Positions 1-64,000 of a stretch of 64,000 bases of DNA are shown here, one piece after another. Both the position numbers and the translations under genes were made by a program. The stretch is taken from positions 6,262,001 through 6,326,000 of the forward strand of contig NZ_CP062165.1 of NCBI RefSeq assembly GCF_014844075.1, written 5' to 3'. Under the pieces are notes generated by a model. It was not told the origin of the DNA, ran no database searches, and worked only from the letters and a program-made list of their open reading frames with translations. This DNA comes from Paenibacillus sp. JNUCC-31 (GTDB taxonomy: Bacteria > Bacillota > Bacilli > Paenibacillales > Paenibacillaceae). The stretch's first letter is position 1, and each line of letters opens with the position of its first letter.

Positions 1-5
1 AAAAA

Positions 6-35
6 AAGACATACCGCACGCAGGCGGTATGTCTT
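6..35 (-). terminator. Intrinsic terminator for leftward transcription
   Basis: A 12-bp perfect stem (AAGACATACCGC paired with its complement) around a 6-nt loop. The run of A at the window start becomes a T-tract on the minus strand, so it fits a leftward transcript such as the small frame at 148-285. Confidence 0.75.
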
Positions 36-147
36 GGGTATCATTCATACGGCAGCATGGCTCCGAGAGCAGAGCCACCACCGCAGATAAAGTTCGATTG
101 TGAGAAGCAAAACAGCAAACCTATTTAGAGGCTTCTGTGATGCGGAC

Positions 148-285
148 TTATGAACGGAATAACGATTTCATGGGTGCTCCGGTATTTAGTTGTGTGCTGA
201 GTTGATGTAGATCGTCATTGTTAAACACCGTAACCACCCTTTCTTTTTTGGTAATAAATTGAATGTGGATCTCGTATGTTTGCAT
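148..285 (-). CDS. Possible small protein, 45 aa
   Basis: A 45-residue frame starting MQTYEIHIQFITKK and ending MKSLFRS. I do not recognise a family. It is the only frame in this otherwise empty region that reads towards the terminator at 6-35. Its ribosome binding site is weak, so translation is uncertain. The composition is ordinary soluble protein, with no signal peptide or membrane segment. The stretch from 286 to 464 appears to hold only the leader of the next gene. Confidence 0.4.
   Translation of the reverse strand: MQTYEIHIQFITKKERVVTVFNNDDLHQLSTQLNTGAPMKSLFRS
284..284. other. Leader region of the HesB-like gene
   Basis: Between the small minus-strand frame (ending its start codon at 285) and position 464 nothing else was recognised beyond the ribosome binding site near 450. 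Confidence 0.3.
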
Positions 286-464
286 CTTAACACCGACTTT
301 TACAATCTGTCAAACGTTTTTCCAAAACGAAATATCTAACGATTGGTAGTGGGATCATTCCGTTTTGATGAACTTTTATTACATATTTGCGGTGTGGAAG
401 GTTTGTAATCGAGCGATTGTAGCGATATGATGTAACATATATATAGAGAAGGAGTTGACACCAA

Positions 465-761
465 ATGAGTACCATACATGTATCTGACCGGGCTGCTCGC
501 TGGTATAAGGAAGAACTGAATTTGAACGAAGGAGACAGCGTACGATTCTTCGCCCGTTATAGCTCCGGCGGAGGACTTCATCCCGGTTTCTCACTGGGAA
601 TCGCTGTGGAGGAACCGAGACATCCTGCTGACCAAACGAAGGTATCAGGTATTCAATTTTTTATGGAAGATCATGATTACTGGTATCTGAAGGGTCATCA
701 ACTTCATGTCGATGTTGTTGAAGAAGGTCAGGATATCGAATATCGCTACACTGAGATTTAA
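465..761 (+). CDS. HesB/YneR-family protein
   Basis: A 98-residue protein of the HesB/IscA fold, closest in look to Bacillus YneR-type members (SSGGGLHPGFSLGI core and a C-terminal VDVVEEGQDIEYRY strand). The family relatives IscA and SufA carry Fe-S clusters on three conserved cysteines. This protein has no cysteine at all, so it cannot hold a cluster in the usual way and its role is unknown. The start ATG follows AGAAGGAG by about 8 bases. It is probably cytosolic. The next gene, a Nudix hydrolase, begins about 70 bp downstream and may be co-transcribed. Confidence 0.85.
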   Translation: MSTIHVSDRAARWYKEELNLNEGDSVRFFARYSSGGGLHPGFSLGIAVEEPRHPADQTKVSGIQFFMEDHDYWYLKGHQLHVDVVEEGQDIEYRYTEI

Positions 762-832
762 CGGGATACATCTGCGTATATAGAATGTCTCATCACCGGT
801 CGCACCGATTTTCGAACAGGAGGAGATACGAA

Positions 833-1282
833 GTGAATCCGCCAGCCCGAGATTTGGCCCAGTATATCGCGAACCGCTCTCATATTGTTGTAAAGGCGGC
901 GGTTCGGGCCGAGAATGAACAAGGTGAATTGTTATTGATTCAGCATGCTGAACACGGTCATTGGCGTATTCCTGTGGGACAGATGCGCCCGGGAGAAGCC
1001 ATTGAGGACACCGCGCACAGAGAACTCTGGGAGGAGACGGGGTGGACTACCCATCATATGACACTTGAAGGTTTGCATTCCGGTCCGAATATGAGACATT
1101 TACATGCCAGTGGGGATGAAGAATATTACGTCATAGCCATGTTTAGAGCCCAGATCATTCAGGATTCGCTCGTAGAGTCGCGGGTGAATAGTGAAGCAGG
1201 GCTGAAGTTTTTTGATCCGAAATCATTGCCCAGGCTGAACGATCTTAGCCGGATATTGCTAAAGTATCCAGGAATGGAATAA
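833..1282 (+). CDS. Nudix hydrolase
   Basis: A MutT/Nudix enzyme that would cleave a nucleoside diphosphate linked to another group; the substrate cannot be read from sequence. The Nudix box is complete: GQMRPGE followed seven residues later by RELWEETGW, giving the metal-binding REUxEExGU motif. I chose the GTG at 833 because AGGAGGAG lies 8 bases upstream. An in-frame ATG at 785 has no such site and would add an arginine-rich 16-residue tail. The gene ends in a long hairpin shared with the convergent gene at 1408-1923. Confidence 0.9.
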   Translation: MNPPARDLAQYIANRSHIVVKAAVRAENEQGELLLIQHAEHGHWRIPVGQMRPGEAIEDTAHRELWEETGWTTHHMTLEGLHSGPNMRHLHASGDEEYYVIAMFRAQIIQDSLVESRVNSEAGLKFFDPKSLPRLNDLSRILLKYPGME

Positions 1283-1283
1283 A

Positions 1284-1340
1284 TAAATCACGAAAAGAAG
1301 AAGCCTTTCCGGCCGGAAGGCTTCTTCTTTTCGTGATTTA
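1284..1340. terminator. Bidirectional terminator, 24-bp stem
   Basis: Two perfectly complementary 24-nt arms (284-307 and 317-340 of this kilobase) with a 9-nt loop. A- and T-rich outer ends make it usable from both sides. It separates the Nudix gene from the convergent gene ending at 1408. Confidence 0.85.
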
Positions 1341-1407
1341 TACGAGATGGGCCCATGTTCAAAGCAGGATTGTTGTCCCCAATAAATGACGGGTTCTGAC
1401 AATTAGA

Positions 1408-1923
1408 CTAGACTTGATCAAGAGGTTCTTCATCGTCCATTGCAAAATCAAAGTCGTCAATATCGAATACCTGCACAGGAGATGCCGATTCGATAATGCG
1501 TGCAATTAATTCAACCTGATCGGTCAGGATAGGGATATCCAGACGCTGTGAAGTGAGCAGCAGTTCAGTCTCAATTGGATCAAAATATTCACCGTATTGA
1601 GCGGTATCAACCGCATTAATGATGGCGATGGATACCTGATCCCCAAACAGTATGGACGGACTTTTGGCCCAGGGGATAGCCAGGGCACGTTCTATTTTTT
1701 TCTTATTCAGCGGTTCTTCAAAATAAGAAATGATTTCGTTGATTTTGGATTTCACATGTTGGTCATCTGCTGGATTATCCATCAAAGGGTCAGGGCTGGT
1801 CTGAAATTCATATAACTCAAGGATGGTGGTATAAGGAACAATATATTCAACAGGCGCCGGGGGCGCGAGTAATTGACCGTAAATTGCCACCATCACGGCT
1901 TCGGTAACAAACTGACGTGACAT
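1408..1923 (-). CDS. Conserved hypothetical protein, 171 aa
   Basis: A soluble acidic protein with an aspartate/glutamate-rich tail (DIDDFDFAMDDEEP). I do not recognise the family. The start is the ATG of MSRQFVTEAVM, preceded by AGGAGG 10 bases upstream; an upstream in-frame ATG at 1971 lacks a site. The N-terminal half contains a hydrophobic VAIYGQLL stretch too short for a clear membrane span. It is a single-gene unit, convergent with the Nudix gene. Confidence 0.7.
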   Translation of the reverse strand: MSRQFVTEAVMVAIYGQLLAPPAPVEYIVPYTTILELYEFQTSPDPLMDNPADDQHVKSKINEIISYFEEPLNKKKIERALAIPWAKSPSILFGDQVSIAIINAVDTAQYGEYFDPIETELLLTSQRLDIPILTDQVELIARIIESASPVQVFDIDDFDFAMDDEEPLDQV

Positions 1924-2111
1924 GGGTCCTGAATCCTCCTGCGGCCATTTAATAGTTGCGAGGTGAATCAATGATTTGGACTAATAAGATCATCCCATTG
2001 ATTCCTCTGCTATGGACTTGACTTGATGCTTGAATTGCATGAATAGAAGTATATCATACAACGGTGGGAAAAACAGCCAGTCAGCAGAAGGATGTCAAGT
2101 CCCAACTTTGA

Positions 2112-2555
2112 TCATGATTTTCCGAGCAGTAAGGACAAAATTCCTGCGGCAATCAGAGGACCGACCGGTACTCCCTTGAACAAGGCAACCCCAAGTACCG
2201 TACCTATAAGCAGCCCGGCAACAACGGTAGGCTGTGTACTCATGAGCGTAGCACCACGTCCTCCCAAATGGGCGACGAGTAATCCTACACCAATGGCGAG
2301 CAGTGATTTCCAGTGCAGGAAAGACTCACCGATGGTCTGCAAGCTGATTTTTCCGCTGGCGAGCGGTGCCATAACACCAATCGTCAGGATGATAATACCG
2401 ATCGTAAGTCCGTACTTTTCCAGCCAGGGAAAGGCCTGATTCAGGTTCAGTACCCGCAGCAACAATAGAAATATCATGGCTACGGTTACGGGTGTATTAC
2501 TGCTGATAATACCTAGCGCGGCAAACACAAGCAACAGCAGTGAGGTCATATCCAT
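2112..2555 (-). CDS. DUF441 membrane protein (YtwI-like)
   Basis: A small integral membrane protein with about four hydrophobic helices (residues roughly 2-20, 37-60, 75-95 and 105-135) and the glycine-rich motifs typical of DUF441/YtwI proteins. The function of the family is unknown. I chose MDMTSLL as the start because AAGGGGA sits 9 bases upstream; an ATG at 2564 would touch that site. It lies directly downstream of ypdA on the same strand, so the two are probably one transcript. Confidence 0.85.
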
Positions 2556-2560
2556 TGATT

Positions 2561-3559
2561 TCATTCCCCTTCGGTCTGCCCGCGATGACGACTTACGATA
2601 TGTTCTGCAATATATCTTCCATGCCAGCGTCCGGATTCAATAAATACTTCATTGGCATTGCGCCCTGAAGCGATAACTCCTCCAACGTATACGCCTGGCA
2701 CACTGCTTTCCATGGTTTGCGGATCATATACCGGTTTATCCATATCCTCGGACATTTCCACACCGACGGACGAAAGCAGCTTGCGGTCAGGACGGAAACC
2801 CGTCAAGGCCAGCACAAAGTCATTGTCGATTTCACTGGTTGATCCATCAGAATGAAGCAAACGAACAGAATCGTCCAATATTTCATTTACACGTGAGCCC
2901 AGATGAAGTGAGATTCTGCCTTTCTGCACCAGGCTTTCAAACAATGGACGAACCCAAGGTTTAATGTGTTCCGAAACGCCATTCCCACGATAAACCATAT
3001 CAATGTGCGCACCCACACGAACCAGTTCCATAGCGGCATCGACGGCTGAATTGCTTCCTCCAATGATGGCGACACGTGTGCGGGTGTATGGATGAGCTTC
3101 CCGGAAATAATGGGTGACTTTATCCTTGTCTTCTCCAGGAATGCCAAGATAGTTGGGATGGTCGAAATAACCTGTAGCCACAACGACATTTCGTCCTTCA
3201 TGAACGATTGCTTGCCCACGCCGATTGACCGTATGTACCTCGAACGTGCCATCGTCCTTGCGTTTGATTTCTTTGGCTTCCTCATAGTTATGAACCCGCA
3301 GGCCGAAATGTTCGGCTACCTTGCGATAATAGGCGAGTGCCTCGTAACGAAAAGGTTTGTCGTTCGGTGTACTAAACGGAACATTCCCAATCTCAAGCAA
3401 TTCCGCTGTACTGAAAAACTGCATATGGGTTGGATACAGATAAATAGATTGGACGATATTATACTTCTCAACAATTACAGCTGACAGTCCCAGCCGCTCG
3501 CATTCAATGGCAGCAGACAGACCGCATGGGCCGCCGCCGATAATAATGACATCTTCCAT
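2561..3559 (-). CDS. ypdA: Bacillithiol disulfide reductase, YpdA family
   Basis: A flavoprotein that reduces oxidised bacillithiol with NADPH in Bacillota. Starting at [17 protein letters not shown], it shows the FAD-binding GGGPCG loop with the active-site cysteine of Bdr/YpdA proteins (residue 12) and a second cysteine nearby (IECERLG). A second dinucleotide fold is visible at [14 protein letters not shown] for NADPH. The length, 332 residues, is normal. The start is set by AAGGAGG 9 bases upstream; an upstream ATG at 3643 would add a tail not seen in the family. It is divergent from the ArsR-type gene at 3738. Confidence 0.9.
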
Positions 3560-3700
3560 GTTCTTAATCCTCCTTATTTCAAGCACTATAATCCTACCGT
3601 AAATACGGGCCCAATGCCAGTTCAAGAAGGAGTCTGACATCAAGAAATCAATGCCGATTCCGGAAATTTGACTTGGAAGAGAGAAAAGATTAATATCAAA

Positions 3701-3716
3701 TTAGATGATTATCTAA
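3701..3716. promoter_or_regulatory. Palindromic operator, likely for the adjacent ArsR regulator
   Basis: TTAGATGATTATCTAA is a perfect dyad (TTAGAT / ATCTAA around GATT). It lies 22 bp before the ArsR-type start codon, in the divergent region shared with ypdA, so autoregulation is the likely use. Confidence 0.55.
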
Positions 3717-3737
3717 ACGAAAGCGAGCTGAGTGATA

Positions 3738-4331
3738 ATGCAATTGGAGAAGATTGTGGCCTACCACAAGGCTCTGGCTGATCCGACGCGGCTTCGGATG
3801 TTGCTGCTGTTGTCCCAGGGAGAACTTCATGGTCAAGCGCTTGCAGAAAAACTTAATCTGTCACAACCAACCGTTACACATCATGCATCCAAGCTTAGAG
3901 AAGCGGCGCTGATCAAGGAACGCAGAGAGAAAAATACGGTGTTTTTTACGCTTAATCCTTCTTTTATTCGAGAGCATGCGCAGGCCTCCGTTGATTTTAT
4001 TTTTAAAAGAGAGGAGATTGCCGATATGAGTGATGTAAATGAGACGCTGAAAGCATCCGTAATGCGAAATTTTTTCTCCAAAGATGGGCGATTGCGTCAG
4101 ATCCCGGCTCAGTACAAGAAAAAGCTGATTGTACTTGGTCATCTGGTCGAGCAGCTTGAATTTGGACGGAAGTATACGGAGAAGGAAATCAATACATTTA
4201 TTCAAACCTATCATGAGGATTTTGCCACCATTCGTCGAGAGTTCATCATGCACCAGTTCATGTACCGGGAAGATGGAATCTATGAACTGAATCCGAAGGA
4301 AATGTGGACACGTTGGGATCAAGTGAAATAA
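3738..4331 (+). CDS. ArsR-family regulator with C-terminal DUF2087
   Basis: Residues 1-90 form a winged helix of ArsR type (HKALADPTRLRMLLLLSQGELHGQALAEKLNLSQPTVTHH... core, with recognition helix near LSQPTVTHHASKL). Residues about 105-195 match DUF2087: FFSKDGRLRQIP, KKLIVLGHLVEQLEFGRKYTEKEIN and RREFIMHQFMYREDG. DUF2087 is often fused to HTH domains and its ligand is unknown. No metal-binding cysteine pair is seen. A GTG at 3732 in the same frame is an alternative start. A palindrome upstream is a likely autoregulatory operator. Confidence 0.85.
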   Translation: MQLEKIVAYHKALADPTRLRMLLLLSQGELHGQALAEKLNLSQPTVTHHASKLREAALIKERREKNTVFFTLNPSFIREHAQASVDFIFKREEIADMSDVNETLKASVMRNFFSKDGRLRQIPAQYKKKLIVLGHLVEQLEFGRKYTEKEINTFIQTYHEDFATIRREFIMHQFMYREDGIYELNPKEMWTRWDQVK

Positions 4332-4347
4332 GTTTTTGGAAAATGAC

Positions 4348-4377
4348 TTGACAAAAGTAGATGAAGCTGTGTAACAT
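4348..4377 (+). promoter_or_regulatory. Sigma-A type promoter
   Basis: TTGACA at 4348 and TAACAT at 4372 are separated by 18 bases. It would drive a short transcript that contains a 23-codon frame and ends at the hairpin at 4556. Confidence 0.55.
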
Positions 4378-4409
4378 GATGGATAATTCTACAAGGGAGG
4401 CGATGTTAA

Positions 4410-4481
4410 ATGACAAATCTAATGGCAGTATACGTTAATTTGAATATAAACAGCGTCTCCGGAACGGATCAAAGCATGTGA
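4410..4481 (+). CDS. Possible small peptide, 23 aa
   Basis: ATG follows AAGGGAGGCG closely and opens a 23-codon frame (MTNLMAVYVNLNINSVSG and on). It sits between a good promoter and a strong terminator, so it forms a self-contained unit of about 200 nt. No family recognised. The unit could instead be a small RNA or an attenuated leader of rsgA. Confidence 0.4.
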   Translation: MTNLMAVYVNLNINSVSGTDQSM

Positions 4482-4555
4482 TTTTACGGCAGCTGGACAG
4501 TATGGTTCGCAATATTGTCCATATGTACGTAGATTAGAGTAACATGCACAGATGA

Positions 4556-4586
4556 AGCCACGGGTGACGTACCCGTGGCTTTTTTG
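4556..4586 (+). terminator. Intrinsic terminator
   Basis: AGCCACGGGT pairs with ACCCGTGGCT around GACGT and is followed by a T-tract. It ends the short unit starting near 4385. Confidence 0.85.
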
Positions 4587-4815
4587 TATGCCGAAAATGG
4601 GTTGTTTTTCTGGATCATGAATATCGGATCAGTGGAATGATGTATCCGATATGAATACCATTCAAACAATCATTCATTCGGCTAACTTCTTATTGCCGCG
4701 GGTGAGTAGTGCTGCTCGTGGCTTATTTGGTTTGATGCCGGATCGGAGCGCTCATAGGGATCGTTGTCAATGTCAAAGAAGGATAACACACCATTTATCG
4801 GGAGGAATTTTTATT

Positions 4816-5907
4816 TTGAATAGCACATTGGAGAAGTACGGCTGGTCTGCAAAATGGCAGGAGCTGTGGAATCAGTCTGGAATGGAAGAACAGTTAAGAA
4901 AACCCGCAAGAATTATTGCGGATCATGGACAATTGCTTCGCCTGATTACGGATGAGGGAGAATGTTGGGGACGGGTATCCGGGCGGATGCGTCATGATCA
5001 TGTGGAGACGGGTATTGTACCAGCGGTTGGGGATTGGGTCGCCGTTACGGGGCAAGCTGGCGAAGAAGCCATAATTCACAGCATTGTGCAGCGTCAGAGC
5101 AGGGTATCCAGACAAGCTGCTGGTTCGGTGACCAAAGAGCAATTGATCGCGGCAAATGTGGATACTTTGCTGATCGTTGCCGCGCTCAATCATGATTTTA
5201 ATCTGAGACGTCTGGAAAGGTACATTATGATGGCCTGGAATGGTGGAGTCAGACCGGTCATCATTTTGAGCAAAAGTGATCTGTGTGAGAATGTGGAAGA
5301 ACAAATTTCGCTGGTGGAAGGCACTGCTCCTGGGATTGAAGTGTTGGCAATATCGGCTGTTCAGGACCGGGGCAAATCTTTACTTGAAAAATTTCTGTCT
5401 CCGGGCACAACGGTTGCCCTGACGGGTTCTTCCGGTAGTGGCAAGTCTACCCTGGTCAACTGGATGATGGGAGAGAGTGTACAGCTCACTCAGGCCGTTC
5501 GTGAGGACGACAGCCGTGGACGACATACAACCACACATCGGGAGATGTTTGTCTTGCCGCAGGGAGCGGTATTAATTGATACGCCGGGAATGCGTGAACT
5601 TAATCTGTGGGATGAAGGTCAGGATGGTTTGTCACATGCCTTTGGTGAAATTGAGCAACTCTCTGCGGGATGCAGGTTCCAGGATTGCACGCATACCCGA
5701 GAGGCCGGTTGCGCAGTGAAGGAGGCCATTCAGGATGGTTCATTGGATGAAAAAAGGCTGGGCAACTACTTGAAAATGCAGAAGGAACTGAAATTTCAGC
5801 AGCGCAAGGAAGAGGCCTCATCCAAACGACGGACCGCTTCAAGCAAACCCGTCAGTTCCCGCAAACCGAAACATGTCCGCAGTACAAAAGACTGGGAAGA
5901 GGCCTGA
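4816..5907 (+). CDS. rsgA: Ribosome small-subunit-dependent GTPase RsgA
   Basis: Late 30S maturation GTPase with circularly permuted G motifs. In order: an N-terminal OB-like region, G4 LSKSDL (about residue 153), G1 GSSGSGKST (about 207), G3 DTPGM (about 255), and a C-terminal zinc site CRFQDCTHTREAGC with the Cys/Cys/His/Cys ligands. The end is lysine/arginine-rich. I set the start at TTG 4816 because GGAGGAA lies 9 bases upstream; the frame is open further upstream but that part has no similarity to the family. Length 363 residues is slightly long because of the basic tail. Confidence 0.92.
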   Translation: MNSTLEKYGWSAKWQELWNQSGMEEQLRKPARIIADHGQLLRLITDEGECWGRVSGRMRHDHVETGIVPAVGDWVAVTGQAGEEAIIHSIVQRQSRVSRQAAGSVTKEQLIAANVDTLLIVAALNHDFNLRRLERYIMMAWNGGVRPVIILSKSDLCENVEEQISLVEGTAPGIEVLAISAVQDRGKSLLEKFLSPGTTVALTGSSGSGKSTLVNWMMGESVQLTQAVREDDSRGRHTTTHREMFVLPQGAVLIDTPGMRELNLWDEGQDGLSHAFGEIEQLSAGCRFQDCTHTREAGCAVKEAIQDGSLDEKRLGNYLKMQKELKFQQRKEEASSKRRTASSKPVSSRKPKHVRSTKDWEEA

Positions 5908-5963
5908 GATTAGGTGGGCATCCCTCTATATCCTGCATAGGATAGGTCAGGAGGGATTTCATC

Positions 5964-6302
5964 ATGCCAGATTACAGCATCATCGTAGACCTGTCGGATC
6001 ATATGTTATATCTTTTGGATGGCTCGCAGGTGGTTAAGGGCTATCCTGTCGCTATCGGCAAGATGCTCACGCAGACGCCTAACGGCGTGTTTACGATTAT
6101 TAACAAACAAGAGAATCCTGGAGGGCCATTTGGTGTTCTGTGGATGGGGTTGTCAGCGCCGCATTATGGGATTCATGGAACCAATGATCCTTCTTCCATT
6201 GGCAAGTCTGTTTCCCATGGATGCATACGCATGTACAACTCGGATGTGCTGGACCTGTCTTCCAAAGTATCTGTAGGCACACAGGTAACGATCCGGCCCT
6301 AG
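5964..6302 (+). CDS. L,D-transpeptidase, YkuD catalytic domain only
   Basis: A 112-residue stand-alone YkuD domain that would cross-link or modify peptidoglycan stem peptides. The catalytic motif is complete: HGTN near residue 70 and SHGCIRM near residue 87 with the nucleophilic cysteine. There is no signal peptide, LysM or other wall-binding domain, so export is unexplained; similar short forms occur in spore-forming bacilli. AGGAGGG lies 9 bases before the ATG. The stop codon is the loop of the terminator that follows. Confidence 0.88.
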
Positions 6303-6315
6303 GGGCCGGATTTTT
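6291..6315 (+). terminator. Terminator overlapping the stop codon
   Basis: ATCCGGCCC pairs with GGGCCGGAT, the loop is the TAG stop codon of the transpeptidase gene, and a T-tract follows. Confidence 0.85.
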
Positions 6316-6489
6316 ACGCCAACAGTAGGACATGAGCGCTCAGCAAAATCTAAAGAGCAAATCAAGTTTTCCATTGATCAAGAAAAGTGTAATTTAAATA
6401 TGGTCCAAGTGGATGGATTTAGAATTCATACGTATTGCACGTATACTATTGTAAAGTCGTCGAAATGACGAGAGAAAAGGAGTGATGAC

Positions 6490-7029
6490 ATGCGGATTAG
6501 ACCAGCTTGTGAAGGGGATGCCGAAGCCATAGCTCATGTACATACAGAGAGTTGGAAGACGACATATAGAGGTATCGTGCCTGATGATTTTTTGGATAAT
6601 TTGACTAAGGAATCAAGGTTGTCCCAATGGGAGCGAAATATTCGCTCTGACGAGAAGGATCAGATATTGGTGGTGGCTGAAGAGGCAGACGGGGAAATTG
6701 TCGGATTTGCCTGCGGTGGAAAGGAACGTGAAGGCAAGTTGCCTTACGACGCTGAGCTGTATGCCATTTATTTACTGAAAGAAGTGCAACAAACAGGTAT
6801 CGGCCAGCAACTGGCAAGACATGTCGTTCGTTATCTCCACTCCCTGGACATGAGGAACCTGTTGATCTGGGCACTGGAGCAAAATTCAGCCTGTCGTTTC
6901 TATGAAAAGATGGGGGGAGTCCCTGTCCACACACAGCAAATCCGGATTGGCGGCCAAGATCTGATTGAGGTTGCTTATGGCTGGCAGGACTTGAGGCTTT
7001 TTGGAGATAAGATCCCACCCAGCAGTTGA
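6490..7029 (+). CDS. GNAT-family N-acetyltransferase
   Basis: A 179-residue acetyltransferase. Visible family features are the N-terminal MRIRPACEGDAEAIAHVHTESW, the beta-4/motif A region AELYAIYLLKEVQQTGIGQQLARHVV with the acetyl-CoA pyrophosphate loop QQTGIG, and NSACRFYEKMGG in motif B. The acceptor substrate cannot be told from sequence. AAGGAG lies 8 bases before the ATG. It appears to be a single-gene unit. Confidence 0.87.
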   Translation: MRIRPACEGDAEAIAHVHTESWKTTYRGIVPDDFLDNLTKESRLSQWERNIRSDEKDQILVVAEEADGEIVGFACGGKEREGKLPYDAELYAIYLLKEVQQTGIGQQLARHVVRYLHSLDMRNLLIWALEQNSACRFYEKMGGVPVHTQQIRIGGQDLIEVAYGWQDLRLFGDKIPPSS

Positions 7030-7383
7030 ATGAATGCAAGTTTGTGCAATCCTTAAAAAGGTTAGGGTGTGACATTAAATCAATCTTGATTGGGAGGCGT
7101 ATTCAGATGTACATGCTGTAAAATCAGATCAGGATATCGTGAGAGAACGTGGATTCGGAATAATTCAGTTTTATAATCAGATAAACTTCGGGAAAGAATG
7201 ACAAAGATTGCGATGAGTCCGCCTCAATCTGGATGGGGCGGGCTTTTGCATGTTTTTACATCCTGTAAAAATAGGCGAGGGAATGATGTGGAAAAGCTGT
7301 TTGGTGCACCTGTAATCTGGTTATTTATGGATACACGGGCAGAACAGATACCGTAAATCCAATAGGTAAAGGGGCTGAACTTC
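7030..7383 (+). other. Gene-free stretch with two hairpins
   Basis: No convincing gene. It holds a GC-rich stem (about 7216-7245) followed by TTTTGC, and a second small hairpin at about 7253-7272 (TTTTTACA / TGTAAAAA). These probably end the acetyltransferase transcript. Confidence 0.4.
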
Positions 7384-7536
7384 ATGTCCATTGACCGTTT
7401 TATTCTAAGGAAGCTGAATACTTGTCAGGAAGAAAAGACACGTGATAATCTGGTTCGGTTGTTTGTCATTCGAATCCAAAAGGCTGAGATGGAAGAAGAG
7501 CATGAGACTGCCTATGTTGTCAGCAGAGTGCATTAG
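7384..7536 (+). CDS. Possible small protein, 50 aa
   Basis: A 50-codon frame (MSIDRFILRKLNTCQEE and on) with AAAGGGG 7 bases before the ATG and a terminator just downstream. It is soluble and charged, with no recognised family. The ribosome binding site and the terminator together make it plausible. Confidence 0.45.
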   Translation: MSIDRFILRKLNTCQEEKTRDNLVRLFVIRIQKAEMEEEHETAYVVSRVH

Positions 7537-7562
7537 AATAGATATAGGGATTAGGTACAAAA

Positions 7563-7598
7563 AAAAGGAAGCTTGTCCTTAACGGCAAGCTTCCTTTT
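7563..7598. terminator. Bidirectional terminator
   Basis: AAAAGGAAGCTTG pairs with CAAGCTTCCTTTT, a 13-bp stem flanked by A and T tracts. It serves the convergent small genes at 7384 and 7660. Confidence 0.8.
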
Positions 7599-7659
7599 CC
7601 TTATGTTCGCGAATGAATGAATTCGCCGTTTCCATGTTGAAGTAAACAACTGACCCATC

Positions 7660-7899
7660 TTAATAAAGGGATAAGGCGAGGGAGTCATTTTCGCTACGGC
7701 TGTGAAGAATGGCTTCACCACCGACAATCTCAATACTAATCAATGATTGCAGACATTTCTGTAAAGCGCGTTTACCATTGCTAATCTTATGCTCAAGGGC
7801 ACTGCTAAGCAATCGTAGTGTCTTTTGCACAGGTTGTTTGTTTTCTTGATTGAAATATACAGGGATTGATTTGTTTTGAAAAGTTATTAGTGTTCTCAC
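7660..7899 (-). CDS. Hypothetical protein, 79 aa
   Basis: A 79-residue soluble protein beginning MRTLITFQNKSIPVYF. The GTG start has GAGGTG 8 bases upstream. The terminator at 7563 lies 60 bp beyond the stop. I do not recognise the family. The pattern of short strands followed by an amphipathic helix (KTLRLLSSALEHK) suggests a small folded domain. Confidence 0.6.
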   Translation of the reverse strand: MRTLITFQNKSIPVYFNQENKQPVQKTLRLLSSALEHKISNGKRALQKCLQSLISIEIVGGEAILHSRSENDSLALSLY

Positions 7900-8322
7900 T
7901 AGAAATCACCTCACGAGAGTTATTTCTTACTCGCTATATTAAGTTCCAATGCTTAAAATTACCTTAAAATCAGCTTATGAAAACATAAAGGTGGGCAATG
8001 TTTGAAAAGTGTTCACAATTCAATTGTGGGCGAAGCAATGAAAAGTCCCGAAAAGGTAGTTTGTAACTTCCATTTATATGGAATAAATCCGCGTAGTTTC
8101 GCATCCTCGCAATCATTAATGTGACTACTGGCTCGAAAGTTCTGAGTCAAATGGACGATATTTTAATATATACGTGGGTCATATGTAACGAAAGTGCAGG
8201 TTGTACATTGCAAACAGGGTGTTTATGTAAGAAAATAGGGTAAGAATAGCGTTTCATCTACTATTTTTTGATTTAATCTGACACTAGGACAATTTACATA
8301 TGAGACCATGGGAGGGATTATA
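7900..8322. other. Upstream region of the type VII secretion operon
   Basis: No gene seen. It contains the palindrome CACAATTCAATTGTG at 8014-8028, a candidate regulator site, and AT-rich DNA in which the operon promoter should lie. Confidence 0.35.
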
Positions 8323-8643
8323 TTGATTCTTACCGTGTATTCCGGCCGGGAGGAAGGCGAGTGGTTCGACATCGAGGTCCCGGATGAATGTACAGTTGAA
8401 CATTTGAAGACCTTGCTGGGGGTCCGCATTTTTGGACAGGCACCGGGTGAGGGCATTCAGTACATCCTTGAAGCCAAGTTTCCGGAAGGATTGTGGTTCT
8501 CGCCACAGAATACGCAACAACTAATGGAAACAGGGCTGCGTCAAGGCAGCTGCGTACGGGTCCAGCGAGCGTTCTCCACCACTTCGGAAGAAGCGCCCGT
8601 GTATGGAAGACGTTCATTGTTTCAACAGGACAGCAACAAATGA
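8323..8643 (+). CDS. EsaB/YukD-like ubiquitin-fold protein of type VII secretion
   Basis: A 106-residue protein starting at TTG (ILTVYSGREEGEWFDIEVPDE...), with a beta-grasp pattern resembling YukD/EsaB, small cytosolic proteins encoded in firmicute type VII secretion (T7SSb) loci. The TTG at 8323 is chosen because GGGAGGG lies 7 bases upstream; an ATG at 8308 would overlap that site. It heads the operon, 55 bp before essC. The assignment rests on fold-like pattern and position, as this family is poorly conserved. Confidence 0.75.
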   Translation: MILTVYSGREEGEWFDIEVPDECTVEHLKTLLGVRIFGQAPGEGIQYILEAKFPEGLWFSPQNTQQLMETGLRQGSCVRVQRAFSTTSEEAPVYGRRSLFQQDSNK

Positions 8644-8698
8644 GTGATCCGAACGTATATACTCATTACGGAAATGAATTAAAGGAGGTCTTCTCTTC

Positions 8699-11600
8699 GT
8701 GAATGTGTTATATCAGCGTTCTCCAAGAATGACACCGGTTCTCAAGGAAGAAAGGCTGGAGATTCTCAGGCCTCCGACAGAACCCAACAAACCTACTTTT
8801 TCAATGATATCCATTATTGTACCGATCATGATGACGATGGTTAGCATCGGCTTCTACGTATATATCAATATGAGCGGCAAAATGAACAATAGCAATTATA
8901 TGATGTTCCAGATGATGACCGTTATGATGATGCTTACTTCATACACCATTCCGTTTTTTGTGTATCTGAGCAACAAGAAATCATACCGCAAAAAGCTGGA
9001 AGAGCGCACTGCCATGTATCGTGCACAATTGGAGAAGCATCGGGAAGAGCTGAAGGAAGCCCAAGCCGAACAAGTGAAGAGTCTGTATGAAATTCATGGT
9101 GATCCCAATGTATGTCTTCAATTGGTGAAGAATCGCAACAGTTCATTATGGGAACGTTCTCCGGAAGATGATGACTTCTTGCAAGTTCGAATTGGAACGG
9201 GCGAAATCCCGTTTCGGATCAAACTCCAGGTGCCTCGTGTGGACGGGTATGAAAAGGATGAGCTGATTGAAGCGGCTCATGAACTGGCAGCTGAATTCGA
9301 GACCGTGCCTGATGCGTCGATTACGTTACCGCTATTTCAGTCGAAAGTGATGGGTCTGGTTGGCAATCGGGAGGAAGTACTCGCTTCACTGCGCGTCATT
9401 ATTTCACAACTGACGGTCCGTCATTCACCGGATGAATTGAAGATTGCTGCTTTTTATGAAGAAAAGGAAACGAAGGAATGGGATTGGCTGCGCTGGCTGC
9501 CCCATATCTGGGATGAAGATCAGGGACAGCGCTATATGGCCGACAGGCACAGCGGTGCGCATCAATTGGCGGACAGCTTGTTTTCCGTGTTGAACAGAAG
9601 GCGTAACAATAAGGAAGATCGTTACAAAAAAAGCGTGCAAATCCCATGTTATGTGGTGGTTCTCTCGGACACTCAATTAATAGAAGAAGAACCTTTGCTT
9701 CCCCTGTTGCTGGAATCGGCTCAGGAGATCGATGTATGTACCATTATACTGGCCAATCGCAAGGAAGCACTGCCCATGCATTGTCAGTTAATTATGGAGG
9801 CTTCGAAAGGCAAAGGGGTTTATATCAAAAAAACCGAAGATGCCGACGTGATCAAGCAAACCTATACACCAGATGTAATTTCCAGAGAGTCCGCAGAGGC
9901 GCTTTCGCGTTACATGTCACCGATTCGTCTGAAACGCTCATCCGCTTCAGACATACCCCAGATACTCCCGTTGTTCGATATGCTGAGTACTTCACGAGTG
10001 GAAGAATTGGACGTGGTTAACCGCTGGGCCCAGACGCGATACCCTGATACGCTTCCTGTTCCTATGGGCGTGCGAGCAGGCGGCAAGAAAATATCCATTA
10101 ACCTTCATGATAAAATCGAACGTCAGGGCCATGGCCCGCACGGTCTGATTGCAGGCACAACAGGTTCAGGCAAAAGTGAAGTTATTCAGTCCATAGTGGC
10201 CTCTCTGGCTGCAGAGTTCCATCCGCATGATCTCGCCTTTATGTTGATTGACTATAAGGGCGGCGGGATGTCGAACACATTTGTGGGTTTGCCTCATGTC
10301 GTTGGCACGATTACCAATCTGGATGGAAATTTGATTGAACGAGCCAATATTTCACTTCGGGCCGAGCTGGTCAGAAGGCAAAAAATATTAAATGATGCCG
10401 GCAATCTCCAGCATATTGATGAATATTACAAAATTTTGCGTTCCAGACATGAACAGCCGTTGCCGCATTTAGTTATCATCATCGACGAGTTCGCGCAATT
10501 GAAGAGGGATCAGCCGGAGTTCATGGATGAATTAATCAGCATAGCGGCCATCGGCCGGACACTGGGTGTACATCTTATATTGGCAACCCAAAAGCCGGCG
10601 GGTGTTGTTGATGATAAAATCTGGAGTAATTCCCGTTTCCGTATCTGTCTTCGCGTTCAAAGCGAAGGGGACAGTCGCGATATGATCAAAATTCCAAATG
10701 CGGCCTGGATCACCAAGCCGGGTCGGGGATATTTCCAGGTGGGCAGTGATGAAGTGTTTGAGGAAATGCAATTTGCCTGGAGCGGTGCGCCGTACAATCA
10801 GCAGGAAGATACAACCACAGTATTGCCTGTCATGGAGGTGCGTTTAAACGGGAAGCGGGAGCCGCTCTTGACTGGAGAGCGCAGAGCTGTGCTCAAGGGA
10901 GAGGATGTGCCCAAGCAGCTCCAGGTGTTCATAGATTATGTGGCGAAAGAAGCAGCAGAGGCAGGGATCACCCGATTACCTGGCCCTTGGTTGCCGCCTT
11001 TACCAGAGGTGCTGGAATGGGAAAGCCTTAATAACTGGCAGGAAGAAGAGAACCGCGAGGCATTGCTTGACGGTGGAGCCAGCGGACTGAAACCGCTGGT
11101 GGGTCTGCTGGATGATTTGCCTAATCAGCGACAGCAACCACTCGCACTTCCGGTAGATCAGGGACATTTGGTTGTTTATGGTATGCCTGGTCTGGGGAAA
11201 ACGACGTTTGTGCAAACCTTGCTGATGTCACTGGCCCGTTCGAGTCGAACTGAACCTTGGCATGGCTATATTATTGATATGGGCCGCATGATGAAGGATT
11301 TCGCAGGCTTGCCTCAGATCGGTGCAGTAATGATGTCTGAAGAAGAGGATCGGATCAAGCGGTTATTCCGATACATCCTGAAATTGTCTGCACAACGTAA
11401 AGACATGATCTCGGAAGCCGGGGTTAAAACGATTTCAGCTTATCGGCGGACGGCTCATGCAGCTGTGCCACAGATTGTGGTTGTTATTGACGGCTATCTT
11501 TCTTTCCGTAATGCATATCCAGAGGAGAATGAACTTCTGGAAACGATTCTTCGAGAAGGTGGAAGTTTGGGGATCACATTTATTCTCACGGCTAACCGGG

Positions 11601-12703
11601 TAACCGATGTATTCGAGAAGTTCAGAAGCAACATTCCTAATGCAGTTTCATTTGAACTATCCGATCCAAGCGATTATTATTACGCAGTGGGACGGCCGTC
11701 CAAGGCACCAAGTCAGCTTCCGCCAGGAAGAGGGCTGGTCAAGGGGCAGGTCCCACCACTGATGTTCCAGGCGGCGTTGCCGTCAACCGGAGATGATGAG
11801 GGCAAGCGTTCGTCCGCTCTGCGCCATACCATTGCAGAGATTAGGGGCACTTGGAGCGGAGAAGAAGCTCCGCAGATTGCCCCGCTACCGGAAGAAGTCA
11901 AGCTTAGAGATGTACTTATTCGCACAGGCACCTTCGGAAAAGTCGGAGGCACATCATCCTTAACAGTACCCGTAGGTTTACTGACCGATGATCTGGAGCC
12001 ATTCCAGCTTAACCTGCGCGAGGGTCCGCATTTCATGGTTACGAGTCCGATGGAAGGTGGTAAAACGACATTTTTGCTCACATGGATGTTGTCACTTGCT
12101 TATCATGCGTCTCCTGAAGACATGCAAATATACACGGTAGATATGCGCTATGGTTCGGGAGGACTGGGTGAAATCAGCAGTTTGCCCCATGTCCATGGAC
12201 ATGTATCCCGTGAAGAACAGCTTGCACCTGTGATCCAACAGTTGTACGATGAAGTTCTAAAAAGAGGCGAGTTAACCGGTGGACCAGAGATTGTTCTCGT
12301 CATCGACGATGCGGATACACTAGCCAAACAGTTGAATGATTTTAATGTGAAGGATCAATTGGGAGCGATTGTTCGTCAAGGCAGGGATCGAGGCATACAT
12401 GTGATTCTGTCAGGTGTTCCTGCAGATTTCCCAACCTTTGGATCTGACTGGGTAAACGATGTGAAGGCTTCCCAGAGCGGATTGCTGTTCGGGACTTTAG
12501 ACCCTAACGATCTCTCGTTCTTCCGTATACCTTATTCCGAATCCGGGGGGAGCACGAATGGGCTTAAGGTACTGCCCCCGGGTCAAGGTTATTATGTAAA
12601 ACGTAAATATTCCAGGGTTAAAGGTGCAGTTCCATGTGATGGAAGCTGGAAAATGACCGATTGGATTTCTGAAATTCGTGACCGATGGCATGTTGTAGTT
12701 TGA
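8699..12703 (+). CDS. essC: Type VII secretion ATPase EssC (FtsK/SpoIIIE family)
   Basis: The motor of T7SSb, 1334 residues. Two membrane helices occur near residues 38-58 and 70-90. Three RecA-like domains follow: Walker A GTTGSGKSE near residue 486 with Walker B VIIIDEFAQL; GMPGLGKTT near 829 with VVVIDGYL (no catalytic acidic residue after the D); and SPMEGGKTT near 1118 with VLVIDDAD. The N-terminal FHA domains of staphylococcal EssC are missing, explaining the shorter length. The start is GTG with AAGGAGG about 10 bases upstream. The degenerate second and third sites fit the known regulatory role of those domains. Confidence 0.93.
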   Translation: MNVLYQRSPRMTPVLKEERLEILRPPTEPNKPTFSMISIIVPIMMTMVSIGFYVYINMSGKMNNSNYMMFQMMTVMMMLTSYTIPFFVYLSNKKSYRKKLEERTAMYRAQLEKHREELKEAQAEQVKSLYEIHGDPNVCLQLVKNRNSSLWERSPEDDDFLQVRIGTGEIPFRIKLQVPRVDGYEKDELIEAAHELAAEFETVPDASITLPLFQSKVMGLVGNREEVLASLRVIISQLTVRHSPDELKIAAFYEEKETKEWDWLRWLPHIWDEDQGQRYMADRHSGAHQLADSLFSVLNRRRNNKEDRYKKSVQIPCYVVVLSDTQLIEEEPLLPLLLESAQEIDVCTIILANRKEALPMHCQLIMEASKGKGVYIKKTEDADVIKQTYTPDVISRESAEALSRYMSPIRLKRSSASDIPQILPLFDMLSTSRVEELDVVNRWAQTRYPDTLPVPMGVRAGGKKISINLHDKIERQGHGPHGLIAGTTGSGKSEVIQSIVASLAAEFHPHDLAFMLIDYKGGGMSNTFVGLPHVVGTITNLDGNLIERANISLRAELVRRQKILNDAGNLQHIDEYYKILRSRHEQPLPHLVIIIDEFAQLKRDQPEFMDELISIAAIGRTLGVHLILATQKPAGVVDDKIWSNSRFRICLRVQSEGDSRDMIKIPNAAWITKPGRGYFQVGSDEVFEEMQFAWSGAPYNQQEDTTTVLPVMEVRLNGKREPLLTGERRAVLKGEDVPKQLQVFIDYVAKEAAEAGITRLPGPWLPPLPEVLEWESLNNWQEEENREALLDGGASGLKPLVGLLDDLPNQRQQPLALPVDQGHLVVYGMPGLGKTTFVQTLLMSLARSSRTEPWHGYIIDMGRMMKDFAGLPQIGAVMMSEEEDRIKRLFRYILKLSAQRKDMISEAGVKTISAYRRTAHAAVPQIVVVIDGYLSFRNAYPEENELLETILREGGSLGITFILTANRVTDVFEKFRSNIPNAVSFELSDPSDYYYAVGRPSKAPSQLPPGRGLVKGQVPPLMFQAALPSTGDDEGKRSSALRHTIAEIRGTWSGEEAPQIAPLPEEVKLRDVLIRTGTFGKVGGTSSLTVPVGLLTDDLEPFQLNLREGPHFMVTSPMEGGKTTFLLTWMLSLAYHASPEDMQIYTVDMRYGSGGLGEISSLPHVHGHVSREEQLAPVIQQLYDEVLKRGELTGGPEIVLVIDDADTLAKQLNDFNVKDQLGAIVRQGRDRGIHVILSGVPADFPTFGSDWVNDVKASQSGLLFGTLDPNDLSFFRIPYSESGGSTNGLKVLPPGQGYYVKRKYSRVKGAVPCDGSWKMTDWISEIRDRWHVVV

Positions 12704-12719
12704 GGGGAGGTGGCTCATA

Positions 12720-13550
12720 ATGTTGACGGTTCATGATTCCAAGCAAAAGGTAGTCACTTTGCAAACAAAAGAACTTTTTTTCCTGGCCGGTATTCTCGGT
12801 TCAGACCGATTGCTTGGCGTGGAAGATCCGTTCCGCGGGTATATGGCGGAAGATATTGCTTTGGAGTGGGAGCGTGTCAAAACTTCCCTGCTCGACAAAG
12901 GGTATCTGATTCAGGATCAGGACAGTAATGAGCTGATCATGACACCGACCGTTTTCTCCAGGGTAGCCATTGCGGGACTGTCCGACAGGGCTTGCTGGAT
13001 TCGCTACACGCACAGCGGCAAGTCGTATGAAAGTTATGTGCATTGCACGGATGAACGGGTCGTGGAAGTATCCCGTGTTGCTGACGAACCGGATTCCTTC
13101 CGGCTAAGCGATCTTGGGAACGTTCGTGAAGCTATTGATTATCTGATCCAAAGGATGAAATGGAGTGGCCATTCTCCTGCGGAGAAACCGGCGCTAATGT
13201 GCTCCAAGAAAAAATTCTATGATGTCATGAACGATCTGAAGAACAAAGAAGTACAGGAAGTGACGGATGAGTTGGTGCAGGAAACGAGTGATCCCGAGGG
13301 GTCGCTTGCACTCGCACGCTGTCTGATGAGCAAGGAGTCAGAGGGGGAACTGCGGTTGCTCGTATGGAACGGAGAAGGTTGGAAATCACAGTCTGCAGCT
13401 TTCGCAGCAAGCACGGTTTCCAACTGGTTATTCCGAATGAGCACTGCTGCTTCAGATGATTGGCTTGTCGCAGCACTGACGACGAGAGAACAGTTTCACG
13501 AGATGCTGCTGGACTGGCTTAAACAGCCTGCAGGGGAAGAGGAAAGGTGA
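12720..13550 (+). CDS. Type VII secretion-associated protein, EspG-like role possible
   Basis: A 276-residue soluble protein, 16 bp after essC. It has no signal peptide or membrane segment. The mixed alpha/beta pattern (LTVHDSKQKVVTLQTKELFFLAGILG at the start, WIRYTHSGKSYESYVH strands in the middle) and the place between the ATPase and ESX-type small proteins resemble the EspG chaperones of mycobacterial ESX loci. That comparison is an inference from context and size, not a recognised motif. GGGGAGG precedes the ATG. Confidence 0.6.
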   Translation: MLTVHDSKQKVVTLQTKELFFLAGILGSDRLLGVEDPFRGYMAEDIALEWERVKTSLLDKGYLIQDQDSNELIMTPTVFSRVAIAGLSDRACWIRYTHSGKSYESYVHCTDERVVEVSRVADEPDSFRLSDLGNVREAIDYLIQRMKWSGHSPAEKPALMCSKKKFYDVMNDLKNKEVQEVTDELVQETSDPEGSLALARCLMSKESEGELRLLVWNGEGWKSQSAAFAASTVSNWLFRMSTAASDDWLVAALTTREQFHEMLLDWLKQPAGEEER

Positions 13551-13556
13551 TGGTAA

Positions 13557-14105
13557 ATGCGCATTCGTGTGGAACCGGATGTGCTTCGGGCACTGAGCAG
13601 GCAGATTCAGTATGCGGCGGAGCAAATACAGCAAAAGATGACAGTATTGGATCAGGCTATTCATTCGCTGGAGTGGGATCTTGAAGCCCGTGCAGCGATT
13701 ATGAATGAATGGGACCACAGCAAGCGACTCTGCGAGTCTGCGGTACGTCGTTTTATGGACTTGAGCGTACAGCTGGGACGCAAGGCCTTGTTATTCCAGC
13801 AGGTGGACATGGAGTATCGTACAGTGTTGAGTCATGTGAACACAGCCTATGGCAATGCGGTCAATATGTTGAATGTTCTTCAGGCGGAGCGTACAGGAGA
13901 AATTATGCCTGCGCATTCGCCAACTACTGCTGTTGTATCCGATCCATTTTCCGCGGTAGCAGCCGTGTACCGTGTACAGGATGCCGCACCGCCTGATGGC
14001 TCACCAGCGACCCTGATCCAGGCCATGCAGCCTGAGCCTGTAGCGTGGAGATTCACAGATCCCTCCTATCGGGGAAGAAGAGGAACCGAGCCTGTGGTCT
14101 CCTGA
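13557..14105 (+). CDS. WXG100-like protein with extended C-terminus
   Basis: Residues 1-100 are two long amphipathic helices (RALSRQIQYAAEQIQQKMTV and then ARAAIMNEWDHSKRL) joined near SLEWDLE, where WXG100 proteins carry the W-x-G turn; here the glycine is missing. The rest is a low-complexity, proline/alanine-rich tail of about 70 residues. It starts 6 bp after the previous stop. It is probably a partner or substrate of the type VII system. Confidence 0.65.
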   Translation: MRIRVEPDVLRALSRQIQYAAEQIQQKMTVLDQAIHSLEWDLEARAAIMNEWDHSKRLCESAVRRFMDLSVQLGRKALLFQQVDMEYRTVLSHVNTAYGNAVNMLNVLQAERTGEIMPAHSPTTAVVSDPFSAVAAVYRVQDAAPPDGSPATLIQAMQPEPVAWRFTDPSYRGRRGTEPVVS

Positions 14106-14300
14106 GTACATGAGATACAAGGCTGAATAAGCAAAACAGCAGAAAGTGAATTTTTTTGTATATAGGCTGTTAGGGGAAGTTTCATTGGCTGAAAATGGGG
14201 TAAATAGGATTAGGTCCTTCGGCTTTTGTCCGATCGATTCTTGTATAGTACAATTTGAACAAGACAAAATTTAATTGCACAAACCAAGGAGGAATTTACA

Positions 14301-14576
14301 ATGGCAGGACGTATTTTAGTTACCCCAGAGCAGCTTGATCAGGTTTCCAACCAATTCAAACAAAGCGGTGAGCAAAGTCAGCAAATCGTATCTACATTGA
14401 CTCAATCCATCACAAGCATGGAAGGACAATGGGAAGGTATGACCAAACAACGCTTCTTCCAGGAATTCCAGGAAGCCAGCAAACAAATGCAATCTTTCGT
14501 TCAGACGCTGAATAGCATCAGCGCGGAACTGACGGCTATTGCCAACAAATTCCGTACTGCTGACCAAGCTCGCTAA
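14301..14576 (+). CDS. esxA: WXG100 secreted protein EsxA
   Basis: A 91-residue helical hairpin protein, the hallmark type VII substrate. Helix 1 (TPEQLDQVSNQFKQSGEQ...), the W-E-G turn (QWEGMTKQ) at about residue 43, and helix 2 (FFQEFQEASKQMQSF...) are clear. The C-terminal FRTAD gives a partial secretion signal of the YxxxD/E type with F for Y. There is no signal peptide, as expected. AAGGAGGA lies 8 bases upstream. A gap of about 195 bp before it and its own terminator suggest a separately boosted transcript. Confidence 0.93.
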   Translation: MAGRILVTPEQLDQVSNQFKQSGEQSQQIVSTLTQSITSMEGQWEGMTKQRFFQEFQEASKQMQSFVQTLNSISAELTAIANKFRTADQAR

Positions 14577-14660
14577 TCTGCGATACATAATTCGGGCAGG
14601 TTTGATATCTGAATCGCCCAGAATCAAAGGCAGGCAGCAAGCTGAAGCTTTACAACTACA

Positions 14661-14697
14661 GCAAAAACCGGGCGTTGTCACAGCACCCGGTTTTTGC
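14661..14697 (+). terminator. Intrinsic terminator after esxA
   Basis: GCAAAAACCGGG pairs with CCCGGTTTTTGC around a 13-nt loop. It probably lowers read-through from esxA into the kinase/VWA/PP2C genes. Confidence 0.8.
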
Positions 14698-14732
14698 TGC
14701 ACTATGACAGAATGACAGAGAGAGGGATAAGC

Positions 14733-16823
14733 ATGTCTTTTCAACCAAATCCCGGGGATGAAGTGGTGATTAACGACATTGCCTATACGATTGGGCAGCA
14801 TCCGGCTGCACCCGGATTGGCTTATGCCCAAGCCGGAAGGCAGGGTATTGTCTACCAATTGTTACCCCGTAACGGTTCCATAAGTGGGGCCAAAGCACTA
14901 AAAGTATTTTTTCCTAAATTTCGTATCCCGGCTATGGTGTATCAGTCTGAGCATATGGAGTCTTATAGTGAACTGCCAGGTTTGCAGGTATGCAAGCGTG
15001 ATGTGCTCACTCCGGAAAGAAACGGAGCGCTCATTGGAGAACATCCCGATCTGTTGTATGCGGTGTTGATGCCATGGGTGCAGGGTCTGACCTGGTTCGA
15101 TGTAATCAGTGATCAGAAACAGCTGACAGCGGAGGAAAGTCTAAAGCTGGCTAGAGCCCTTGCCGGGACTGGTTCGGCCATGGAACAGCGCGGATTGGCC
15201 CATTGTGATTTGTCCGCACCCAATGTGATGATTCCGTTTTTTTCCGAAGTGGAGAACCTGAGAGGGGTTTCGGCCGTTGAATTGGTAGACGTAGAGCAGA
15301 TGTACGGTTCCAGAATGGACCGTCCGGATGCTCTGCTTGCTGGTTCACCTGGTTATGCAGCCCATCGTACAGTGCACAGCGGTTTGTGGAGTGCGTATGC
15401 CGACCGTTTTGCCGGAGCAGTCATTATTGCTGAGATGTTAAGCTGGTCTGATGCCACGATTGTGGAAAAGGCATGGGGAGAAAGCTACTTTGATCAACAT
15501 GAAATGCAGACCGTAAGTGAACGTTATTATGCCATGCGTGAGTCGCTTCAAAAGCGCTGGGGCTCCAAAGTATCCGATCTGTTCATTCGTGCCTGGGAAA
15601 GCCATGATCTCAGCAGTTGCCCGACATTTGGTGAGTGGTTTGTAGCGCTGGCATCTGTCGATATTCATCTGGCAGGTGCAGTCGTTGAAGAATCCGAGGC
15701 CAAGGATGCAGATCACCCGGATGCGGTAGATACGGGCCAGCTTAAAGGGACGGAATCAGCGATCAGTACTTCGTCGGATAAGCAGGGGGTTCCGGATTCA
15801 AGCTTGTCCTACACCCCACTTGCACCAGGTCAGGAAGCAGTTGTAAATCGTCTCTTCCTACAGGCGAGAGCGCTTGAGGACGAAGACAAGCCGGCTGCAG
15901 CTCTGGAAGTGTATCGTTCGCTGCATCATTTTATTCCTCACAACAGTGCGATGCAAATGGAAGTTGAGGCGGCGATCCAGGAGCTGGACGACAAGCTTAA
16001 CCCCAAGGATGATCATGCAGGTCAACCGGCAAAGGTTCCTTTTTATCGCTCCAAAAAGTTTATGATTTCTTCAGCGGTGTTGATTGTACTGTTGGCTGGA
16101 AGTGTGCCGACGGTTAAAATATTGGCCGATCAGGCCGAGGTTAAACAAAAGGAACAGGAAGCGGCTGCCAAACAGGCGGAACTCCAGGCGGCGCAGGATG
16201 CTGAGTCTGCGAAGGCTGCTGCCTTAAAGCAACAGGAAGAAGAAAAGAAACAAAAAGCGGCAGAGGCAGCGAAGCTTGATGCTGAGAAAAAGAAAAAGCT
16301 CGCCGAAGCCGAAAAACAGCAGGCCGAGGCCAAGAAGAAGGAAGAAGAGCGTAAAGCGCTACAGGCCAAGTACGACAAACAGGCGAAATATGAGGCATAC
16401 CTTGCCAAGCGGAAACAACAGAAGCTTGAAGCAGCCAGGAAGGCAGAACAGGAAAAGTACGACAAACAGGCCAAATATGAAGCCTACCTGGTATGGAAGA
16501 AAGAAAACGATGCCAGGATTGCAAAGCAGGAAGCCGAACGTAAGGCAGCAGCCGAGGCACAGCGCAAGCAGGAGGCTGCCCAGAAGGCTGCACTTAAGAA
16601 AAAACGTGCCCAGAATGTGGTCACACTGATCGCTCACTACAACAAAACGTATAATGCGCAAAAAGGCAAAAAAATTGAAAATGCCGAATCATACGCGCGT
16701 GATTTCAAAAATCTGTACAACACTGATGCGGCTTATTTCAAGGGTGTAGGTAAAGTGGCAGCACGAATGAATGCGATCAATAAATTCCTGAGCAATACCA
16801 ATTATTCATTACCTAACTTGTAA
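14733..16823 (+). CDS. Kinase-like membrane protein with long coiled coil (EssB-like)
   Basis: Residues 1-310 resemble a protein kinase fold: AHCDLSAPNVM stands for the catalytic loop, VELVDVEQMYG for the DFG segment, and GSPGYAAHR for the activation segment. One membrane helix follows at about 443-463 (MISSAVLIVLLAGSVPTVKIL). Residues 466-640 are an alanine/lysine/glutamate-rich coiled coil with a repeated YDKQAKYEAYL unit. EssB/YukC of T7SSb also joins a pseudokinase to one helix, so this is its likely counterpart; the coiled coil is unusual. The HCD motif keeps the catalytic aspartate, so activity is possible. Start ATG follows GAGAGAGGG. Confidence 0.75.
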   Translation: MSFQPNPGDEVVINDIAYTIGQHPAAPGLAYAQAGRQGIVYQLLPRNGSISGAKALKVFFPKFRIPAMVYQSEHMESYSELPGLQVCKRDVLTPERNGALIGEHPDLLYAVLMPWVQGLTWFDVISDQKQLTAEESLKLARALAGTGSAMEQRGLAHCDLSAPNVMIPFFSEVENLRGVSAVELVDVEQMYGSRMDRPDALLAGSPGYAAHRTVHSGLWSAYADRFAGAVIIAEMLSWSDATIVEKAWGESYFDQHEMQTVSERYYAMRESLQKRWGSKVSDLFIRAWESHDLSSCPTFGEWFVALASVDIHLAGAVVEESEAKDADHPDAVDTGQLKGTESAISTSSDKQGVPDSSLSYTPLAPGQEAVVNRLFLQARALEDEDKPAAALEVYRSLHHFIPHNSAMQMEVEAAIQELDDKLNPKDDHAGQPAKVPFYRSKKFMISSAVLIVLLAGSVPTVKILADQAEVKQKEQEAAAKQAELQAAQDAESAKAAALKQQEEEKKQKAAEAAKLDAEKKKKLAEAEKQQAEAKKKEEERKALQAKYDKQAKYEAYLAKRKQQKLEAARKAEQEKYDKQAKYEAYLVWKKENDARIAKQEAERKAAAEAQRKQEAAQKAALKKKRAQNVVTLIAHYNKTYNAQKGKKIENAESYARDFKNLYNTDAAYFKGVGKVAARMNAINKFLSNTNYSLPNL

Positions 16824-16856
16824 AATAACGTGAACAACGGAGGTGACTCATCCCAG

Positions 16857-17609
16857 ATGAACTACACGATTCAAGCATCCCAGCGCACACCTGCACTTAT
16901 TATTTATTTGATTGATATTAGCGCCTCCATGAATATGGTTCTGGAAAACCGTCGGCGGATTGATGTTGTCTATGATGCCTTATCGCTGGCTATTCGCCAA
17001 ATGGTATTTCGCTCGACGAAGGGAAACCGATTGACACCCCGTTACAGGATTGCCATTCTGGCATACAGCGATGATGTGTATGATCTGTTGAACGGAATTA
17101 AGGGCATCGATGAGATTGCGGCGGTGGGTTCATTGCCTGATTTGACACCGAAAAGATTCTCGGATTCAGCGAAGGCTTTTTTGCAGGCAGAGAAGATTTT
17201 GCAGGCTGAAATTCCAAACATGCAGGATTGTCCTGCACCGCTGGTCTGTCATATGACTGATGGGGTAGCCACAGGCGAAGATCCAGAGCCGATTGCCAAA
17301 AGGATCATGGGCATGAGTGTGCCTGACGGCAATGTACTCGTAGAGAATATTTTTATATCCGATCATCTGCTGGAAGGTCCGATTGCGGAACCGAGAAGAT
17401 GGAAGGGCATATCCCAGGAGACGGTGCTTCAGGATGAACATGGGGAGAAGCTGCGCAATATGTCCTCGGTTCTGCCGGAAAGTTATCGTGAGATGTTGGT
17501 TGAGGCGGATTACTTGCTTTCACCAGGTGCACTGATGATGCTTCCAGGTACATGTGCAGAACTGGTATCGATCGGATTTCAGATGTCTGCTGCTACGCCG
17601 GTGAGATAG
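16857..17609 (+). CDS. VWA-domain protein (TerY-like)
   Basis: A 250-residue von Willebrand A domain. The metal-ion-dependent adhesion site is visible as DISAS near residue 18, and a second part as MTDGVATGEDPE near 137. There is no signal peptide, so it acts in the cytosol. TerY-type VWA proteins occur with a protein kinase and a PP2C phosphatase; here those genes flank it exactly. GGAGGTG lies 11 bases before the chosen ATG; a GTG at 16830 is less likely because it lies before that site. Confidence 0.85.
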   Translation: MNYTIQASQRTPALIIYLIDISASMNMVLENRRRIDVVYDALSLAIRQMVFRSTKGNRLTPRYRIAILAYSDDVYDLLNGIKGIDEIAAVGSLPDLTPKRFSDSAKAFLQAEKILQAEIPNMQDCPAPLVCHMTDGVATGEDPEPIAKRIMGMSVPDGNVLVENIFISDHLLEGPIAEPRRWKGISQETVLQDEHGEKLRNMSSVLPESYREMLVEADYLLSPGALMMLPGTCAELVSIGFQMSAATPVR

Positions 17610-17619
17610 GAGGGGAATC

Positions 17620-18462
17620 ATGAGAGCGATGCGTTTGGCAACATTGTCTGCTGGAGGTAAGGGAAGCCATGCCAAGCAACATTCGGGCAGCTTTCGCTAT
17701 GTCAGTGTCCAGACTGGAGAACAGCCGTTGACCCGTTACCAGGGCGCATTCAAGTGTCGTTATGGGTATGGGAGAGCGGCGGAGACGGTAAATCAGGGAG
17801 ACACGGGACAGGACTTTGCTGCTGTTCGCATGAATGGCAATGTGTGTACCTTCGTATTATGTGATGGGGTTGGCATGAGTTACCTGGGCGATTTTGCTGC
17901 ACGTTTTCTGGGGAATGCTTTGCTGGAATGGCTGGAAACGGATCAGCACCCTTCTTCAGTGACGATGGAGCGTCTGCTTCAAGACCTGACTGTTCCGGCA
18001 TCTGAACAGCTGGAGAAGTTGCAGCCTTTGGACAACTCGCCTGTACTGCTGCGGGAAGTGCTGATGGAGAAGCGAAGCAGAGGAAGTCAGGCCATGTACG
18101 TGTGTGGACGCATCGAGCTCTCGGGAGGTGCCCGCAAAAGCCGAATGTGGCTTGCCTGGCAGGGTGACTCTCGCATCCGCCTCTGGCGGGGTGGACAGGA
18201 GCAGTCGGGAGCTTTCCAGTTACACTGTCGCACGAATGAGCGTTGGTCTACACTGGATGGTCCGGTTGGTGGCAAACCCCATATCTATGAAGCAAAACTG
18301 TCTGCAGGTGAACCGATTCGTCTTCAGCTGTATACAGATGGCTTGAATGATCTGGATGCGATCGAGGCTTATATTCCGGATGAACAGATCCAGGTGCTGC
18401 TGGATGCCAGACATACCGGAGGGCTTGAAGATGATGCCGCTTTCATTGAGCTGGAGTGGTGA
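17620..18462 (+). CDS. PP2C-family protein phosphatase
   Basis: A 280-residue serine/threonine phosphatase. Metal-binding motifs are GQDFAA (about residue 65), VLCDGVGMSYLGD (about 80-92) and LEDDAAFIEL at the C-terminus, in the order expected for PP2C. It begins 10 bp after the VWA gene, with AGGAGGGG upstream. With the kinase-like protein and the VWA protein it forms a phosphorylation module beside the secretion genes. It is the last gene of the locus. Confidence 0.85.
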   Translation: MRAMRLATLSAGGKGSHAKQHSGSFRYVSVQTGEQPLTRYQGAFKCRYGYGRAAETVNQGDTGQDFAAVRMNGNVCTFVLCDGVGMSYLGDFAARFLGNALLEWLETDQHPSSVTMERLLQDLTVPASEQLEKLQPLDNSPVLLREVLMEKRSRGSQAMYVCGRIELSGGARKSRMWLAWQGDSRIRLWRGGQEQSGAFQLHCRTNERWSTLDGPVGGKPHIYEAKLSAGEPIRLQLYTDGLNDLDAIEAYIPDEQIQVLLDARHTGGLEDDAAFIELEW

Positions 18463-18653
18463 ATGTTGCTTGAAAGCATTTCGAGGCGTTCTGATCTCTT
18501 TGCTGCGATAGCTGAGGATGATCGGTGAAAAAACTTGCCCGTGTTGATTTAAAAGCCACTCTTTTTGGGTAATCTTGTGAAGAATCTACTGACAGATAGT
18601 ACATGAACGTACATTCTTACATAATTGCTGAGCGAGAAGGAGTGGAATGGTTA

Positions 18654-19460
18654 ATGACACAGCATAATGGCAAGGCACGGTTCGAAGGCAAAGTTGCAAT
18701 AATTACGGGGGCTGGCTCCGGGATCGGCAAGGCAGCAGCTCTCAAACTGGCGAGTGAGGGAGCACGTGTGGCACTGCTCGATCTGGTTAATGACCGAATC
18801 TCGGAGACGGAAGCAGAAATTAATAAGCTGCATGCAGGGGCGGCAAGAGCCTTCGATGTAGACATCTCCGATCCTGCCCGGGTGGAGAAGGCCGTTTTGG
18901 AGACCATCGAATTGTTCGGCGGCCTGGATATCGTTTTTGCCAATGCAGGTATTAACGGCGTATCGGCTCCGATTGAAGAGATTCAGGTTGAGGACTGGCA
19001 GCAGATTATGACGACGAATCTAAACGGAACCTTTTTTACGATCAAGTATGCACTTCCTCATCTGAAAAAACGCGGTGGAGGCAGCATCATTATTACCAGC
19101 TCCATTAATGGCAATCAGCGTTTCTCCAGCTTTGGCATGTCAGCATACAGTACATCGAAAGCGGGACAGGTTGCTTTTGCGAAGATGGCTGCGCTGGAAC
19201 TGGCCAAGTTCAAAATTCGTGTCAATGTTATCTGTCCGGGAGCGATTGCGACGAATATTGACCAAAGTACGGTCAAAACGGATGAATTGCAGCAAATCGT
19301 TATTCCGATGGAATTTCCAGAAGGACAGCAACCGCTTGCGGACGGGCCGGGTCAGCCTGAGCACGTTGCTGATCTGGTAGCATTCCTGGCTTCTGCGGAA
19401 TCCAAACACATTACAGGTGCAGAAATCGTCATTGACGGTGCGGAGTCGTTGCTAAGCTAA
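18654..19460 (+). CDS. Short-chain dehydrogenase/reductase
   Basis: A classical SDR of 268 residues. It has the NAD(P)-binding TGAGSGIGKA (about residue 17), NAG in the central strand, the serine in SSINGN, and the catalytic YSTSK (about 162). The aspartate in LLDLVN after beta-2 favours NAD(H). The substrate is unknown. AAGGAGTGG lies 10 bases before the chosen ATG; a further in-frame ATG at 18603 lacks a site. The gene stands alone between the secretion locus and the IS110 element. Confidence 0.88.
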   Translation: MTQHNGKARFEGKVAIITGAGSGIGKAAALKLASEGARVALLDLVNDRISETEAEINKLHAGAARAFDVDISDPARVEKAVLETIELFGGLDIVFANAGINGVSAPIEEIQVEDWQQIMTTNLNGTFFTIKYALPHLKKRGGGSIIITSSINGNQRFSSFGMSAYSTSKAGQVAFAKMAALELAKFKIRVNVICPGAIATNIDQSTVKTDELQQIVIPMEFPEGQQPLADGPGQPEHVADLVAFLASAESKHITGAEIVIDGAESLLS

Positions 19461-19666
19461 ATGAGCCTTTTGCATCCATCCAAAGAGCGTCTTTCAATCA
19501 GCAAGATATAGATCGAAATGTTTCTATTCGTCTATACGTTTATGGATCAGGATGCTTCTTCCTGTCCATATTTTGTACCCGAGAGCGAGTTGAATCGAAT
19601 GATGCAAAATGCTGAAATAGGATGTATCTATAGTGGTCGTTCCTCTGGAACGGCTTTTCGTATTAT

Positions 19667-19702
19667 TAGGTCAGCCAGAAATTTTCTGGTTGGCCTATTT
19701 TT
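19667..19702 (+). terminator. Intrinsic terminator or structured end of the IS110 element
   Basis: A 15-bp stem (TAGGTCAGCCAGAAA and its near complement) with a very short loop, followed by TTTTT. It may end read-through from the SDR gene or belong to the non-coding RNA region of the IS110 element. Confidence 0.6.
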
Positions 19703-19898
19703 ATGGGTGTTTTACGATGGTGGTAGCCGGGAGAACGAGGGCGGCTTAGGGACAAAGAACCCGTACAAAAAACTGTTCTCTCACTACCTTCCAACGACCA
19801 TGTTTGAGCTGGTTGAGGCTATGACCTCGTATCACAAGCGAAGCTATGGGTTTGGAAACCAGGTGGGAATGCCGGTAAATCGAATTAGGGAGGTTTTT
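19700..19898 (+). ncRNA. Candidate bridge RNA region of the IS110 element
   Basis: About 200 bp without a sensible gene directly before an IS110-type recombinase. Elements of this family encode a guide (bridge) RNA in the non-coding end next to the gene. The stretch has several short complementary segments, but I cannot fold it here, so ends and guide loops are not assigned. Confidence 0.35.
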
Positions 19899-21077
19899 AT
19901 GCAACCCGTTGTTGGAATTGATGTGGCGAAAGGATGTAGTGTTATTCAGGCCTTCAAAAAGCGTAACGAACCATATGGAAGGATGGAGACCCTTCAGCAT
20001 AGTGAGGAAGGTTTCGAGCGGCTAGGGGAAGTGCTCAGCATACTGAGAGAGACAAGTGGTGTGGAGCCTGTCGTTGTCTTCGAGGCAACCGGACATTATC
20101 ATCGAGGTTTGACAGGATATCTGAAACGTAGCGGATGGATTCACTACATCATCAATCCTTTGCAAGCGAAACGATCCAAAGGCACACAACTTCGAAAAGT
20201 GAAAACCGATGCAGCAGATGCCTGGCATTTGGCCGAGATGTATTACCGTGGGGATGTTAAAGCGCATCGCGAGTGGGAAGAGTCCTACAGTGAGCTTCAG
20301 CACTTGACTAGGCAGCATGAGTTTGTGACCGCTATGTATGTGCAGGCGAAGCTAAACAGCAGAGCATTGCTTGAGCAGGTGTTTCCTGATTTCATCGGAG
20401 TCTTTTGCAACTTGTATGCGACAACGTCCCTAAAAGTGCTGCAAAGATGCTTGGAGAATAAGACCGAGAATGTGGAAGGTCTAATTCAGGAATGTGTGGG
20501 TAGATCTCATTCGAAGCGATGGATTGCAGAAAAAACGGAACGATTGAGGGAACTTATGGAAGGCTGGAACAGACAAAGAAGAAGCCAATCTCAAACCGTA
20601 GCACTGGCCAGCATGGTCGTGTTGCTGCTGGAGTTTGACAAGCAGTTAAGCCATTTGGAACAGCAGATGGAAGCACTGGCGATGGAACTGCCCGAAGTAG
20701 GTTTGGTTAAAAGCATACCAGGCATAGGAGGCAAACTGGCCGCTGCCATCGTGGCGGAACTCGGGAATGCAAGTCAATTCCAGGATGCGAAGCAGCTCGT
20801 CGCGTATGCAGGGTTGGATCCAGGGATTTACAGCTCAGGGAAGTTTACAGCGACAAGCAGCCGGATTACGAAGCGCGGCTCCAAGAGGCTTCGACGAGCG
20901 TTATATCTGGCCGTACAGTGCGGAATTCGAAAAGCAGACAACCGAAGGTTAAAAGAGTATTACGACAAGAAAAGAAAAGAGGGCAAGCCTTACAAGGTGG
21001 TCGTGATCGCTTGCGCCAACAAGCTTCTCCATCACGTATACGCCATCTTGAAAAAGGGCGAGCCCTATACACATTAA
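19899..21077 (+). CDS. IS110-family transposase (DEDD recombinase)
   Basis: A 392-residue recombinase. The RuvC-like DEDD half shows GIDVAK near the start, VFEATGHYHRG, and KTDAADAWHLAEM. The C-terminal transposase_20 half shows SIPGIGGKLAAAIVAELG, and a conserved serine region YSSGKFTATSSRITKRGSK. GGGAGG lies 8 bases before the ATG at 19899; the frame is open upstream but that part is not family-like. The gene looks intact. Terminal inverted repeats are not expected for this family and element ends were not defined. Confidence 0.9.
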   Translation: MQPVVGIDVAKGCSVIQAFKKRNEPYGRMETLQHSEEGFERLGEVLSILRETSGVEPVVVFEATGHYHRGLTGYLKRSGWIHYIINPLQAKRSKGTQLRKVKTDAADAWHLAEMYYRGDVKAHREWEESYSELQHLTRQHEFVTAMYVQAKLNSRALLEQVFPDFIGVFCNLYATTSLKVLQRCLENKTENVEGLIQECVGRSHSKRWIAEKTERLRELMEGWNRQRRSQSQTVALASMVVLLLEFDKQLSHLEQQMEALAMELPEVGLVKSIPGIGGKLAAAIVAELGNASQFQDAKQLVAYAGLDPGIYSSGKFTATSSRITKRGSKRLRRALYLAVQCGIRKADNRRLKEYYDKKRKEGKPYKVVVIACANKLLHHVYAILKKGEPYTH

Positions 21078-21090
21078 TACCCATAATTAT

Positions 21091-21124
21091 CCAAATAACC
21101 TCCACGCCAATGGAGGTTATTTGG
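21091..21124 (+). terminator. 14-bp hairpin after the IS110 gene
   Basis: CCAAATAACCTCCA pairs perfectly with TGGAGGTTATTTGG across 6 nt. There is no T-tract, so it may be a structure at the element end rather than a terminator. Confidence 0.45.
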
Positions 21125-21176
21125 GGTACAGAGAAAATTATATCAGTTTCTTGTAGTCCAGCCAAGACAACAAGGC

Positions 21177-21208
21177 TTGACAAACATTAGCTGGTTTTTT
21201 GTTATAAT
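21177..21208 (+). promoter_or_regulatory. Promoter of hrpB with extended -10
   Basis: TGTTATAAT at 21200-21208 is an extended -10 element. TTGACA at 21177 is 20 bases upstream of the hexamer, longer than ideal, so the extended -10 probably carries the activity. Confidence 0.5.
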
Positions 21209-21254
21209 GCTAACATTCGAATAGACGTGTGGCACATCAATTAGGAGAGATGAG

Positions 21255-23771
21255 ATGAAGACGGATTTACCGATACAACAGATTATCCCTGAGCTGAGAC
21301 AGTTATTTCAGGATGAGGATACAGGTGTGTTAATTGCGGAACCAGGTGCGGGTAAAACAACCGTTGTCCCACTGGCTATGCTGGATGAGCCATGGGTAGG
21401 TGGACGAAAAATCATCATGCTGGAACCCCGCAGGCTTGCGGCTCGCTCTGCAGCCGCACGGATGGCGGCTTCACTTGGTGAAAAAGCGGGACAGACCGTA
21501 GGATATCGGGTGCGGATGGATACTCGTGTAAGTAAGGCTACTCGCATTGAAGTGGTGACAGAGGGAGTATTAACCCGAATGCTTCAACAGGATCAGGGAC
21601 TGGAAGATACGGCGATGATTATCTTTGATGAGTTTCATGAGCGGCATTTACATGGCGATCTTGGTTTGGCGCTTGCGCTTGAATCCAGGGCCATGCTGCG
21701 TCCAGATTTGAAGCTGCTGGTGATGTCAGCAACGCTGGACCCGGCTCCTGTCTGTGCATTGCTGGGGGAGGGAACCCGATGGATCGATTGCCCGGGGAGG
21801 ACGTTTCCGGTGGAGACCCGATATATATCCAAACCGGTATCTGCACAGCTGGAGACTTTTACAGCTCAGGCGGTCATAAAGGCACTGTCGGAACAGGAAG
21901 GAGATGTGCTGGTTTTCCTTCCAGGTGCAAAAGAAATCCATCGCACAGAACGAGAGTTGTCCAATCTCATGCTCCCTGCTCATGTTGAGATTCATTCCTT
22001 ATATGGCAGCATGCCGATAGAAAGGCAGGATGAGGCTGTACGCCCTGCAGAAGCAGGCCAACGCAAGGTTGTGCTGTCTACATCCATTGCCGAATCCAGT
22101 CTGACCTTGCCAGGTGTCACGGTCGTGGTGGATGCGGGCTTGAGTCGGGCGTCGGTATTCTCGCCTCGGACCGGCATGAGCCGGCTTGTCACCTTGCCGG
22201 TGTCCAAGGCATCAGCCGATCAGCGGCGGGGGCGCGCGGGGCGGATTGCACCGGGCGTATGTTACCGGCTATGGAGCGAAGAGGCTCACGGCGCGCTGCC
22301 TGATGCAGCAAAGCCGGAGATTGCCTCCGCGGACCTTGCGCCGCTGGCGCTGGAGCTTGCCGTCTGGGGTGTACAGTCCCCTGCTGAGCTGCAGTGGCTG
22401 GACACCCCGCCTGATGCCGCCTACGGCCAGGCACAGGCGCTGCTGCGCCAGCTGGGCGGCCTGGACGACGCAGGCCGCATCACGCCCTTCGGGCGGCGGA
22501 TGAACACGCTTGGCGTGCATCCGCGACTGGCCAGCATGCTGCTCCGCGCGGCGGAGCTTGGGCTGGCCAGCTACGCCAGCATGCTGGCGGCACTGCTGCA
22601 GGAGCCTGCCGGCCTCCGCAGCAGTGGCAGTGCTGGCGCGGGCACCGACTTGCGCCCGCGCGTGGAAGCGCTGCTGACCGCGGACAGCAGCGGCATGCCG
22701 CAAGCGGCAGCGTCTGTCGCAGACGGCGCTGCCGTGCGGCGCATGCTGCAGGAGAGCCGCCAGCTGCGCGCGGCGCTCGGCCCGGCGGCCGATCCGGTAC
22801 GGCCGGATGAGGACAGCTGCGGATGGCTGCTGTCCTTTGCCTATCCGGACCGGATCGGGCAACGCAGGGAGGACGGCCGCTATCTGTTGAGCAGTGGCCG
22901 CGGGGTACGGCTCGCAGCGACAGAATCGCTGAGCCGTTCAACGTACCTGGTCGCAGCCGAGGCCGATGACCAGGGCGCGGATGCGCGCATCCTGCTGGCT
23001 GCGCCAGTGCAGGAGAAGAGATTGCTGGACCTTGGTCCCCATATGCTGCATGAAGAGGTGCAGGTGGCCTGGGACCGCAATACCCGAAGTGTGCGTGCGC
23101 ATAGAAGGCTGCGGATCGGAGCCATTACGATGAAAGAGAGCAGCATTGCACAACCTCCTGAAGATCAGGTACTGGAAGCATTGCTCTCAGGAATACGCAT
23201 GGAAGGGCTGGATAGTCTGCCTTGGACGAAATCTTCGCGGCAGTTGGCAGACAGGATGCGTTTTTTGCATCATCATTTGCCGGAATGGCCGGGTCTCATC
23301 GAGGATCATCTGACCGAAGAACTGGCAGATCAACTCCGTCCGTTTCTGACAGGCATGCGATCTGCTGCGGATCTCAAGCGATTGTCGATGCAGGATGTGT
23401 TGCTCGGTGGACTGAGCTGGGAAGAGCGACAGCAGTTGGATCGTGAAGCGCCTACACATATTCAGGTACCCAGCGGCTCGCGTATTCCGGTGGATTACAG
23501 CCGTCCTGATGACCCCACGCTCGCGGTTAGACTACAGGAGATGTTTGGACAGCAAGAGACCCCGCGTATTGGCGGTGGCCGAGTACCTTTGACCATGCAT
23601 TTGCTGTCCCCGGCGCAGCGGCCTGTACAGGTCACGCGAGATCTGGCCAATTTTTGGCGGGAGACTTATTTTGAGGTCAAGAAAGATTTGAAAGGCCGTT
23701 ATCCGAAGCATTATTGGCCGGATGATCCGCTCGAAGCGATAGCGACTAACCGCACCAAGCCGCGAATATAG
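21255..23771 (+). CDS. hrpB: ATP-dependent helicase HrpB
   Basis: A DEAH-box helicase of 838 residues. Motifs in order: GAGKTT (Walker A, about residue 34), DEFHERH for motif II (DEAH-like, about 124), SATLD (motif III), STSIAESSLTLPGV (motif V) and QRRGRAGR (motif VI). The C-terminal HrpB-specific region ends in the family pattern FWRETYFEVKKDLKGRYPKH. The cellular RNA or DNA substrate is not known. The central third (about 22190-22900) is far more GC-rich than the rest of the window. AGGAGAG lies 8 bases before the ATG. Confidence 0.93.
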   Translation: MKTDLPIQQIIPELRQLFQDEDTGVLIAEPGAGKTTVVPLAMLDEPWVGGRKIIMLEPRRLAARSAAARMAASLGEKAGQTVGYRVRMDTRVSKATRIEVVTEGVLTRMLQQDQGLEDTAMIIFDEFHERHLHGDLGLALALESRAMLRPDLKLLVMSATLDPAPVCALLGEGTRWIDCPGRTFPVETRYISKPVSAQLETFTAQAVIKALSEQEGDVLVFLPGAKEIHRTERELSNLMLPAHVEIHSLYGSMPIERQDEAVRPAEAGQRKVVLSTSIAESSLTLPGVTVVVDAGLSRASVFSPRTGMSRLVTLPVSKASADQRRGRAGRIAPGVCYRLWSEEAHGALPDAAKPEIASADLAPLALELAVWGVQSPAELQWLDTPPDAAYGQAQALLRQLGGLDDAGRITPFGRRMNTLGVHPRLASMLLRAAELGLASYASMLAALLQEPAGLRSSGSAGAGTDLRPRVEALLTADSSGMPQAAASVADGAAVRRMLQESRQLRAALGPAADPVRPDEDSCGWLLSFAYPDRIGQRREDGRYLLSSGRGVRLAATESLSRSTYLVAAEADDQGADARILLAAPVQEKRLLDLGPHMLHEEVQVAWDRNTRSVRAHRRLRIGAITMKESSIAQPPEDQVLEALLSGIRMEGLDSLPWTKSSRQLADRMRFLHHHLPEWPGLIEDHLTEELADQLRPFLTGMRSAADLKRLSMQDVLLGGLSWEERQQLDREAPTHIQVPSGSRIPVDYSRPDDPTLAVRLQEMFGQQETPRIGGGRVPLTMHLLSPAQRPVQVTRDLANFWRETYFEVKKDLKGRYPKHYWPDDPLEAIATNRTKPRI

Positions 23772-23850
23772 CTAGAATGTGTCTTCAAACCTCAGTCTGA
23801 AAGTTGGGCCTGAACGTGCGAGTGTGCGACCAGATTAGGCGGTGGAGAGC

Positions 23851-24033
23851 TAACGAACCTGAGACGTGTTATACAGGAGTTTGAAGTGTCTGTAGAAGGA
23901 TAACGAACCTGAGACGTGTTATGCAGGAGTTTGAAGTGTCTGTAGGAAGGATAACGAACCTGAGACGTGTTATACAGGGGCTTGAAGCGCCTGCAGAAGT
24001 GTAGCGAACCTGAGACACGTTATATCAGAATTA
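23851..24033. repeat. Four tandem copies of a 50-bp repeat
   Basis: Units begin at 23851, 23901, 23952 and 24002 with TAACGAACCTGAGACGTG or a close variant. Copies 1 and 2 are nearly identical, 3 has several changes and 4 is partial. The stretch 23772-24482 after hrpB holds no gene; besides these repeats it carries a second repeat pair and a promoter. Confidence 0.85.
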
Positions 24034-24142
24034 AGGGCTGTTTATGGCGTTTTTTAGGGCGTTTTAGGGGAATAACATGTCTGGCGTTCCTTACGTTTGA
24101 AAATTAGAGCATAAGATCCAAATAAGACGTCCTATGTTCTTT

Positions 24143-24236
24143 AAAAAAAGTAAGCCAATCCCACTTTGTCCTCCTGCCCGATTGCTCTGGAAAAAAGTAA
24201 GCCAATCCCACTTGGACCCTCATGCCCGGGTGCTTC
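24143..24236. repeat. Two tandem copies of a 47-bp repeat
   Basis: AAAAAAGTAAGCCAATCCCA and the following CTT...CCTCxTGCCCGxxTGCT are present at about 24144 and 24190. The function is unknown. Confidence 0.75.
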
Positions 24237-24416
24237 GGCATAGGAGTTAACATCAACATCAGATCAGGCTTGGCATATCAACGGTTACTTGCCTTTGTTC
24301 AACTTCGTTTCACAACGAGTGCAGATCCCGCCTTGTTACATGCATGGTTACTTGTTGATATTTCGGTTTTCGGTGCTGTTCCGTGGCCTCTATGGATGTA
24401 ATATGTCGATTAAAGC

Positions 24417-24441
24417 GTTTGAAAGAAAACAAGGCGGGTAA
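24417..24441 (+). promoter_or_regulatory. SigB-like promoter
   Basis: GTTTGA and GGGTAA are separated by 13 bases, close to the general stress consensus GTTTAA-N12-15-GGGTAT. It stands 42 bp before a general-stress-type gene. Whether this organism has SigB cannot be seen here. Confidence 0.5.
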
Positions 24442-24482
24442 TAACATAGCGAACCACTCAATTACATGAGGAGGAATCCACT

Positions 24483-25085
24483 ATGCAGAAGAAAATCGTA
24501 GGTGTGTTTAATACAGAACGTGAGGCATCATCGGCCATCGAGGGACTGAAAGCGCAAGGTTTCACTTCAGACGAAATTTCGGTGGTCACACAGGACCGGG
24601 ATGAACTGAAGGCGATTCGCGAAGAGACAGGCACGAAAGCGCCTGAAGGTGTAGCTGCAGGTGCGGCAACAGGTGGCGTGCTCGGCGGAGTAGCTGGTTT
24701 GCTCGCAGGTATCGGGGCACTCGCGATTCCGGGTATAGGTCCTATACTGGCAGCTGGCCCCATTGCCGCAGCCTTTACGGGTGCTGCTGTGGGCGCAGGA
24801 GCAGGCGGACTGGTAGGAGGACTCGTAGGTCTCGGTATCCCGGAAGAGGATGCCAGACAGTATGAGGAATACGTGCAAAATGGCAAAATCCTGCTGCTCG
24901 TGGACTCCACGGATCGAGACACGGATGTTTATCATGTGTTCAGCACGAACAGTGATTTGAACCGGGACAGCATGGGTGTCCACCGAGAAGAGGTGGCAGC
25001 TGAGCGCCCGGATCTGGATATGGAAGAGCGGAGAATGGAAGCCCAGAATAAGGCGGCTCGATTTGGCAACAATACTTTTCTATAA
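24483..25085 (+). CDS. General stress protein, YflT/17M-like
   Basis: Residues 1-45 form the YflT-type domain (KKIVGVFNTEREASSAIEGLKAQGF, DEISVVTQD). Residues 55-120 are a glycine/alanine-rich hydrophobic block (GVAAGAATGGVLGGVAGLL and on) resembling the membrane-inserting domain of such stress proteins. The tail is charged. The family is induced by general stress in Bacillus; the molecular role is unknown. A SigB-like promoter and AGGAGGA precede the ATG. Confidence 0.82.
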   Translation: MQKKIVGVFNTEREASSAIEGLKAQGFTSDEISVVTQDRDELKAIREETGTKAPEGVAAGAATGGVLGGVAGLLAGIGALAIPGIGPILAAGPIAAAFTGAAVGAGAGGLVGGLVGLGIPEEDARQYEEYVQNGKILLLVDSTDRDTDVYHVFSTNSDLNRDSMGVHREEVAAERPDLDMEERRMEAQNKAARFGNNTFL

Positions 25086-25149
25086 TTTGTATGACCAAGG
25101 ACAGGTTATCTAACTGGAATGATATATTTGATCCATCAGTATGGTCATC

Positions 25150-25180
25150 AGCCGGTTTCCTTAGAGGAAGCCGGCTTTTG
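25150..25180. terminator. Intrinsic terminator
   Basis: AGCCGGTTTCC pairs with GGAAGCCGGCT with one G-U pair, followed by TTTT. It ends the stress gene, between it and the convergent DUF202 gene. Confidence 0.8.
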
Positions 25181-25222
25181 TACCTGTGTTTCATTTTTAA
25201 ATGAACGCTAGTGCGTCAGGTG

Positions 25223-25633
25223 TTAATTCTGCCAGGCAGGGAATAACAATACATACAGTAATACGGCAAGAGCCAATCCGATCACCAGCAGCATCAGTGT
25301 CAGGAACCGGATTAATCCGGTGGAAGCCTGGAACGTCTGTGAATTGATCTGATTGCGTTTTCGGTGGTAAGCGGAAGCGGAGTACAGGATGATCGACATA
25401 CCGCTGACCAGGGAGGTAATACCGATGATGATTGCCGCAATATGAGCCATCCGGTCATATGCTGTGGAACTGAAGCCGAATCCGGCTGCAAGAAAGCCGA
25501 CCCCGATCATGGCAATGCCGGTACGTACCCAAGCCAGAAAGGTCCGCTCGTTAGCCAGATGCTGTTGTACATATTTGGAGTCAATGGTGGTTAGATCTTG
25601 GTCTCTGTCTGAGATGTGAATCACCTCGTTCAT
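25223..25633 (-). CDS. DUF202 membrane protein (YidH-like)
   Basis: A 136-residue protein with three membrane helices (about 38-56, 64-86 and 110-132). The family motif QQHLANERTFLAWVRTGIAMIG before helix 1 is intact. The function of DUF202 proteins is not known. The start is one of two adjacent ATG codons preceded by GAGGTGATTC. It is divergent from the acyltransferase gene. Confidence 0.85.
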   Translation of the reverse strand: MNEVIHISDRDQDLTTIDSKYVQQHLANERTFLAWVRTGIAMIGVGFLAAGFGFSSTAYDRMAHIAAIIIGITSLVSGMSIILYSASAYHRKRNQINSQTFQASTGLIRFLTLMLLVIGLALAVLLYVLLFPAWQN

Positions 25634-25698
25634 CAATATATATGATTTTATTGTACGTCGTTTTCATGGCAAAACCAAGAAAGGAGGCTGTTTGTGAT

Positions 25699-26853
25699 AT
25701 GCCTCGTAAAGAACGAATTGCTGAAATTGAAAGTCTGAGGGGAATTGCTTTTGCAGCAGTTGTCCTTCAGCATTCCATAGCTCATTATTCTCTGGTTCCT
25801 GAAGCTGGACTGCAAGACGGTGTATTGTTCGCGATCCTGCTGATGCTGTCCAAATTTGCTGTCCCGCTGTTTATTTTTATCACAGGCATGGTACTTTTCT
25901 ACAATACAGGAGACAAGCTGCACTATGGACGCTTCATGCAAAAGCGATTAACGGACGTTATCGTCCCATATATCATCTGGTCACTGATCTATTTTACACT
26001 CTCGCCTCGCGGCTGGAACGGATTTGGTTGGGGAAATATCCCTGACCTTGGTTTAAAATTAATCACGGGTAAAACGACCTCACATTTTTGGTACATCATC
26101 ATGCTAATTCAGTTTTATCTGTTGTTTCCCCTGTTTTTGCGGGCAATTCGATATGTATACAATCGGTACGAGGCTAGGGGGCGCATGATCGCTCTTCTGA
26201 TCTCCGGTGTGGTGTATCTTGTTCTCGCGGATCAATTGAGAAATATCGCCAAGGTTATGGAAGGGTTGAATATCCCGGTGCTGACGGATGTCTTTACGAC
26301 TTATGCAGATCGAAATTTTCTGTATTTCTTTTTTTATTTTGTGCTTGGTGCGGCAGCCGGGCTATCGGTCCAACGCTGGAATGAATGGATTCATCGTTTA
26401 CGCTGGGTTTATTGGTCCGTGTTTATTGTTCTTGGTCTACGGTTTATATATATGTTAATGCTTGAATTCCAGAAGCCGGAGGGCATACAGATTACGTTCT
26501 ATACCGTCAGTCTTATCCGTCCGGATATGATCGTATTCCTGATCGCTTCCATCATGGTGATGTACCAGCTGGCAGGCAAGCTCCATCATGTCAGGGGAAC
26601 ACGATTGCTGGCGTGGATTGGCGGGGTTTCGTACGGGGGTTACCTGATGCATATGCTTATGTTGCGTTATAGTTATATTCCAGATGAACAGTTTTATGTG
26701 GCACTGGGGTTAAACCCGGTAGTCCGGCTGATCATCACCTGGTTGCTGGCTCTTGCATTATCCTGTGTACTTACATGGCTCATCTCCCGCACAAGCTGGG
26801 GCAAGTGGATTGTCGGAACGGTACCTAAATCAAAGTCGAAGTCTACTGGATGA
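25699..26853 (+). CDS. Acyltransferase 3 family membrane protein
   Basis: A 384-residue O-acyltransferase-like protein with about ten membrane helices. The N-terminal IESLRGIAFAAVVLQHS holds the catalytic-type histidine of the family. Members acylate cell-surface sugars or peptidoglycan; the target here is unknown. The chosen ATG (MPRKERIAEIESLRG) follows AAAGGAGG by about 12 bases. Earlier in-frame codons would overlap the divergent gene. Confidence 0.85.
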   Translation: MPRKERIAEIESLRGIAFAAVVLQHSIAHYSLVPEAGLQDGVLFAILLMLSKFAVPLFIFITGMVLFYNTGDKLHYGRFMQKRLTDVIVPYIIWSLIYFTLSPRGWNGFGWGNIPDLGLKLITGKTTSHFWYIIMLIQFYLLFPLFLRAIRYVYNRYEARGRMIALLISGVVYLVLADQLRNIAKVMEGLNIPVLTDVFTTYADRNFLYFFFYFVLGAAAGLSVQRWNEWIHRLRWVYWSVFIVLGLRFIYMLMLEFQKPEGIQITFYTVSLIRPDMIVFLIASIMVMYQLAGKLHHVRGTRLLAWIGGVSYGGYLMHMLMLRYSYIPDEQFYVALGLNPVVRLIITWLLALALSCVLTWLISRTSWGKWIVGTVPKSKSKSTG

Positions 26854-26862
26854 GTGAATACA

Positions 26863-27005
26863 TCATTATATGAAAAATTCACAACAGTTAACGCAAATGT
26901 ATGCAAAAATATCACCACTTTCACCGTATTAATTTGTGCAGTCAATTGAAATGTACACTTGTAGAATATATTTCAAAATTTCATTACATGAAAAGTTCAC
27001 AACAG
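26863..27005. repeat. Direct repeat pair upstream of the Rtp-like gene
   Basis: A 25-bp sequence beginning TCATTATATGAAAAATTC (26863-26887) recurs at 26981-27005 with two changes. The 315-bp stretch 26854-27168 carries no gene besides these repeats. They could be binding sites for the Rtp-like protein encoded next. Confidence 0.7.
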
Positions 27006-27168
27006 CAACCTCAAATCCTGCTCTTGCTTACGTTCCCGTTACCCATTCATTTTCGCTCTAGCTCTCCTACGCCCAGGGATTAAAGGAAGAAAGACGGATA
27101 AAGATGGCAGAAGGGGAACATAAGTTTTATAATACTAGATATACAGGGCTGACAGGAGGGGATAGAGC

Positions 27169-27543
27169 GTGGCTTTTATGATTGCGCAGCGGGCATTTAT
27201 TAAGCTGTATCTGATTACGATGGTCGAACAACATAGGGGATATGGCTATGAAATGCTGGAGGCAATGAAGCAGGAATTCAAAGCCTACGGTTATGTACCA
27301 CCCCAGAGCGAAATATACCGGGCGCTGCACGAATTGGTTCAACAGGGTGTCTTTTACCGTACGAAGAAGTTGAAGGGCAATGATCCCAAAGTCGATTTTC
27401 AGGAAATTGTTTTATATCACTTCACGGATGATGGTGCGGAGAAAGCCGAATTATATAAAAAACAGGTCAAAGCCGATCTTGATCGTTGTCTCGGGATGTT
27501 GCACAAGGCAGAAGAGGACAATTACGGAGCGAAAGGAAGATAA
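27169..27543 (+). CDS. Replication termination protein (Rtp) family
   Basis: A 124-residue winged-helix protein. It resembles Bacillus subtilis Rtp along its length: AQRAFIKLYLITMVEQHRGYG, EIYRALHELVQQGVF, QEIVLYHF and ELYKKQVKADLDRCLGML align with the corresponding Rtp segments from memory. In B. subtilis, Rtp dimers bind Ter sites and stop forks at the terminus. Here it could do the same or act as a local regulator. It is GTG-started with AGGAGGGG upstream. The stop is 2 bp before a dehydrogenase gene, so the two form an operon. Confidence 0.8.
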   Translation: MAFMIAQRAFIKLYLITMVEQHRGYGYEMLEAMKQEFKAYGYVPPQSEIYRALHELVQQGVFYRTKKLKGNDPKVDFQEIVLYHFTDDGAEKAELYKKQVKADLDRCLGMLHKAEEDNYGAKGR

Positions 27544-27545
27544 GC

Positions 27546-28553
27546 ATGAACAGACACTTACAGTGGGGCGTACTTGGTACATCCACAATCGCGAAAAATG
27601 CAGTCATTCCGGCGATCCAGCAATCCGAGCGTGGTGAGGTCCTGGCGATAGCCAGTCGCAGCAAGGAGAAGGCTGAAGCTCTTGCGAGTGAACTCGATAT
27701 CGCGAGAGCCTATGGCAGCTATGATGAACTTATTGCTGATCCGGATATTGAAGCCGTCTATATTCCTCTGCCGAACCACATGCACAAGGAGTGGACGATC
27801 AAGGCAGCACAGGCTGGAAAGCATGTTTTATGTGAAAAACCGGCAGCCTTAAATGCGGAAGAAGCAGCAGAAATGATTGAGGCATGTCAACAGCATGGCG
27901 TTCTTTTTGCAGAAGCGATTATGTATCGGTATCATCCGAAGCATAGACGCGTACAAGAGATTATAGCCAGTGGGGAGATTGGTGCTGTGAGAGCCATCCA
28001 TGGCAATTTCACCTGTAATACCGCTGATGACAAAGACAATGTGAGATTTAAAAGAGAGATGGGCGGAGGATCATTATTTGATCTTGGCGTATATCCGATC
28101 TCGGCAGCCCGTATGTATCTGGGACAGGAGCCGGAAGCTGTAACGGTACACGCTCTATTCTCGGAAGAGCATGATGGTGTCGATATGATGGCTTCAGGAC
28201 TTGTGGAATTTCCGAATTCGGTAGCGTTAACCTTTGACTGCGGCATGTGGGCCTCTGGACGAGCCGAGATGGAGATCCTCGGTACCGATGGACGGATTGA
28301 ACTGCCCAAAGTGTTCGGCTGGGAGAACAGTGATATTCCACCGCAAATTATTGTACATACCGATTCCGTCAGCCGTGAGGAACGTGTATCGGTGTCTAAC
28401 TCCTATGTTTTGCAGGCGGAGACCTTTGCAGCCGCGGTGCTTGAAGGAGAAACGTTACCGTTCAGTCCGCAAAATACGATTCAGAATATGCGTGTCATAG
28501 ATGCTTGCCTGGAATCGGCCCGAACTCGTCAACGGGTGCAACTGGTTGATTAG
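27546..28553 (+). CDS. Gfo/Idh/MocA-family oxidoreductase
   Basis: An NAD(P)-dependent sugar-type dehydrogenase of 335 residues. Features are the Rossmann start WGVLGTSTIAKNAVIPAI, the EKPA motif near residue 97 with the catalytic lysine, and GGGSLFDLGVYPISAARMYLG in the C-terminal sheet domain. The substrate is unknown. The ATG at 27546 has AAAGGAAG upstream and follows the Rtp-family gene by 2 bp, an unusual partnership. Confidence 0.87.
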   Translation: MNRHLQWGVLGTSTIAKNAVIPAIQQSERGEVLAIASRSKEKAEALASELDIARAYGSYDELIADPDIEAVYIPLPNHMHKEWTIKAAQAGKHVLCEKPAALNAEEAAEMIEACQQHGVLFAEAIMYRYHPKHRRVQEIIASGEIGAVRAIHGNFTCNTADDKDNVRFKREMGGGSLFDLGVYPISAARMYLGQEPEAVTVHALFSEEHDGVDMMASGLVEFPNSVALTFDCGMWASGRAEMEILGTDGRIELPKVFGWENSDIPPQIIVHTDSVSREERVSVSNSYVLQAETFAAAVLEGETLPFSPQNTIQNMRVIDACLESARTRQRVQLVD

Positions 28554-28585
28554 ATAGGACATGAATCAGACAGGGTTGAAATGAT

Positions 28586-28618
28586 AGACTCCATCCTCCG
28601 GGATGTGAGTCTTCTTCT
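28586..28618 (+). terminator. Intrinsic terminator
   Basis: AGACTCCATCC pairs with GGATGTGAGTCT with one bulge, then TTCTTCT. It ends the Rtp/dehydrogenase operon. Confidence 0.65.
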
Positions 28619-28900
28619 GTGTTTATATGTTATATTTACATATTTTTACAAAAATAACGGTTGGATTTGATATTTCCTCCAAAATAATATGGCATGTATA
28701 GTCAATGGATAGATTTTTAACTACAATATGGCAGAACGTAATCTTGGCAGATTGCACACCTCACATCGCTTACATAGTGGCAAGGTTCATCCATTTTGAG
28801 CTATTGGAAGGCTCCGGCTTCCGTCATTCTGACCGCATTCTAGAGGGGAGGACTAGCAGAGCAATAGAGTAATAAGACAGGTTCATATGAAGACTAAACA
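28619..28900. other. Gene-free stretch
   Basis: No frame with a ribosome binding site was seen. It leads into the hairpin at 28904, so an untranslated RNA is possible but not supported by a promoter I can point to. Confidence 0.3.
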
Positions 28901-28903
28901 AAG

Positions 28904-28940
28904 CAGACCCATAAGGGAGTCTGTTTTTTTCTTTTTTTTC
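28904..28940 (+). terminator. Intrinsic terminator with long T-tract
   Basis: CAGAC...GTCTG hairpin followed by a run of T interrupted by C. No gene lies directly upstream, so it may end a small RNA. Confidence 0.6.
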
Positions 28941-28985
28941 AAACAAACGTAATGTTAAAGAAACGATAGGGATTGAAATTTCAAA

Positions 28986-29065
28986 CGTTAAAAATATTTT
29001 CACGAAAGGGTTGATTTTCGCATACCATACGTTAAAATAAAATTAATGTTAAAATTATTTTCACG
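28986..29065. promoter_or_regulatory. Two palindromic operators before the MFS gene
   Basis: CGTTAAAAATATTTTCACG (28986-29004) and TGTTAAAATTATTTTCACG (29047-29065) are near-copies, each an imperfect dyad (CGTTAAAA / TTTTCACG). The second ends 19 bp before the MFS start codon. They look like repressor sites; the ArsR-like gene after the transporter is the obvious candidate to bind them. Confidence 0.6.
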
Positions 29066-29083
29066 TTGAGAGGTGGAGTATTC

Positions 29084-30370
29084 ATGAGCGAAGGTACAGT
29101 TGCAGGTAAGCAAGGGATCGGAGAATTAATTCGGATCAGGCCTTATGTACAGTTTATGCTGAGCAAGGTTGTATCCAGATTCGGCGATTCGATTGATTCC
29201 ATAGCCTATAGCTGGATGGTGTACATTCTGACTGGTTCAAAGCTATTAATGGGAACTCTGCTGGCGGTGAATTTTTTGCCAAGTATTTTTTTGGGGTTAT
29301 TTGTCGGCGCACTGGTGGATCGCATGTCACCGAAAAAAGTAATTGTGCTCACCAATACTGGTCGTGGATTGTTCGTTGGCATTACAGCACTTTTGTTTGG
29401 TCTGGGTGAGCTGCAAGTCTGGCATCTGTTTGTCATCACCGTTCTGAATTCCCTCCTGGAGTGTTTCGCGTCACCAGCTGAGGTATCCAGTGTACCGCGT
29501 TTGCTTCCCAAGTCGATGCTCCTGTCGGGTAATGCCATGGCCTCATCTGCAACCCGGGTTGCGGAACTCGCAGGACTTGCAGTGGCAGGTACGTTAATTG
29601 CAACGGCAGGGATCACATGGACGATTCTGATCGATGCGGGTTTGTTTGCCTTAAGTGCACTCCTTATGAGCCGTGTAGGTTACCCGAATGTTTTAACATC
29701 ATCTAACAATGAAAATACGTCATCACATTCACCGGATTCTCCTCCGGCAAGAAAAAGCATATTCTCTGAAATGACGGAAGCCTTTCATTTTATGCGTAAA
29801 CATGTGTTGTTACTGATCGTCTCCATTCTGTTTGCCTTCGTTAACTTCTGTCTGATGCCGTTCAATGTCCTTCGCACGCCATATGTCATTGAAACGTTGC
29901 ACGCCGGAGCGGGAGGACTAAGTCTGCTCAGCGGACTGATCGTGGGAGGCATGGTACTTAGCGGCTTGTGGCTGTCACATCGAGGGTCTAATTACCGAAA
30001 AAGTGTACTGGTCGTTGCCGGGATTGTCATGGTGGGGCTCAGTTATGCGATGACTGCACTCCCCGCTTACATGACGTCTTATCAGCTTCCTGTTGCTGCT
30101 GTCTTTTGTCTGATGATGGGTATGGGAATTCCGCTCGCAACCACACCCCTTGCATCCTATCTCATGGAAGTTACGCCCTCCGAAATGCTCGGCAGGGTGT
30201 ATGCTCTTCAAAGTATGCTGGTCGTGAGTGTATCCCCAATTGGGAGCTTGGTTTCAGGAGCTCTTGCAGATTGGGTGGCATTACCGATTCTGTTTATCGT
30301 GTTTGGTGTCTTGCTGGCGATGTCAGCCGCTTTAGTGCTTTTGAGCAAGACGTTTCGCACTGTTTTATAA
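29084..30370 (+). CDS. Major facilitator superfamily transporter
   Basis: A 428-residue protein with 12 predicted membrane helices. The loop after helix 2 carries GALVDRMSPKKVIV, the MFS motif A of the drug/MFS_3 (macrolide-exporter-like) type. A charged linker of about 25 residues (SSNNENTSSHSPDSPPARK) sits between the two halves. It probably exports a small toxic molecule. AGAGGTGGAG lies before the ATG at 29084. Two operator-like repeats lie upstream and an ArsR-like gene follows. Confidence 0.85.
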   Translation: MSEGTVAGKQGIGELIRIRPYVQFMLSKVVSRFGDSIDSIAYSWMVYILTGSKLLMGTLLAVNFLPSIFLGLFVGALVDRMSPKKVIVLTNTGRGLFVGITALLFGLGELQVWHLFVITVLNSLLECFASPAEVSSVPRLLPKSMLLSGNAMASSATRVAELAGLAVAGTLIATAGITWTILIDAGLFALSALLMSRVGYPNVLTSSNNENTSSHSPDSPPARKSIFSEMTEAFHFMRKHVLLLIVSILFAFVNFCLMPFNVLRTPYVIETLHAGAGGLSLLSGLIVGGMVLSGLWLSHRGSNYRKSVLVVAGIVMVGLSYAMTALPAYMTSYQLPVAAVFCLMMGMGIPLATTPLASYLMEVTPSEMLGRVYALQSMLVVSVSPIGSLVSGALADWVALPILFIVFGVLLAMSAALVLLSKTFRTVL

Positions 30371-30405
30371 TTAGGCAGCCTGAATCCTGTTATCTCCGGT
30401 CTGTT

Positions 30406-30435
30406 TTGACCGAAACCCTGTCCGGACGGTATAAT
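30406..30435 (+). promoter_or_regulatory. Promoter of the ArsR-like gene
   Basis: TTGACC and TATAAT with an 18-base spacer. An ATG at 30442 would lie at the expected transcript start, so use of the ATG at 30481 is more likely. Confidence 0.65.
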
Positions 30436-30480
30436 ATACACATGATGGGCAACAGGTACCCCGGAAATGAGGATACAGGT

Positions 30481-31164
30481 ATGCAGCGCAAAGTACTTTC
30501 AACGATTGAAGAAATCAAGGTCTACTCCGATCCGTATCGGATACAGATCATGAATATGTTTAACAAACAGGGCAGACCCTCTACGGTCAAAGAGATCGCC
30601 GACCAGATGGGCGAGGTACCAGCCAAGGTACATTATCATGTGAAAAAACTGGAGAAAATCGGTCTGCTCACCATCGTATCCACTCGTGAAATTAATGGAA
30701 TCATCGCCAAATATTATGAACCCTTCAAGGGAGAAATTCAGCTCCGTAACGAAGATGAAGAGAATTCACCTTTGAAGGAGGTATTTCGTTCCGAAACCTT
30801 CAAATTGTTAAATGAAATGTATGAGCAGAGCCGTCGGCGATTTATGAATCAGGCGGAGAACGGGGACCGCATGTTCATCACGGATATGACGTTGTATGCT
30901 AGCCGGGAAGAAGTAGAGCAGCTGTACAACAATATTACGAAGATGTGTGAACCCTATTTAACGAAAGATAAGCATAGTACGGACCAGGAGGCCTTTCATT
31001 TATTCAGTTCCTTATCCAAAGATACGGTGAATAAGCCCGTTTCGGAAACAGATGTGAAATTGAAAAAGAAGGTTTCACCCGATAAGGGCAGGTCTGTTGC
31101 AAAGGCGTCAAAACCTGCTAAAAAGCAGAAGAAATCCTCGTCTGGTGGTCAGGCGGAAGAGTAA
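30481..31164 (+). CDS. ArsR-like winged-helix regulator
   Basis: A 227-residue protein. Residues 5-75 form the winged helix (EEIKVYSDPYRIQIMNMF, TVKEIADQMGEVPAKVHYHVKKLEKIGLL). The middle is helical and the last 40 residues are rich in lysine (KKKVSPDKGRS..., KPAKKQKK), which could add non-specific DNA binding. It probably regulates the upstream MFS gene. GAGG lies before ATG 30481, and a longer form from ATG 30442 or 30445 is possible. Confidence 0.8.
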   Translation: MQRKVLSTIEEIKVYSDPYRIQIMNMFNKQGRPSTVKEIADQMGEVPAKVHYHVKKLEKIGLLTIVSTREINGIIAKYYEPFKGEIQLRNEDEENSPLKEVFRSETFKLLNEMYEQSRRRFMNQAENGDRMFITDMTLYASREEVEQLYNNITKMCEPYLTKDKHSTDQEAFHLFSSLSKDTVNKPVSETDVKLKKKVSPDKGRSVAKASKPAKKQKKSSSGGQAEE

Positions 31165-31227
31165 TTGAAGCATATTCATCGGCTTTATTGAAGTTTCGTC
31201 TGGGTAAAGATGATATGCTCTACCAAG

Positions 31228-31254
31228 AAAAAAGCCGCCATTGGCGGCTTTTTC
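31228..31254. terminator. Bidirectional terminator
   Basis: AAAAAAGCCGCCA pairs with TGGCGGCTTTTT across a 1-2 nt loop. It lies between convergent genes. Confidence 0.85.
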
Positions 31255-31322
31255 ATGCGTAATTTGGGATGATGGAAGACATGTACTTATATTAGCTTAA
31301 ACGATCTTAATTCGTTCATAAA

Positions 31323-31889
31323 CTACATGTTTTCATCATAATCTTTCACGTCACGTTTGGCTGCGGTTGCGGGGGAGTTCGATGTGCCATACTCCTCGAC
31401 GGCTTCCCAGGCGTCAGCGTTATCGAACTTGCCAGCATTGCGCTGTCTTACTTCTCCGGCACCGGTTGGCGGCATCGTCATGACCTCCTCTTCAACCGGC
31501 CGTTCGTTGCTTAACTCGCGGTTAGGCGTATCATCGATACAGTAGGCTGTGTAAGGGATTGCCTCAAGTCGTTCGAAGGGAATATCTTTACCACAGGTCA
31601 CACAGGTGCCATACGTTCCCTGATCGATTCGCTCCAACGCTTCGTTTACCTGATTGAACTCGTCGGTTAACGTATCATCGATCGCCAAATCACGGCTTCG
31701 CTCAAACGTTTCCGTACCGGCGTCTGCCGGGTGATTATCGTATGATGACAGTTCGCCTGTTGAATCTTTCAGGGATTCGGCGGGAGCACCGTCTTCCATG
31801 CTGGATTCAAAATGGCGCTGTAGGTTTTCGCGTTGTTCCAAAAGAACGTTTTTTAGTTGTTGAAGTTGAGCTTTGTTTAATGTACTCAT
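31323..31889 (-). CDS. TraR/DksA-family zinc-finger protein, YteA type
   Basis: A 188-residue protein with an N-terminal coiled coil (LQQLKNVLLEQRENLQRHFE) and a DksA-type finger near residues 95-118: CVTCGKDIP then YCIDD. The fourth cysteine position is not evident, as in several YteA-like proteins of sporulating bacilli. A polar tail ends in KDYDENM. It may bind RNA polymerase through the secondary channel, by analogy with DksA. AGGAGC precedes the ATG. Confidence 0.85.
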   Translation of the reverse strand: MSTLNKAQLQQLKNVLLEQRENLQRHFESSMEDGAPAESLKDSTGELSSYDNHPADAGTETFERSRDLAIDDTLTDEFNQVNEALERIDQGTYGTCVTCGKDIPFERLEAIPYTAYCIDDTPNRELSNERPVEEEVMTMPPTGAGEVRQRNAGKFDNADAWEAVEEYGTSNSPATAAKRDVKDYDENM

Positions 31890-32095
31890 AAGAACATGCT
31901 CCTTTCCCGCAATGGGGTTGTAGTCAGTCCTTACCCGAATTTCACAAAAAGCAATCAGTTTCGCGTATAAAGAGGGGCGTACGATTTTATATCTGACGGA
32001 TAATGTGTTATAAAAAATAGAGAGAGAAAATGCGGCGGTATCTGCGATCCTACCGATGCATACCGCGGCGCGTTTGATAATGGAGGGTTGCCAAT

Positions 32096-32473
32096 ATGGA
32101 TGAGCATATGAAACGAAGATTGGACAAACAAAGACAATTATTCAAGCAATTGGGCGTGCAGCTCGACGCCTTATCCATTCATGAAAAACAATTCAACTAT
32201 AAACTTCGTGGTTATGATCCGGATGAGGTGGATGCCTATCTGGATTTGGTTATTAAGGATTACGAACGTTTCTATGCCAATATAGCGGATCTGATGGACA
32301 AGTGGCAAGAACAGCAGTTAACGATTCGGGATCTGAAATCAACGGCGAAGCCTGTAGAAGATCCAACGAAGATTGATCGCAAACAGCTGGATGATATTGT
32401 GAAACAACTGGAATACAGTGTTCGGCAATTAAAAATTAGGGCCCGCCCTGAGCAGGACCTGTTCTCGGAGTAA
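32096..32473 (+). CDS. DivIVA-domain protein (GpsB-like)
   Basis: A 125-residue protein. The DivIVA membrane-binding and coiled-coil start is visible at KLRGYDPDEVDAYLDLVIKDYERF (about residues 37-60), followed by a second predicted helix (QLDDIVKQLEYSVRQLKIRA). DivIVA and GpsB proteins organise septal and polar wall growth. It has an extra 35-residue N-terminal helix before the domain. GGAGGG lies before the ATG. Confidence 0.82.
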   Translation: MDEHMKRRLDKQRQLFKQLGVQLDALSIHEKQFNYKLRGYDPDEVDAYLDLVIKDYERFYANIADLMDKWQEQQLTIRDLKSTAKPVEDPTKIDRKQLDDIVKQLEYSVRQLKIRARPEQDLFSE

Positions 32474-32534
32474 ACTGCACATCTGGGATGAGATAAAATC
32501 AGCATTTTAATGCTCAACTAAAAGGTGGTTAATC

Positions 32535-32969
32535 ATGAGTACTCATTTTTCGGTCAGTGTGCATTGTTTGTTGTTGTTGTCTTTCAGCGCGCCTGAGCGA
32601 GTCACTTCGGCACTGATTGCTGGTAGTGTGAATACGAACCCTGTCGTGGTCAGACGTATTCTGGGCGGGTTGAAAAAGGCAGGACTTGTTGACTCCTCAC
32701 CAGGAACAAGAGGATTCTATCTTGCCAAGCCTTCAAGCGAAATCACATTAGCGATGATCTATCAGGCTGCCAAGGATGAAGGCCCGTTGTTTCCGATTCA
32801 CGGTAACTGCAATCCGAATTGTGATGTGGGCCTTCGGATCGATAGTCTTCTGACCAATCTCTACCAGGTTGCCGAATCCAAGGTGGAACAGTTCTTCGCA
32901 TCCATTACCCTTGAAGATATGGAGCGTTCCTGTTCCCAGTTGGAAGTTCTTCCATCACATGCTGAATAA
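32535..32969 (+). CDS. Rrf2-family regulator (YwnA-like)
   Basis: A 144-residue winged helix: FSVSVHCLLLLSF, then TSALIAGSVNTNPVVVRRILGGLKKAGLV as the HTH, and SPGTRGFYLAKP as the wing. Two cysteines (GNCNPNCDVG) lie where Fe-S or thiol-sensing Rrf2 proteins carry theirs. AAAGGTGG lies before the ATG and the small palindrome AGCATTTTAATGCT (about 32502) is a possible operator. A phosphodiesterase gene follows 35 bp later. Confidence 0.85.
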   Translation: MSTHFSVSVHCLLLLSFSAPERVTSALIAGSVNTNPVVVRRILGGLKKAGLVDSSPGTRGFYLAKPSSEITLAMIYQAAKDEGPLFPIHGNCNPNCDVGLRIDSLLTNLYQVAESKVEQFFASITLEDMERSCSQLEVLPSHAE

Positions 32970-33004
32970 AGCGTAATGTAGGGAAAGGGAAGGTGTGCTG
33001 TACT

Positions 33005-33502
33005 ATGAAAATTATTGTCATCTCGGACACTCATTTGCCTCGAAAAGCACGTACGTTACCCGCTCCCCTGGTTGAGGCGCTATCCGATGCCGATCTGATT
33101 CTCCATGCGGGGGACTGGTCGGACTGGAGTGTATACAAGCTGCTCAGCGCTTATGCACCCGTTGAAGGTGTTGCAGGCAATACGGACCCGCCTGAAATAG
33201 GTCAAAAACTAGGGTTCTCCCGCATCGTTGAGGCGGACGGTTTGCGTTTTGGTCTTGTACATGGTCATCTTGGAACGAAGTCTACCGAGCAGAATGCGAT
33301 CCATACCTTTGCAGGGCAGCAGGTGGATGCTGTGATATTCGGACACTCGCACATCCCGGTGATGCATACGGTTAATGATGTGCTGATATTTAATCCGGGT
33401 TCTCCTACGGATCGGCGACGCCAATCGCAGTATTCTTTTGGTATCATGACGACACAGATGGGGAAATTGCAGGCGGAACATGTTTTTTTTGATGCAAAAT
33501 AG
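33005..33502 (+). CDS. YfcE/MJ0936-type metallophosphoesterase
   Basis: A 165-residue calcineurin-like phosphodiesterase. Metal ligands are seen in DTH (residue 8), GDW (about 37), GNTD (about 58), GH (about 82), and GHSH (about 107). The substrate is not known. The ATG at 33005 has GGAAGGTG upstream; it is preferred over the ATG 12 bases earlier because MKIIVISDTH is the family N-terminus. A long hairpin ends the gene. Confidence 0.88.
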   Translation: MKIIVISDTHLPRKARTLPAPLVEALSDADLILHAGDWSDWSVYKLLSAYAPVEGVAGNTDPPEIGQKLGFSRIVEADGLRFGLVHGHLGTKSTEQNAIHTFAGQQVDAVIFGHSHIPVMHTVNDVLIFNPGSPTDRRRQSQYSFGIMTTQMGKLQAEHVFFDAK

Positions 33503-33516
33503 AAGTTGAAAACCAG

Positions 33517-33561
33517 GCATCTCGAATCAGAAGGATCTTCTGTTATTCGAGGTGCTTTTTG
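33517..33561 (+). terminator. Intrinsic terminator
   Basis: GCATCTCGAAT pairs with ATTCGAGGTGC, with an inner AGAAG/CTTCT stem, followed by TTTTT. Confidence 0.8.
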
Positions 33562-33733
33562 CTATGTGTATGTTCAAAAGAGAACTTGCAAGTTATCTCT
33601 GAATGGGGAATATGGTCTGCTGTTTATCTGTCGTTCATCTCTTCGCGTTGACCTCTATGGAGGCATTCGTATGAATGATACAATGCGTTTACAACCATAA
33701 ATTGAATACGTTTACATAAGGAGATGAATGTTG

Positions 33734-34648
33734 ATGAAGTTATCTGTATTCACTGTAGCCACACCGGACTTGACGGCAGATGAATTGGCTTCTGCTGCAG
33801 CCGCAGCTGGCATCGAAGGGATTGAATGGAGATATCGCGGAATACCGACTGATGCTCTGTCAGAAGAACCTTCCTATTGGAGACATAATCGTTGCTCGAT
33901 CGATCCGGACCAGTGGGAGGAACAGGTACCAGCATTCCGTGAAGCGGCAAAAAAGCATGGCAGGCAATCGATTGCATTGGTGCCGTATCTGAGCTGTGGA
34001 GATCTGCTTGCTACAGAGCAGGCGTTTCAAGCGGCTAAGGCCTTAGGCGCATCCATGATGCGTGTAGGGGTTCCGGGCTATGATCGCACAACCAGCTATC
34101 CTGAATTGTACAAACAAGCCGTGCATTACCTGAGTGAAGTTCAGGAGATGGCCCAACAGTATAAGGTAAAGGCAGTAGTAGAAACCCATCATCTAACGAT
34201 TGCACCCACTGCATCACTGGCTTATCGGCTTGTGCAATCGCTGGACTCACAGCATGTGGGCGTTTTGTACGATCCAGGCAACATGGTCCATGAAGGATAT
34301 GAGAACCATCGTATGGGACTGGAATTGCTGGGACCTTATCTGGCACATGTGCATGTGAAAAATGCGGGCTGGTTCAAGGATGCATCGAACATGAATTCGA
34401 AATCCAGTGTAAATGAAGAGAATACAAAAATCTCGATAGCATCGGCCTGGCATTGCCAGTGGACCCCCTTGACCGAAGGCGTGGTGAACTGGTTGCAAGT
34501 ATTCCGCGACCTGAAATCCGTTGGATATGACGGGTATTACGGCATTGAGGATTTTAGCGGAGTTTTGGAATCGAAGGCGATGTTACAGCATTTTGCAGAT
34601 GTGTTTGCCGAAATTGAGCGTCGAGTTGACGAGGAGGTACAGGTATGA
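33734..34648 (+). CDS. Sugar phosphate isomerase/epimerase (AP endonuclease family 2 fold)
   Basis: A 304-residue TIM-barrel protein of the xylose-isomerase-like family. It begins MKLSVFTVATPDL; metal-site segments are visible at VVETHHLT (Glu, about residue 155), GVLYDPGNMVHEG (Asp), LAHVHVKNAG (His) and YYGIEDFSG (Glu). AAGGAG lies 10 bases before this ATG; a second ATG 6 bases earlier is less well spaced. Its stop overlaps the next start by 4 bases (ATGA), so the two are translationally coupled. It is likely part of sugar or inositol-like catabolism. Confidence 0.87.
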   Translation: MKLSVFTVATPDLTADELASAAAAAGIEGIEWRYRGIPTDALSEEPSYWRHNRCSIDPDQWEEQVPAFREAAKKHGRQSIALVPYLSCGDLLATEQAFQAAKALGASMMRVGVPGYDRTTSYPELYKQAVHYLSEVQEMAQQYKVKAVVETHHLTIAPTASLAYRLVQSLDSQHVGVLYDPGNMVHEGYENHRMGLELLGPYLAHVHVKNAGWFKDASNMNSKSSVNEENTKISIASAWHCQWTPLTEGVVNWLQVFRDLKSVGYDGYYGIEDFSGVLESKAMLQHFADVFAEIERRVDEEVQV

Positions 34649-35817
34649 GTTTGGTTCGAGTAGCGGTCATTGGAATTGGAAATATGGGCGCAGCGCATGC
34701 CAGAACGTTGGTGGCTGGAGAAGTACCAGGTGCAGAACTGGTGGCTGTGTGTGATGTGAGACAAGAAATGGAGAGCTGGGTATCCAGCAACCTTCCGGCT
34801 TCAGTCACCTATTGGCAGGATGCGGAGCAGATGATGTCATCAGGGACGATTGATGCGGTCATTATAGCCACTCCGCATTATGACCATCCCGAAAAGGCCG
34901 TTCAGGCTTTTCAGTATGGTTTGCATGTCATGATCGAGAAACCTGCCGGAGTATACACCAAACAAGTACGCGAGATGAATGAAGCGGCGGCTGCCAGCGG
35001 TAAAGTGTTTTCCATGATGTATAACCAGCGAACCAACCCTTTATATATCAAGTTAAGGGATCTGATTGCCTCGGGAGAACTGGGTGAGGTACGGCGCACC
35101 AACTGGATTATTACGAACTGGTATCGCTCCCAGAGCTATTATGATTCGGGCGGTTGGCGGGCAACCTGGGCTGGTGAAGGAGGCGGAGTCCTGATCAACC
35201 AGGACCCTCACCAACTGGACCTGTGGCAATGGACCATCGGCATGATGCCCGTTCGTGTGCGGGCCTTCTGTTCATTCGGCAAATACCGGAACATTGAAGT
35301 GGAGGATGATGTAACGGCATATGTAGAGTATGAAAATGGAGCCACAGGTGTATTCGTGACCACGACGGGTGAAGCACCGGGCACCAACCGATTCGAGGTC
35401 AATGGGGATCGCGGCAAAATTGTCATTGAAGATGGTCAGTTGACCTTCTGGCGTCTTCGTGAACCTGAGCCGGAATTCAATCAGAGATTTACCGGAGGAT
35501 TTGGGCAGCCGGAATGCTGGAAGTGCGAGGTGCCGATTACTGGTGTGGAAACCGGACATCCCGGTCTGATTCGCAACTGGATCGATGCCATCCTGAACGG
35601 GACTCCGCTCATTGCTCCGGGAGAAGAGGGTATCCATGGTTTAACATTGTCCAATGCCATGCTGCTGTCGACCTGGACGGATAACTGGGTGGATCTGTCG
35701 ATTGATGAGGATTTGTTCTATGAGCATTTACAGCAGCGGATTGCCAGTTCAAATACAAAGAAAGACAAGGCAGGAAGCAGCAGTCAGCCTGCTGATCTGT
35801 CACAGACATTTAAGTAG
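34645..35817 (+). CDS. Gfo/Idh/MocA-family oxidoreductase
   Basis: A 390-residue dehydrogenase coupled to the isomerase gene. The Rossmann motif VAVIGIGNMGAAHARTL, MIEKPAGV (about residue 96) with the catalytic lysine, and GGGVLINQDPHQLDLWQW in the substrate domain are present. It probably oxidises or epimerises the same sugar handled by the isomerase. The end is a serine/lysine-rich tail not needed for the fold. Confidence 0.88.
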   Translation: MSLVRVAVIGIGNMGAAHARTLVAGEVPGAELVAVCDVRQEMESWVSSNLPASVTYWQDAEQMMSSGTIDAVIIATPHYDHPEKAVQAFQYGLHVMIEKPAGVYTKQVREMNEAAAASGKVFSMMYNQRTNPLYIKLRDLIASGELGEVRRTNWIITNWYRSQSYYDSGGWRATWAGEGGGVLINQDPHQLDLWQWTIGMMPVRVRAFCSFGKYRNIEVEDDVTAYVEYENGATGVFVTTTGEAPGTNRFEVNGDRGKIVIEDGQLTFWRLREPEPEFNQRFTGGFGQPECWKCEVPITGVETGHPGLIRNWIDAILNGTPLIAPGEEGIHGLTLSNAMLLSTWTDNWVDLSIDEDLFYEHLQQRIASSNTKKDKAGSSSQPADLSQTFK

Positions 35818-35915
35818 TGTTCATTTGCACAAATGCAGGGTCCAGGGACTCACTTTCAATACGTAATCAGATGAGGCACTAATTGAAATGCCCATAAGGG
35901 AAGGATGGATAAGAC

Positions 35916-37013
35916 ATGGCAAAAGACGGAATGTTCTATGCTCCAAAGAGTGTGAAAAAAGAGGTAGTATGCGGCCCTGGGGAATTTGTCATCGGGGCAG
36001 TTGCACTGGATCACGGGCACATCTATGGCATGGTTGGCGGTCTGGTGGAGGCTGGGGCAACGCTCAAATGGGTATATGATCCTGACCCGGCTAAAGTCGA
36101 GGCTTTTCGGAAACAGTTCCCGCAGGCACAGATCGCTGCAACGGAAGCGGATGTACTTGCAGACGATGAAGTGCAGCTCATAGCTGGAGCAGCCATCACA
36201 TCGGAACGTGCGCCACTCGGCATGAGAGTCATGGCCGCAGGCAAAGATTATTTTACGGACAAAGCCCCCTTTACCACACTGGATCAACTGGCCCTTGCGC
36301 GTGAAGAGGTCAAACGCACTGGGAAGAAGTATATGGTCTACTATAGTGAGCGTCTTCACGTTGAAAGTGCGATCTATGCCGGACAACTGATCGAACAGGG
36401 AGCCATCGGCAAGGTTGTACAGGTTATGGGGACGGGGCCGCATCGATTGAATGCGGGTGGTCGGCCTGAATGGTTCTTCCAGCATGAAAAGTATGGCGGC
36501 ATCCTCTGTGATATTGGAAGTCATCAGATCGAGCAGTTTCTGACCTTTGCTTCGTGTACGGATGCAGAGGTAGGGTTCAGCAGGGTGCACAACTTCAATC
36601 ATCCACAATTCCCGGAACTTGAGGACTTTGGCGAAGCATCACTGATCGGTAACAATGGCGCTTCCGGTTACTTCCGGGTGGACTGGTTTACACCGGATGG
36701 TTTGGGTACCTGGGGAGATGGGCGAACGGTTATTTTGGGAACAGATGGTTACATTGAACTGCGTAAGTATATCGACGTGGCGAGAGAGCGTGAAGGCGAT
36801 CAGGTGTACCTGGTTAACCATGAAGGAGAATATCGCTATAGCGTCAAAGGACAGGTCGGTTATCCGTTCTTCGGAGAACTCATCCGGGATTGTCTGAATC
36901 GAACAGAGATCGCGATGACACAGGAGCATGCGTTTAAGGCGGCAGAACTCTGTTTGATTGCGCAGCATAAGGCAATGAGCGAGAGAGTGGTATGGAGTAG
37001 TGGTGTGAAGTGA
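35916..37013 (+). CDS. Gfo/Idh/MocA-family protein, divergent
   Basis: A 365-residue relative of the previous gene. It begins with about 25 extra residues before VIGAVALDHGHIYGMVGGL. The catalytic lysine motif is FTDKAPF instead of EKP, and GGILCDIGSHQIEQFLTF marks the C-terminal domain. This subclass is found beside sugar isomerases in Bacillales; its reaction is not established. AAGGATGG lies upstream of the ATG. It is the last backbone gene before the cassette array. Confidence 0.85.
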   Translation: MAKDGMFYAPKSVKKEVVCGPGEFVIGAVALDHGHIYGMVGGLVEAGATLKWVYDPDPAKVEAFRKQFPQAQIAATEADVLADDEVQLIAGAAITSERAPLGMRVMAAGKDYFTDKAPFTTLDQLALAREEVKRTGKKYMVYYSERLHVESAIYAGQLIEQGAIGKVVQVMGTGPHRLNAGGRPEWFFQHEKYGGILCDIGSHQIEQFLTFASCTDAEVGFSRVHNFNHPQFPELEDFGEASLIGNNGASGYFRVDWFTPDGLGTWGDGRTVILGTDGYIELRKYIDVAREREGDQVYLVNHEGEYRYSVKGQVGYPFFGELIRDCLNRTEIAMTQEHAFKAAELCLIAQHKAMSERVVWSSGVK

Positions 37014-37049
37014 ACGGTTTTATGTAAAATAAAATAGTAATTATATTGG

Positions 37050-37080
37050 AGGGCGGCCTGATGTAAAGGCTGCCCTTTGG
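37050..37080 (+). terminator. Terminator at the edge of the cassette array
   Basis: AGGGCGGCCT pairs with AGGCTGCCCT with one wobble pair, followed by TTTGG. It closes the sugar operon 8 bp before the shared motif at 37088. Confidence 0.65.
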
Positions 37081-37087
37081 TTTGTTG

Positions 37088-37182
37088 TCGGCACTTCGCA
37101 AATGGAACAATATGGTTTATTATGTATGTAGTTCAGAAATTAAGTTGAATGTGTGGAGTTTGCGAAGTACATAAATTAGATG
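37088..37182. other. Candidate attI-like region of cassette array 1
   Basis: TCGGCACTTCGCA at 37088-37100 is repeated exactly in front of array 2 (61294), and in both places TATGG follows 9-10 bases later. An inverted copy of ACTTCGCAAA lies at 37159-37168. The first cassette begins at the GTTATATG starting at 37182. Position and the shared motif suggest the primary insertion site, but no attI consensus is available for comparison. Confidence 0.4.
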
Positions 37183-37244
37183 TTATATGAAAGATCGGAA
37201 AAACAAGTAATTCAATAAAATTAAAGAAATAGAGGATGAATTCT

Positions 37245-37532
37245 GTGGCAATCTGTATTAAATTCAAGTTATATAGAATGGATGATAACAAAGCAGTATA
37301 TGCGTATGGGGATTGTTCAGAAAACTTGGAGGGACTATTTGAACTAGATTTAGAAAAATTAATATCAGGCGAGATTCCAAGTGATACGGATATGAGGGAA
37401 GTAGTGAAAGTAATTAAACCATGCATAAGTGATATAGATTACCAACATAAAGCAAACAGGGCATTTAGTAAAATCTATAAACATTATAAAGAGGCAAGAA
37501 CTTATTTATTAGAAGGCGGTTATTATGCATAG
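37245..37532 (+). CDS. Cassette 1: hypothetical protein, 95 aa
   Basis: A small soluble protein (VAICIKFKLYRMDDNKAVYAYG at the start). GTG at 37245 is chosen because GAGG lies 9 bases upstream; an in-frame ATG at 37236 sits on that site. A C-terminal helix (ANRAFSKIYKHYKEARTYL) is predicted. No family recognised; it could be an immunity-type protein, but nothing shows it. The cassette (37183-37749) begins GTTATATGAAAGATCGG and the complement of its end reads GTTATATGATGGATCGG. Confidence 0.65.
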   Translation: MAICIKFKLYRMDDNKAVYAYGDCSENLEGLFELDLEKLISGEIPSDTDMREVVKVIKPCISDIDYQHKANRAFSKIYKHYKEARTYLLEGGYYA

Positions 37533-37598
37533 ATTTTACTGATTAACACAATGAATAAACACAAAGTTGTGGAAGTAGTTCAAGATGCCCGATCCATC

Positions 37599-37755
37599 AT
37601 ATAACACATTATCTACGCTGCGGGCTCTGCCCTTGGTTCGCAAGATGGAGTAGTCAGAGAAGTGGAATCAGCTCACAACCCTACGAGGCTAAGTCCGTTG
37701 GACCCGGCGTGCGCGCCTTAAGCCTCTCGGGTTCGTAGATACACAAACGTTATGT
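37599..37755 (+). repeat. attC-like site 1
   Basis: 157 bp. R'' ATATAAC, then TATCTACG, a variable centre with several hairpins, then CGTAGATA and R' GTTATGT. The inner arms TATCTACG / CGTAGATA pair perfectly. Confidence 0.85.
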
Positions 37756-37791
37756 GAAATCACTTGAAATCCATTAAATAAAGGAGAAGCT

Positions 37792-38310
37792 ATGACCGAA
37801 TTGCCAAGAAGAATACACATCATTGGCTCTACTGGAAGTGGTAAAACATATCTAGCTAAAAATTTATCTAAACAATTGGACATTCCTCACTATGAACTAG
37901 ACAAGGTAATGTGGAGTAGTTCAGTAGAAATGGCAGGGAAAAATTCTCCTGAAGTTCGTGACAAACTATTAAATGAAATAATAGTAAAAGACTCTTGGAT
38001 TGTTGAAGGAGTTTATTACAAGTGGCTGGCTGAGAGTTTCGATTTAGCGGACAAAATTATATTTTTAACACCAAACACTTTTGTAAGAGACTTAAGAATA
38101 ATTAATAGATTTATTAAACAAAGAATAGATATTGAAAAGTCTAATTATAGACAAACACTAAAAGGACTATTGGAAATGATTAAATGGAATCATGGATTTG
38201 AAGCGCAGAAAAAGAAGGAGATCTTAGAAATATTAAAACCGTATGATTACAAATTAGAAATATTAAAGAATAATAATGCAAAATCAATGAGAGTAATTCA
38301 AAGAAGCTGA
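37792..38310 (+). CDS. Cassette 2: P-loop kinase-like protein
   Basis: A 172-residue nucleotide-binding protein resembling DNA-topology-modulation/FlaR and adenylate-kinase-like proteins. Walker A is GSTGSGKT at residues 11-18; the aspartate of YELDKVMW at about 40 is typical of this group, and DKIIFLTPN follows as the third strand. The substrate is unknown. AAGGAG lies 6 bases before the ATG. The cassette ends are complementary over 14 of 16 bases (GTTATGTG...TCACT). Confidence 0.8.
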   Translation: MTELPRRIHIIGSTGSGKTYLAKNLSKQLDIPHYELDKVMWSSSVEMAGKNSPEVRDKLLNEIIVKDSWIVEGVYYKWLAESFDLADKIIFLTPNTFVRDLRIINRFIKQRIDIEKSNYRQTLKGLLEMIKWNHGFEAQKKKEILEILKPYDYKLEILKNNNAKSMRVIQRS

Positions 38311-38318
38311 GTGACCTC

Positions 38319-38433
38319 ACATAACATAATATTCAAGCAGCGGCTCCTTTGGAGCCTTGGTCTTCAAGGTGGATTTCGAAGAGGCATTTCAGTAGACAAC
38401 CCCTTCGGGTTCATGAATACAGAAACGTTATGT
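38319..38433 (+). repeat. attC-like site 2
   Basis: 115 bp. R'' ACATAAC, ATAA spacer, TATTCAAGC arm; at the other end TTCATGAATA, CAGAAAC, R' GTTATGT. Closely related in its whole length to sites 7 and 11. Confidence 0.88.
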
Positions 38434-38534
38434 GAAACTTCTGTAATGCGTATTAGGTCAAATGCATGTAATCAGAATTAAAGAAAGTGAAGATAAGTAT
38501 ATTCTATTTTTATTGCTTGAAGAAGGAGATTTAA

Positions 38535-38771
38535 ATGAAATTCATTGAAATTGGAATAGGTAACAAATGGTTTGTTAGAACTGAAACTGAATTAAATGAT
38601 GGAACTGAATTTGAAACTAAAGGTATAGTAAGACCAATTCAATGCCAGTCTATTTATTTGCGAGTTTGGATAGGAAAAAAAGTATATATCTATGACTCAA
38701 AAGAGGGGTTTAAAAAGACAGAAAAGAATAGGAATGAAATTAAAATAATATTCGGAATAAAAAGTCTTTAA
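38535..38771 (+). CDS. Cassette 3: hypothetical protein, 78 aa
   Basis: A small strand-rich protein (MKFIEIGIGNKWFVRTETEL, then IYLRVWIGKKVYIYDSKEGFKK). AAGGAG lies 7 bases before the ATG. The pattern resembles small SH3-like or phage-type hypothetical proteins, without a recognised family. Downstream of the stop, 38772-38879 is cassette filler. Cassette ends: GTTATGTGAAACTTC versus the complement GTTATGCGAAGCTTC. Confidence 0.65.
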   Translation: MKFIEIGIGNKWFVRTETELNDGTEFETKGIVRPIQCQSIYLRVWIGKKVYIYDSKEGFKKTEKNRNEIKIIFGIKSL

Positions 38772-38879
38772 AAAGTACAAAAATGTGTAAAGAACATCAA
38801 AGATCTGAAGAATTATTGAAACTAATTTAAATGAGGATATAAGAAGTTTGATTGAATAATCGAAGAGGACAGAAGCTTC

Positions 38880-38975
38880 GCATAACATAATATTCACGCT
38901 GCGGACATCCGTCCTTGGTCTGGCATTCGCCAGACACCCAGCATACGCTAGGTCGTGAATACAGGAACGTTATCG
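38880..38975 (+). repeat. attC-like site 3
   Basis: 96 bp. R'' GCATAAC, TATTCACGC arm, three inner hairpins (GCGGAC/GTCC, GTCTGGC/GCCAGAC, CCAGC/GCT), GTGAATA arm, CAGGAAC, R' GTTATCG. Confidence 0.88.
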
Positions 38976-38999
38976 TAAATTCCATAAGGAGCGAAAATC

Positions 39000-39605
39000 A
39001 TGGACAATCTAGTAAGAAATATAATTTATTCATCAATCAAAAATTTTTTTGAGAATGAAAGTGACTTCTTTGATTATACAAGTCAAACAGGAATGACAGA
39101 ATGGAATCTGACTCATCATTTGTGCAACGAACTTAGTAAGTATTTTCTTTGGTTGAATAAAGAAGTAGATGTAGCAAAAAGAAATTACGACAATAAAAGG
39201 CCTGATATTATTTTTCATAAAAGAAGAACGAATAAGTTCAATTTCTTAGTTGTTGAAGCTAAGAAAAATCCTAATGACAAGCAACTGGATATAATCAAGC
39301 TCAAAAACAATTGGATGGTGAGACCGCTTAATTACCGCTTTGGAGTATACATTAATATTTGGGGGAAAGGTGAATTTGAGGCGATCTTAATTACAAGAGA
39401 TGGTTCAGAAATAAAAATTGATGAAACTACTAGTAAATACATACCACCTACAATCATAAGCCAACAATTTGTAGATAGTATTAAAAAAACTATAGATGAG
39501 ATAGGTATAGAACCAAGAGATGAACCTTTAAATAGATCCTTAGAAGAAAAATTGGACAATGAAATTTTGAGAGGGTTTTCGTTAGAAGAATGGAACATCC
39601 GATAA
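39000..39605 (+). CDS. Cassette 4: PD-(D/E)XK nuclease-like protein
   Basis: A 201-residue protein. KRPDIIFHKR, FLVVEAKK at about residues 80 and 86, resembles the D...ExK core of the PD-(D/E)XK nuclease fold seen in restriction-type and HsdR-like N-terminal domains. Partner methyltransferase genes are absent. It may be a lone defence nuclease or a non-catalytic relative. AAGGAGC precedes the ATG. Its stop codon lies inside the R'' box of site 4. A second copy occurs at 43059-44497. Confidence 0.65.
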   Translation: MDNLVRNIIYSSIKNFFENESDFFDYTSQTGMTEWNLTHHLCNELSKYFLWLNKEVDVAKRNYDNKRPDIIFHKRRTNKFNFLVVEAKKNPNDKQLDIIKLKNNWMVRPLNYRFGVYINIWGKGEFEAILITRDGSEIKIDETTSKYIPPTIISQQFVDSIKKTIDEIGIEPRDEPLNRSLEEKLDNEILRGFSLEEWNIR

Positions 39606-39695
39606 CATAATATTCATGCTGTGGGCATATGCCCTTGGTCCGACATGCGTCGGACACCCAGCATACGCTGGGTCGTGAATACAGGAAAGTTAGAT
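39600..39695 (+). repeat. attC-like site 4
   Basis: 96 bp. R'' CGATAAC, TATTCATGC arm, hairpins GGGCATATGCCC and GTCCGACATGCGTCGGAC, GTGAATA arm, CAGGAAA, R' GTTAGAT. Confidence 0.9.
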
Positions 39696-39744
39696 GAAAT
39701 TACGATGCAAGTTCTTATCAAAATCAAAAACTATGAGGTGCATA

Positions 39745-40251
39745 ATGCCAAGACTAATTACATTGGCTGATGGAAGATCAGTAGAAGTTGAATGTGTAAG
39801 CTGCGCATTGACAAGTGGTTTGATTTCTTCAACAGGTGGAGTAATTTTTGAATCAAGCAACTTTCATGTCCATCAGGATATTGCTTATCCAATTAAAGGG
39901 TTAGTTATATTGGCTTCAAAGAGGCATTTTTACTGCATGGATGAATTAACAGATGAAGAGCGATTAGAATTTATTTCGTTAATCCATAAGCTCAGAAGTG
40001 AACAAAGAAAACGATTGGGAATTGATAAGGTCTATTATTTTTATAATGAAGATACAACACATCACTTTCATTTATGGATGGTTCCTAGATATGAATGGAT
40101 GTACCAATTTGGAAATTCAGTAGAATCATTAAGACCGGCATTATTACATGCAAGGAATAATATGAATGACGATGAGAATATGAAGAGTGTAGAAGAAGGG
40201 GTTAGCATGCTAAGAGAGGGCATGAGGGATTTTGTGAGTAGCTCAAGGTAA
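39745..40251 (+). CDS. Cassette 5: HIT-family protein
   Basis: A 168-residue histidine-triad nucleotide-binding protein. The motif HHFHLWMVPRY (about residue 113) supplies H-x-H-x-x-x; the third histidine of the classical triad is replaced by M. It would hydrolyse or bind AMP-type conjugates. GAGGTG lies 5 bases before the ATG at 39745 (MPRLITLADGRSVEVECVSC); an upstream in-frame ATG at 39694 lies inside the recombination site. Ends: GTTAGATG...TTAC complementary over 13 of 15 bases. Confidence 0.78.
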   Translation: MPRLITLADGRSVEVECVSCALTSGLISSTGGVIFESSNFHVHQDIAYPIKGLVILASKRHFYCMDELTDEERLEFISLIHKLRSEQRKRLGIDKVYYFYNEDTTHHFHLWMVPRYEWMYQFGNSVESLRPALLHARNNMNDDENMKSVEEGVSMLREGMRDFVSSSR

Positions 40252-40255
40252 CTCC

Positions 40256-40417
40256 ATCTAACAACGTATTCACGCATCGGGGCATTCGCCCCTCGGTTCG
40301 GCCGCGGATTTTCGGGGAAGCGGAATCAGCCGGACAACCCTGCGAGCCTAAGTCTGACGACCCGTTCCCTACGGTCACTTAAGCCTCTCGGGTTCGTGAA
40401 TGCGTAAAACGTTATAG
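40256..40417 (+). repeat. attC-like site 5
   Basis: 162 bp. R'' ATCTAAC, TATTCACGC arm, GGGGCATTCGCCCC hairpin and a longer centre, CGTGAATGCG arm, R' GTTATAG. Confidence 0.85.
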
Positions 40418-40483
40418 GAAATCAGCGCAAGAAATTAATTGATGAATTAACCTAAAGGGCAGTTATGCTTAGTGGAAATGAGC

Positions 40484-40523
40484 AAAAGCAGCTTATCCTC
40501 TGACGAGGAACGAGCTGCTTTTT
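40484..40523. terminator. Terminator inside cassette 6
   Basis: AAAAGCAGCT pairs with AGCTGCTTTT with an inner CCTC/GAGG stem. It lies beyond the stop of the minus-strand gene of this cassette and could also stop rightward read-through. Confidence 0.7.
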
Positions 40524-40625
40524 ACTCTTCTATCTTTTTTTCCATTTTGAAGTACCCATTCCCTCAAAATAGAGGTTTTTGCAGGGCTCTCTATTCAGGT
40601 GCGAAAAATTATTGCCAATACGGTA

Positions 40626-41051
40626 TTAGGTTCTCGTTTTAACGGCTAACCCACTAAACGATATCGGCCCAACAACATCGGCTCTTGTATTTGTAGTAAG
40701 ATTTTCTGCTGTGACTGTGTAAACATGGGTACCAGCTATTACATTTCTATCTTCCGCCTGGAACGTAACAGCATAATTTTGTTCAGAGCCAGCAGATTCG
40801 ATACCTTGTTGTGTGTTGAAAATCTCTCTTCCATCGCGGAAGATTCTAAAGAGTATTTGTGCAATACCAGTGACACCTCGAACACCCACGGTTGCTACCA
40901 AATCTACCCGATTACGTTGAGAATTGACTGGAATCCGTATAGTGATTGTTGCAAGGCGAGATCTTGCTGGTGAACGACGGATAATAAATGAGTTTGCTAA
41001 GTTGAATCTACGGCGCGGCTGGACGGCAGCTTTATCGAGAATACGTACCAA
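40626..41051 (-). CDS. Cassette 6: hypothetical strand-rich protein, opposite orientation
   Basis: A 141-residue protein rich in beta strands (RLATITIRIPVNSQRNRVDLVATVGV, GTHVYTVTAENLTTNTRADVVGPISFSGLAV). The C-terminal pattern is like that of some exosporium or spore-surface proteins, an impression only. TTG at 41051 is chosen because AAAGGAG lies 8 bases upstream. It is the only cassette gene on the minus strand and has its own terminator, so it is independent of an upstream array promoter. Cassette ends match over 15 of 18 bases. Confidence 0.65.
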   Translation of the reverse strand: MVRILDKAAVQPRRRFNLANSFIIRRSPARSRLATITIRIPVNSQRNRVDLVATVGVRGVTGIAQILFRIFRDGREIFNTQQGIESAGSEQNYAVTFQAEDRNVIAGTHVYTVTAENLTTNTRADVVGPISFSGLAVKTRT

Positions 41052-41361
41052 AATATCAACTCCTTTTATTTGATATCTCCAAGATATGTTGAACAAAAAG
41101 AGAATGATTGGACAATTATGTAAGATGCTTTAATTTGATTCAAATAGATTATGAACAATGGTAAAGAGCATATTACAGGTGGTGGTGAATAAGGGACGTA
41201 CAAGAAATCCTAACCATTCAACGTATTTCACGACTGTAATGTTACTAACTAAATAATTGTTATCCACCAGGAGCGCCTCAGCGGACACGGAATGAGTTGA
41301 GTTAACGGGAAGCGATAGTTAAGAAACAATGATTTTGTATTTCGAAGAAGGCGCTGGCATC

Positions 41362-41507
41362 CTATAACACAATATTCGCGCTGCGGGCCGTTGGCCCTTG
41401 ATCTGCCAGGAGTTTTTTCGAAGAAGAGGAGACAGGCAGATACATCCATTCCCCTAAGATAGGAGCTATCTAGGGGAATGGACGTCGCTAATACAAGAAT
41501 GTTATAC
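41362..41507 (+). repeat. attC-like site 6
   Basis: 146 bp. R'' CTATAAC, TATTCGCGC arm, GGGCCGTTGGCCC hairpin, CATTCCCCTAAGATAG with its complement near the 3' side, GTCGCTAATA arm, R' GTTATAC. Confidence 0.8.
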
Positions 41508-41547
41508 GTAATTAGAAGACCACGTAATTAAAAGAGGAGCGAAAAAA

Positions 41548-42420
41548 TTGAGTAATAGCATATTTGTTGCTTTATTGAATAGAAGAATAGAGAGCTTTGT
41601 TTCAACCTACATAGAAGATAGTAGGTCTTTATTCTTTAAACAAGACTCTTTATATCATCCAGGTGAATACGGTAGATACAGAGAGCAAACTTTTAAAGAA
41701 CTATTAAAACACGTTATTAATTCGAATTATGATATATCTGAAGGTTTTGTTATAACTAGTAAAGATCATATTAGCACGCAATGTGACGTTGTGGTTTATG
41801 AAGGGGAAGATACTCCGCTATTGCGAAATGATATTTCACAATTCTTTACAATTGAGAGTGTTTTGTCTATAGGTGAAATTAAATCAGATTTGAGTAAAGC
41901 TCAGTTTAAAGATGCTTTGAAAAAATTAGCTATAAATAAAATGTTAAGAAATGATGCCTCTAGCACCATTAAAGCAAAGAGAGGATCATTTATAGAGTAT
42001 GAGCAGTTAGTATCCTTCTTGGTATGTAAAAAGCTTAATTTCGATATAAGCACTATCGACTTTGATGAATTGTATAATGGTATAGAACATCAGTATCGTC
42101 ACAATGCAATTCTTAGTTTAGAGCAAGGCGTTTGGACATATATACTTCGATTTAAAGATTTTCCAGAACCTATGAGAAGTCATACAGAATCGATTGGTAT
42201 CAAAATGGATTCTTCTGTTATATATGAACATCCTATACATGGAGAGAATGACTCAATATACTTTTGCGAAAATTCATTCTTTAATTATGATGAAATGAAT
42301 ATTTATAATCATATTAGAAAATTTTTATTGATTATAGGTACTGCCATTGAAAGAACTAATTTATACAATTCAGAAATGCTGTTGTATTTAGATGAACTTA
42401 CAGATGAAATTTTTATTTAG
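41548..42420 (+). CDS. Cassette 7: DUF6602-like protein
   Basis: A 290-residue protein. HPGEYGRYREQTFKELLKHV, SEGFVITSKDHISTQCDVVVYEG and FFTIESVLSIGEIKSDLSK match the pattern of DUF6602 proteins, whose core (CDVVVY...GEIKS) looks like a restriction-endonuclease fold. A nuclease or nuclease-like defence role is possible but unproven. Start ATT-free; TTG at 41548 follows GAGGAGCG. The region after the stop is not a normal cassette end but runs into a decayed second gene. Confidence 0.7.
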   Translation: MSNSIFVALLNRRIESFVSTYIEDSRSLFFKQDSLYHPGEYGRYREQTFKELLKHVINSNYDISEGFVITSKDHISTQCDVVVYEGEDTPLLRNDISQFFTIESVLSIGEIKSDLSKAQFKDALKKLAINKMLRNDASSTIKAKRGSFIEYEQLVSFLVCKKLNFDISTIDFDELYNGIEHQYRHNAILSLEQGVWTYILRFKDFPEPMRSHTESIGIKMDSSVIYEHPIHGENDSIYFCENSFFNYDEMNIYNHIRKFLLIIGTAIERTNLYNSEMLLYLDELTDEIFI

Positions 42421-42643
42421 GTTAATATCTACAACATAAATAAGGTTAATCTTGTTGCAATATACTCGCTCCAAATCAGATCTGCATCATTCATGATGAT
42501 TTTTTTTAAGTACAACATGTTTGGGGTCGAAGATTTAGAAGACTTATTCATCCACACTGATGATAAAGTTAGTCAAGTTACTTATGCTTATGACAAAATT
42601 CATGATGAATAAGATGTATAGCATTCTGTTTCATTTCAGTATT

Positions 42644-42864
42644 ATAAATAATAGGAATTTAATGATTTTATCAGTAATTATAAGTATTTAGATGGGGTTT
42701 GGGATTGCTTATCTCCAATACTGCATGATATGTACGCAACTTATAGTAATTGGGATGAAGTCTCAGTTTTTAGCGAATTAGCCCAAACAGTGAGAAAACT
42801 ATGGGAAAACGTTGGTATAAGTATTGAGAATTCAGGATACCAATTGAAAGTAACAATAAAATAG
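42644..42864 (+). pseudogene. Decayed gene remnant fused to cassette 7
   Basis: An open frame without a start (NYKYLDGVWDCLSPILHDM ... SGYQLKVTIK) preceded by stops and a separate 33-codon piece at about 42518-42613. It looks like the C-terminal part of a lost cassette gene. The cassette start at 41501 (GTTATACG) does not match the end at site 7 (complement GTTATCAG), so two cassettes have fused and the attC between them is lost. Confidence 0.55.
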
Positions 42865-42912
42865 AAGCTTGGGACTGAAGATTAAGAATATTTAGAAGCA
42901 AATACTGACATC

Positions 42913-43027
42913 TGATAACATAATATTCAAGCAGCGGCTCCTTCTGAGCATGGGTCTGCGGATGGACTTCGAGGAGGAATTTCAGCAGACAACCCCTTTG
43001 GGGTTCATGAATACAGGAACGTTATCG
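42913..43027 (+). repeat. attC-like site 7
   Basis: 115 bp. R'' TGATAAC, TATTCAAGC arm, ATGAATA arm, CAGGAAC, R' GTTATCG. Its centre is like sites 2 and 11 and unlike site 3, although the cassette that follows is the same as the one after site 3. Confidence 0.88.
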
Positions 43028-43491
43028 TAAATTCCATAAGAAGCGAGGAGCGAAAATCATGGACAATCTGGTAAGAAATATAATTTACTCATCAATCAAA
43101 AATTTTTTTGAGAATGAAAGTGACTTCTTTGATTATACAAGTCAAACAGGAATGACAGAATGGAATCTGACTCATCATTTGTGCAACGAACTTAGTAAGT
43201 ATTTTCTTTGGTTGAATAAAGAAGTAGATGTAGCAAAAAGAAATTACGACAATAAAAGGCCTGATATTATTTTTCATAAAAGAAGAACGAATAAGTTCAA
43301 TTTCTTAGTTGTTGAAGCTAAGAAAAATCCTAATGACAAGCAACTGGATATAATCAAGCTCAAAAACAATTGGATGGTGAGACCGCTTAATTACCGCTTT
43401 GGAGAATACATTAATATTTGGGGGAAAGGTGAATTTGAGGCGATCTTAATTACAAGAGATGGTTCAGAAATAAAAATTGATGAAACTACTA

Positions 43492-44322
43492 GGGTGTGTC
43501 TTCAAACTCAGGCAAGCCACACCATGATGGATGCCAGAGTCAAAAAAGCCTTGAACGTACACGCTAATTTATCGTAGCGAGTCGCTAGACGACGATAGTT
43601 TTTCACTTTATTGAAGAAGCATTCCACTAAATGACGTTCTTTATAGATATCTCGATCATGTGGCTGAATCTCTCGGCGATTTTTCTTGCTTGGAATCACT
43701 GTAATCGCCTGTTGCTCGTCCAAAAGTGTCCGAATCGCATTCGTATCATACGCTCGATCGGCTAACACTTGCTTCATCTTCAGTTTCATGGCTTGAAGAA
43801 GCTCATAGCCCTGAACGGAGTCATGAGCTTCACCACCCGTTAATTCAAAACGAAGTGGATTTCCTAACGCATCGACCAAGGCATGAATTTTGGTGCTTAG
43901 TCCACCACGGGAACGTCCGATCGCTTGCTTGCTTTGCCCCCTTTTGCGCCCGATCCATGCTGATGAACGCGCACGATCGTGGCATCAATCATGATGCTTT
44001 CCTCGTCAGCATCCAGGGAGACATGCTTCAGCACCTCATCCCAAATCCCCGCTTTCTGCCAGCGTCGAAAGCGGGTGTAGACGGATTTCCAATGGGGAAA
44101 GTGGTCAGGTAGATCACGCCATGGGGCGCCTGAACGTGCAACCCAAAGCATTGCATTTAACATGATTCGGTTGTCCCATGCGGGGCGTCCTCCTTGTGGT
44201 TTTCGTTCAGGTGGAAACAGGTCTTGAACTCGCTGCCATTGTGTCTCTTTTATTTCGTATCGAGTATTCATCTAAACTATTTAACCCATGTATTACCATT
44301 CAAACAGTTTGAAGACACGCCC
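43492..44322 (-). mobile_element. IS5-family (IS427 group) element, copy 1
   Basis: 831 bp with ends GGGTGTGTCTTCAAACT and its near complement AGTTTGAAGACACGCCC. The target TA is duplicated, as shown by comparison with the uninterrupted cassette 4 (CTAC-TA-GTAAA). Inserted in cassette 8. Confidence 0.92.
43508..44271 (-). CDS. IS427-group transposase, two frames joined by frameshifting
   Basis: The first frame (43897-44271, 124 residues) has the IS5-type start RYEIKETQWQRVQDLFPP and MIDATIVRVHQHG with the first catalytic aspartate. The second (43508-43879) has LADRAYDTNAIR and YKERHLVECFFNKVK, giving the remaining D and E. In IS427-group elements the two are fused by programmed frameshifting; the overlap here contains a run of G and A suitable for slippage (GGGGGCAAAGC). 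Both frames are intact. Confidence 0.88.
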
Positions 44323-44491
44323 TAGTAAATACATACCACCTACAATCATAAGCCAACAATTTGTAGATAGTATTAAAAAAACTATAGATGAGATAGGTAT
44401 AGAACCAAGAGATGAACCTTTAAATAGATCCTTAGAAGAAAAATTGGACAATGCAATTTTGAGAGGGTTTTCGTTAGAAGAATGGAACATC

Positions 44492-44551
44492 CGATAACAT
44501 AATATTCATGCTGCGGGCATACGCTGGGTCGTGAATACAGGAACGTTAACG
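44492..44551 (+). repeat. attC-like site 8, shortened
   Basis: 60 bp. R'' CGATAAC, TATTCATGCTGCGGGC, CGTGAATA, CAGGAAC, R' GTTAACG. It is site 4 with its central hairpins deleted, since both follow copies of the same cassette. Confidence 0.88.
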
Positions 44552-44673
44552 GAAATCATTTGCAAGTATAAAAGCCTCTAAAAGGAGTAAGAGAATGAAA
44601 AAGAACAAGTCTCCAATCCTAGAATTAACTACTCAAGAGAGAAAGGAGTTAAGAAAAAATAAAATACTAATTA

Positions 44674-45504
44674 GGGTGTGTCTTCAAACTCAGGCAAGCC
44701 ACACCATGATGGATGCCAGAGTCAAAAAAGCCTTGAACGTACACGCTAATTTATCGTAGCGAGTCGCTAGACGACGATAGTTTTTCACTTTATTGAAGAA
44801 GCATTCCACTAAATGACGTTCTTTATAGATATCTCGATCATGTGGCTGAATCTCTCGGCGATTTTTCTTGCTTGGAATCACTGTAATCGCCTGTTGCTCG
44901 TCCAAAAGTGTCCGAATCGCATTCGTATCATACGCTCGATCGGCTAACACTTGCTTCATCTTCAGTTTCATGGCTTGAAGAAGCTCATAGCCCTGAACGG
45001 AGTCATGAGCTTCACCACCCGTTAATTCAAAACGAAGTGGATTTCCTAACGCATCGACCAAGGCATGAATTTTGGTGCTTAGTCCACCACGGGAACGTCC
45101 GATCGCTTGCTTGCTTTGCCCCCTTTTGCGCCCGATCCATGCTGATGAACGCGCACGATCGTGGCATCAATCATGATGCTTTCCTCGTCAGCATCCAGGG
45201 AGACATGCTTCAGCACCTCATCCCAAATCCCCGCTTTCTGCCAGCGTCGAAAGCGGGTGTAGACGGATTTCCAATGGGGAAAGTGGTCAGGTAGATCACG
45301 CCATGGGGCGCCTGAACGTGCAACCCAAAGCATTGCATTTAACATGATTCGGTTGTCCCATGCGGGGCGTCCTCCTTGTGGTTTTCGTTCAGGTGGAAAC
45401 AGGTCTTGAACTCGCTGCCATTGTGTCTCTTTTATTTCGTATCGAGTATTCATCTAAACTATTTAACCCAGGTATTACCATTCAAACAGTTTGAAGACAC
45501 GCCC
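44674..45504 (-). mobile_element. IS5-family (IS427 group) element, copy 2
   Basis: 831 bp; differs from copy 1 at one base that I found (CAGGTATT against CATGTATT near the right end). Target TA is duplicated (TTA / TAG). Inserted in cassette 9, 351 bp from copy 1. Confidence 0.92.
44690..45453 (-). CDS. IS427-group transposase, copy 2
   Basis: Same two frames as in copy 1 (45079-45453 and 44690-45061), without visible damage. The near-perfect identity to copy 1 means at least one of the insertions is recent. Confidence 0.88.
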
Positions 45505-45920
45505 TAGTGAAATTTATAAATTAACAAATAACGAGATTTGCTTAATTATGAATGTTTCAGAAAATAGAGCCAAGGAAATAAAGGCTTTATCTGAGTTTCA
45601 AAGTTTACCTTCAATTGGACCTAAATTTGCAAAGGATTTATTAATGTTAGGTTATTATTCATTGAATGAAATAAGAGATAAAGATGGTGCCAGATTATTT
45701 GATGATTTAGAACATTTGTATGGGGAAAGAATTGATCCTTGTGTTGAAGATCAATTTAGATTCGTTATATATTGCGCTAATAATAGTTACTGTGGGAACC
45801 AATGGTGGGACTTCACCGAGGAAAGAAAACATTACAGGGATACTTATGGATATTCTAAAAAAAGACCTGAATAATGACTATTGAAGTATATAAGAAAATT
45901 CGGAGAGGGCATATGACATC

Positions 45921-46106
45921 TGATAACACCATATTCAAGCTTCGGGGCATCCGCCCCTCGGTCCGGCCGAAGTTAGATGTGGATTCGGAGGGGTATTTCA
46001 GTAGCGAGGTAGCGAATTCAGCCGGACACATCCCTCCACCTAACCGCATCGCGGCCGCCCTTTGGGCTTAAGGTAGAGGGACGTCGTGAATACAACAACG
46101 TTATCA
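45921..46106 (+). repeat. attC-like site 9
   Basis: 186 bp. R'' TGATAAC, TATTCAAGC arm, GGGGCATCCGCCCC hairpin, long centre, CGTGAATA arm, R' GTTATCA. The 5' R'' complement (GTTATCAG) differs from the start of cassette 9 (GTTAACGG), though bases beyond it match again. Confidence 0.82.
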
Positions 46107-46145
46107 GAAATCTTTGTAAATAATAATTACGCAAGGAGCATTTCA

Positions 46146-46688
46146 ATGAAGAATCAGAAACCAGTAATTATTGAAGGATACAATAATGAATGGCCAAGAG
46201 CGTTCAATATAATAGAATCGATTATATCCAACAAATTAAATAGTCTGGCATTACGAATCGAACACGTTGGAAGTACATCAATCCCGAGTCTTTCAGCCAA
46301 ACCAATTATTGATATAGATGTAGTAATTGAATCTATGAACTGCCTGCCACAGGCAATTAAAAAGCTGGAAGAATTGGGATATATTTATGAAGGTGATTTG
46401 GGGATTAAAAACAGAGAAGCATTTGCAAGAAGGGACGTTTATGTACTCTACACTAGTGAAGGCAATGAGAAGCACGAACATCATCTATACGTATGCAATA
46501 GGGAAAGTGAAGAATTGAAAAGACATATAATGTTTAGAGATATACTAAGAAAGCATCCCTTATTAGTAACTGAGTATACGAATTTAAAGTTCCAACTAGC
46601 TAATAAATACAGAAACAATCGCCAAGCCTATACTGCTGGAAAGACAGAATTTATTACGAGAATAATGAATGAGTACCAAGATATTTAA
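46146..46688 (+). CDS. Cassette 10: GrpB-family (UPF0157) nucleotidyltransferase-like protein
   Basis: A 180-residue protein starting MKNQKPVIIEGYNNEWP. The nucleotidyltransferase core is RIEHVGSTSIP (GS motif, about residue 40) and KPIIDIDVVIES with the paired aspartates. Members are widespread and are linked to resistance or metabolite modification without an established reaction. AAGGAGC lies 6 bases before the ATG. Cassette ends: GTTATCAGAAATCTTTG and the complement GTTATCAGATGTCTTCG. Confidence 0.8.
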   Translation: MKNQKPVIIEGYNNEWPRAFNIIESIISNKLNSLALRIEHVGSTSIPSLSAKPIIDIDVVIESMNCLPQAIKKLEELGYIYEGDLGIKNREAFARRDVYVLYTSEGNEKHEHHLYVCNRESEELKRHIMFRDILRKHPLLVTEYTNLKFQLANKYRNNRQAYTAGKTEFITRIMNEYQDI

Positions 46689-46714
46689 GTGTATTTCAGG
46701 AAGACGAAGACATC

Positions 46715-46803
46715 TGATAACAAAGTATCTACGCTGCGGACCATTCGGCCCTTGATTCTCAAGTTGAGGTAACCAGAGAAGCGGATTCAGTTCACAACCC
46801 TAC
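46715..46803 (+). repeat. attC-like site 10, truncated
   Basis: R'' TGATAAC and TATCTACGCTGCGG start a site that tracks site 1 as far as CACAACCCTAC, then stops. The L' and R' half is missing. Beyond it, 46804-46916 holds a fragment of unrelated DNA with a short broken frame (VSIKKYEELFELMRR). Confidence 0.8.
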
Positions 46804-46916
46804 ATTCAAAACTAACTAAAGGAGTGACCTGAATGATAAAAGGGTGGAGAAATCCATTGTCTTAAATACGGAAGTAAGTATAAAAAAATATGAAGAACTT
46901 TTTGAATTAATGAGAC

Positions 46917-47999
46917 GACGGATTGTAATATGAAGTGCGACACCTGCTGGAAATAAATAAAAAATGGCCCATGGCCGGATTCGTGTAGAATGAAGGTTCC
47001 TACACCACATTCACACAAGCAGAATCCACCATGAGCTACACACATCTTAGCATAATCGAGCGCAGCAAGCTAGAAATCCTCCACCAGCAAGGGAAAAGTG
47101 CCCGAGCCATTGCCAGTGAATTGGGCAGGCATCATGCCACCATTTGCCGAGAACTCCGTCGAAACGAAACGCAGAAGTCCTATCGTGCCGAGCGATCTCA
47201 GGAAAGCTATGTCCAGCGACGTAAGTCCTCCGTCCCTGCCGGAAAATGGACACCGCAGCAGTCAGTCCTTATTGAAGAAAAGCTTCAAGCCACGTGGTCT
47301 CCCGAGCAGATCGTAGAACGACTCCGTCAAGAGGGACAGCCTGTGGTGGTCTGCTTTAAAACCATCTATCGCTGGCTGTATACAGGCCGTTTGGTGAAAG
47401 GGATGCTTGCCGTCCTCCGTCACAAAGGTAAGCGGCAGAAGCCTGCAGAGACACGCGGCAAGTTCGCTTTGGGTAAGACCATCTCTCAGCGCCCGAAAGA
47501 GGTTCGTTCCCGGAAAACCTTCGGTCATTGGGAACTCGATACGGTCGTCTCGGGCCGTGGGAAAAGCAAGGGCTGCGTAGCTACATTCATCGAACGCAAG
47601 ACCCGACTGTACACCGCCATTCCCATGCCTGACCGTACAGCTTTGTCCATGGAAATTGCTTTTGGTGTAGCAGCCTCGCAGTATCCTGTCGGTGCATTTC
47701 AAACCGCTACTGCAGATCGTGGCAAGGAGTTCGCCTGTTACGCCAGCCTGGAAGAAGCTCATGGCCTACAGGTGTATTTCGCAGATCCGTATTCTTCCTG
47801 GCAACGCGGCTCGAATGAGAATGCCAATGGCCTCTTGCGAGAGTTTTTCCCCAAGGGGACAGATTTCACACAAATCACGGATGAAGCCTTGGAGACCGCT
47901 TTGCGCTTGATCAACGACAGACCACGAAAATGCTTGGGTTGGAGAACCGCTCACGAATCCTTTTCAAAGGAGCTGTCGCACTTAGCTTGACAATCCGTC
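46917..47999 (+). mobile_element. IS30-family element
   Basis: The ends GACGGATTGTAATATG and the complement of the right end GACGGATTGTCAAGCT are inverted repeats that pair over about 26 bp with mismatches. A target duplication was not identified with confidence. Confidence 0.8.
47031..47990 (+). CDS. IS30-family transposase
   Basis: A 319-residue transposase. N-terminal HTH: YTHLSIIERSKLEILHQQGKSARAIASELGRHHATICREL. The DDE catalytic core shows HWELDTVVSG, TADRGKEFACY and NENANGLLREFFPKGTDF. It is intact and of normal length. It lies next to the truncated recombination site 10 and may have taken part in the rearrangement that separated the two arrays. Confidence 0.92.
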   Translation: MSYTHLSIIERSKLEILHQQGKSARAIASELGRHHATICRELRRNETQKSYRAERSQESYVQRRKSSVPAGKWTPQQSVLIEEKLQATWSPEQIVERLRQEGQPVVVCFKTIYRWLYTGRLVKGMLAVLRHKGKRQKPAETRGKFALGKTISQRPKEVRSRKTFGHWELDTVVSGRGKSKGCVATFIERKTRLYTAIPMPDRTALSMEIAFGVAASQYPVGAFQTATADRGKEFACYASLEEAHGLQVYFADPYSSWQRGSNENANGLLREFFPKGTDFTQITDEALETALRLINDRPRKCLGWRTAHESFSKELSHLA

Positions 48000-48043
48000 T
48001 ATTAATTTAAAGTCAAAACGGACGGCAAACGAAACAATGCGTG

Positions 48044-49357
48044 TCATCTACTTAATTTGCGCCCTTCTTTGTCGAGAAACAACAGTTCGTAGTATTTTTT
48101 GGGTCGCCCTTTACTGTTGTCTCGTTTTTCAAATACCGTTTGTACGTATTTACTTTCTTCAATTTTGTTAAGGATACGGTTTGCACCTCTGACGGTCATG
48201 GACAGGCACCCAGCAACATCCTCAGAGGATAATTTATTTGTTCTCATGATTTCTGCATAGGACATGATTTTTTGCAGGTTGATGTTGTTTATTCCGATAG
48301 TTTTGGCTAACGCAATGATTTCCGGGTCCCCCTGTTCAGAGAACTGTATGACATTCATGCTCCGCATTGGGCCGATAACCTTCTGATCCTCGTTTATAAA
48401 AAAGCTGCAGCTGCCCGTAAAGGCTTCCGCCTGTCTGTGAGCTTTGGTGGCGTTAATGTTAGCTTGAAAATATTCATGCCCCGAGCCCCACCCGATCTTC
48501 ACCTTGTCGCTTATGCGCTCTTCCAGATACTCCAGCAGGGTGCAGTTATGCGCGTTAGTGGTGATTTTCATGAAATTTCCATAGGTGGTGTATAGTCTGA
48601 CAAAGCCTTCCGAAATTTGGGCTGTGTCTGCCAGATTCACGCTGCGCAGAAACCTGCCGACAAGGACCTTTAGCTCATGAAGCTGCTCTTCAGATGGCGG
48701 ATCCGCCGTTTTGGTCGATAAGCATGCGACAACTGCCCTCTGACTCTTAAGCATGAGGATGGTAATCTCGTTGATGATCTCTCTTATGGTCTCTTTGACG
48801 TTCTCCAAGGTGGGGCGGATTAAGATATATCTGACTCCGTGCTTTTGCAGTTCCGGGACAAAATGGCCGAACGCCGTGATGGACAGATCTATCTTCTCAT
48901 CTTCCCACAGCGTGATATGGTTCTCCAGCATTGTCTCCACCTGTTCGAGCAGATTTCCACTGTCAATGGGCTTGCCCTCATGAGTCAGGTATTGCTGGAA
49001 TTCGCTGAAAGACTCGATGATATACGCATAATCCACATAGATCCGGGATATATCAAGCCCAGGTTCTGTGACCAGCAGCCGGAAAAGTTCCCTGTAAAGC
49101 AGGTTTTCATCATCCTGCAAAATGTGAACAGGTACTTTTTCATCCAGGCATTCCTTATCGATTGACTCGTAAAGCATCCTGCCACTGATCACAAATCCAT
49201 CCACCGAATCTAAGTTTTTGAGATAGAGGTCTGTGGTTTCCCGGAAATTGCTGATAGTAAGAAACCGGAACTGGCATAAGGTCTGCATTTCTTCTTCAAT
49301 GGCGCGGAAATAGTCCATATGGGTCTCTGGCGTGATAATACCCAGCTTGATTTTCAT
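48044..49357 (-). CDS. Predicted transcriptional regulator of the divergent catabolic operon
   Basis: A 437-residue protein. The C-terminal 80 residues contain a winged-helix-like segment (KLSSEDVAGCLSMTVRGANRILNKIEE, and KGRPKKYYELLFL as the wing). The central part has a degenerate GGDEF-like stretch (KIGWGSGHEYFQANINATKAHRQAEAF). The N-terminal part resembles a sensor domain (KIKLGIITPETHMDYFRAI). It is divergent from the M20 gene with direct repeats between, so it probably controls that operon. AAAGGAATC precedes the ATG. The exact family is not known to me. Confidence 0.65.
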   Translation of the reverse strand: MKIKLGIITPETHMDYFRAIEEEMQTLCQFRFLTISNFRETTDLYLKNLDSVDGFVISGRMLYESIDKECLDEKVPVHILQDDENLLYRELFRLLVTEPGLDISRIYVDYAYIIESFSEFQQYLTHEGKPIDSGNLLEQVETMLENHITLWEDEKIDLSITAFGHFVPELQKHGVRYILIRPTLENVKETIREIINEITILMLKSQRAVVACLSTKTADPPSEEQLHELKVLVGRFLRSVNLADTAQISEGFVRLYTTYGNFMKITTNAHNCTLLEYLEERISDKVKIGWGSGHEYFQANINATKAHRQAEAFTGSCSFFINEDQKVIGPMRSMNVIQFSEQGDPEIIALAKTIGINNINLQKIMSYAEIMRTNKLSSEDVAGCLSMTVRGANRILNKIEESKYVQTVFEKRDNSKGRPKKYYELLFLDKEGRKLSR

Positions 49358-49446
49358 GATAGATTCCTTTCATTTTACAGTTCAATCAAAAGAGTTATAT
49401 CACAATAAATGTGATATTTCAATGTTCCGGCAGTCTACAAAATAAT

Positions 49447-49526
49447 GTTCTTAAAATGTCTTAATATATCTTGACAGCGCATGAAAATGCGAGTACGATG
49501 AAAGTGTTCTTAAAAAGTCTTAAAAT
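49447..49526 (+). promoter_or_regulatory. Promoter flanked by repeated operators
   Basis: TTGACA (49471) and TACGAT (49494) with a 17-base spacer. GTTCTTAAAATGTCTTAATA (49447) and GTTCTTAAAAAGTCTTAAAA (49506) are direct repeats on either side, fitting binding by the divergent regulator. Confidence 0.65.
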
Positions 49527-49590
49527 ATAAAGGGGGAATATCCGCTCTGTTTTTACGTTCAATTATTTTGTGTTTCGGGAGATGTTCATT

Positions 49591-50808
49591 GTGATTGAAG
49601 AAGCCGGAGACTTATTGAGTATGGCCCAGCAGTTGCAGGACAAAATGGTCACGTACAGGCATCATCTTCATGCGATTCCGGAGCTTGATTTAAGTCTGCC
49701 CAAGACAACGGCCTACGTAAAAGAGATGTTGGAGTCGATGGGGCTTAATCCCGCTCCTGTAGGGGAATCAGGGCTGACAGTTACTATTGGCGGGCAGCAT
49801 GAAGGGAAGGTGGTTCTGATCCGTGCGGATATGGACGCTTTGCCCATTCAAGAAGAGACTGAGCTTTCTTACGCGTCGTTGAACGGAAACATGCACGCAT
49901 GTGGTCATGACATGCATACTTCCATGCTGCTCGGAGCAGCAGAGATCCTGAAGGCTAACGAAGATGAGCTTCAAGGCACGGTTAAGCTTATGTTTCAGCC
50001 GGGTGAGGAGACGCTGCACGGGGCAAAGATGATGCTGGAGAATGGGATTCTCGACAACCCTAAAGTGGATGCAGCCATGATGCTTCACGTATTGACCGGA
50101 ATGCCGCTTCCTGCCGGACAATTTGTAGTACCTGAGGAAGGTGGCGCGATTTCAGCTTCGTCGGATTGGTTCGAAATCATCATCCGCGGCAGGGGCTCAC
50201 ATGGCGCAATGCCCGAGGCGGCAGTGGACCCTTTGAATGTGGCTGCTCATCTTCATCTGTCACTGCAGGGTATCCTCAGCCGGGAAATTTCTCCGATTGA
50301 ACATGCAGTCCTTACCATTGGCGTGATGGAAGGCGGAACTACGAACAACGTGATTCCCGATACGGCCAGATTGAAAGGAAGCGTACGCACATTTGACGCT
50401 GCATTGCGGGATAAAGTGGAAGCCCGTATCCGCGAAATTAGTGCAGGGATCGGAGATACTTTTCAGGCCAAGGTGGAAGTGATCTATACCAGGGGTTGTC
50501 CTGAAGTGAAAACGGATGGCGGACTTAATGAGCAAATGAGGGCTTCGATTGCAAATACCTTTGGCGACGGCTCCTATATCGGTATAACTGAGCTGGTACC
50601 CGGCGGTAAATTAATGGGATCGGAAGACTTCGCATTTGTATCACAGGCGGTGCCAAGTACCACAGTGTTCCTTAACGCAGGCAATGCCGAGGAAGGTTAT
50701 AGTTACCCTGTACACCATCCAAAGACGAGGTTCTCGGATGAGGTGCTTCATAGAGGGGCTGCGGCTTACGCAGCTTTTGCCAGAGATTGGCTTGAAAGTA
50801 ACAGATAA
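49591..50808 (+). CDS. M20-family amidohydrolase
   Basis: A 405-residue zinc peptidase/aminoacylase of the IAA-amino-acid hydrolase type. Metal-site motifs: HLHAIPEL near the start, RADMDALP (about residue 78), ACGHDMH (about 105), FQPGEE (about 135) and the dimerisation-domain GRGSHGAMPE (about 191). It would release an amino acid or acyl group from an N-acyl amino acid. GTG at 49591 has CGGGAGA 8 bases upstream. First gene of the operon. Confidence 0.85.
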   Translation: MIEEAGDLLSMAQQLQDKMVTYRHHLHAIPELDLSLPKTTAYVKEMLESMGLNPAPVGESGLTVTIGGQHEGKVVLIRADMDALPIQEETELSYASLNGNMHACGHDMHTSMLLGAAEILKANEDELQGTVKLMFQPGEETLHGAKMMLENGILDNPKVDAAMMLHVLTGMPLPAGQFVVPEEGGAISASSDWFEIIIRGRGSHGAMPEAAVDPLNVAAHLHLSLQGILSREISPIEHAVLTIGVMEGGTTNNVIPDTARLKGSVRTFDAALRDKVEARIREISAGIGDTFQAKVEVIYTRGCPEVKTDGGLNEQMRASIANTFGDGSYIGITELVPGGKLMGSEDFAFVSQAVPSTTVFLNAGNAEEGYSYPVHHPKTRFSDEVLHRGAAAYAAFARDWLESNR

Positions 50809-50837
50809 GTTCTAAACCAAACTTAGGAGGAATTACA

Positions 50838-51677
50838 ATGACAGAGAGACGTATGATTGGACCGACCAAATTTGAAGAGTACTCGGAGAAATACAAGGAA
50901 TTCCTGTTAATGACCCGCCGTGACGGAATCATCGAAGTGCGGCTTCACACCGACGGAGGTCCGTACACGCACAATTGGGAAGCCCATACCGCCTGGTCTC
51001 ATGCCTGGTCAGATATTGGCCGCGACCCTGAGAATGAAGTCATGATTATTTCAGGCACAGGGGATAAATGGTTAATCGGGGACCCTGAGGTCTGGAATAC
51101 GAAATTCATGGACTGGCCGAAGCAGAAGAAGCTCGAACAGTATCACGAATCGCTGAGACTGCTTGAAAATCTGATCTTCTGCATCGACATTCCGACCATC
51201 GGGGCGGTCAACGGGCCGGGAACGCACTGTGAACTCGCAACGCTCTGTGATATTACCATTTGTACGGAAGACGCTGACTTTTTCGATCCGCATTATCTGG
51301 GAGGCACGCCTCCAGGAGATGGAATGCTGCTCACGCTGCAGAACATGATCGGTTTCAAAAAAGCAGCCTACTACGCATACACCGGCAAGAAAATCAATGG
51401 TCAGACCGCCTTGGAGCTGGGTATTGTCAGTGAAGTCCTGCCCCGTGAGCAGCTTCTTCCCCGCGCTTGGGAGCTTGCGGAGATGATCATGCAGGCACCG
51501 CGTTCAACGAGACATCTGTCTCACTCCATTATCTCCCGTCCTTGGAAGCAGGCTCTTGTCGCCGATCAAGGATTCCAGCTGGCCCATCAGATGTACGACA
51601 TGGCTATTGATGAAGAAGGAGCGCTGGAGCGGCTGAAGAAAATGCAGGGACGCCTGATGGGCAAAGATGTTCAATAG
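50838..51677 (+). CDS. Crotonase-fold hydrolase, 6-oxocamphor hydrolase-like (1)
   Basis: A 279-residue crotonase-superfamily member. From memory it resembles Rhodococcus 6-oxocamphor hydrolase: FEEYSEKYKEFLL near the N-terminus, GPGTHCELATLCDI, FFDPHYLGGTPPGDG and LPREQLLPRAWELA. The residues corresponding to catalytic His122, His145 and Asp154 of that enzyme appear present (THCE, DPHY, PPGDG). It would cleave a C-C bond of a beta-diketone. AGGAGGAA precedes the ATG. Confidence 0.82.
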   Translation: MTERRMIGPTKFEEYSEKYKEFLLMTRRDGIIEVRLHTDGGPYTHNWEAHTAWSHAWSDIGRDPENEVMIISGTGDKWLIGDPEVWNTKFMDWPKQKKLEQYHESLRLLENLIFCIDIPTIGAVNGPGTHCELATLCDITICTEDADFFDPHYLGGTPPGDGMLLTLQNMIGFKKAAYYAYTGKKINGQTALELGIVSEVLPREQLLPRAWELAEMIMQAPRSTRHLSHSIISRPWKQALVADQGFQLAHQMYDMAIDEEGALERLKKMQGRLMGKDVQ

Positions 51678-52503
51678 AAAGATGACGGGACCTGCACGGT
51701 TCGAAGAGTACTCCGAGAAGTACAAGGACTTATTTCTCATGACCCGCCGCGGCGGCATACTCGAAGTGCGTATGCACACTAACGGGGGACCTTTACAATT
51801 CGACTGGCCGGTCCAAGCAGCCTATGGTCATGTATGGTCAGATATTGGCCGTGATCCTGAGAATGAGGTCATGATCCTTACAGGGACAGGAGAGTTGTGG
51901 CAGACAGGCAATCCTGAAGTATGGACAACCAAATTCAGGGATTGGCCGAATCGCCGGAAGCTGGAAATGTACCATGAGTCACTCCGAATGATTGAAAATA
52001 TGGTTCATTGCCTTGACATCCCCACGATTGGGGCGATTAATGGCACAGGCGCACACTGGCAGCTGGGGACGCTGTGTGATATTACCATTTGTACGGAAGA
52101 CACAGCGTTCTTCGATGCCCATTATCTTGGCGGTGTACCGCCTGGAGACGGAATTGTTCTGGCACTTCAAAAGATACTGGGAAGCAAAAAAGCAGCATAC
52201 TACGCATACACGGGAATGAACATTACTGCACAAGAGGCATTAGACCTCGGTCTGGTCAGTGAGGTACTGCCTCGTGAACAGCTTCTTCCACGGGCATGGG
52301 AGCTGGCAGAGATGATCATGCAGGCACCCCGCTCTACAAGACATCTAACTCATTCGATTGTGTCGCACCCTTGGAAACAAGCTTTTTCGGAGAATCAAGG
52401 TCTTCAGCTTACCCACCAATTGAACGACATGGCCATTGATGAAGAGGGGATTTATGAGCGGCTGATGAAGCTCAAGGAACGTTTTCAGAGGAATGGGCGA
52501 TAA
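51667..52503 (+). CDS. Crotonase-fold hydrolase, 6-oxocamphor hydrolase-like (2)
   Basis: A 278-residue paralogue of the preceding protein, from a tandem duplication; the start overlaps the previous stop by 11 bases. The key positions are kept (GAHWQLGTLCDI, FFDAHYLGGVPPGDG). Differences cluster in the entry region (FDWPVQAAYGHVWSDIGR against HNWEAHTAWSHAWSDIGR). The pair may form a hetero-oligomer or split substrate range. Confidence 0.82.
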   Translation: MFNRKMTGPARFEEYSEKYKDLFLMTRRGGILEVRMHTNGGPLQFDWPVQAAYGHVWSDIGRDPENEVMILTGTGELWQTGNPEVWTTKFRDWPNRRKLEMYHESLRMIENMVHCLDIPTIGAINGTGAHWQLGTLCDITICTEDTAFFDAHYLGGVPPGDGIVLALQKILGSKKAAYYAYTGMNITAQEALDLGLVSEVLPREQLLPRAWELAEMIMQAPRSTRHLTHSIVSHPWKQAFSENQGLQLTHQLNDMAIDEEGIYERLMKLKERFQRNGR

Positions 52504-52565
52504 GGCCGGTCAAGCCGCAGGATGAAGATCTTAGCCAAACACAACTGAGAAGGGATGAGGGTGCT

Positions 52566-53774
52566 ATGAGATCGTTGACTGAGCTATTTAAGATTGGCAG
52601 CGGACCGTCCAGCTCCCATACCATGGGGCCGGAGAAAGCGGCCAGAATCTTCAGATCAGAGAATGAAGACGCAGACCAGTTCAAGGCGTTGATCTATGGT
52701 TCCCTTGCCAAAACAGGCAAAGGCCATATGACGGATAAGGCCATTATTCGGGCATTGTCACCCGCTCCAGCGGAGGTTCAATTTGCTCCACAGCCTGACT
52801 TTGTTCTGCCCCATCCCAATACCATGGACTTGTTCGCTTACAAAGACGGGCGGCAAATCGCATTTATGCGTGCTGCCAGTATCGGCGGCGGGGATATCGT
52901 AATTGAGGGGCGGGAGGAGACGCATGGGCCTGATGTTTACCCGGAGAACAGCTTTGCAGAGATCAGTGCCTTTTGTAAAGCGAATCATATCCGTCTAAGC
53001 GATTACGTCGAACAGCGTGAAGGCAAACAGATCTGGGATTTCCTCCAAGGCATCTGGGAAGCAATGAAGCGTTCAATCGACGAGGGGCTATCCGTCACAG
53101 GTATTCTGGAAGGCGGTCTTCATGTCGAACGCAAGGCGAAATATCTCTATCATCAGGGGCATGTGGATGAGAGCCCTGAGACACGTGAGAACCGGATCGT
53201 CAGCGCGTACGCTTTCGCCGTCAACGAACAGAATGCCGCCGCCGGCACAGTCGTAACGGCCCCGACCTGTGGAGCCAGTGGTGTTGTGCCTGCTTCGCTC
53301 CGTTATATGCAGGAGAAGATGCAGGTCCCGGACGCACGGATCCTCCGGGCTCTGGCCGTTGGCGGGCTCATTGGCAATCTGGTCAAGCAGAACGCCTCGA
53401 TCAGCGGCGCTCAGTGCGGCTGTCAGGCGGAGGTGGGCACGGCTTGCTCTATGGCAGCGGCTGCACTGGCTGAATTGTCAGGTATGGAGATCGACCAGAT
53501 AGAGTATGCGGCGGAGGTTGCGATGGAGCACCACTTGGGGTTAACCTGTGATCCAATTAACGGACTGGTTCAGATCCCTTGCATTGAGCGGAATGCTGTC
53601 GGTGCGATGCGGGCGATCAATGCGCTGAGCCTAGCTAAATTCTTGTCTGGTACCCGTAAAATATCTTTTGATCTGGTTGTGCAGACCATGTATGAGACAG
53701 GCCAGGATATGAATAGCCGTTACCGTGAAACGGCAGAAGGCGGGCTCGCTAAGCTCTACAAAATTGACAGTTAA
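52566..53774 (+). CDS. L-serine dehydratase, single-chain Fe-S type
   Basis: A 402-residue enzyme that deaminates L-serine (or a related amino acid) to pyruvate and ammonia with a 4Fe-4S cluster. Domains in order: the beta domain with KIGSGPSSSHTMGPEKAA near residue 10, then the alpha domain with APTCGASGVVPA (about 240), GAQCGCQAEVGTACSMAA (about 285) and GLTCDPINGLVQIPCIERN (about 335) supplying the cysteines. It closes the M20/crotonase operon; a released serine derivative could be its substrate. GAGGGTG precedes the ATG. Confidence 0.88.
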   Translation: MRSLTELFKIGSGPSSSHTMGPEKAARIFRSENEDADQFKALIYGSLAKTGKGHMTDKAIIRALSPAPAEVQFAPQPDFVLPHPNTMDLFAYKDGRQIAFMRAASIGGGDIVIEGREETHGPDVYPENSFAEISAFCKANHIRLSDYVEQREGKQIWDFLQGIWEAMKRSIDEGLSVTGILEGGLHVERKAKYLYHQGHVDESPETRENRIVSAYAFAVNEQNAAAGTVVTAPTCGASGVVPASLRYMQEKMQVPDARILRALAVGGLIGNLVKQNASISGAQCGCQAEVGTACSMAAAALAELSGMEIDQIEYAAEVAMEHHLGLTCDPINGLVQIPCIERNAVGAMRAINALSLAKFLSGTRKISFDLVVQTMYETGQDMNSRYRETAEGGLAKLYKIDS

Positions 53775-53822
53775 ATGATACTATCATAATGATGGGGCAT
53801 TAATTCCATACTTGTGTAATGA

Positions 53823-53869
53823 CGAAGAACATCCCTTGTTGCCGGTTGGCAGAAGGGACGTTCTTTTTT
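53823..53869 (+). terminator. Intrinsic terminator of the catabolic operon
   Basis: AAGAACATCCCTT pairs with AAGGGACGTTCTT and is followed by a T-tract. The remaining 230 bp before the IS3 remnant show no gene. Confidence 0.75.
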
Positions 53870-54096
53870 GGAAGGCTATGTAAGGCGTGCTACTGCGGTC
53901 TCAGCATGGTCGAGCCGGGTAGTTTGACTAAGGCAGAGTTGGTCGCCCGGCAAGAAGTCATTAGACGGGGCACAACTGGGATGAGAAATGTATGCGTGTA
54001 CACGCAGAAGTGAATTAAGTAAAGGACCACGAATGAAACATTGGAGTTGTCAAGAAAAGTGCAGTTTGAAAACACACTCATGAAGAAATCTTGTTG

Positions 54097-54771
54097 CTAA
54101 GCTGCTTGTGACAGCATTCTTTCACGATAAATCGTTGGGGGCCAGCCCCCTGGATACGTGGTGTAGATCCGCTGCCTGTTGTAGTAGACCATGATGTATC
54201 GGAAGATGATCGATTTGACATGCGCCATCGGATAGTGCTCGGTTTTGATCTTATATAACTTTTCTTTCTTCAGCGTAGCAAAGATGCTTTCCATTCTTGC
54301 ATTGTCATAGCAGCGCCCTGTGCCGCTCATGCTCTGAATGGCACCGCATTTTGCCAGACACGCTCGGTATGCCAGCACCGCGGACAGATAGATCTTGCCG
54401 TCTGAGCAAGGGATCTCCGTGATATCCGATAGCCACTTCCGGTTCGGTGCTGAAGCGCTGAAGTCTCGCTGGATCAGGTTCTCGCTCTTTTGAGCTGCGG
54501 CATCCTCGCGTGTAATACCGCTTGGATGATGCTTCACTTTCTGCAGTAGGCCGTGCTTCTTCATGATGCGGTAGACAGTGCTGTAGCTGGTCGTGATCTC
54601 TATTTGTGACAGCGCCAGCAGAATACGGCGGACACCGTAATTCGTGTTGTCTTCATGTTCTCCGATGATTTCTTTAATTTTGACCAGAAGGCGTTGTTGC
54701 CACTCCCGTTTGGGTGTGGGCTTCAAGCTACGGTAATAGCCTGATTCGCTGACAGCAAGTCCTTCGCACAT
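54097..54771 (-). pseudogene. IS3-family transposase OrfB, internally deleted
   Basis: The start (ESGYYRSLKPTPKREWQQRL), KWLSDITEIPCSDGKIYLSAVL and YDNARMESIFATLKKEKLY...YYNRQRIYTTYPGGWPP are typical. Between LSAVL and KCGAIQSMSG some 45 residues with the second catalytic aspartate are missing, so the protein cannot be active. Confidence 0.8.
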
Positions 54772-54830
54772 CTCCTTGACGGTCCATGGATCTCGTCGTT
54801 CATGGATGTAAGCATAGAGCTGGCATGCCT

Positions 54831-55119
54831 TTACCGCTTCCGGTCTTTTGCGAAAAAACCGAGTGCATCCTTAAGAATTTCATTTGCACGACGTAACTCG
54901 CCTATTTCTTTTTCTAATTTGATTTCACGCGCGGACTTATCGGCAGATGCATAAGCGCGTCCGCTCCCGATATGCGCTCCGTCGCCGTGCAGGGTTCTTT
55001 GTTTTCTCCATCCCTGTAACGTATGGTAAGACACCTAATTGATCGGTGGCTTTCTTTGGACCAATCTCATCACTTAGTCGTACCGCTTCTTCATTGAATA
55101 TGTTGTCGTATTGATTCAT
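54831..55119 (-). pseudogene. IS3-family OrfA, frameshifted
   Basis: The N-terminal piece (MNQYDNIFNEEAVRLSDEIGPKK) and C-terminal piece (KSAREIKLEKEIGELRRANEIL) lie in different frames, shifted near the middle of the gene. Confidence 0.75.
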
Positions 55120-55189
55120 TGTCTCTCGTCCCCTCGTCTGCTTTCATTTGATTTCATATGAGGGTGTTTTTCGACTGCATTTTTATCGT

Positions 55190-55292
55190 AGCACTCCACA
55201 TCTACGCATTGGAGTGATAGGTTATAAATTCATGGGCAAGGCCCACAGCAATGCGTACCGCAGTCTGCCGATGTTCTTCCAGGACTTATTTC
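55190..55292 (+). pseudogene. Fragment of a Gfo/Idh/MocA dehydrogenase gene
   Basis: LRIGVIGYKFMGKAHSNAYRSLPMFF matches the start of such dehydrogenases, then similarity stops. It adjoins the IS3 end, and the remainder up to 55560 shows no gene. Confidence 0.6.
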
Positions 55293-55569
55293 GACCGGAT
55301 TTATTTTTATCATACTACATAGTAATGTGCTGGGTAGTTGTTTTTAACTGTTTAGGTAGTGACTGTTATCAATGCAAATTTTCAATATAGATGATCATAT
55401 ATTCGGACAAAAGAGTCACATGGCTATACTAGGATGTGAGAATCTAATTATGATGTGATTCCCATTCCTAGGCAATATGAGGTAGAAGGATGCGATGCCA
55501 TTATAAAATTGTATATGAATACGATGAGTAAGGGAGATTGAATATAAGAAACTCTAATAATGTTAGAAT
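55293..55569. other. Gene-free stretch
   Basis: AT-rich DNA without a supported gene between the dehydrogenase fragment and the small frame at 55570. Confidence 0.3.
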
Positions 55570-55704
55570 TTACGACAACACGCTCCAATCGAGAAAATGG
55601 AAAAAACGACAACCCTTCTCGTGATTAAGGCGGAAGTGAAAACCGTCAAGCTTTTTTGAAAGAAAAGTATCTACAGTTTCCCAGCGTGCAATAGGTAAGG
55701 ACAT
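55570..55704 (-). CDS. Possible small protein, 44 aa
   Basis: MSLPIARWETVDTFLSKKLDG and on, with GGAGGG 7 bases before the ATG. No family recognised; it may be a remnant of a larger gene. A hairpin of the CCCTCCTAC/GTAGGAGGG type at 55702-55724 overlaps the ribosome binding site. Confidence 0.3.
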   Translation of the reverse strand: MSLPIARWETVDTFLSKKLDGFHFRLNHEKGCRFFHFLDWSVLS

Positions 55705-55801
55705 GAAAAACCCTCCTACAACGTAGGAGGGTGCACGATGCTTCAAGGAAAACCCTGTCTCGGCGAATACCGAAAGGCTATACTGTTCCAAAGCAGGGCT
55801 G

Positions 55802-56503
55802 TTACTTATTCTCGGCAAATCGCCACCAAGCCACCGTTCCGGCGAATCCTGCTAGTCCTGTGGCAGCAAGTATCGCCATGCTGCTCCAGTGGAGCTCGGC
55901 TCCGGTTAGCAGCAGGACTGGAATCGTCCATGGGAAATAAGGTCCGAAGCCCAACTGCACGACTACATTGGAGACGATGACAATGACAAAGGTGACTCCA
56001 ATCGGTGCGAGGTAGCCTCGGGTGAGATTGGCGATGAAAGCGCTCGTCGTGCTGACGAGCATGATCAGCAGGCTGGCGGCCATGAATGGCCAGAAAACAT
56101 GCAAGACTGCGGATATGGATCCTCCGCCGACGCCAATCAGGGAACCCGCGCCCGCGATGACCGCAAAGGTGAAAATAGCCATTCCTGTATTCCAGATCGC
56201 GATGGCGATAAATTTCGCCAATACCGTATAGGTCTTGGGGACCGGCTTCACAAGGATGTCCTTGATGGTATTGTTCGTGTACTCCACTCCAAAAACCCAG
56301 GCGGAAGTGAATGAAAATCCTACGACGAGCAAGGCACCTATGGAGCCGAGCAGCTCTGCGAAGTAGGCGTCCCAGTGCGCTGTGGAACTGTTGAACATAG
56401 CAATCATCAGGGGCAATGCCGTAAAGGCCCCGAGCATAACCCAAAAGACGACAGAACGCCATATTTTACGAGCTTCGTTGTGAAGGAGTGAAAGGAGCTT
56501 CAT
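55802..56503 (-). CDS. ABC-2 type transporter permease
   Basis: A 233-residue membrane protein with six helices (about 17-38, 54-76, 100-125, 135-160, 165-190, 200-225) of the BcrB/lantibiotic-immunity type. Its ATG overlaps the stop of the ATPase gene (ATGA), so the two are co-translated. Together they would export a peptide antibiotic or another small molecule. Confidence 0.82.
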   Translation of the reverse strand: MKLLSLLHNEARKIWRSVVFWVMLGAFTALPLMIAMFNSSTAHWDAYFAELLGSIGALLVVGFSFTSAWVFGVEYTNNTIKDILVKPVPKTYTVLAKFIAIAIWNTGMAIFTFAVIAGAGSLIGVGGGSISAVLHVFWPFMAASLLIMLVSTTSAFIANLTRGYLAPIGVTFVIVIVSNVVVQLGFGPYFPWTIPVLLLTGAELHWSSMAILAATGLAGFAGTVAWWRFAENK

Positions 56504-57429
56504 GCCTGCTTCCTCCCCTCTGTACGGATCATGCGCAAGAAATAACCTTCCAGATCTTCCGTCACGACGCTCAGATGAGTCGGCGGCTGGCCCATTCGCA
56601 CTAAAATTTCTGCGATTTTCTCCGGCTGCGTGATCGCTCGGCCTTCTGCCAAGGCCAAGCGCCCGTCCGCGGCTTCTTCATAGCTGTACCCATGCTCTGT
56701 AAGAATACGCATCAGGGCAACGCGATTGCGTCCGTCCAGGATGACGCTTTTTTGCAGGGCTTGCTCCATTTGGCTTACCTTCATATCCTGGATGAGCTGC
56801 CCTTTGTGCATGATGCTTATACGGTCCACCAGCTTGGATAATTCCTCTAACAGGTGGCTGGAGATGAGGATGGTGACGCCTTGATTGCGCGACAAGTCGA
56901 GCAGCAACTCCCGGATTTCGACAACACTGGCAGGGTCAAGTCCGTTGATCGGCTCGTCCAGTATCAATACCTCCGGGTTGTGGAGCATAGCCTTTGCCAA
57001 TCCTAACCGTTGTTTGTTACCGAGGGATAGCGTTCTGGCCTTCTTGTCCTTATGAGCTCCCAGATCAAGTTGCTCGATGACGCGAGCAATGGAATTGCGG
57101 TCTGAGATCAGGTGCATCCTGCGGGCAATGTCCAGATTTTCCGTAACCGTAAGTTCTGGATAAAAGATGGCTTCCTCCAAATAGCCAACCTTCTCCCATA
57201 GCTTGTAATTGCCGGCGTCTACCTTGCTCCCAAGCATGTAGATGCTGCCGGATGATGGCCTCAGTAACGAAAGCAGCATTTTGATGGTCGTTGTCTTGCC
57301 GGCTCCGTTCAACCCAAGGAAGCCGATTACCTCCCCGCGATTCACCTCCAATGAAAGATTGTGCACGGCTTGGTAATTGCCAAAGCTCTTGCTGACATTC
57401 TCAAGCTGGATGACGTTGGTATTGCCCAT
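56500..57429 (-). CDS. ABC transporter ATP-binding protein, BcrA type
   Basis: A 309-residue ATPase. Walker A GLNGAGKTT (about residue 38), signature LSLGNKQRLGLAKAML (about 131), Walker B VLILDEPINGLDP, and the H-loop in SSHLLEEL are complete. The C-terminal 90 residues are the extension usual in BcrA/NatA exporters. The ATG at 57429 is chosen for AGAAGAG upstream and because VIQLENVSKSFG then starts at the usual place; upstream in-frame starts at 57501 and 57453 are possible. Divergent from the two-component system. Confidence 0.85.
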   Translation of the reverse strand: MGNTNVIQLENVSKSFGNYQAVHNLSLEVNRGEVIGFLGLNGAGKTTTIKMLLSLLRPSSGSIYMLGSKVDAGNYKLWEKVGYLEEAIFYPELTVTENLDIARRMHLISDRNSIARVIEQLDLGAHKDKKARTLSLGNKQRLGLAKAMLHNPEVLILDEPINGLDPASVVEIRELLLDLSRNQGVTILISSHLLEELSKLVDRISIMHKGQLIQDMKVSQMEQALQKSVILDGRNRVALMRILTEHGYSYEEAADGRLALAEGRAITQPEKIAEILVRMGQPPTHLSVVTEDLEGYFLRMIRTEGRKQA

Positions 57430-57595
57430 GGTGTCTCTTCTGATTGTTCTCATTCTATAACCTCTCTCTATTTGGGATAACCAGTACTTTAGTCGCTCCA
57501 TATCAACTGAACCTCAAGTGAGGCTGCGAATCGAGGTTGATGTTCGGTTTACTTTGAGACAGTATAATAAGGCTATGGGGAGGGAGGGGTGCACC

Positions 57596-58270
57596 GTGTT
57601 TAATATACTTGTGGTCGAAGATGATGCCAATACGCAAAAGCTGCTCTGCGCTGTGCTCAAGCATGGAGGGTTTAATGCCTATCCGGTTAAGAATGGGCTC
57701 GAGGCGCTGAGCAGGATGGAGGGGCAGCGCTTTGACTTGATTGTGTTGGACCTGATGATGCCGGAGATGGATGGTTATCAATTATGCAAGGAATTGCGCA
57801 GCGTTGGGGACCATATCCCGATCCTGATGGTGACGGCTATGCATGATATCACGGATAAGCACCAAGGCTTCCTTGCGGGGACGGACGATTACCTGACGAA
57901 GCCGTTCGACGAGCAGGAACTGCTGTTTCGTATTAAGGCACTGCTGCGCAGAGCGCAGGCTGCCAGCGAGCACAAGCTCGTGTTGGGAGAGACCACAATG
58001 GATTACAACGCGCTAACGGTTACGAGAGGAGCGGAGCAAACTTTTTTGCCCCAAAAGGAGTTTTACTTGCTGTTCAAGCTGATGAGCTATCCTGACAAAA
58101 TATTTACTAGATTGCATTTAATGGAAGTGATTTGGGGGCAGGATACCGAGATAGATAGCCATACCTTGAATGTCCATATCAATCGATTGCGCGACAAATT
58201 CAGGGGCAATCCGGATTTTGAGATCGTGACGGTGCGCGGGTTGGGATACAAGATCGCGAAGCGCGTGTGA
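57596..58270 (+). CDS. OmpR-family response regulator
   Basis: A 224-residue regulator. The receiver domain has DD near residue 8, the phosphorylated Asp in LDLMMPEMDG (about 53) and LTKPF (about 103). The C-terminal winged helix shows LVLGETTMDYNALTV, ILFKLMSY..., and VHINRLRDKF...TVRGLGYKI. GTG at 57596 has GGAGGGAGGGG upstream and places the receiver at the usual start. It lies divergent from the exporter, so a detoxification module sensing a peptide antibiotic is likely. Confidence 0.88.
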   Translation: MFNILVVEDDANTQKLLCAVLKHGGFNAYPVKNGLEALSRMEGQRFDLIVLDLMMPEMDGYQLCKELRSVGDHIPILMVTAMHDITDKHQGFLAGTDDYLTKPFDEQELLFRIKALLRRAQAASEHKLVLGETTMDYNALTVTRGAEQTFLPQKEFYLLFKLMSYPDKIFTRLHLMEVIWGQDTEIDSHTLNVHINRLRDKFRGNPDFEIVTVRGLGYKIAKRV

Positions 58271-58284
58271 AAGGGGTGAGAAGG

Positions 58285-59349
58285 ATGCCAAGCAGGCATA
58301 GAATTGTTCCACAAAAAATCAGTCTGGCGTTTTCCTTGGTAGCGTTGGTATTTGTGGTCATGGTGCTATCGATTGGTTCCGCAGGCTTGCTTGCTTTTTT
58401 GCTTTATCGGGCAGGTCTGCTCGACATGAATCAGCCGGCGCCGATGCGCGGGGTGTATGTGTTGTTATATATCAGCTTGTTCCTGGGGGTGGTGATCGCC
58501 GCGCTGTTGAGCCGATGCTCGGTGAGGCCGATCCGGGATATGATGGAAGCCACGAGTAAGGTGGCGAAGGGGGATTTTTCCGCTGAGGTGACGGCGAAGG
58601 GAAGCATTGTTTTTGAGCTGGATGCACTCGCGGCGAGCTTTAACAAGATGGTGCAGGAGTTGAAGGGGATTGAGTCGTTACGCAGTGATTTCGTGCGGAA
58701 TTTCTCCCATGAATTCAAGACTCCGATCGCCTCGATCAGCGGCTTCGCCAAATTGCTGAAGAAGGGTGGCCTCAGCGAGGAAGACAAACAGGAATATCTG
58801 GACAGCATTATTCAGGAATCCGAACGATTGGTCGGTTTATCGACCAGTATTCTCAACCTGTCGAAGGTCGAGAATATTGAGATCGTGAGCGAAAAGTCCG
58901 TCTATCGCCTGGACGAGCAAGTCAGGCTGGCGATCCTGATACTGGAGCCGAAGTGGAGTGCCCGCAACCTCCAGTTGGAGCTTGCCTTGGACGACGAGAT
59001 CGAGATATGTGGCAATAAACATTTGATTCAGCAGGTGTGGATCAATGTGTTGGATAATGCGATTAAGCATTCGAGCGGTGGCGGGGCGCTAAAGGTTGGC
59101 TTATGGCAACGCGGTGGGGCGGTGGTATTTCGTCTTGAGGATCAAGGATGCGGGATGAGCCAAGAGACGATGCGGCGGATGTTTGACAAATTTTATCAAG
59201 GCGATGCTTCTCGTACAATGGTGGGGAACGGACTCGGATTAACGTTGGTAAAGCGCATCGTCGAATTGTGCGAAGGATCGATTGAGGTGGAAAGTGAGCT
59301 TAATCGAGGTTCAATTTTTACAATCAGGCTACCTTTGAGGGCAGAATAG
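58285..59349 (+). CDS. Sensor histidine kinase
   Basis: A 354-residue kinase partner of the preceding gene. Two membrane helices (about 10-38 and 52-75) enclose only a short loop, so the stimulus is probably sensed within the membrane or through the transporter. HAMP follows (SVRPIRDMMEATSKVAKGDF), then the H-box FSHEFKTPIASISGF (about 152), N-box NVLDNAIKH, G1 EDQGCGMS and G2 GNGLGLTLV. ATG 58285 is preferred; GTG 58267, overlapping the previous stop, is possible. Confidence 0.87.
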   Translation: MPSRHRIVPQKISLAFSLVALVFVVMVLSIGSAGLLAFLLYRAGLLDMNQPAPMRGVYVLLYISLFLGVVIAALLSRCSVRPIRDMMEATSKVAKGDFSAEVTAKGSIVFELDALAASFNKMVQELKGIESLRSDFVRNFSHEFKTPIASISGFAKLLKKGGLSEEDKQEYLDSIIQESERLVGLSTSILNLSKVENIEIVSEKSVYRLDEQVRLAILILEPKWSARNLQLELALDDEIEICGNKHLIQQVWINVLDNAIKHSSGGGALKVGLWQRGGAVVFRLEDQGCGMSQETMRRMFDKFYQGDASRTMVGNGLGLTLVKRIVELCEGSIEVESELNRGSIFTIRLPLRAE

Positions 59350-59559
59350 AAATTGAAGCTCAGGAAATAGTAAATGTTAAAGTTATCTATTTGCTAAATA
59401 TCCTCTCTAAATTTTGCCCAAAGGGTGTAAAACCCAGTGTGAGAGCAAATGAAACTGGAGAAATTGGGTCATGAAACCGATTTGGAATAAGGAAGAAGCC
59501 GCCAATTTTTCCAGAGGAATCTCAAAAAACCAGCCGATGAAAGGGCAGATAATGCTAGA

Positions 59560-60531
59560 TTATAAGATGCGTTTCATATTTTCCACGGGACTAAATTTCT
59601 TGTGTTGCTGCTTGATATCGCTGCTGAACAACTCGACATAGTAGTCAACCATTTTTAGCGAAGCGTGCCCCAAGATACGTCTAAGTGTAAACGGATCTCC
59701 ACCGTTCAAAATATAAAATTTAGCCATTGTATGCCGGAACGTGTGTGGGGAGACTCTGACGCCGGTAATGCCTGACACGCTACCATAGGTCTGCATTTTG
59801 TCTTGCAAGGCGCGTGTACTAATTTGTTCGTTGTCCATGTTGACGAATAAGGCATCGGTCTCCATGTCTCCTCGTATGTCCATGTATTTACGAATGATTT
59901 TCCCGCAGGTTTGTTGGAACGGCACTCTGCGTGCCCGTCCACCTTTTCCCTTCGTGATCCGAATCTCCAATTCTTTGAAAAAGATGTCACTCGTCTTCAA
60001 ATTGCATAGCTCCCCGATTCTCATCCCCGTTTCAAGCAACACCATCATCATTGTAAAATCTCGATAACCAGTAAACGTTTTTTGATACGGTTGCTCAAAG
60101 ATGGAGACCACCTGCTCTTTCGTAAACGTTTGAATCATCAGTTTCTTGGCTTTGACCGCATGGAGATCTTTTGCAATGTTCTCTGTCAGCCAGCCTTCTT
60201 CAAATAAGTACTTGAAAAATTGTTTTATGGCCTTGATTCGTCCGTTTACCGTATTGTCCGACCTGCCTTGATCAAACAGATAGGCAATAAAATGATTCTT
60301 GATTTCGCGAATCGATACCGAATAGATATCAAACGGTACTTGCTGCACCAGAAATGCGCCTTTCATCTGCTTGGCGCTGTCTTGGTAAAATAGAAGTGTC
60401 AATGGCGAAAGGTTTTTGGCCTTGCAATCGAGAATAAAGGAATGAAGCAGATCTTCAAAACTGAGTTGTTGTTTCGCTTGGCTTGAATTTTCTACGTGTT
60501 CCAGCTTGTTTTGTCGACGACCAACATTCAT
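59560..60531 (-). CDS. Tyrosine recombinase (XerC/D-like)
   Basis: A 323-residue integrase. The N-terminal core-binding domain is FEDLLHSFILDCKAKNLSPLTL... The catalytic set is R in TGMRIGELCNL (about 177), K in TKGKGGRAR, HTFRH (about 268), LGHASLKM and the nucleophile in VDYYVELF. The extra helix of IntI-type integron integrases before HTFRH is not seen. Its ATG overlaps the stop of the upstream recombinase. It reads away from cassette array 2, as an integron integrase would, so it is the best candidate here to move cassettes. Confidence 0.87.
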   Translation of the reverse strand: MNVGRRQNKLEHVENSSQAKQQLSFEDLLHSFILDCKAKNLSPLTLLFYQDSAKQMKGAFLVQQVPFDIYSVSIREIKNHFIAYLFDQGRSDNTVNGRIKAIKQFFKYLFEEGWLTENIAKDLHAVKAKKLMIQTFTKEQVVSIFEQPYQKTFTGYRDFTMMMVLLETGMRIGELCNLKTSDIFFKELEIRITKGKGGRARRVPFQQTCGKIIRKYMDIRGDMETDALFVNMDNEQISTRALQDKMQTYGSVSGITGVRVSPHTFRHTMAKFYILNGGDPFTLRRILGHASLKMVDYYVELFSSDIKQQHKKFSPVENMKRIL

Positions 60532-61210
60532 TTACTCTTCACCTCGCTCTCGGGTAGCAGGTGAAGAACTTCGGCTAAATGTTCGATGGGACTGAACTTC
60601 TCATGCTGGGCTTGCAAATCGCTGGCAAATAATTCAACATACATTTCAGTCGTCTCGATTTGGGCGTGCCCCATTATGCTCTTGAGCGTGAAGACGTCGC
60701 CGCCATTTAATAAGTATTTCTTGGCATATGTATGTCGAAAGGTATAGCAGGAGCATTGAATGTCATCAATTTTGGCGGTTTGGCAGTAGCGGGCAATCAT
60801 CGTGCGAATGCCGCCAGGCAAAAAGGGCTGATTATCCAAGTTGACCCAAAGGGCATTATGCTCCAGATTGCCACGTTCCAGCAAATAGTGCTTCAATTCA
60901 CCCGCGGCAATTCGTTCAATCGGAACTAAACGTGACTTCCTTCCTTTCCCATGGTTAACTCGCAGGGAACCTTCATCCAGTAAGACATCAGTGCAAGCAG
61001 TTGGAATAGATGCTCGTCGGTAAACGTGTGGGCAGAAGATGGTTGTAGTTGAAACGGCTTGATATCTGCGCCAAAGGGCTCGTCAAGCAGGCTGGGCAGC
61101 ACTTGCTTTTTGAAGACGGCAGGTGAGAGATCTCGTAGTTGCAGTTCCAAAGCATTGAGGTGCTGCTGAAAGTTTTTCCAAGCCATTGCGATAACGGCGA
61201 ATGCTCTCCT
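60528..61210 (-). pseudogene. Second tyrosine recombinase, broken
   Basis: The N-terminal piece (FAVIAMAWKNFQQHLNALEL ... FTDEHLFQLLALMSYW, 60926-61210) and the C-terminal piece (LRVNHGKGRKSRLVPIERIAAGELKHYL ... FRHTYAKKYLLNGG ... EMYVELF, to 60528) are in different frames. About 30 residues with the first catalytic arginine are missing between them. The first histidine of HxxR is a tyrosine (CYTFRHT). The beginning of the gene is also lost. It was the first of two coupled recombinase genes. Confidence 0.82.
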
Positions 61211-61293
61211 ACTGAAGTTCCTAACTTTTCAATCTTGAATAAATAACTGTACAGCATCGTTCCAGCCTGAGTTTAATTTAAAGCTTTTCTTGT

Positions 61294-61323
61294 TCGGCAC
61301 TTCGCATTTCCTCCCTATGGAGT
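61294..61323. other. Candidate attI-like site of cassette array 2
   Basis: TCGGCACTTCGCA (61294-61306), nine bases, TATGG, then GTTATGCG at 61323 where the first cassette appears to begin. The same arrangement of motif and TATGG is found at 37088. It lies directly between the recombinase remnant and the array. Confidence 0.45.
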
Positions 61324-61366
61324 TATGCGAACCAAAGCGGATATGCGAAGGAGGGGAGTGGGATTC

Positions 61367-61481
61367 GTATAACATAATATTCAAGCAGCGGCTCCTAACG
61401 GAGCCTTGGTCTGCTAGAAAAATTTGGAGGAGTATTGCAACAAGACAACCCTTCGGGTTCATAAATACAGGAAAGTTATGC
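61367..61481 (+). repeat. attC-like site 11
   Basis: 115 bp. R'' GTATAAC, TATTCAAGC arm, TAAATA arm, CAGGAAA, R' GTTATGC. Same type as sites 2 and 7. It ends a 152-bp cassette without a gene. Confidence 0.87.
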
Positions 61482-61526
61482 GCCATTACCGGTAAATATT
61501 AAAGATAATATTTAAGGAGATCATTT

Positions 61527-62180
61527 ATGAAAGGTAAGATACTCTTCTTATTTTTTATTACGATAATGTTTTCATCTTGTCAAAATAGTAGTCAATCGAC
61601 TACTTTGAACAGCGAAACTAATTCAATAATGAATTCTGAACTGCCTCCTGATGTAGTGAGTACAGGTAATGGAACAGAATCGAAAGAAATAACTGAAGGT
61701 CGATCAGATGCTTCTAACAATGAAGTGTTAACCATGAGCATTGGGAACCTTGATTTGAAAGGAGAATTTTATGATGAAATGCTTCGAAATCCTATAGATC
61801 ATGATTATGAAGTGGAATTTAATGAATTTCAAAATTCCAAAGAGATTATTACAACATTGGGATGGGGGGCTTTGGAAAGCAAATATACAGAGATTTGGGA
61901 TAAAGAGTTGAATCAAATATATAAAAAGCTTCTTTCTAAGTTGGATAGAGAACCAAGAGAAGCACTAATTGAATCGCAGAAAGAATGGTTACAGTATCAC
62001 TTAAAAGAAACAAAATTTGTAGAGAAGACATTTATTAATAATGGTTACCTTGGATCAAAAGGATCGGTAAGCCTAGGCACGGTTATACGGGAGAGAATTA
62101 GGGAAAGAACAATGCAATTATTTGAATATCGATATTTGCTAGATGGTGAAGTTGAGTTTGTATACCAAAGTGAAAAATAG
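61527..62180 (+). CDS. Cassette 12: lipoprotein with LprI-like (DUF1311) domain
   Basis: A 217-residue lipoprotein. The signal peptide KGKILFLFFITIMFSSC ends in a lipobox with the modified cysteine at residue 17. A polar linker follows. Residues about 115-205 (YTEIWDKELNQIYKKLLSKL, REALIESQKEWLQYHLKE) match the helical DUF1311/LprI pattern, which in other bacteria inhibits lysozyme. It would sit on the outer face of the membrane. AAGGAG precedes the ATG. Confidence 0.8.
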   Translation: MKGKILFLFFITIMFSSCQNSSQSTTLNSETNSIMNSELPPDVVSTGNGTESKEITEGRSDASNNEVLTMSIGNLDLKGEFYDEMLRNPIDHDYEVEFNEFQNSKEIITTLGWGALESKYTEIWDKELNQIYKKLLSKLDREPREALIESQKEWLQYHLKETKFVEKTFINNGYLGSKGSVSLGTVIRERIRERTMQLFEYRYLLDGEVEFVYQSEK

Positions 62181-62232
62181 AGATGGAATCTTGACCAAAG
62201 GTTTTAGGTAATACTTTGAAGACAGTAATGGC

Positions 62233-62358
62233 GCATAACAATGTATTCATGTTGCGGGGCTACCACCCCTTGATTTTCAGATGTATAATCATGGAAGAAC
62301 GCTTAGACAACAAACGACCCAGCCTAAGATAAGAGCTATCTAAGGGAAAACGTTAGAT
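62233..62358 (+). repeat. attC-like site 12
   Basis: 126 bp. R'' GCATAAC, TATTCATG arm, GGGGCTACCACCCC hairpin, R' GTTAGAT. The 3' L' arm is degraded (GGGAAAAC before GTTAG), so this site may be weak. Confidence 0.7.
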
Positions 62359-62375
62359 GAATGGTTTGAAAGGCG

Positions 62376-62768
62376 GTGAAGTTCTCAATCATGAAACCAG
62401 AAATGAAGTATAAATTAATGATATTTCTTTCAAGTATAGGTTTCCTCACAACCATGCTTGGAATTCTATATTTGATCGGCGTGCCATTCTCAGAGCCAGC
62501 CATTATTGGAGTCGTAATTGGTACAGTCTTTGGATCATTCGCGAAAACAATTGATTATAAGAGCAGAGATAAATATATAGGATTAATTGCTGTAATTGCA
62601 TTGATAACTATTCTTCTTTTAATAAATAAAAATGATACTGAGATGGTATGGAAAGTATTATTGATATCTCCATTATTATTTTTGATTATTTTAGTAAATG
62701 ACTATTTTAATAAGCAATTGTATTTTAGGTATTTAAAGAATATAGAGAATCAGAATAATGTTATGTAA
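62376..62768 (+). CDS. Cassette 13: small membrane protein
   Basis: A 130-residue protein with four membrane helices (about 13-32, 38-55, 65-81, 90-110). No family recognised. GTG at 62376 lies close after AAAGGCG; an ATG at 62391 (MKPEMKYKLMIF) with GGCGGTGAAG upstream is equally likely. Confidence 0.65.
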   Translation: MKFSIMKPEMKYKLMIFLSSIGFLTTMLGILYLIGVPFSEPAIIGVVIGTVFGSFAKTIDYKSRDKYIGLIAVIALITILLLINKNDTEMVWKVLLISPLLFLIILVNDYFNKQLYFRYLKNIENQNNVM

Positions 62769-62790
62769 TTTAATGGAAGTCAGCCCCATC

Positions 62791-63032
62791 ATCTAACACT
62801 ATATCCACGCATCGGCCCTCGGTTCAGAAGGAGCCATATGTGGTTCGATGAGGCATTTCACAATGGGGAAGCAGAAGCAGCCGGACACATCCGCACACAT
62901 CCGCGAAAAAATATTAATTTTTATTAAGCCCGATCAAGATTACTCGGCATTTAAGATATATATTAATTAAAGAGATGTTATTGTTTCATAGAAGGCGTAT
63001 GAAGGGACGTCATGAATATAGGAACGTAAGAC
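62791..63032 (+). repeat. attC-like site 13, expanded
   Basis: 242 bp. R'' ATCTAAC, TATCCACGC arm at the 5' side; CATGAATA, TAGGAAC and a mutated R' GTAAGAC at the 3' side. About 100 bp of AT-rich DNA in the centre looks inserted. The stretch 62769-63130 holds no gene. Confidence 0.7.
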
Positions 63033-63130
63033 GAAATATATGCAATTTAAAGTCTATTCAAAAACTATATTAAAACAATACGAGTATAGAGTAGATTGAA
63101 ATATCAATTTTGAGAAGGTTGGTGTTTCTT

Positions 63131-64000
63131 GTGTCGAACAACAGACAACTTACAACATCTCAGAACGCTGCAATTGAATACATAAGTCATTGCGCGAGAT
63201 CCCAAAAGAAAGAGGCTCAAGCATCACTCAAAGAAATTTTTCAGTTATCCAATATTCCTTGGAATACCTTTGAAGAAGCAGTTCATAAGCTTAGATCCCA
63301 TGCAAGGGTGGCTTTGCATTTTCATCCTGATCGTCCGGTTGTAGAGTTGAAAAGTGTGGCCCAATCATTATTTGAGCAGGGGATCTATAAAAGTCAGTTC
63401 GAGACTCTCATATCCAATGGGAGCGTATCGGCTTATTCAGGTGGTCCAAGGGATCTTTGGGAAGAAAAACTATTTGGCGGAGCTTATCAGTTAGAGGGTG
63501 TAACCAACTTTGAAAGGCCAAAGTATGGGGCTCTTCATTTGTTGTTGCATCCGGATGGGCCGTCTCCACGATTCGGATCTTGTTATTTTCTTTTAAAACC
63601 GAATGTTTCACACCGCTGTACGTTCACTTTCGGTGGCTCTCAAGATGATCCGAAGGAAAAGGGGACGGTTGAGGAATTAGACGATATTTTATCTGCGCTT
63701 TTTACGGATGCTTTCTTTCGGGATTATGCTATTGGAGAAAAAGATCTGACTCCTAAAAAATTGATAGAGCAGCTATTGTATAATCTGGAACGTCCGTTAG
63801 AGGACCCATCAAAACTGGCTCCATATCGGAATCTTAACCATTTTATCGAAACTCAAATTCATGGAGATATCGTTCTTGAAGATGATGTGGAAATTTTAGT
63901 GGCTGACCCATCGTTCAAAGGAACAGAAATAGGGAATTACTTAGAGCAAATCTGCATCAAATATTCCATTGAACTATTTTGGCATATGGGATTTGCGATG
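63131..64000 (+). CDS. DUF3626-family protein, cut by the window end
   Basis: The first 290 codons of a gene running off the window. Features of DUF3626 are seen: ALHFHPDRP (about residue 62), GVYSQFET-like GIYKSQFETLISNGSVSAYSGGPRDLWE, and YGALHLLLHPDGPSPRFGSCYFLL. The function is unknown. It starts at GTG with GAGAAGG about 10 bases upstream. Position after site 13 makes it the next cassette, if a recombination site follows beyond the window. Confidence 0.75.
   Translation, partial: MSNNRQLTTSQNAAIEYISHCARSQKKEAQASLKEIFQLSNIPWNTFEEAVHKLRSHARVALHFHPDRPVVELKSVAQSLFEQGIYKSQFETLISNGSVSAYSGGPRDLWEEKLFGGAYQLEGVTNFERPKYGALHLLLHPDGPSPRFGSCYFLLKPNVSHRCTFTFGGSQDDPKEKGTVEELDDILSALFTDAFFRDYAIGEKDLTPKKLIEQLLYNLERPLEDPSKLAPYRNLNHFIETQIHGDIVLEDDVEILVADPSFKGTEIGNYLEQICIKYSIELFWHMGFAM

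Follow-up and report, generated by a model that had tools for sequence, protein, structure and literature searches.

A sedentary integron-like cassette system of the Paenibacillus order, very probably driven by a non-IntI clade of tyrosine recombinases

The window, a 64,000-nucleotide stretch analysed as a whole, contains a series of unrelated genes separated by attC-like sites (array A, 37182-63032), as the initial annotation had proposed. A Gfo/Idh/MocA oxidoreductase gene on the left flank, outside the array, serves as chromosomal anchor (Table 1). Every site lies on the + strand. Thirteen imperfect palindromes had been counted originally; twelve are complete attC-like sites of 60-242 bp, while the remaining one, S10, is a half site whose right arm is missing from about 46803, at the edge of an insertion (judged by eye). 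The layout is the one described in the annotation: TAAC, a 4-nt spacer, a TATTCAnGC arm, a variable centre, a TGAATA arm, a 7-nt spacer and GTTA. Sites S12 and S13, both weak scorers, lie outside the training set of the covariance model.

Several cassettes recur. Cassettes 4 and 8 are near-identical copies, cassette 5 is found again in two further arrays of the same genome (arrays B and C), and cassette 6 recurs in array B and in genome G013. Cassette 7 is the sole exception among 12 window cassettes in lacking any pairing between its own start and end, and is perhaps two fused cassettes. The later insertions that split the array carry genes for an IS30-like transposase, an M20 peptidase, a serine dehydratase, an ABC transporter, a two-component system and Tn-type tyrosine recombinases. 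Among other cargo, the arrays carry genes of defence-like, NUDIX, acetyltransferase and restriction type.

Table 1 Features of array A and its left flank. Bit scores refer to covariance model R1; own-end pairing denotes complementarity between the start and the end of one cassette.
Feature	Position	Strand	Description
Gfo/Idh/MocA oxidoreductase	35916..37013	+	chromosomal anchor
attI-like site before cassette 1	37094..37188	+	inverted arms CTTCGCAAAT .. TTTGCGAAG, end ..TAGATGTTA
Cassette 1	37182..37605	+	own-end pairing; 98-aa ORF 37236-37532, without Pfam match
attC-like site S1	37599..37755	+	106.6 bits
Cassette 2	37749..38325	+	own-end pairing; 172-aa protein 37792-38310, weak AAA/P-loop matches
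attC-like site S2	38319..38433	+	103.5 bits
Cassette 3	38427..38886	+	own-end pairing; short ORF (by eye)
attC-like site S3	38880..38975	+	87.7 bits
Cassette 4	38969..39606	+	201-aa protein 39000-39605
attC-like site S4	39600..39695	+	83.7 bits
Cassette 5	39689..40262	+	own-end pairing; 185-aa protein 39694-40251
attC-like site S5	40256..40417	+	98.2 bits
Cassette 6	40411..41368	+	own-end pairing; 156-aa gene 40626-41096 on - strand
attC-like site S6	41362..41507	+	105.8 bits
Cassette 7	41501..42919	+	DUF6602 protein 41548-42420
attC-like site S7	42913..43027	+	102 bits
Cassette 8	43021..44498	+	cassette 4 copy broken by IS, ~43489-44326
attC-like site S8	44492..44551	+	57.3 bits; shortest (60 bp)
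Cassette 9	44545..45927	+	Cdd1-family protein, frame 45491-45874; broken by second IS copy, ~44671-45508
attC-like site S9	45921..46106	+	88.5 bits
Cassette 10	46100..46721	+	own-end pairing; GrpB-family protein
Half site S10	46715..46803	+	clear left arm only; 43.9 bits over 46715-46883
Later insertions	46804..61366		edges by eye
attC-like site S11	61367..61481	+	101.6 bits
Cassette 12	61475..62239	+	own-end pairing; LprI-like protein 61527-62180
attC-like site S12	62233..62358	+	26.3 bits; left half clear, right arm degenerate
Cassette 13	62352..62797	+	own-end pairing below most others; 130-aa protein 62376-62768
attC-like site S13	62791..63032	+	24.8 bits; ends GTAA vs GTTA

The site structure is conserved among 422 sites from 45 loci. 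Where the motif fits, the 4-nt spacer is present in 301 of 305 sites and the 7-nt spacer in 281 of 309. The R box consensus is RYYYAAC/GTTRRRY; of the 422 sites, 408 contain AAC and 399 contain GTT, and the outer letters of the window sites deviate from the full consensus. The initial annotation had suggested folding the sites, and this check supports it: in an alignment of 101 distinct sites, fitted to the covariance model, 93.3% of pair cells are paired and 13 of 16 pairs show compensatory change, a result equalled in none of 500 shuffles. The sites are imperfect palindromes with R''/L''/L'/R' elements that fold and covary. The bottom strand folds more stably in 278 of the 422 sites and the top strand in 140 (four ties), a modest bottom-strand preference. 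Rfam gives two matches at E<=1 in the window, both at 1283-1341 on opposite strands and far under the gathering score.

Cassette 7 apart, the window cassettes have starts complementary over about 17 nt to their own ends and not to the ends of their neighbours, and the own-end pairing of the 12 cassettes was unreached in 100,000 permutations. Across loci the pairing reaches a length of 17 nt and includes a 2-nt internal loop that is conserved. For 340 cassettes of 150-2500 bp, the start matches its own end at 10.73 of 18 positions, the figure for other cassettes from that locus being 6.31 (locus L111, which overlaps L157, was dropped; the best 150 of 223 sites were aligned and 73 left out).

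Palindromic repeats with a variable centre and many copies would also fit transposon-like or RNA elements (MITEs, retron or intron relics) that lie between genes by chance. However, no Rfam family fits the repeats at E<=1, and the pairing links both ends of a gene-bearing unit, whole units being common to genomes in which their neighbours differ. A covariance model built from 10 window sites gives at least 35 matches at E<=10 in the 7.55-Mb genome (150 of 1495 first-look candidates scored), all on the + strand; 33 of the 35 are confined to three array regions and the other two are weak (E 0.42 and 3.0). Strong copies scattered outside arrays, which the annotation had said would speak against its reading, are thus not seen in this genome. 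We regard such chance elements as extremely improbable.

Our comparison of genomes suggests that each cassette moves as a discrete unit and that all have a common crossover point. At least two genomes have 17 of 290 cassette families in common, and none of 272 neighbour pairs recurs in a second genome, so that the conserved gene order among relatives named in the annotation as counter-evidence is not observed. In 65 pairs of shared cassettes, homology is 0.37-0.38 at 40-20 nt before GTT and 0.96 in the first ten nucleotides after it. Different cassettes do occupy one chromosomal place in related strains, as had been anticipated: at the place of array B, eight species with upstream flanks 86-94% identical have 0-1 cassettes in common in each of 28 pairs, and at the window's place nine genomes have 0-3 in common per pair.

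The initial annotation had treated the locus as an unusual single array; the system is in fact present across the order. The same genome holds arrays B and C, each directly downstream of a tyrosine recombinase. With the dedicated covariance model that the annotation had called for, sites are found in 74 of 75 congeners; of 246 genomes from the order, 151 carry attC-like sites, and outside it five single weak matches occur in 299 genomes sampled from the phylum. Across a set of 245 genomes, sites and recombinase are associated (both in 97, recombinase alone in 1, sites alone in 76, neither in 71; Fisher P 9e-19), and the recombinase at E<=1e-30 is missing in 76 of 173 site-bearing genomes. In the 2022 IntegronFinder 2.0 survey (PMC9024848), Firmicutes are reported to account for one complete integron, in Limnochorda pilosa, and a few CALIN.

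The array-linked recombinase is not IntI. IntI is defined as an integrase with an IntI-specific additional domain near patch III, a domain called necessary for integron recombination (PMC9668308). The corresponding insert is absent from all 35 aligned Paenibacillales recombinases (some of them near-duplicates) and from 14 of 14 Bacteroidota rows, and present in 8 of 8 IntI. For this alignment 28 of 30 typed loci gave a motif-bearing open frame; those without one (two loci each from the group and the Xer type, plus the L178 region) were left out. The integron integrase model TIGR02249 gives 192-213 bits in 10 of 10 recombinases, against a cut-off of 265, and the best NCBIfam model in all ten is NF040815 (210-226 bits; its cut-off of 220 is reached by three). 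A C-terminal SPLD-type tail aligns with the end of IntI. The family is placed as sister to IntI with support 89/78, in a tree from which nine near-duplicate rows were removed and whose five Xer-type outgroup rows have long branches. A sister recombinase group, joined with the Paenibacillales family in one clade (support 99/96), accompanies similar arrays in Bacteroidota, with hosts including Flavobacterium and Chryseobacterium; three of the 37 Bacteroidota loci had less than 2 kb downstream and were dropped. The term integron-like therefore stands, whereas integron in the usual IntI-based sense does not hold, since the recombinase is not IntI.

A true IntI elsewhere in these genomes would turn the arrays into ordinary CALIN, clusters of cassettes without an integrase. 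The absence of an adjoining non-IntI recombinase from the window's array fits this, as does the existence of TIGR02249 matches in the genome, the one genome covered by the IntI search. The best of these matches, however, fall on the very recombinases that adjoin arrays B and C, at 113 and 108 bits (best pieces), far under the cut-off. The missing IntI-specific region of the array-linked family also argues against a hidden IntI, as does the position of the array downstream of the recombinase, on the same strand, in all 22 of 22 loci (hand-picked; upstream sequence reached about 1-6 kb from the recombinase in 21 of them). We consider this explanation highly unlikely.

Array A itself is an attC array without a nearby integrase, and the genome's recombinases adjoin the two other arrays. 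A search of the window with recombinase query P0016 returned only Tn-type recombinases (22-23% identity) and a 37-aa piece at E 0.22. In arrays B and C, an element similar to the attI-like site before cassette 1 follows the recombinase. In the 22 chosen recombinase loci, the sequence before the first cassette is alike within a genus and unlike in other genera, and the GTT of the first cassette lies 108-258 bp past the recombinase match in 21. Recombinase-less arrays of relatives likewise open with an attI-like element, recognised by a BLAST match in three of eight loci and by own-end pairing and by eye in the other five. The window's place, with the oxidoreductase on its left and without a recombinase, carries an array in eight of nine sampled relatives. 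Because array A keeps its attI-like element and the same place is used in these relatives, it gives the impression of a permanent second landing place rather than a stray fragment.

The recombinase carries an N-terminal extra domain that weakly resembles HARP/XPB. Pfam HARP is matched at E<=0.05 by six of 46 N-terminal domains, and the best score (P0085, 24.9 bits) falls just below the curated cut-off of 25 for HARP (PF07443). A profile search against the PDB places HARP second (E 0.39), after globin (E 0.2), and Foldseek with this domain returns no hit at E<=0.001, with unrelated proteins among the hits at 0.1-0.5. Of 32 loci from which recombinase frames were gathered, two had no frame and were dropped. 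The domain may read the folded site in place of the IntI-specific domain.

In this genome both copies of the recombinase appear broken. Unless these breaks stem from errors in the assembly, the host may have lost the ability to move cassettes. The arrays could then be relics that moved formerly and are now inactive in the lineage, with shared cassettes spread by homologous recombination; the insertions that split array A, its duplicated cassette, its half site and its two weak last sites would fit such decay. In many relatives, however, the recombinase has a full-length open frame. The drop in homology at GTT also speaks against decay, as does the 97.9-98.8% identity between cassette 5 and a cassette of another genus (G183). 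On balance we find relic arrays unlikely.

Side searches covered regulation and mobile replicons. Around 20 recombinase starts, the best match to a 12-nt consensus core of the SOS box has one mismatch in five, two in ten and three in five; two of the five one-mismatch cases lie just inside the gene. In 1000 shuffles, eight gave a box without mismatch and 89 a box with one. A search with 8925 bases of array A gives one 124-bp match in 72,556 plasmid records. The recombinase matches 346 plasmid records at E<=1e-40, with at least 80% of its length covered in 20, and four phage records, in none of which the N-terminal domain is covered. The half-site pattern gives eight single matches in the viral_contigs set.

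From the arrays, site structure, cassette units, shuffling, recombinase linkage and missing IntI insert, all read from the sequence, we propose that this is very probably a chromosomal integron system of sedentary type in the Paenibacillus order, in which a tyrosine recombinase of a clade distinct from IntI is at work. The recombinase would recognise folded attC-like sites, presumably mainly on the bottom strand. Cassettes would be excised as circles and inserted at the attI-like site or beside another attC, the putative crossover point being G/TT within GTTA; excision and insertion together would let arrays gather cassettes and turn over. By their layout of recombinase, attI-like site and array, B and C would be complete platforms, and array A would presumably be served in trans.

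We further think it likely that the system represents a second integron class, with a non-IntI clade that lacks the IntI-specific domain and mostly bears an N-terminal extra domain, perhaps a branched-DNA reader. The class would be native to the Paenibacillus order and to many Bacteroidota, with recombinase-less second places served in trans in Bacillota. It could have been overlooked because its recombinase lacks the domain that defines integron integrases; a finder that requires this domain would miss such a system as a complete integron. If our reading is true, integrons are near-universal in one genus and common in its order, although they have been held rare in Bacillota, and the IntI-specific domain is not the sole route to recombining folded attC sites. 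The sites, the Bacteroidota sister clade and the second landing places would then allow tests of how integrons arose and what they minimally require.

The closest known counterparts are the sedentary chromosomal integrons of Vibrio. Both systems have a tyrosine recombinase, an attI-like site, arrays that run in one direction with mostly a single gene per cassette, folded R''/L''/L'/R' sites, complementary cassette ends and a presumed G/TT crossover. In contrast to the Vibrio-type IntI, the Paenibacillus recombinase belongs to another clade, has an N-terminal extra domain in place of the insert, and lies upstream of the first cassette in the direction of the cassettes (22 chosen loci). The long own-end pairing with its internal loop compares with runs of 9-12 nt in a Vibrio control. 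In that control, with a motif that overlooked some sites, ten pairs were listed, of which seven join neighbouring motif hits and six of these seven pair (exception 7572-9152); model R1 gives nothing at E<=0.01 on the Vibrio array. Array A resembles a CALIN in having no adjoining recombinase of the non-IntI family, and differs in its attI-like element and in the arrays at the same place in relatives. XerA, XerC and XerD (NF040815, TIGR02224, TIGR02225) share the catalytic domain, whereas the recombinase described here is array-linked and has the N-terminal extra domain and the SPLD-type tail. The HARP and XPB damage-recognition domains show a weak likeness in sequence and fold to the N-terminal domain, under significance in most tests; here that domain is fused to a tyrosine recombinase.

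Unrelated genes in the window array are set apart by attC-like sites, 12 of them complete and one a half site, which all lie on the plus strand. The general layout of a site is TAAC (the end of R''), four nucleotides, TATTCAnGC, a centre that often contains further hairpins, TGAATA, seven nucleotides and GTTA (R'). The insertions that split the array are later events. In an alignment of 101 distinct sites, 93.3% of the cells are paired, 13 of the 16 pairs carry changes on both sides, none of 500 shuffles reaches any pairing measure and slid versions give 33-39%, all in an alignment that was fitted to the covariance model and is hence biased towards the model's pairing. The bottom strand is the stabler one in 278 of 422 sites and the top strand in 140. 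Compared with mononucleotide shuffles, the bottom strands of 100 sampled sites fold more stably, with a mean z of -3.4 and 73 of them below -2.

Features of the window and of arrays B and C of the same genome. The window corresponds to positions 6262001-6326000 of one 7.55-Mb contig; window features are in window coordinates, L044 (array B) and L046 (array C) are fetched regions, and site matches are from the genome scan
Feature	Coordinates	Strand	Remarks
Gfo/Idh-type oxidoreductase gene	35916-37013		precedes the window array
Window array	37182-63032	+	strand is that of the attC-like sites between the genes
Cassette 7	41501-42919		long tail 3' of the gene
Pair of nearly identical IS copies	about 43489-44326 and 44671-45508		in adjoining cassettes, one within a duplicate of cassette 4
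Splitting stretch	about 46804 to 61366		IS30-like transposase, metabolic genes, ABC transporter, two-component genes, Tn-type tyrosine recombinases
Two adjoining Tn-type tyrosine recombinase frames	59560-60896	-	inside the splitting insertion; 22-23% identity to the array recombinase
Site matches, window array		+	12
Site matches, array B	5269106-5279454 (11) and 5292235-5294267 (3)	+	14
Site matches, array C	5318296-5325843	+	7
Site matches outside the arrays		+	two, weak
Recombinase gene before array B	L044:5752-6615		frame breaks
Recombinase gene before array C	L046:14431-15302		frame breaks

A covariance model built from 10 window sites was used to scan the genome (E ≤ 10; 150 of 1495 first-look candidates scored), and gave 35 matches among the scored candidates, all on the plus strand. 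The two best matches of the genome to TIGR02249 directly precede the starts of arrays B and C. Both genes look interrupted; full-length open frames are present in many relatives. Downstream of each recombinase, and again at the opening of the window array, is an attI-like element with inverted arms that ends in the GTT of the first cassette. Two window cassettes reappear in these arrays: cassette 5 in both B and C, cassette 6 in B. One near-identical cassette gene in the window array and array C is accompanied by a clearly diverged site (L046:18970-19130 and window:40256-40417). Judged from translations, cassettes of array B include a beta-lactamase-family hydrolase-like gene (L044:14101-15645) and a nucleotidyltransferase-like gene (L044:16531-17298).

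At 20 recombinase loci of our choosing plus arrays B and C, fetched with weight on the downstream side (upstream about 1-6 kb, 14 kb for array C), every site found within the stretches lies downstream on the strand of the recombinase and none upstream (22/22). The first cassette, as defined by pairing of its start with its own end, begins 108-258 bp past the recombinase match in all loci except L157, where this failed. At four loci (L168-L171), repeats of the form GAAGTTCG..AATA ahead of the first cassette resemble, by eye, the L'-R' half of a site.

The window array looks like a second landing site. In nine relatives with an array chosen for lying far from their own recombinase array, the same oxidoreductase gene (78-92% identical) precedes the array in eight, 171-268 bp before the first cassette, compared with 169 bp in the window. 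The attI-like element gave a BLAST match in three of these eight and was recognised by eye in the other five. We found no relatives of the array recombinase P0016 at E ≤ 1e-5 in the nine 20-kb stretches, and each pair of these arrays has 0-3 cassettes in common, which suggests that they are supplied in trans by a recombinase elsewhere.

The cassette as a unit is marked by its ends. Each cassette begins with nucleotides (GTTA...) that complement the stretch ahead of its own R'' but not the corresponding stretch in other cassettes. In 12 window cassettes, 127 of 216 positions match, compared with a maximum of 109 among 100,000 permutations; cassette 7, the sole window cassette lacking this pairing, has a long tail after its gene that would fit a fusion of two cassettes in which a site was lost. 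For the 340 cassettes found at 45 loci, the match out of 18 positions is 10.73 between own ends, 6.31 between ends of different cassettes of the same locus and 6.40 between both sides of a single linear site; at least 10 positions match in 267 of 340 own pairs versus 210 of 3704 others. The signal is carried by positions 5-7 and 12-17 (own 66-89% versus 29-53%); positions 8-9 vary little, and at 10-11 it is a mismatch that is conserved (own 40% and 4%). Because the paired ends are one cassette length apart (median 660 bp) and would close only in the excised circle, the pairing suggests that the circular form has a function under selection. The longest frame runs along the array in 274 of the 340 cassettes and opposite in 41; 25 have none of 60 aa.

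Cassettes turn over. Clustered at 75% identity, the 340 give 290 families, 17 of them present in at least two genomes. None of 272 neighbour pairs recurs in a second genome, and this includes the six pairs whose members are each present in more than one genome. Identity in 65 pairs of shared cassettes drops at GTT, from 0.96 over the first ten nucleotides past it to 0.37-0.38 at 40-20 nt ahead of it; the 0.66-0.79 in the last 20 nt before GTT arises because this stretch is part of the conserved site arm. At the place of array B, eight species with upstream flanks 86-94% identical have 0-1 cassettes in common in each of 28 pairs. This genome and G183, of another genus, share one cassette at 97.9-98.8% identity. 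One cassette family is repeated nine times at L175 (G161) and five times at L176 (G085), as from local duplication.

In 120 of the 270 representative cassette proteins with at least 80 aa, Pfam identifies five NUDIX and five GNAT acetyltransferase proteins and two each of DpnII-MboI, HEPN and RelA/SpoT. PADLOC matches cassette proteins to PD-T7-4, PD-T4-6, PDC-S14, AbiJ and other defence candidates, mostly with one protein each. Eight IMG/VR viral contigs (L221-L228) have one exact half-site pattern match apiece.

The system is widespread in the order. Counted as lower bounds from scans with rough E-values and a capped number of scored candidates per genome, sites occur in at least 74 of 75 genomes in the genus, 173 of 245 in the family (at least 17 of 19 genera) and 151 of 246 in the order (at least 26 of 46 genera). 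Of 299 genomes sampled from the phylum, seven have a match, and two of these belong to the genus itself; the remaining five have a single weak match apiece (E 2.4e-6 to 4.2e-4). Matches to the recombinase P0086 (E ≤ 1e-40) occur in 86 of the 246 order genomes and 23 of the 46 genera. Recombinase (P0016, E ≤ 1e-30) and sites occur together in 97 genomes of the family sample; 76 have only sites, 71 neither and one, G106, only the recombinase (6.2e-31, 34% identity). The recombinase is present in 92 of 120 genomes with at least eight scored sites versus 3 of 33 with one to three.

Compared by sequence with the PDB, the recombinase best matches an archaeal XerA-like protein (1.5e-39) and the Vibrio integron integrase 2a3v (1.7e-36). 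The 2a3v match falls into two pieces, with 57 residues between them in IntI versus 15 in the array recombinase. The IntI-specific insert is present in 8/8 IntI rows and 0/35 rows of the array group, some of them near-duplicates. All ten proteins compared with NCBIfam score 210-226 bits with NF040815 (cut-off 220, reached by three) and 192-213 with TIGR02249 (cut-off 265). The SPLD-type C-terminal tail aligns with the end of IntI, and the whole predicted model matches 2a3v best (6.0e-16, TM 0.40). In a 39-row tree, the array group lies on one side of a branch (97/99) and IntI on another (99/96); a sister relation between them (89/78, five Xer-type outgroups) comes with a program warning of long branches meeting. 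The N-terminal 90 residues form a separate confident domain in the predicted structure (block pLDDT 88-95; predicted alone, mean pLDDT 87, pTM 0.76). Matches of this domain are weak: HARP in 6 of 46 proteins at E ≤ 0.05; 4o66 (HARP) at 0.39 in a PDB profile search, behind a globin at 0.2; and, in Foldseek at E 0.1-0.5, Mfd, XPB, SMARCAL1 HARP and MutS, along with a protease and ribosome recycling factors. We hypothesize that it may read branched or folded DNA.

On plasmids, two Chryseobacterium and one Pontibacter encode proteins 37-38% identical to the recombinase over 94-97% of its length. The Pontibacter plasmid has six cassettes whose ends, picked by eye, show own-end pairing, at a score reached by the true order alone of 720. 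Scanning genome contigs with a Bacteroidota protein yielded 579 loci, of which the best 80 (L232-L311) are mostly Bacteroidota because the query favours them. In 34 loci with at least 2 kb downstream, cassettes chain downstream in 20 versus upstream in one, exact 9-nt pairs number 115 versus 24, and a pair starts 95-118 bp past the recombinase match in 22. We collected 24 sites from nine loci (124-135 nt including flanks). The insert is absent from 14/14 Bacteroidota recombinases and a simple N-terminal motif is present in 10/14; with the Bacillota proteins they fall on the same side of a branch (99/96), separate from IntI (100/99). Drawn from chosen loci with a simple script and no site model, these Bacteroidota results are a lead. 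Several contigs among these loci (L229, L230, L231 and L232-L311) stop just past the recombinase, as repeats would cause. Downstream of the Chryseobacterium recombinase, a 282-nt repeat occurs four times at L229:10053-17879, with 77-96% identity to a reference copy, and is possibly a long site type.

We found no native integrons of Paenibacillus or its order in the open-licence literature by title and abstract start, where a report may have gone unseen. In the excerpts available, the IntegronFinder 2.0 survey gives one complete integron and a few CALIN in Firmicutes (PMC9024848), another source lists Firmicutes among integron-bearing phyla (PMC8618304) and a third names Paenibacillus only in distant protein matches (PMC4909258). 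Excerpts of the archaeal integron paper define IntI by its additional domain, by which IntegronFinder also identifies it (PMC9668308); another study chose IntI by this domain and noted absence from Firmicutes (PMC2426708). On sequence grounds, the Paenibacillus cassette system very probably works like an integron. Own-end pairing is common to both systems, since in a Vibrio array six of seven motif-adjacent cassettes have it in a run of 9-12 nt, while the Paenibacillus pairing differs in length and inner loop. The Paenibacillus system lies outside a definition of integrons that requires IntI; it is most fittingly placed among integron-type systems as a new class whose recombinase differs.
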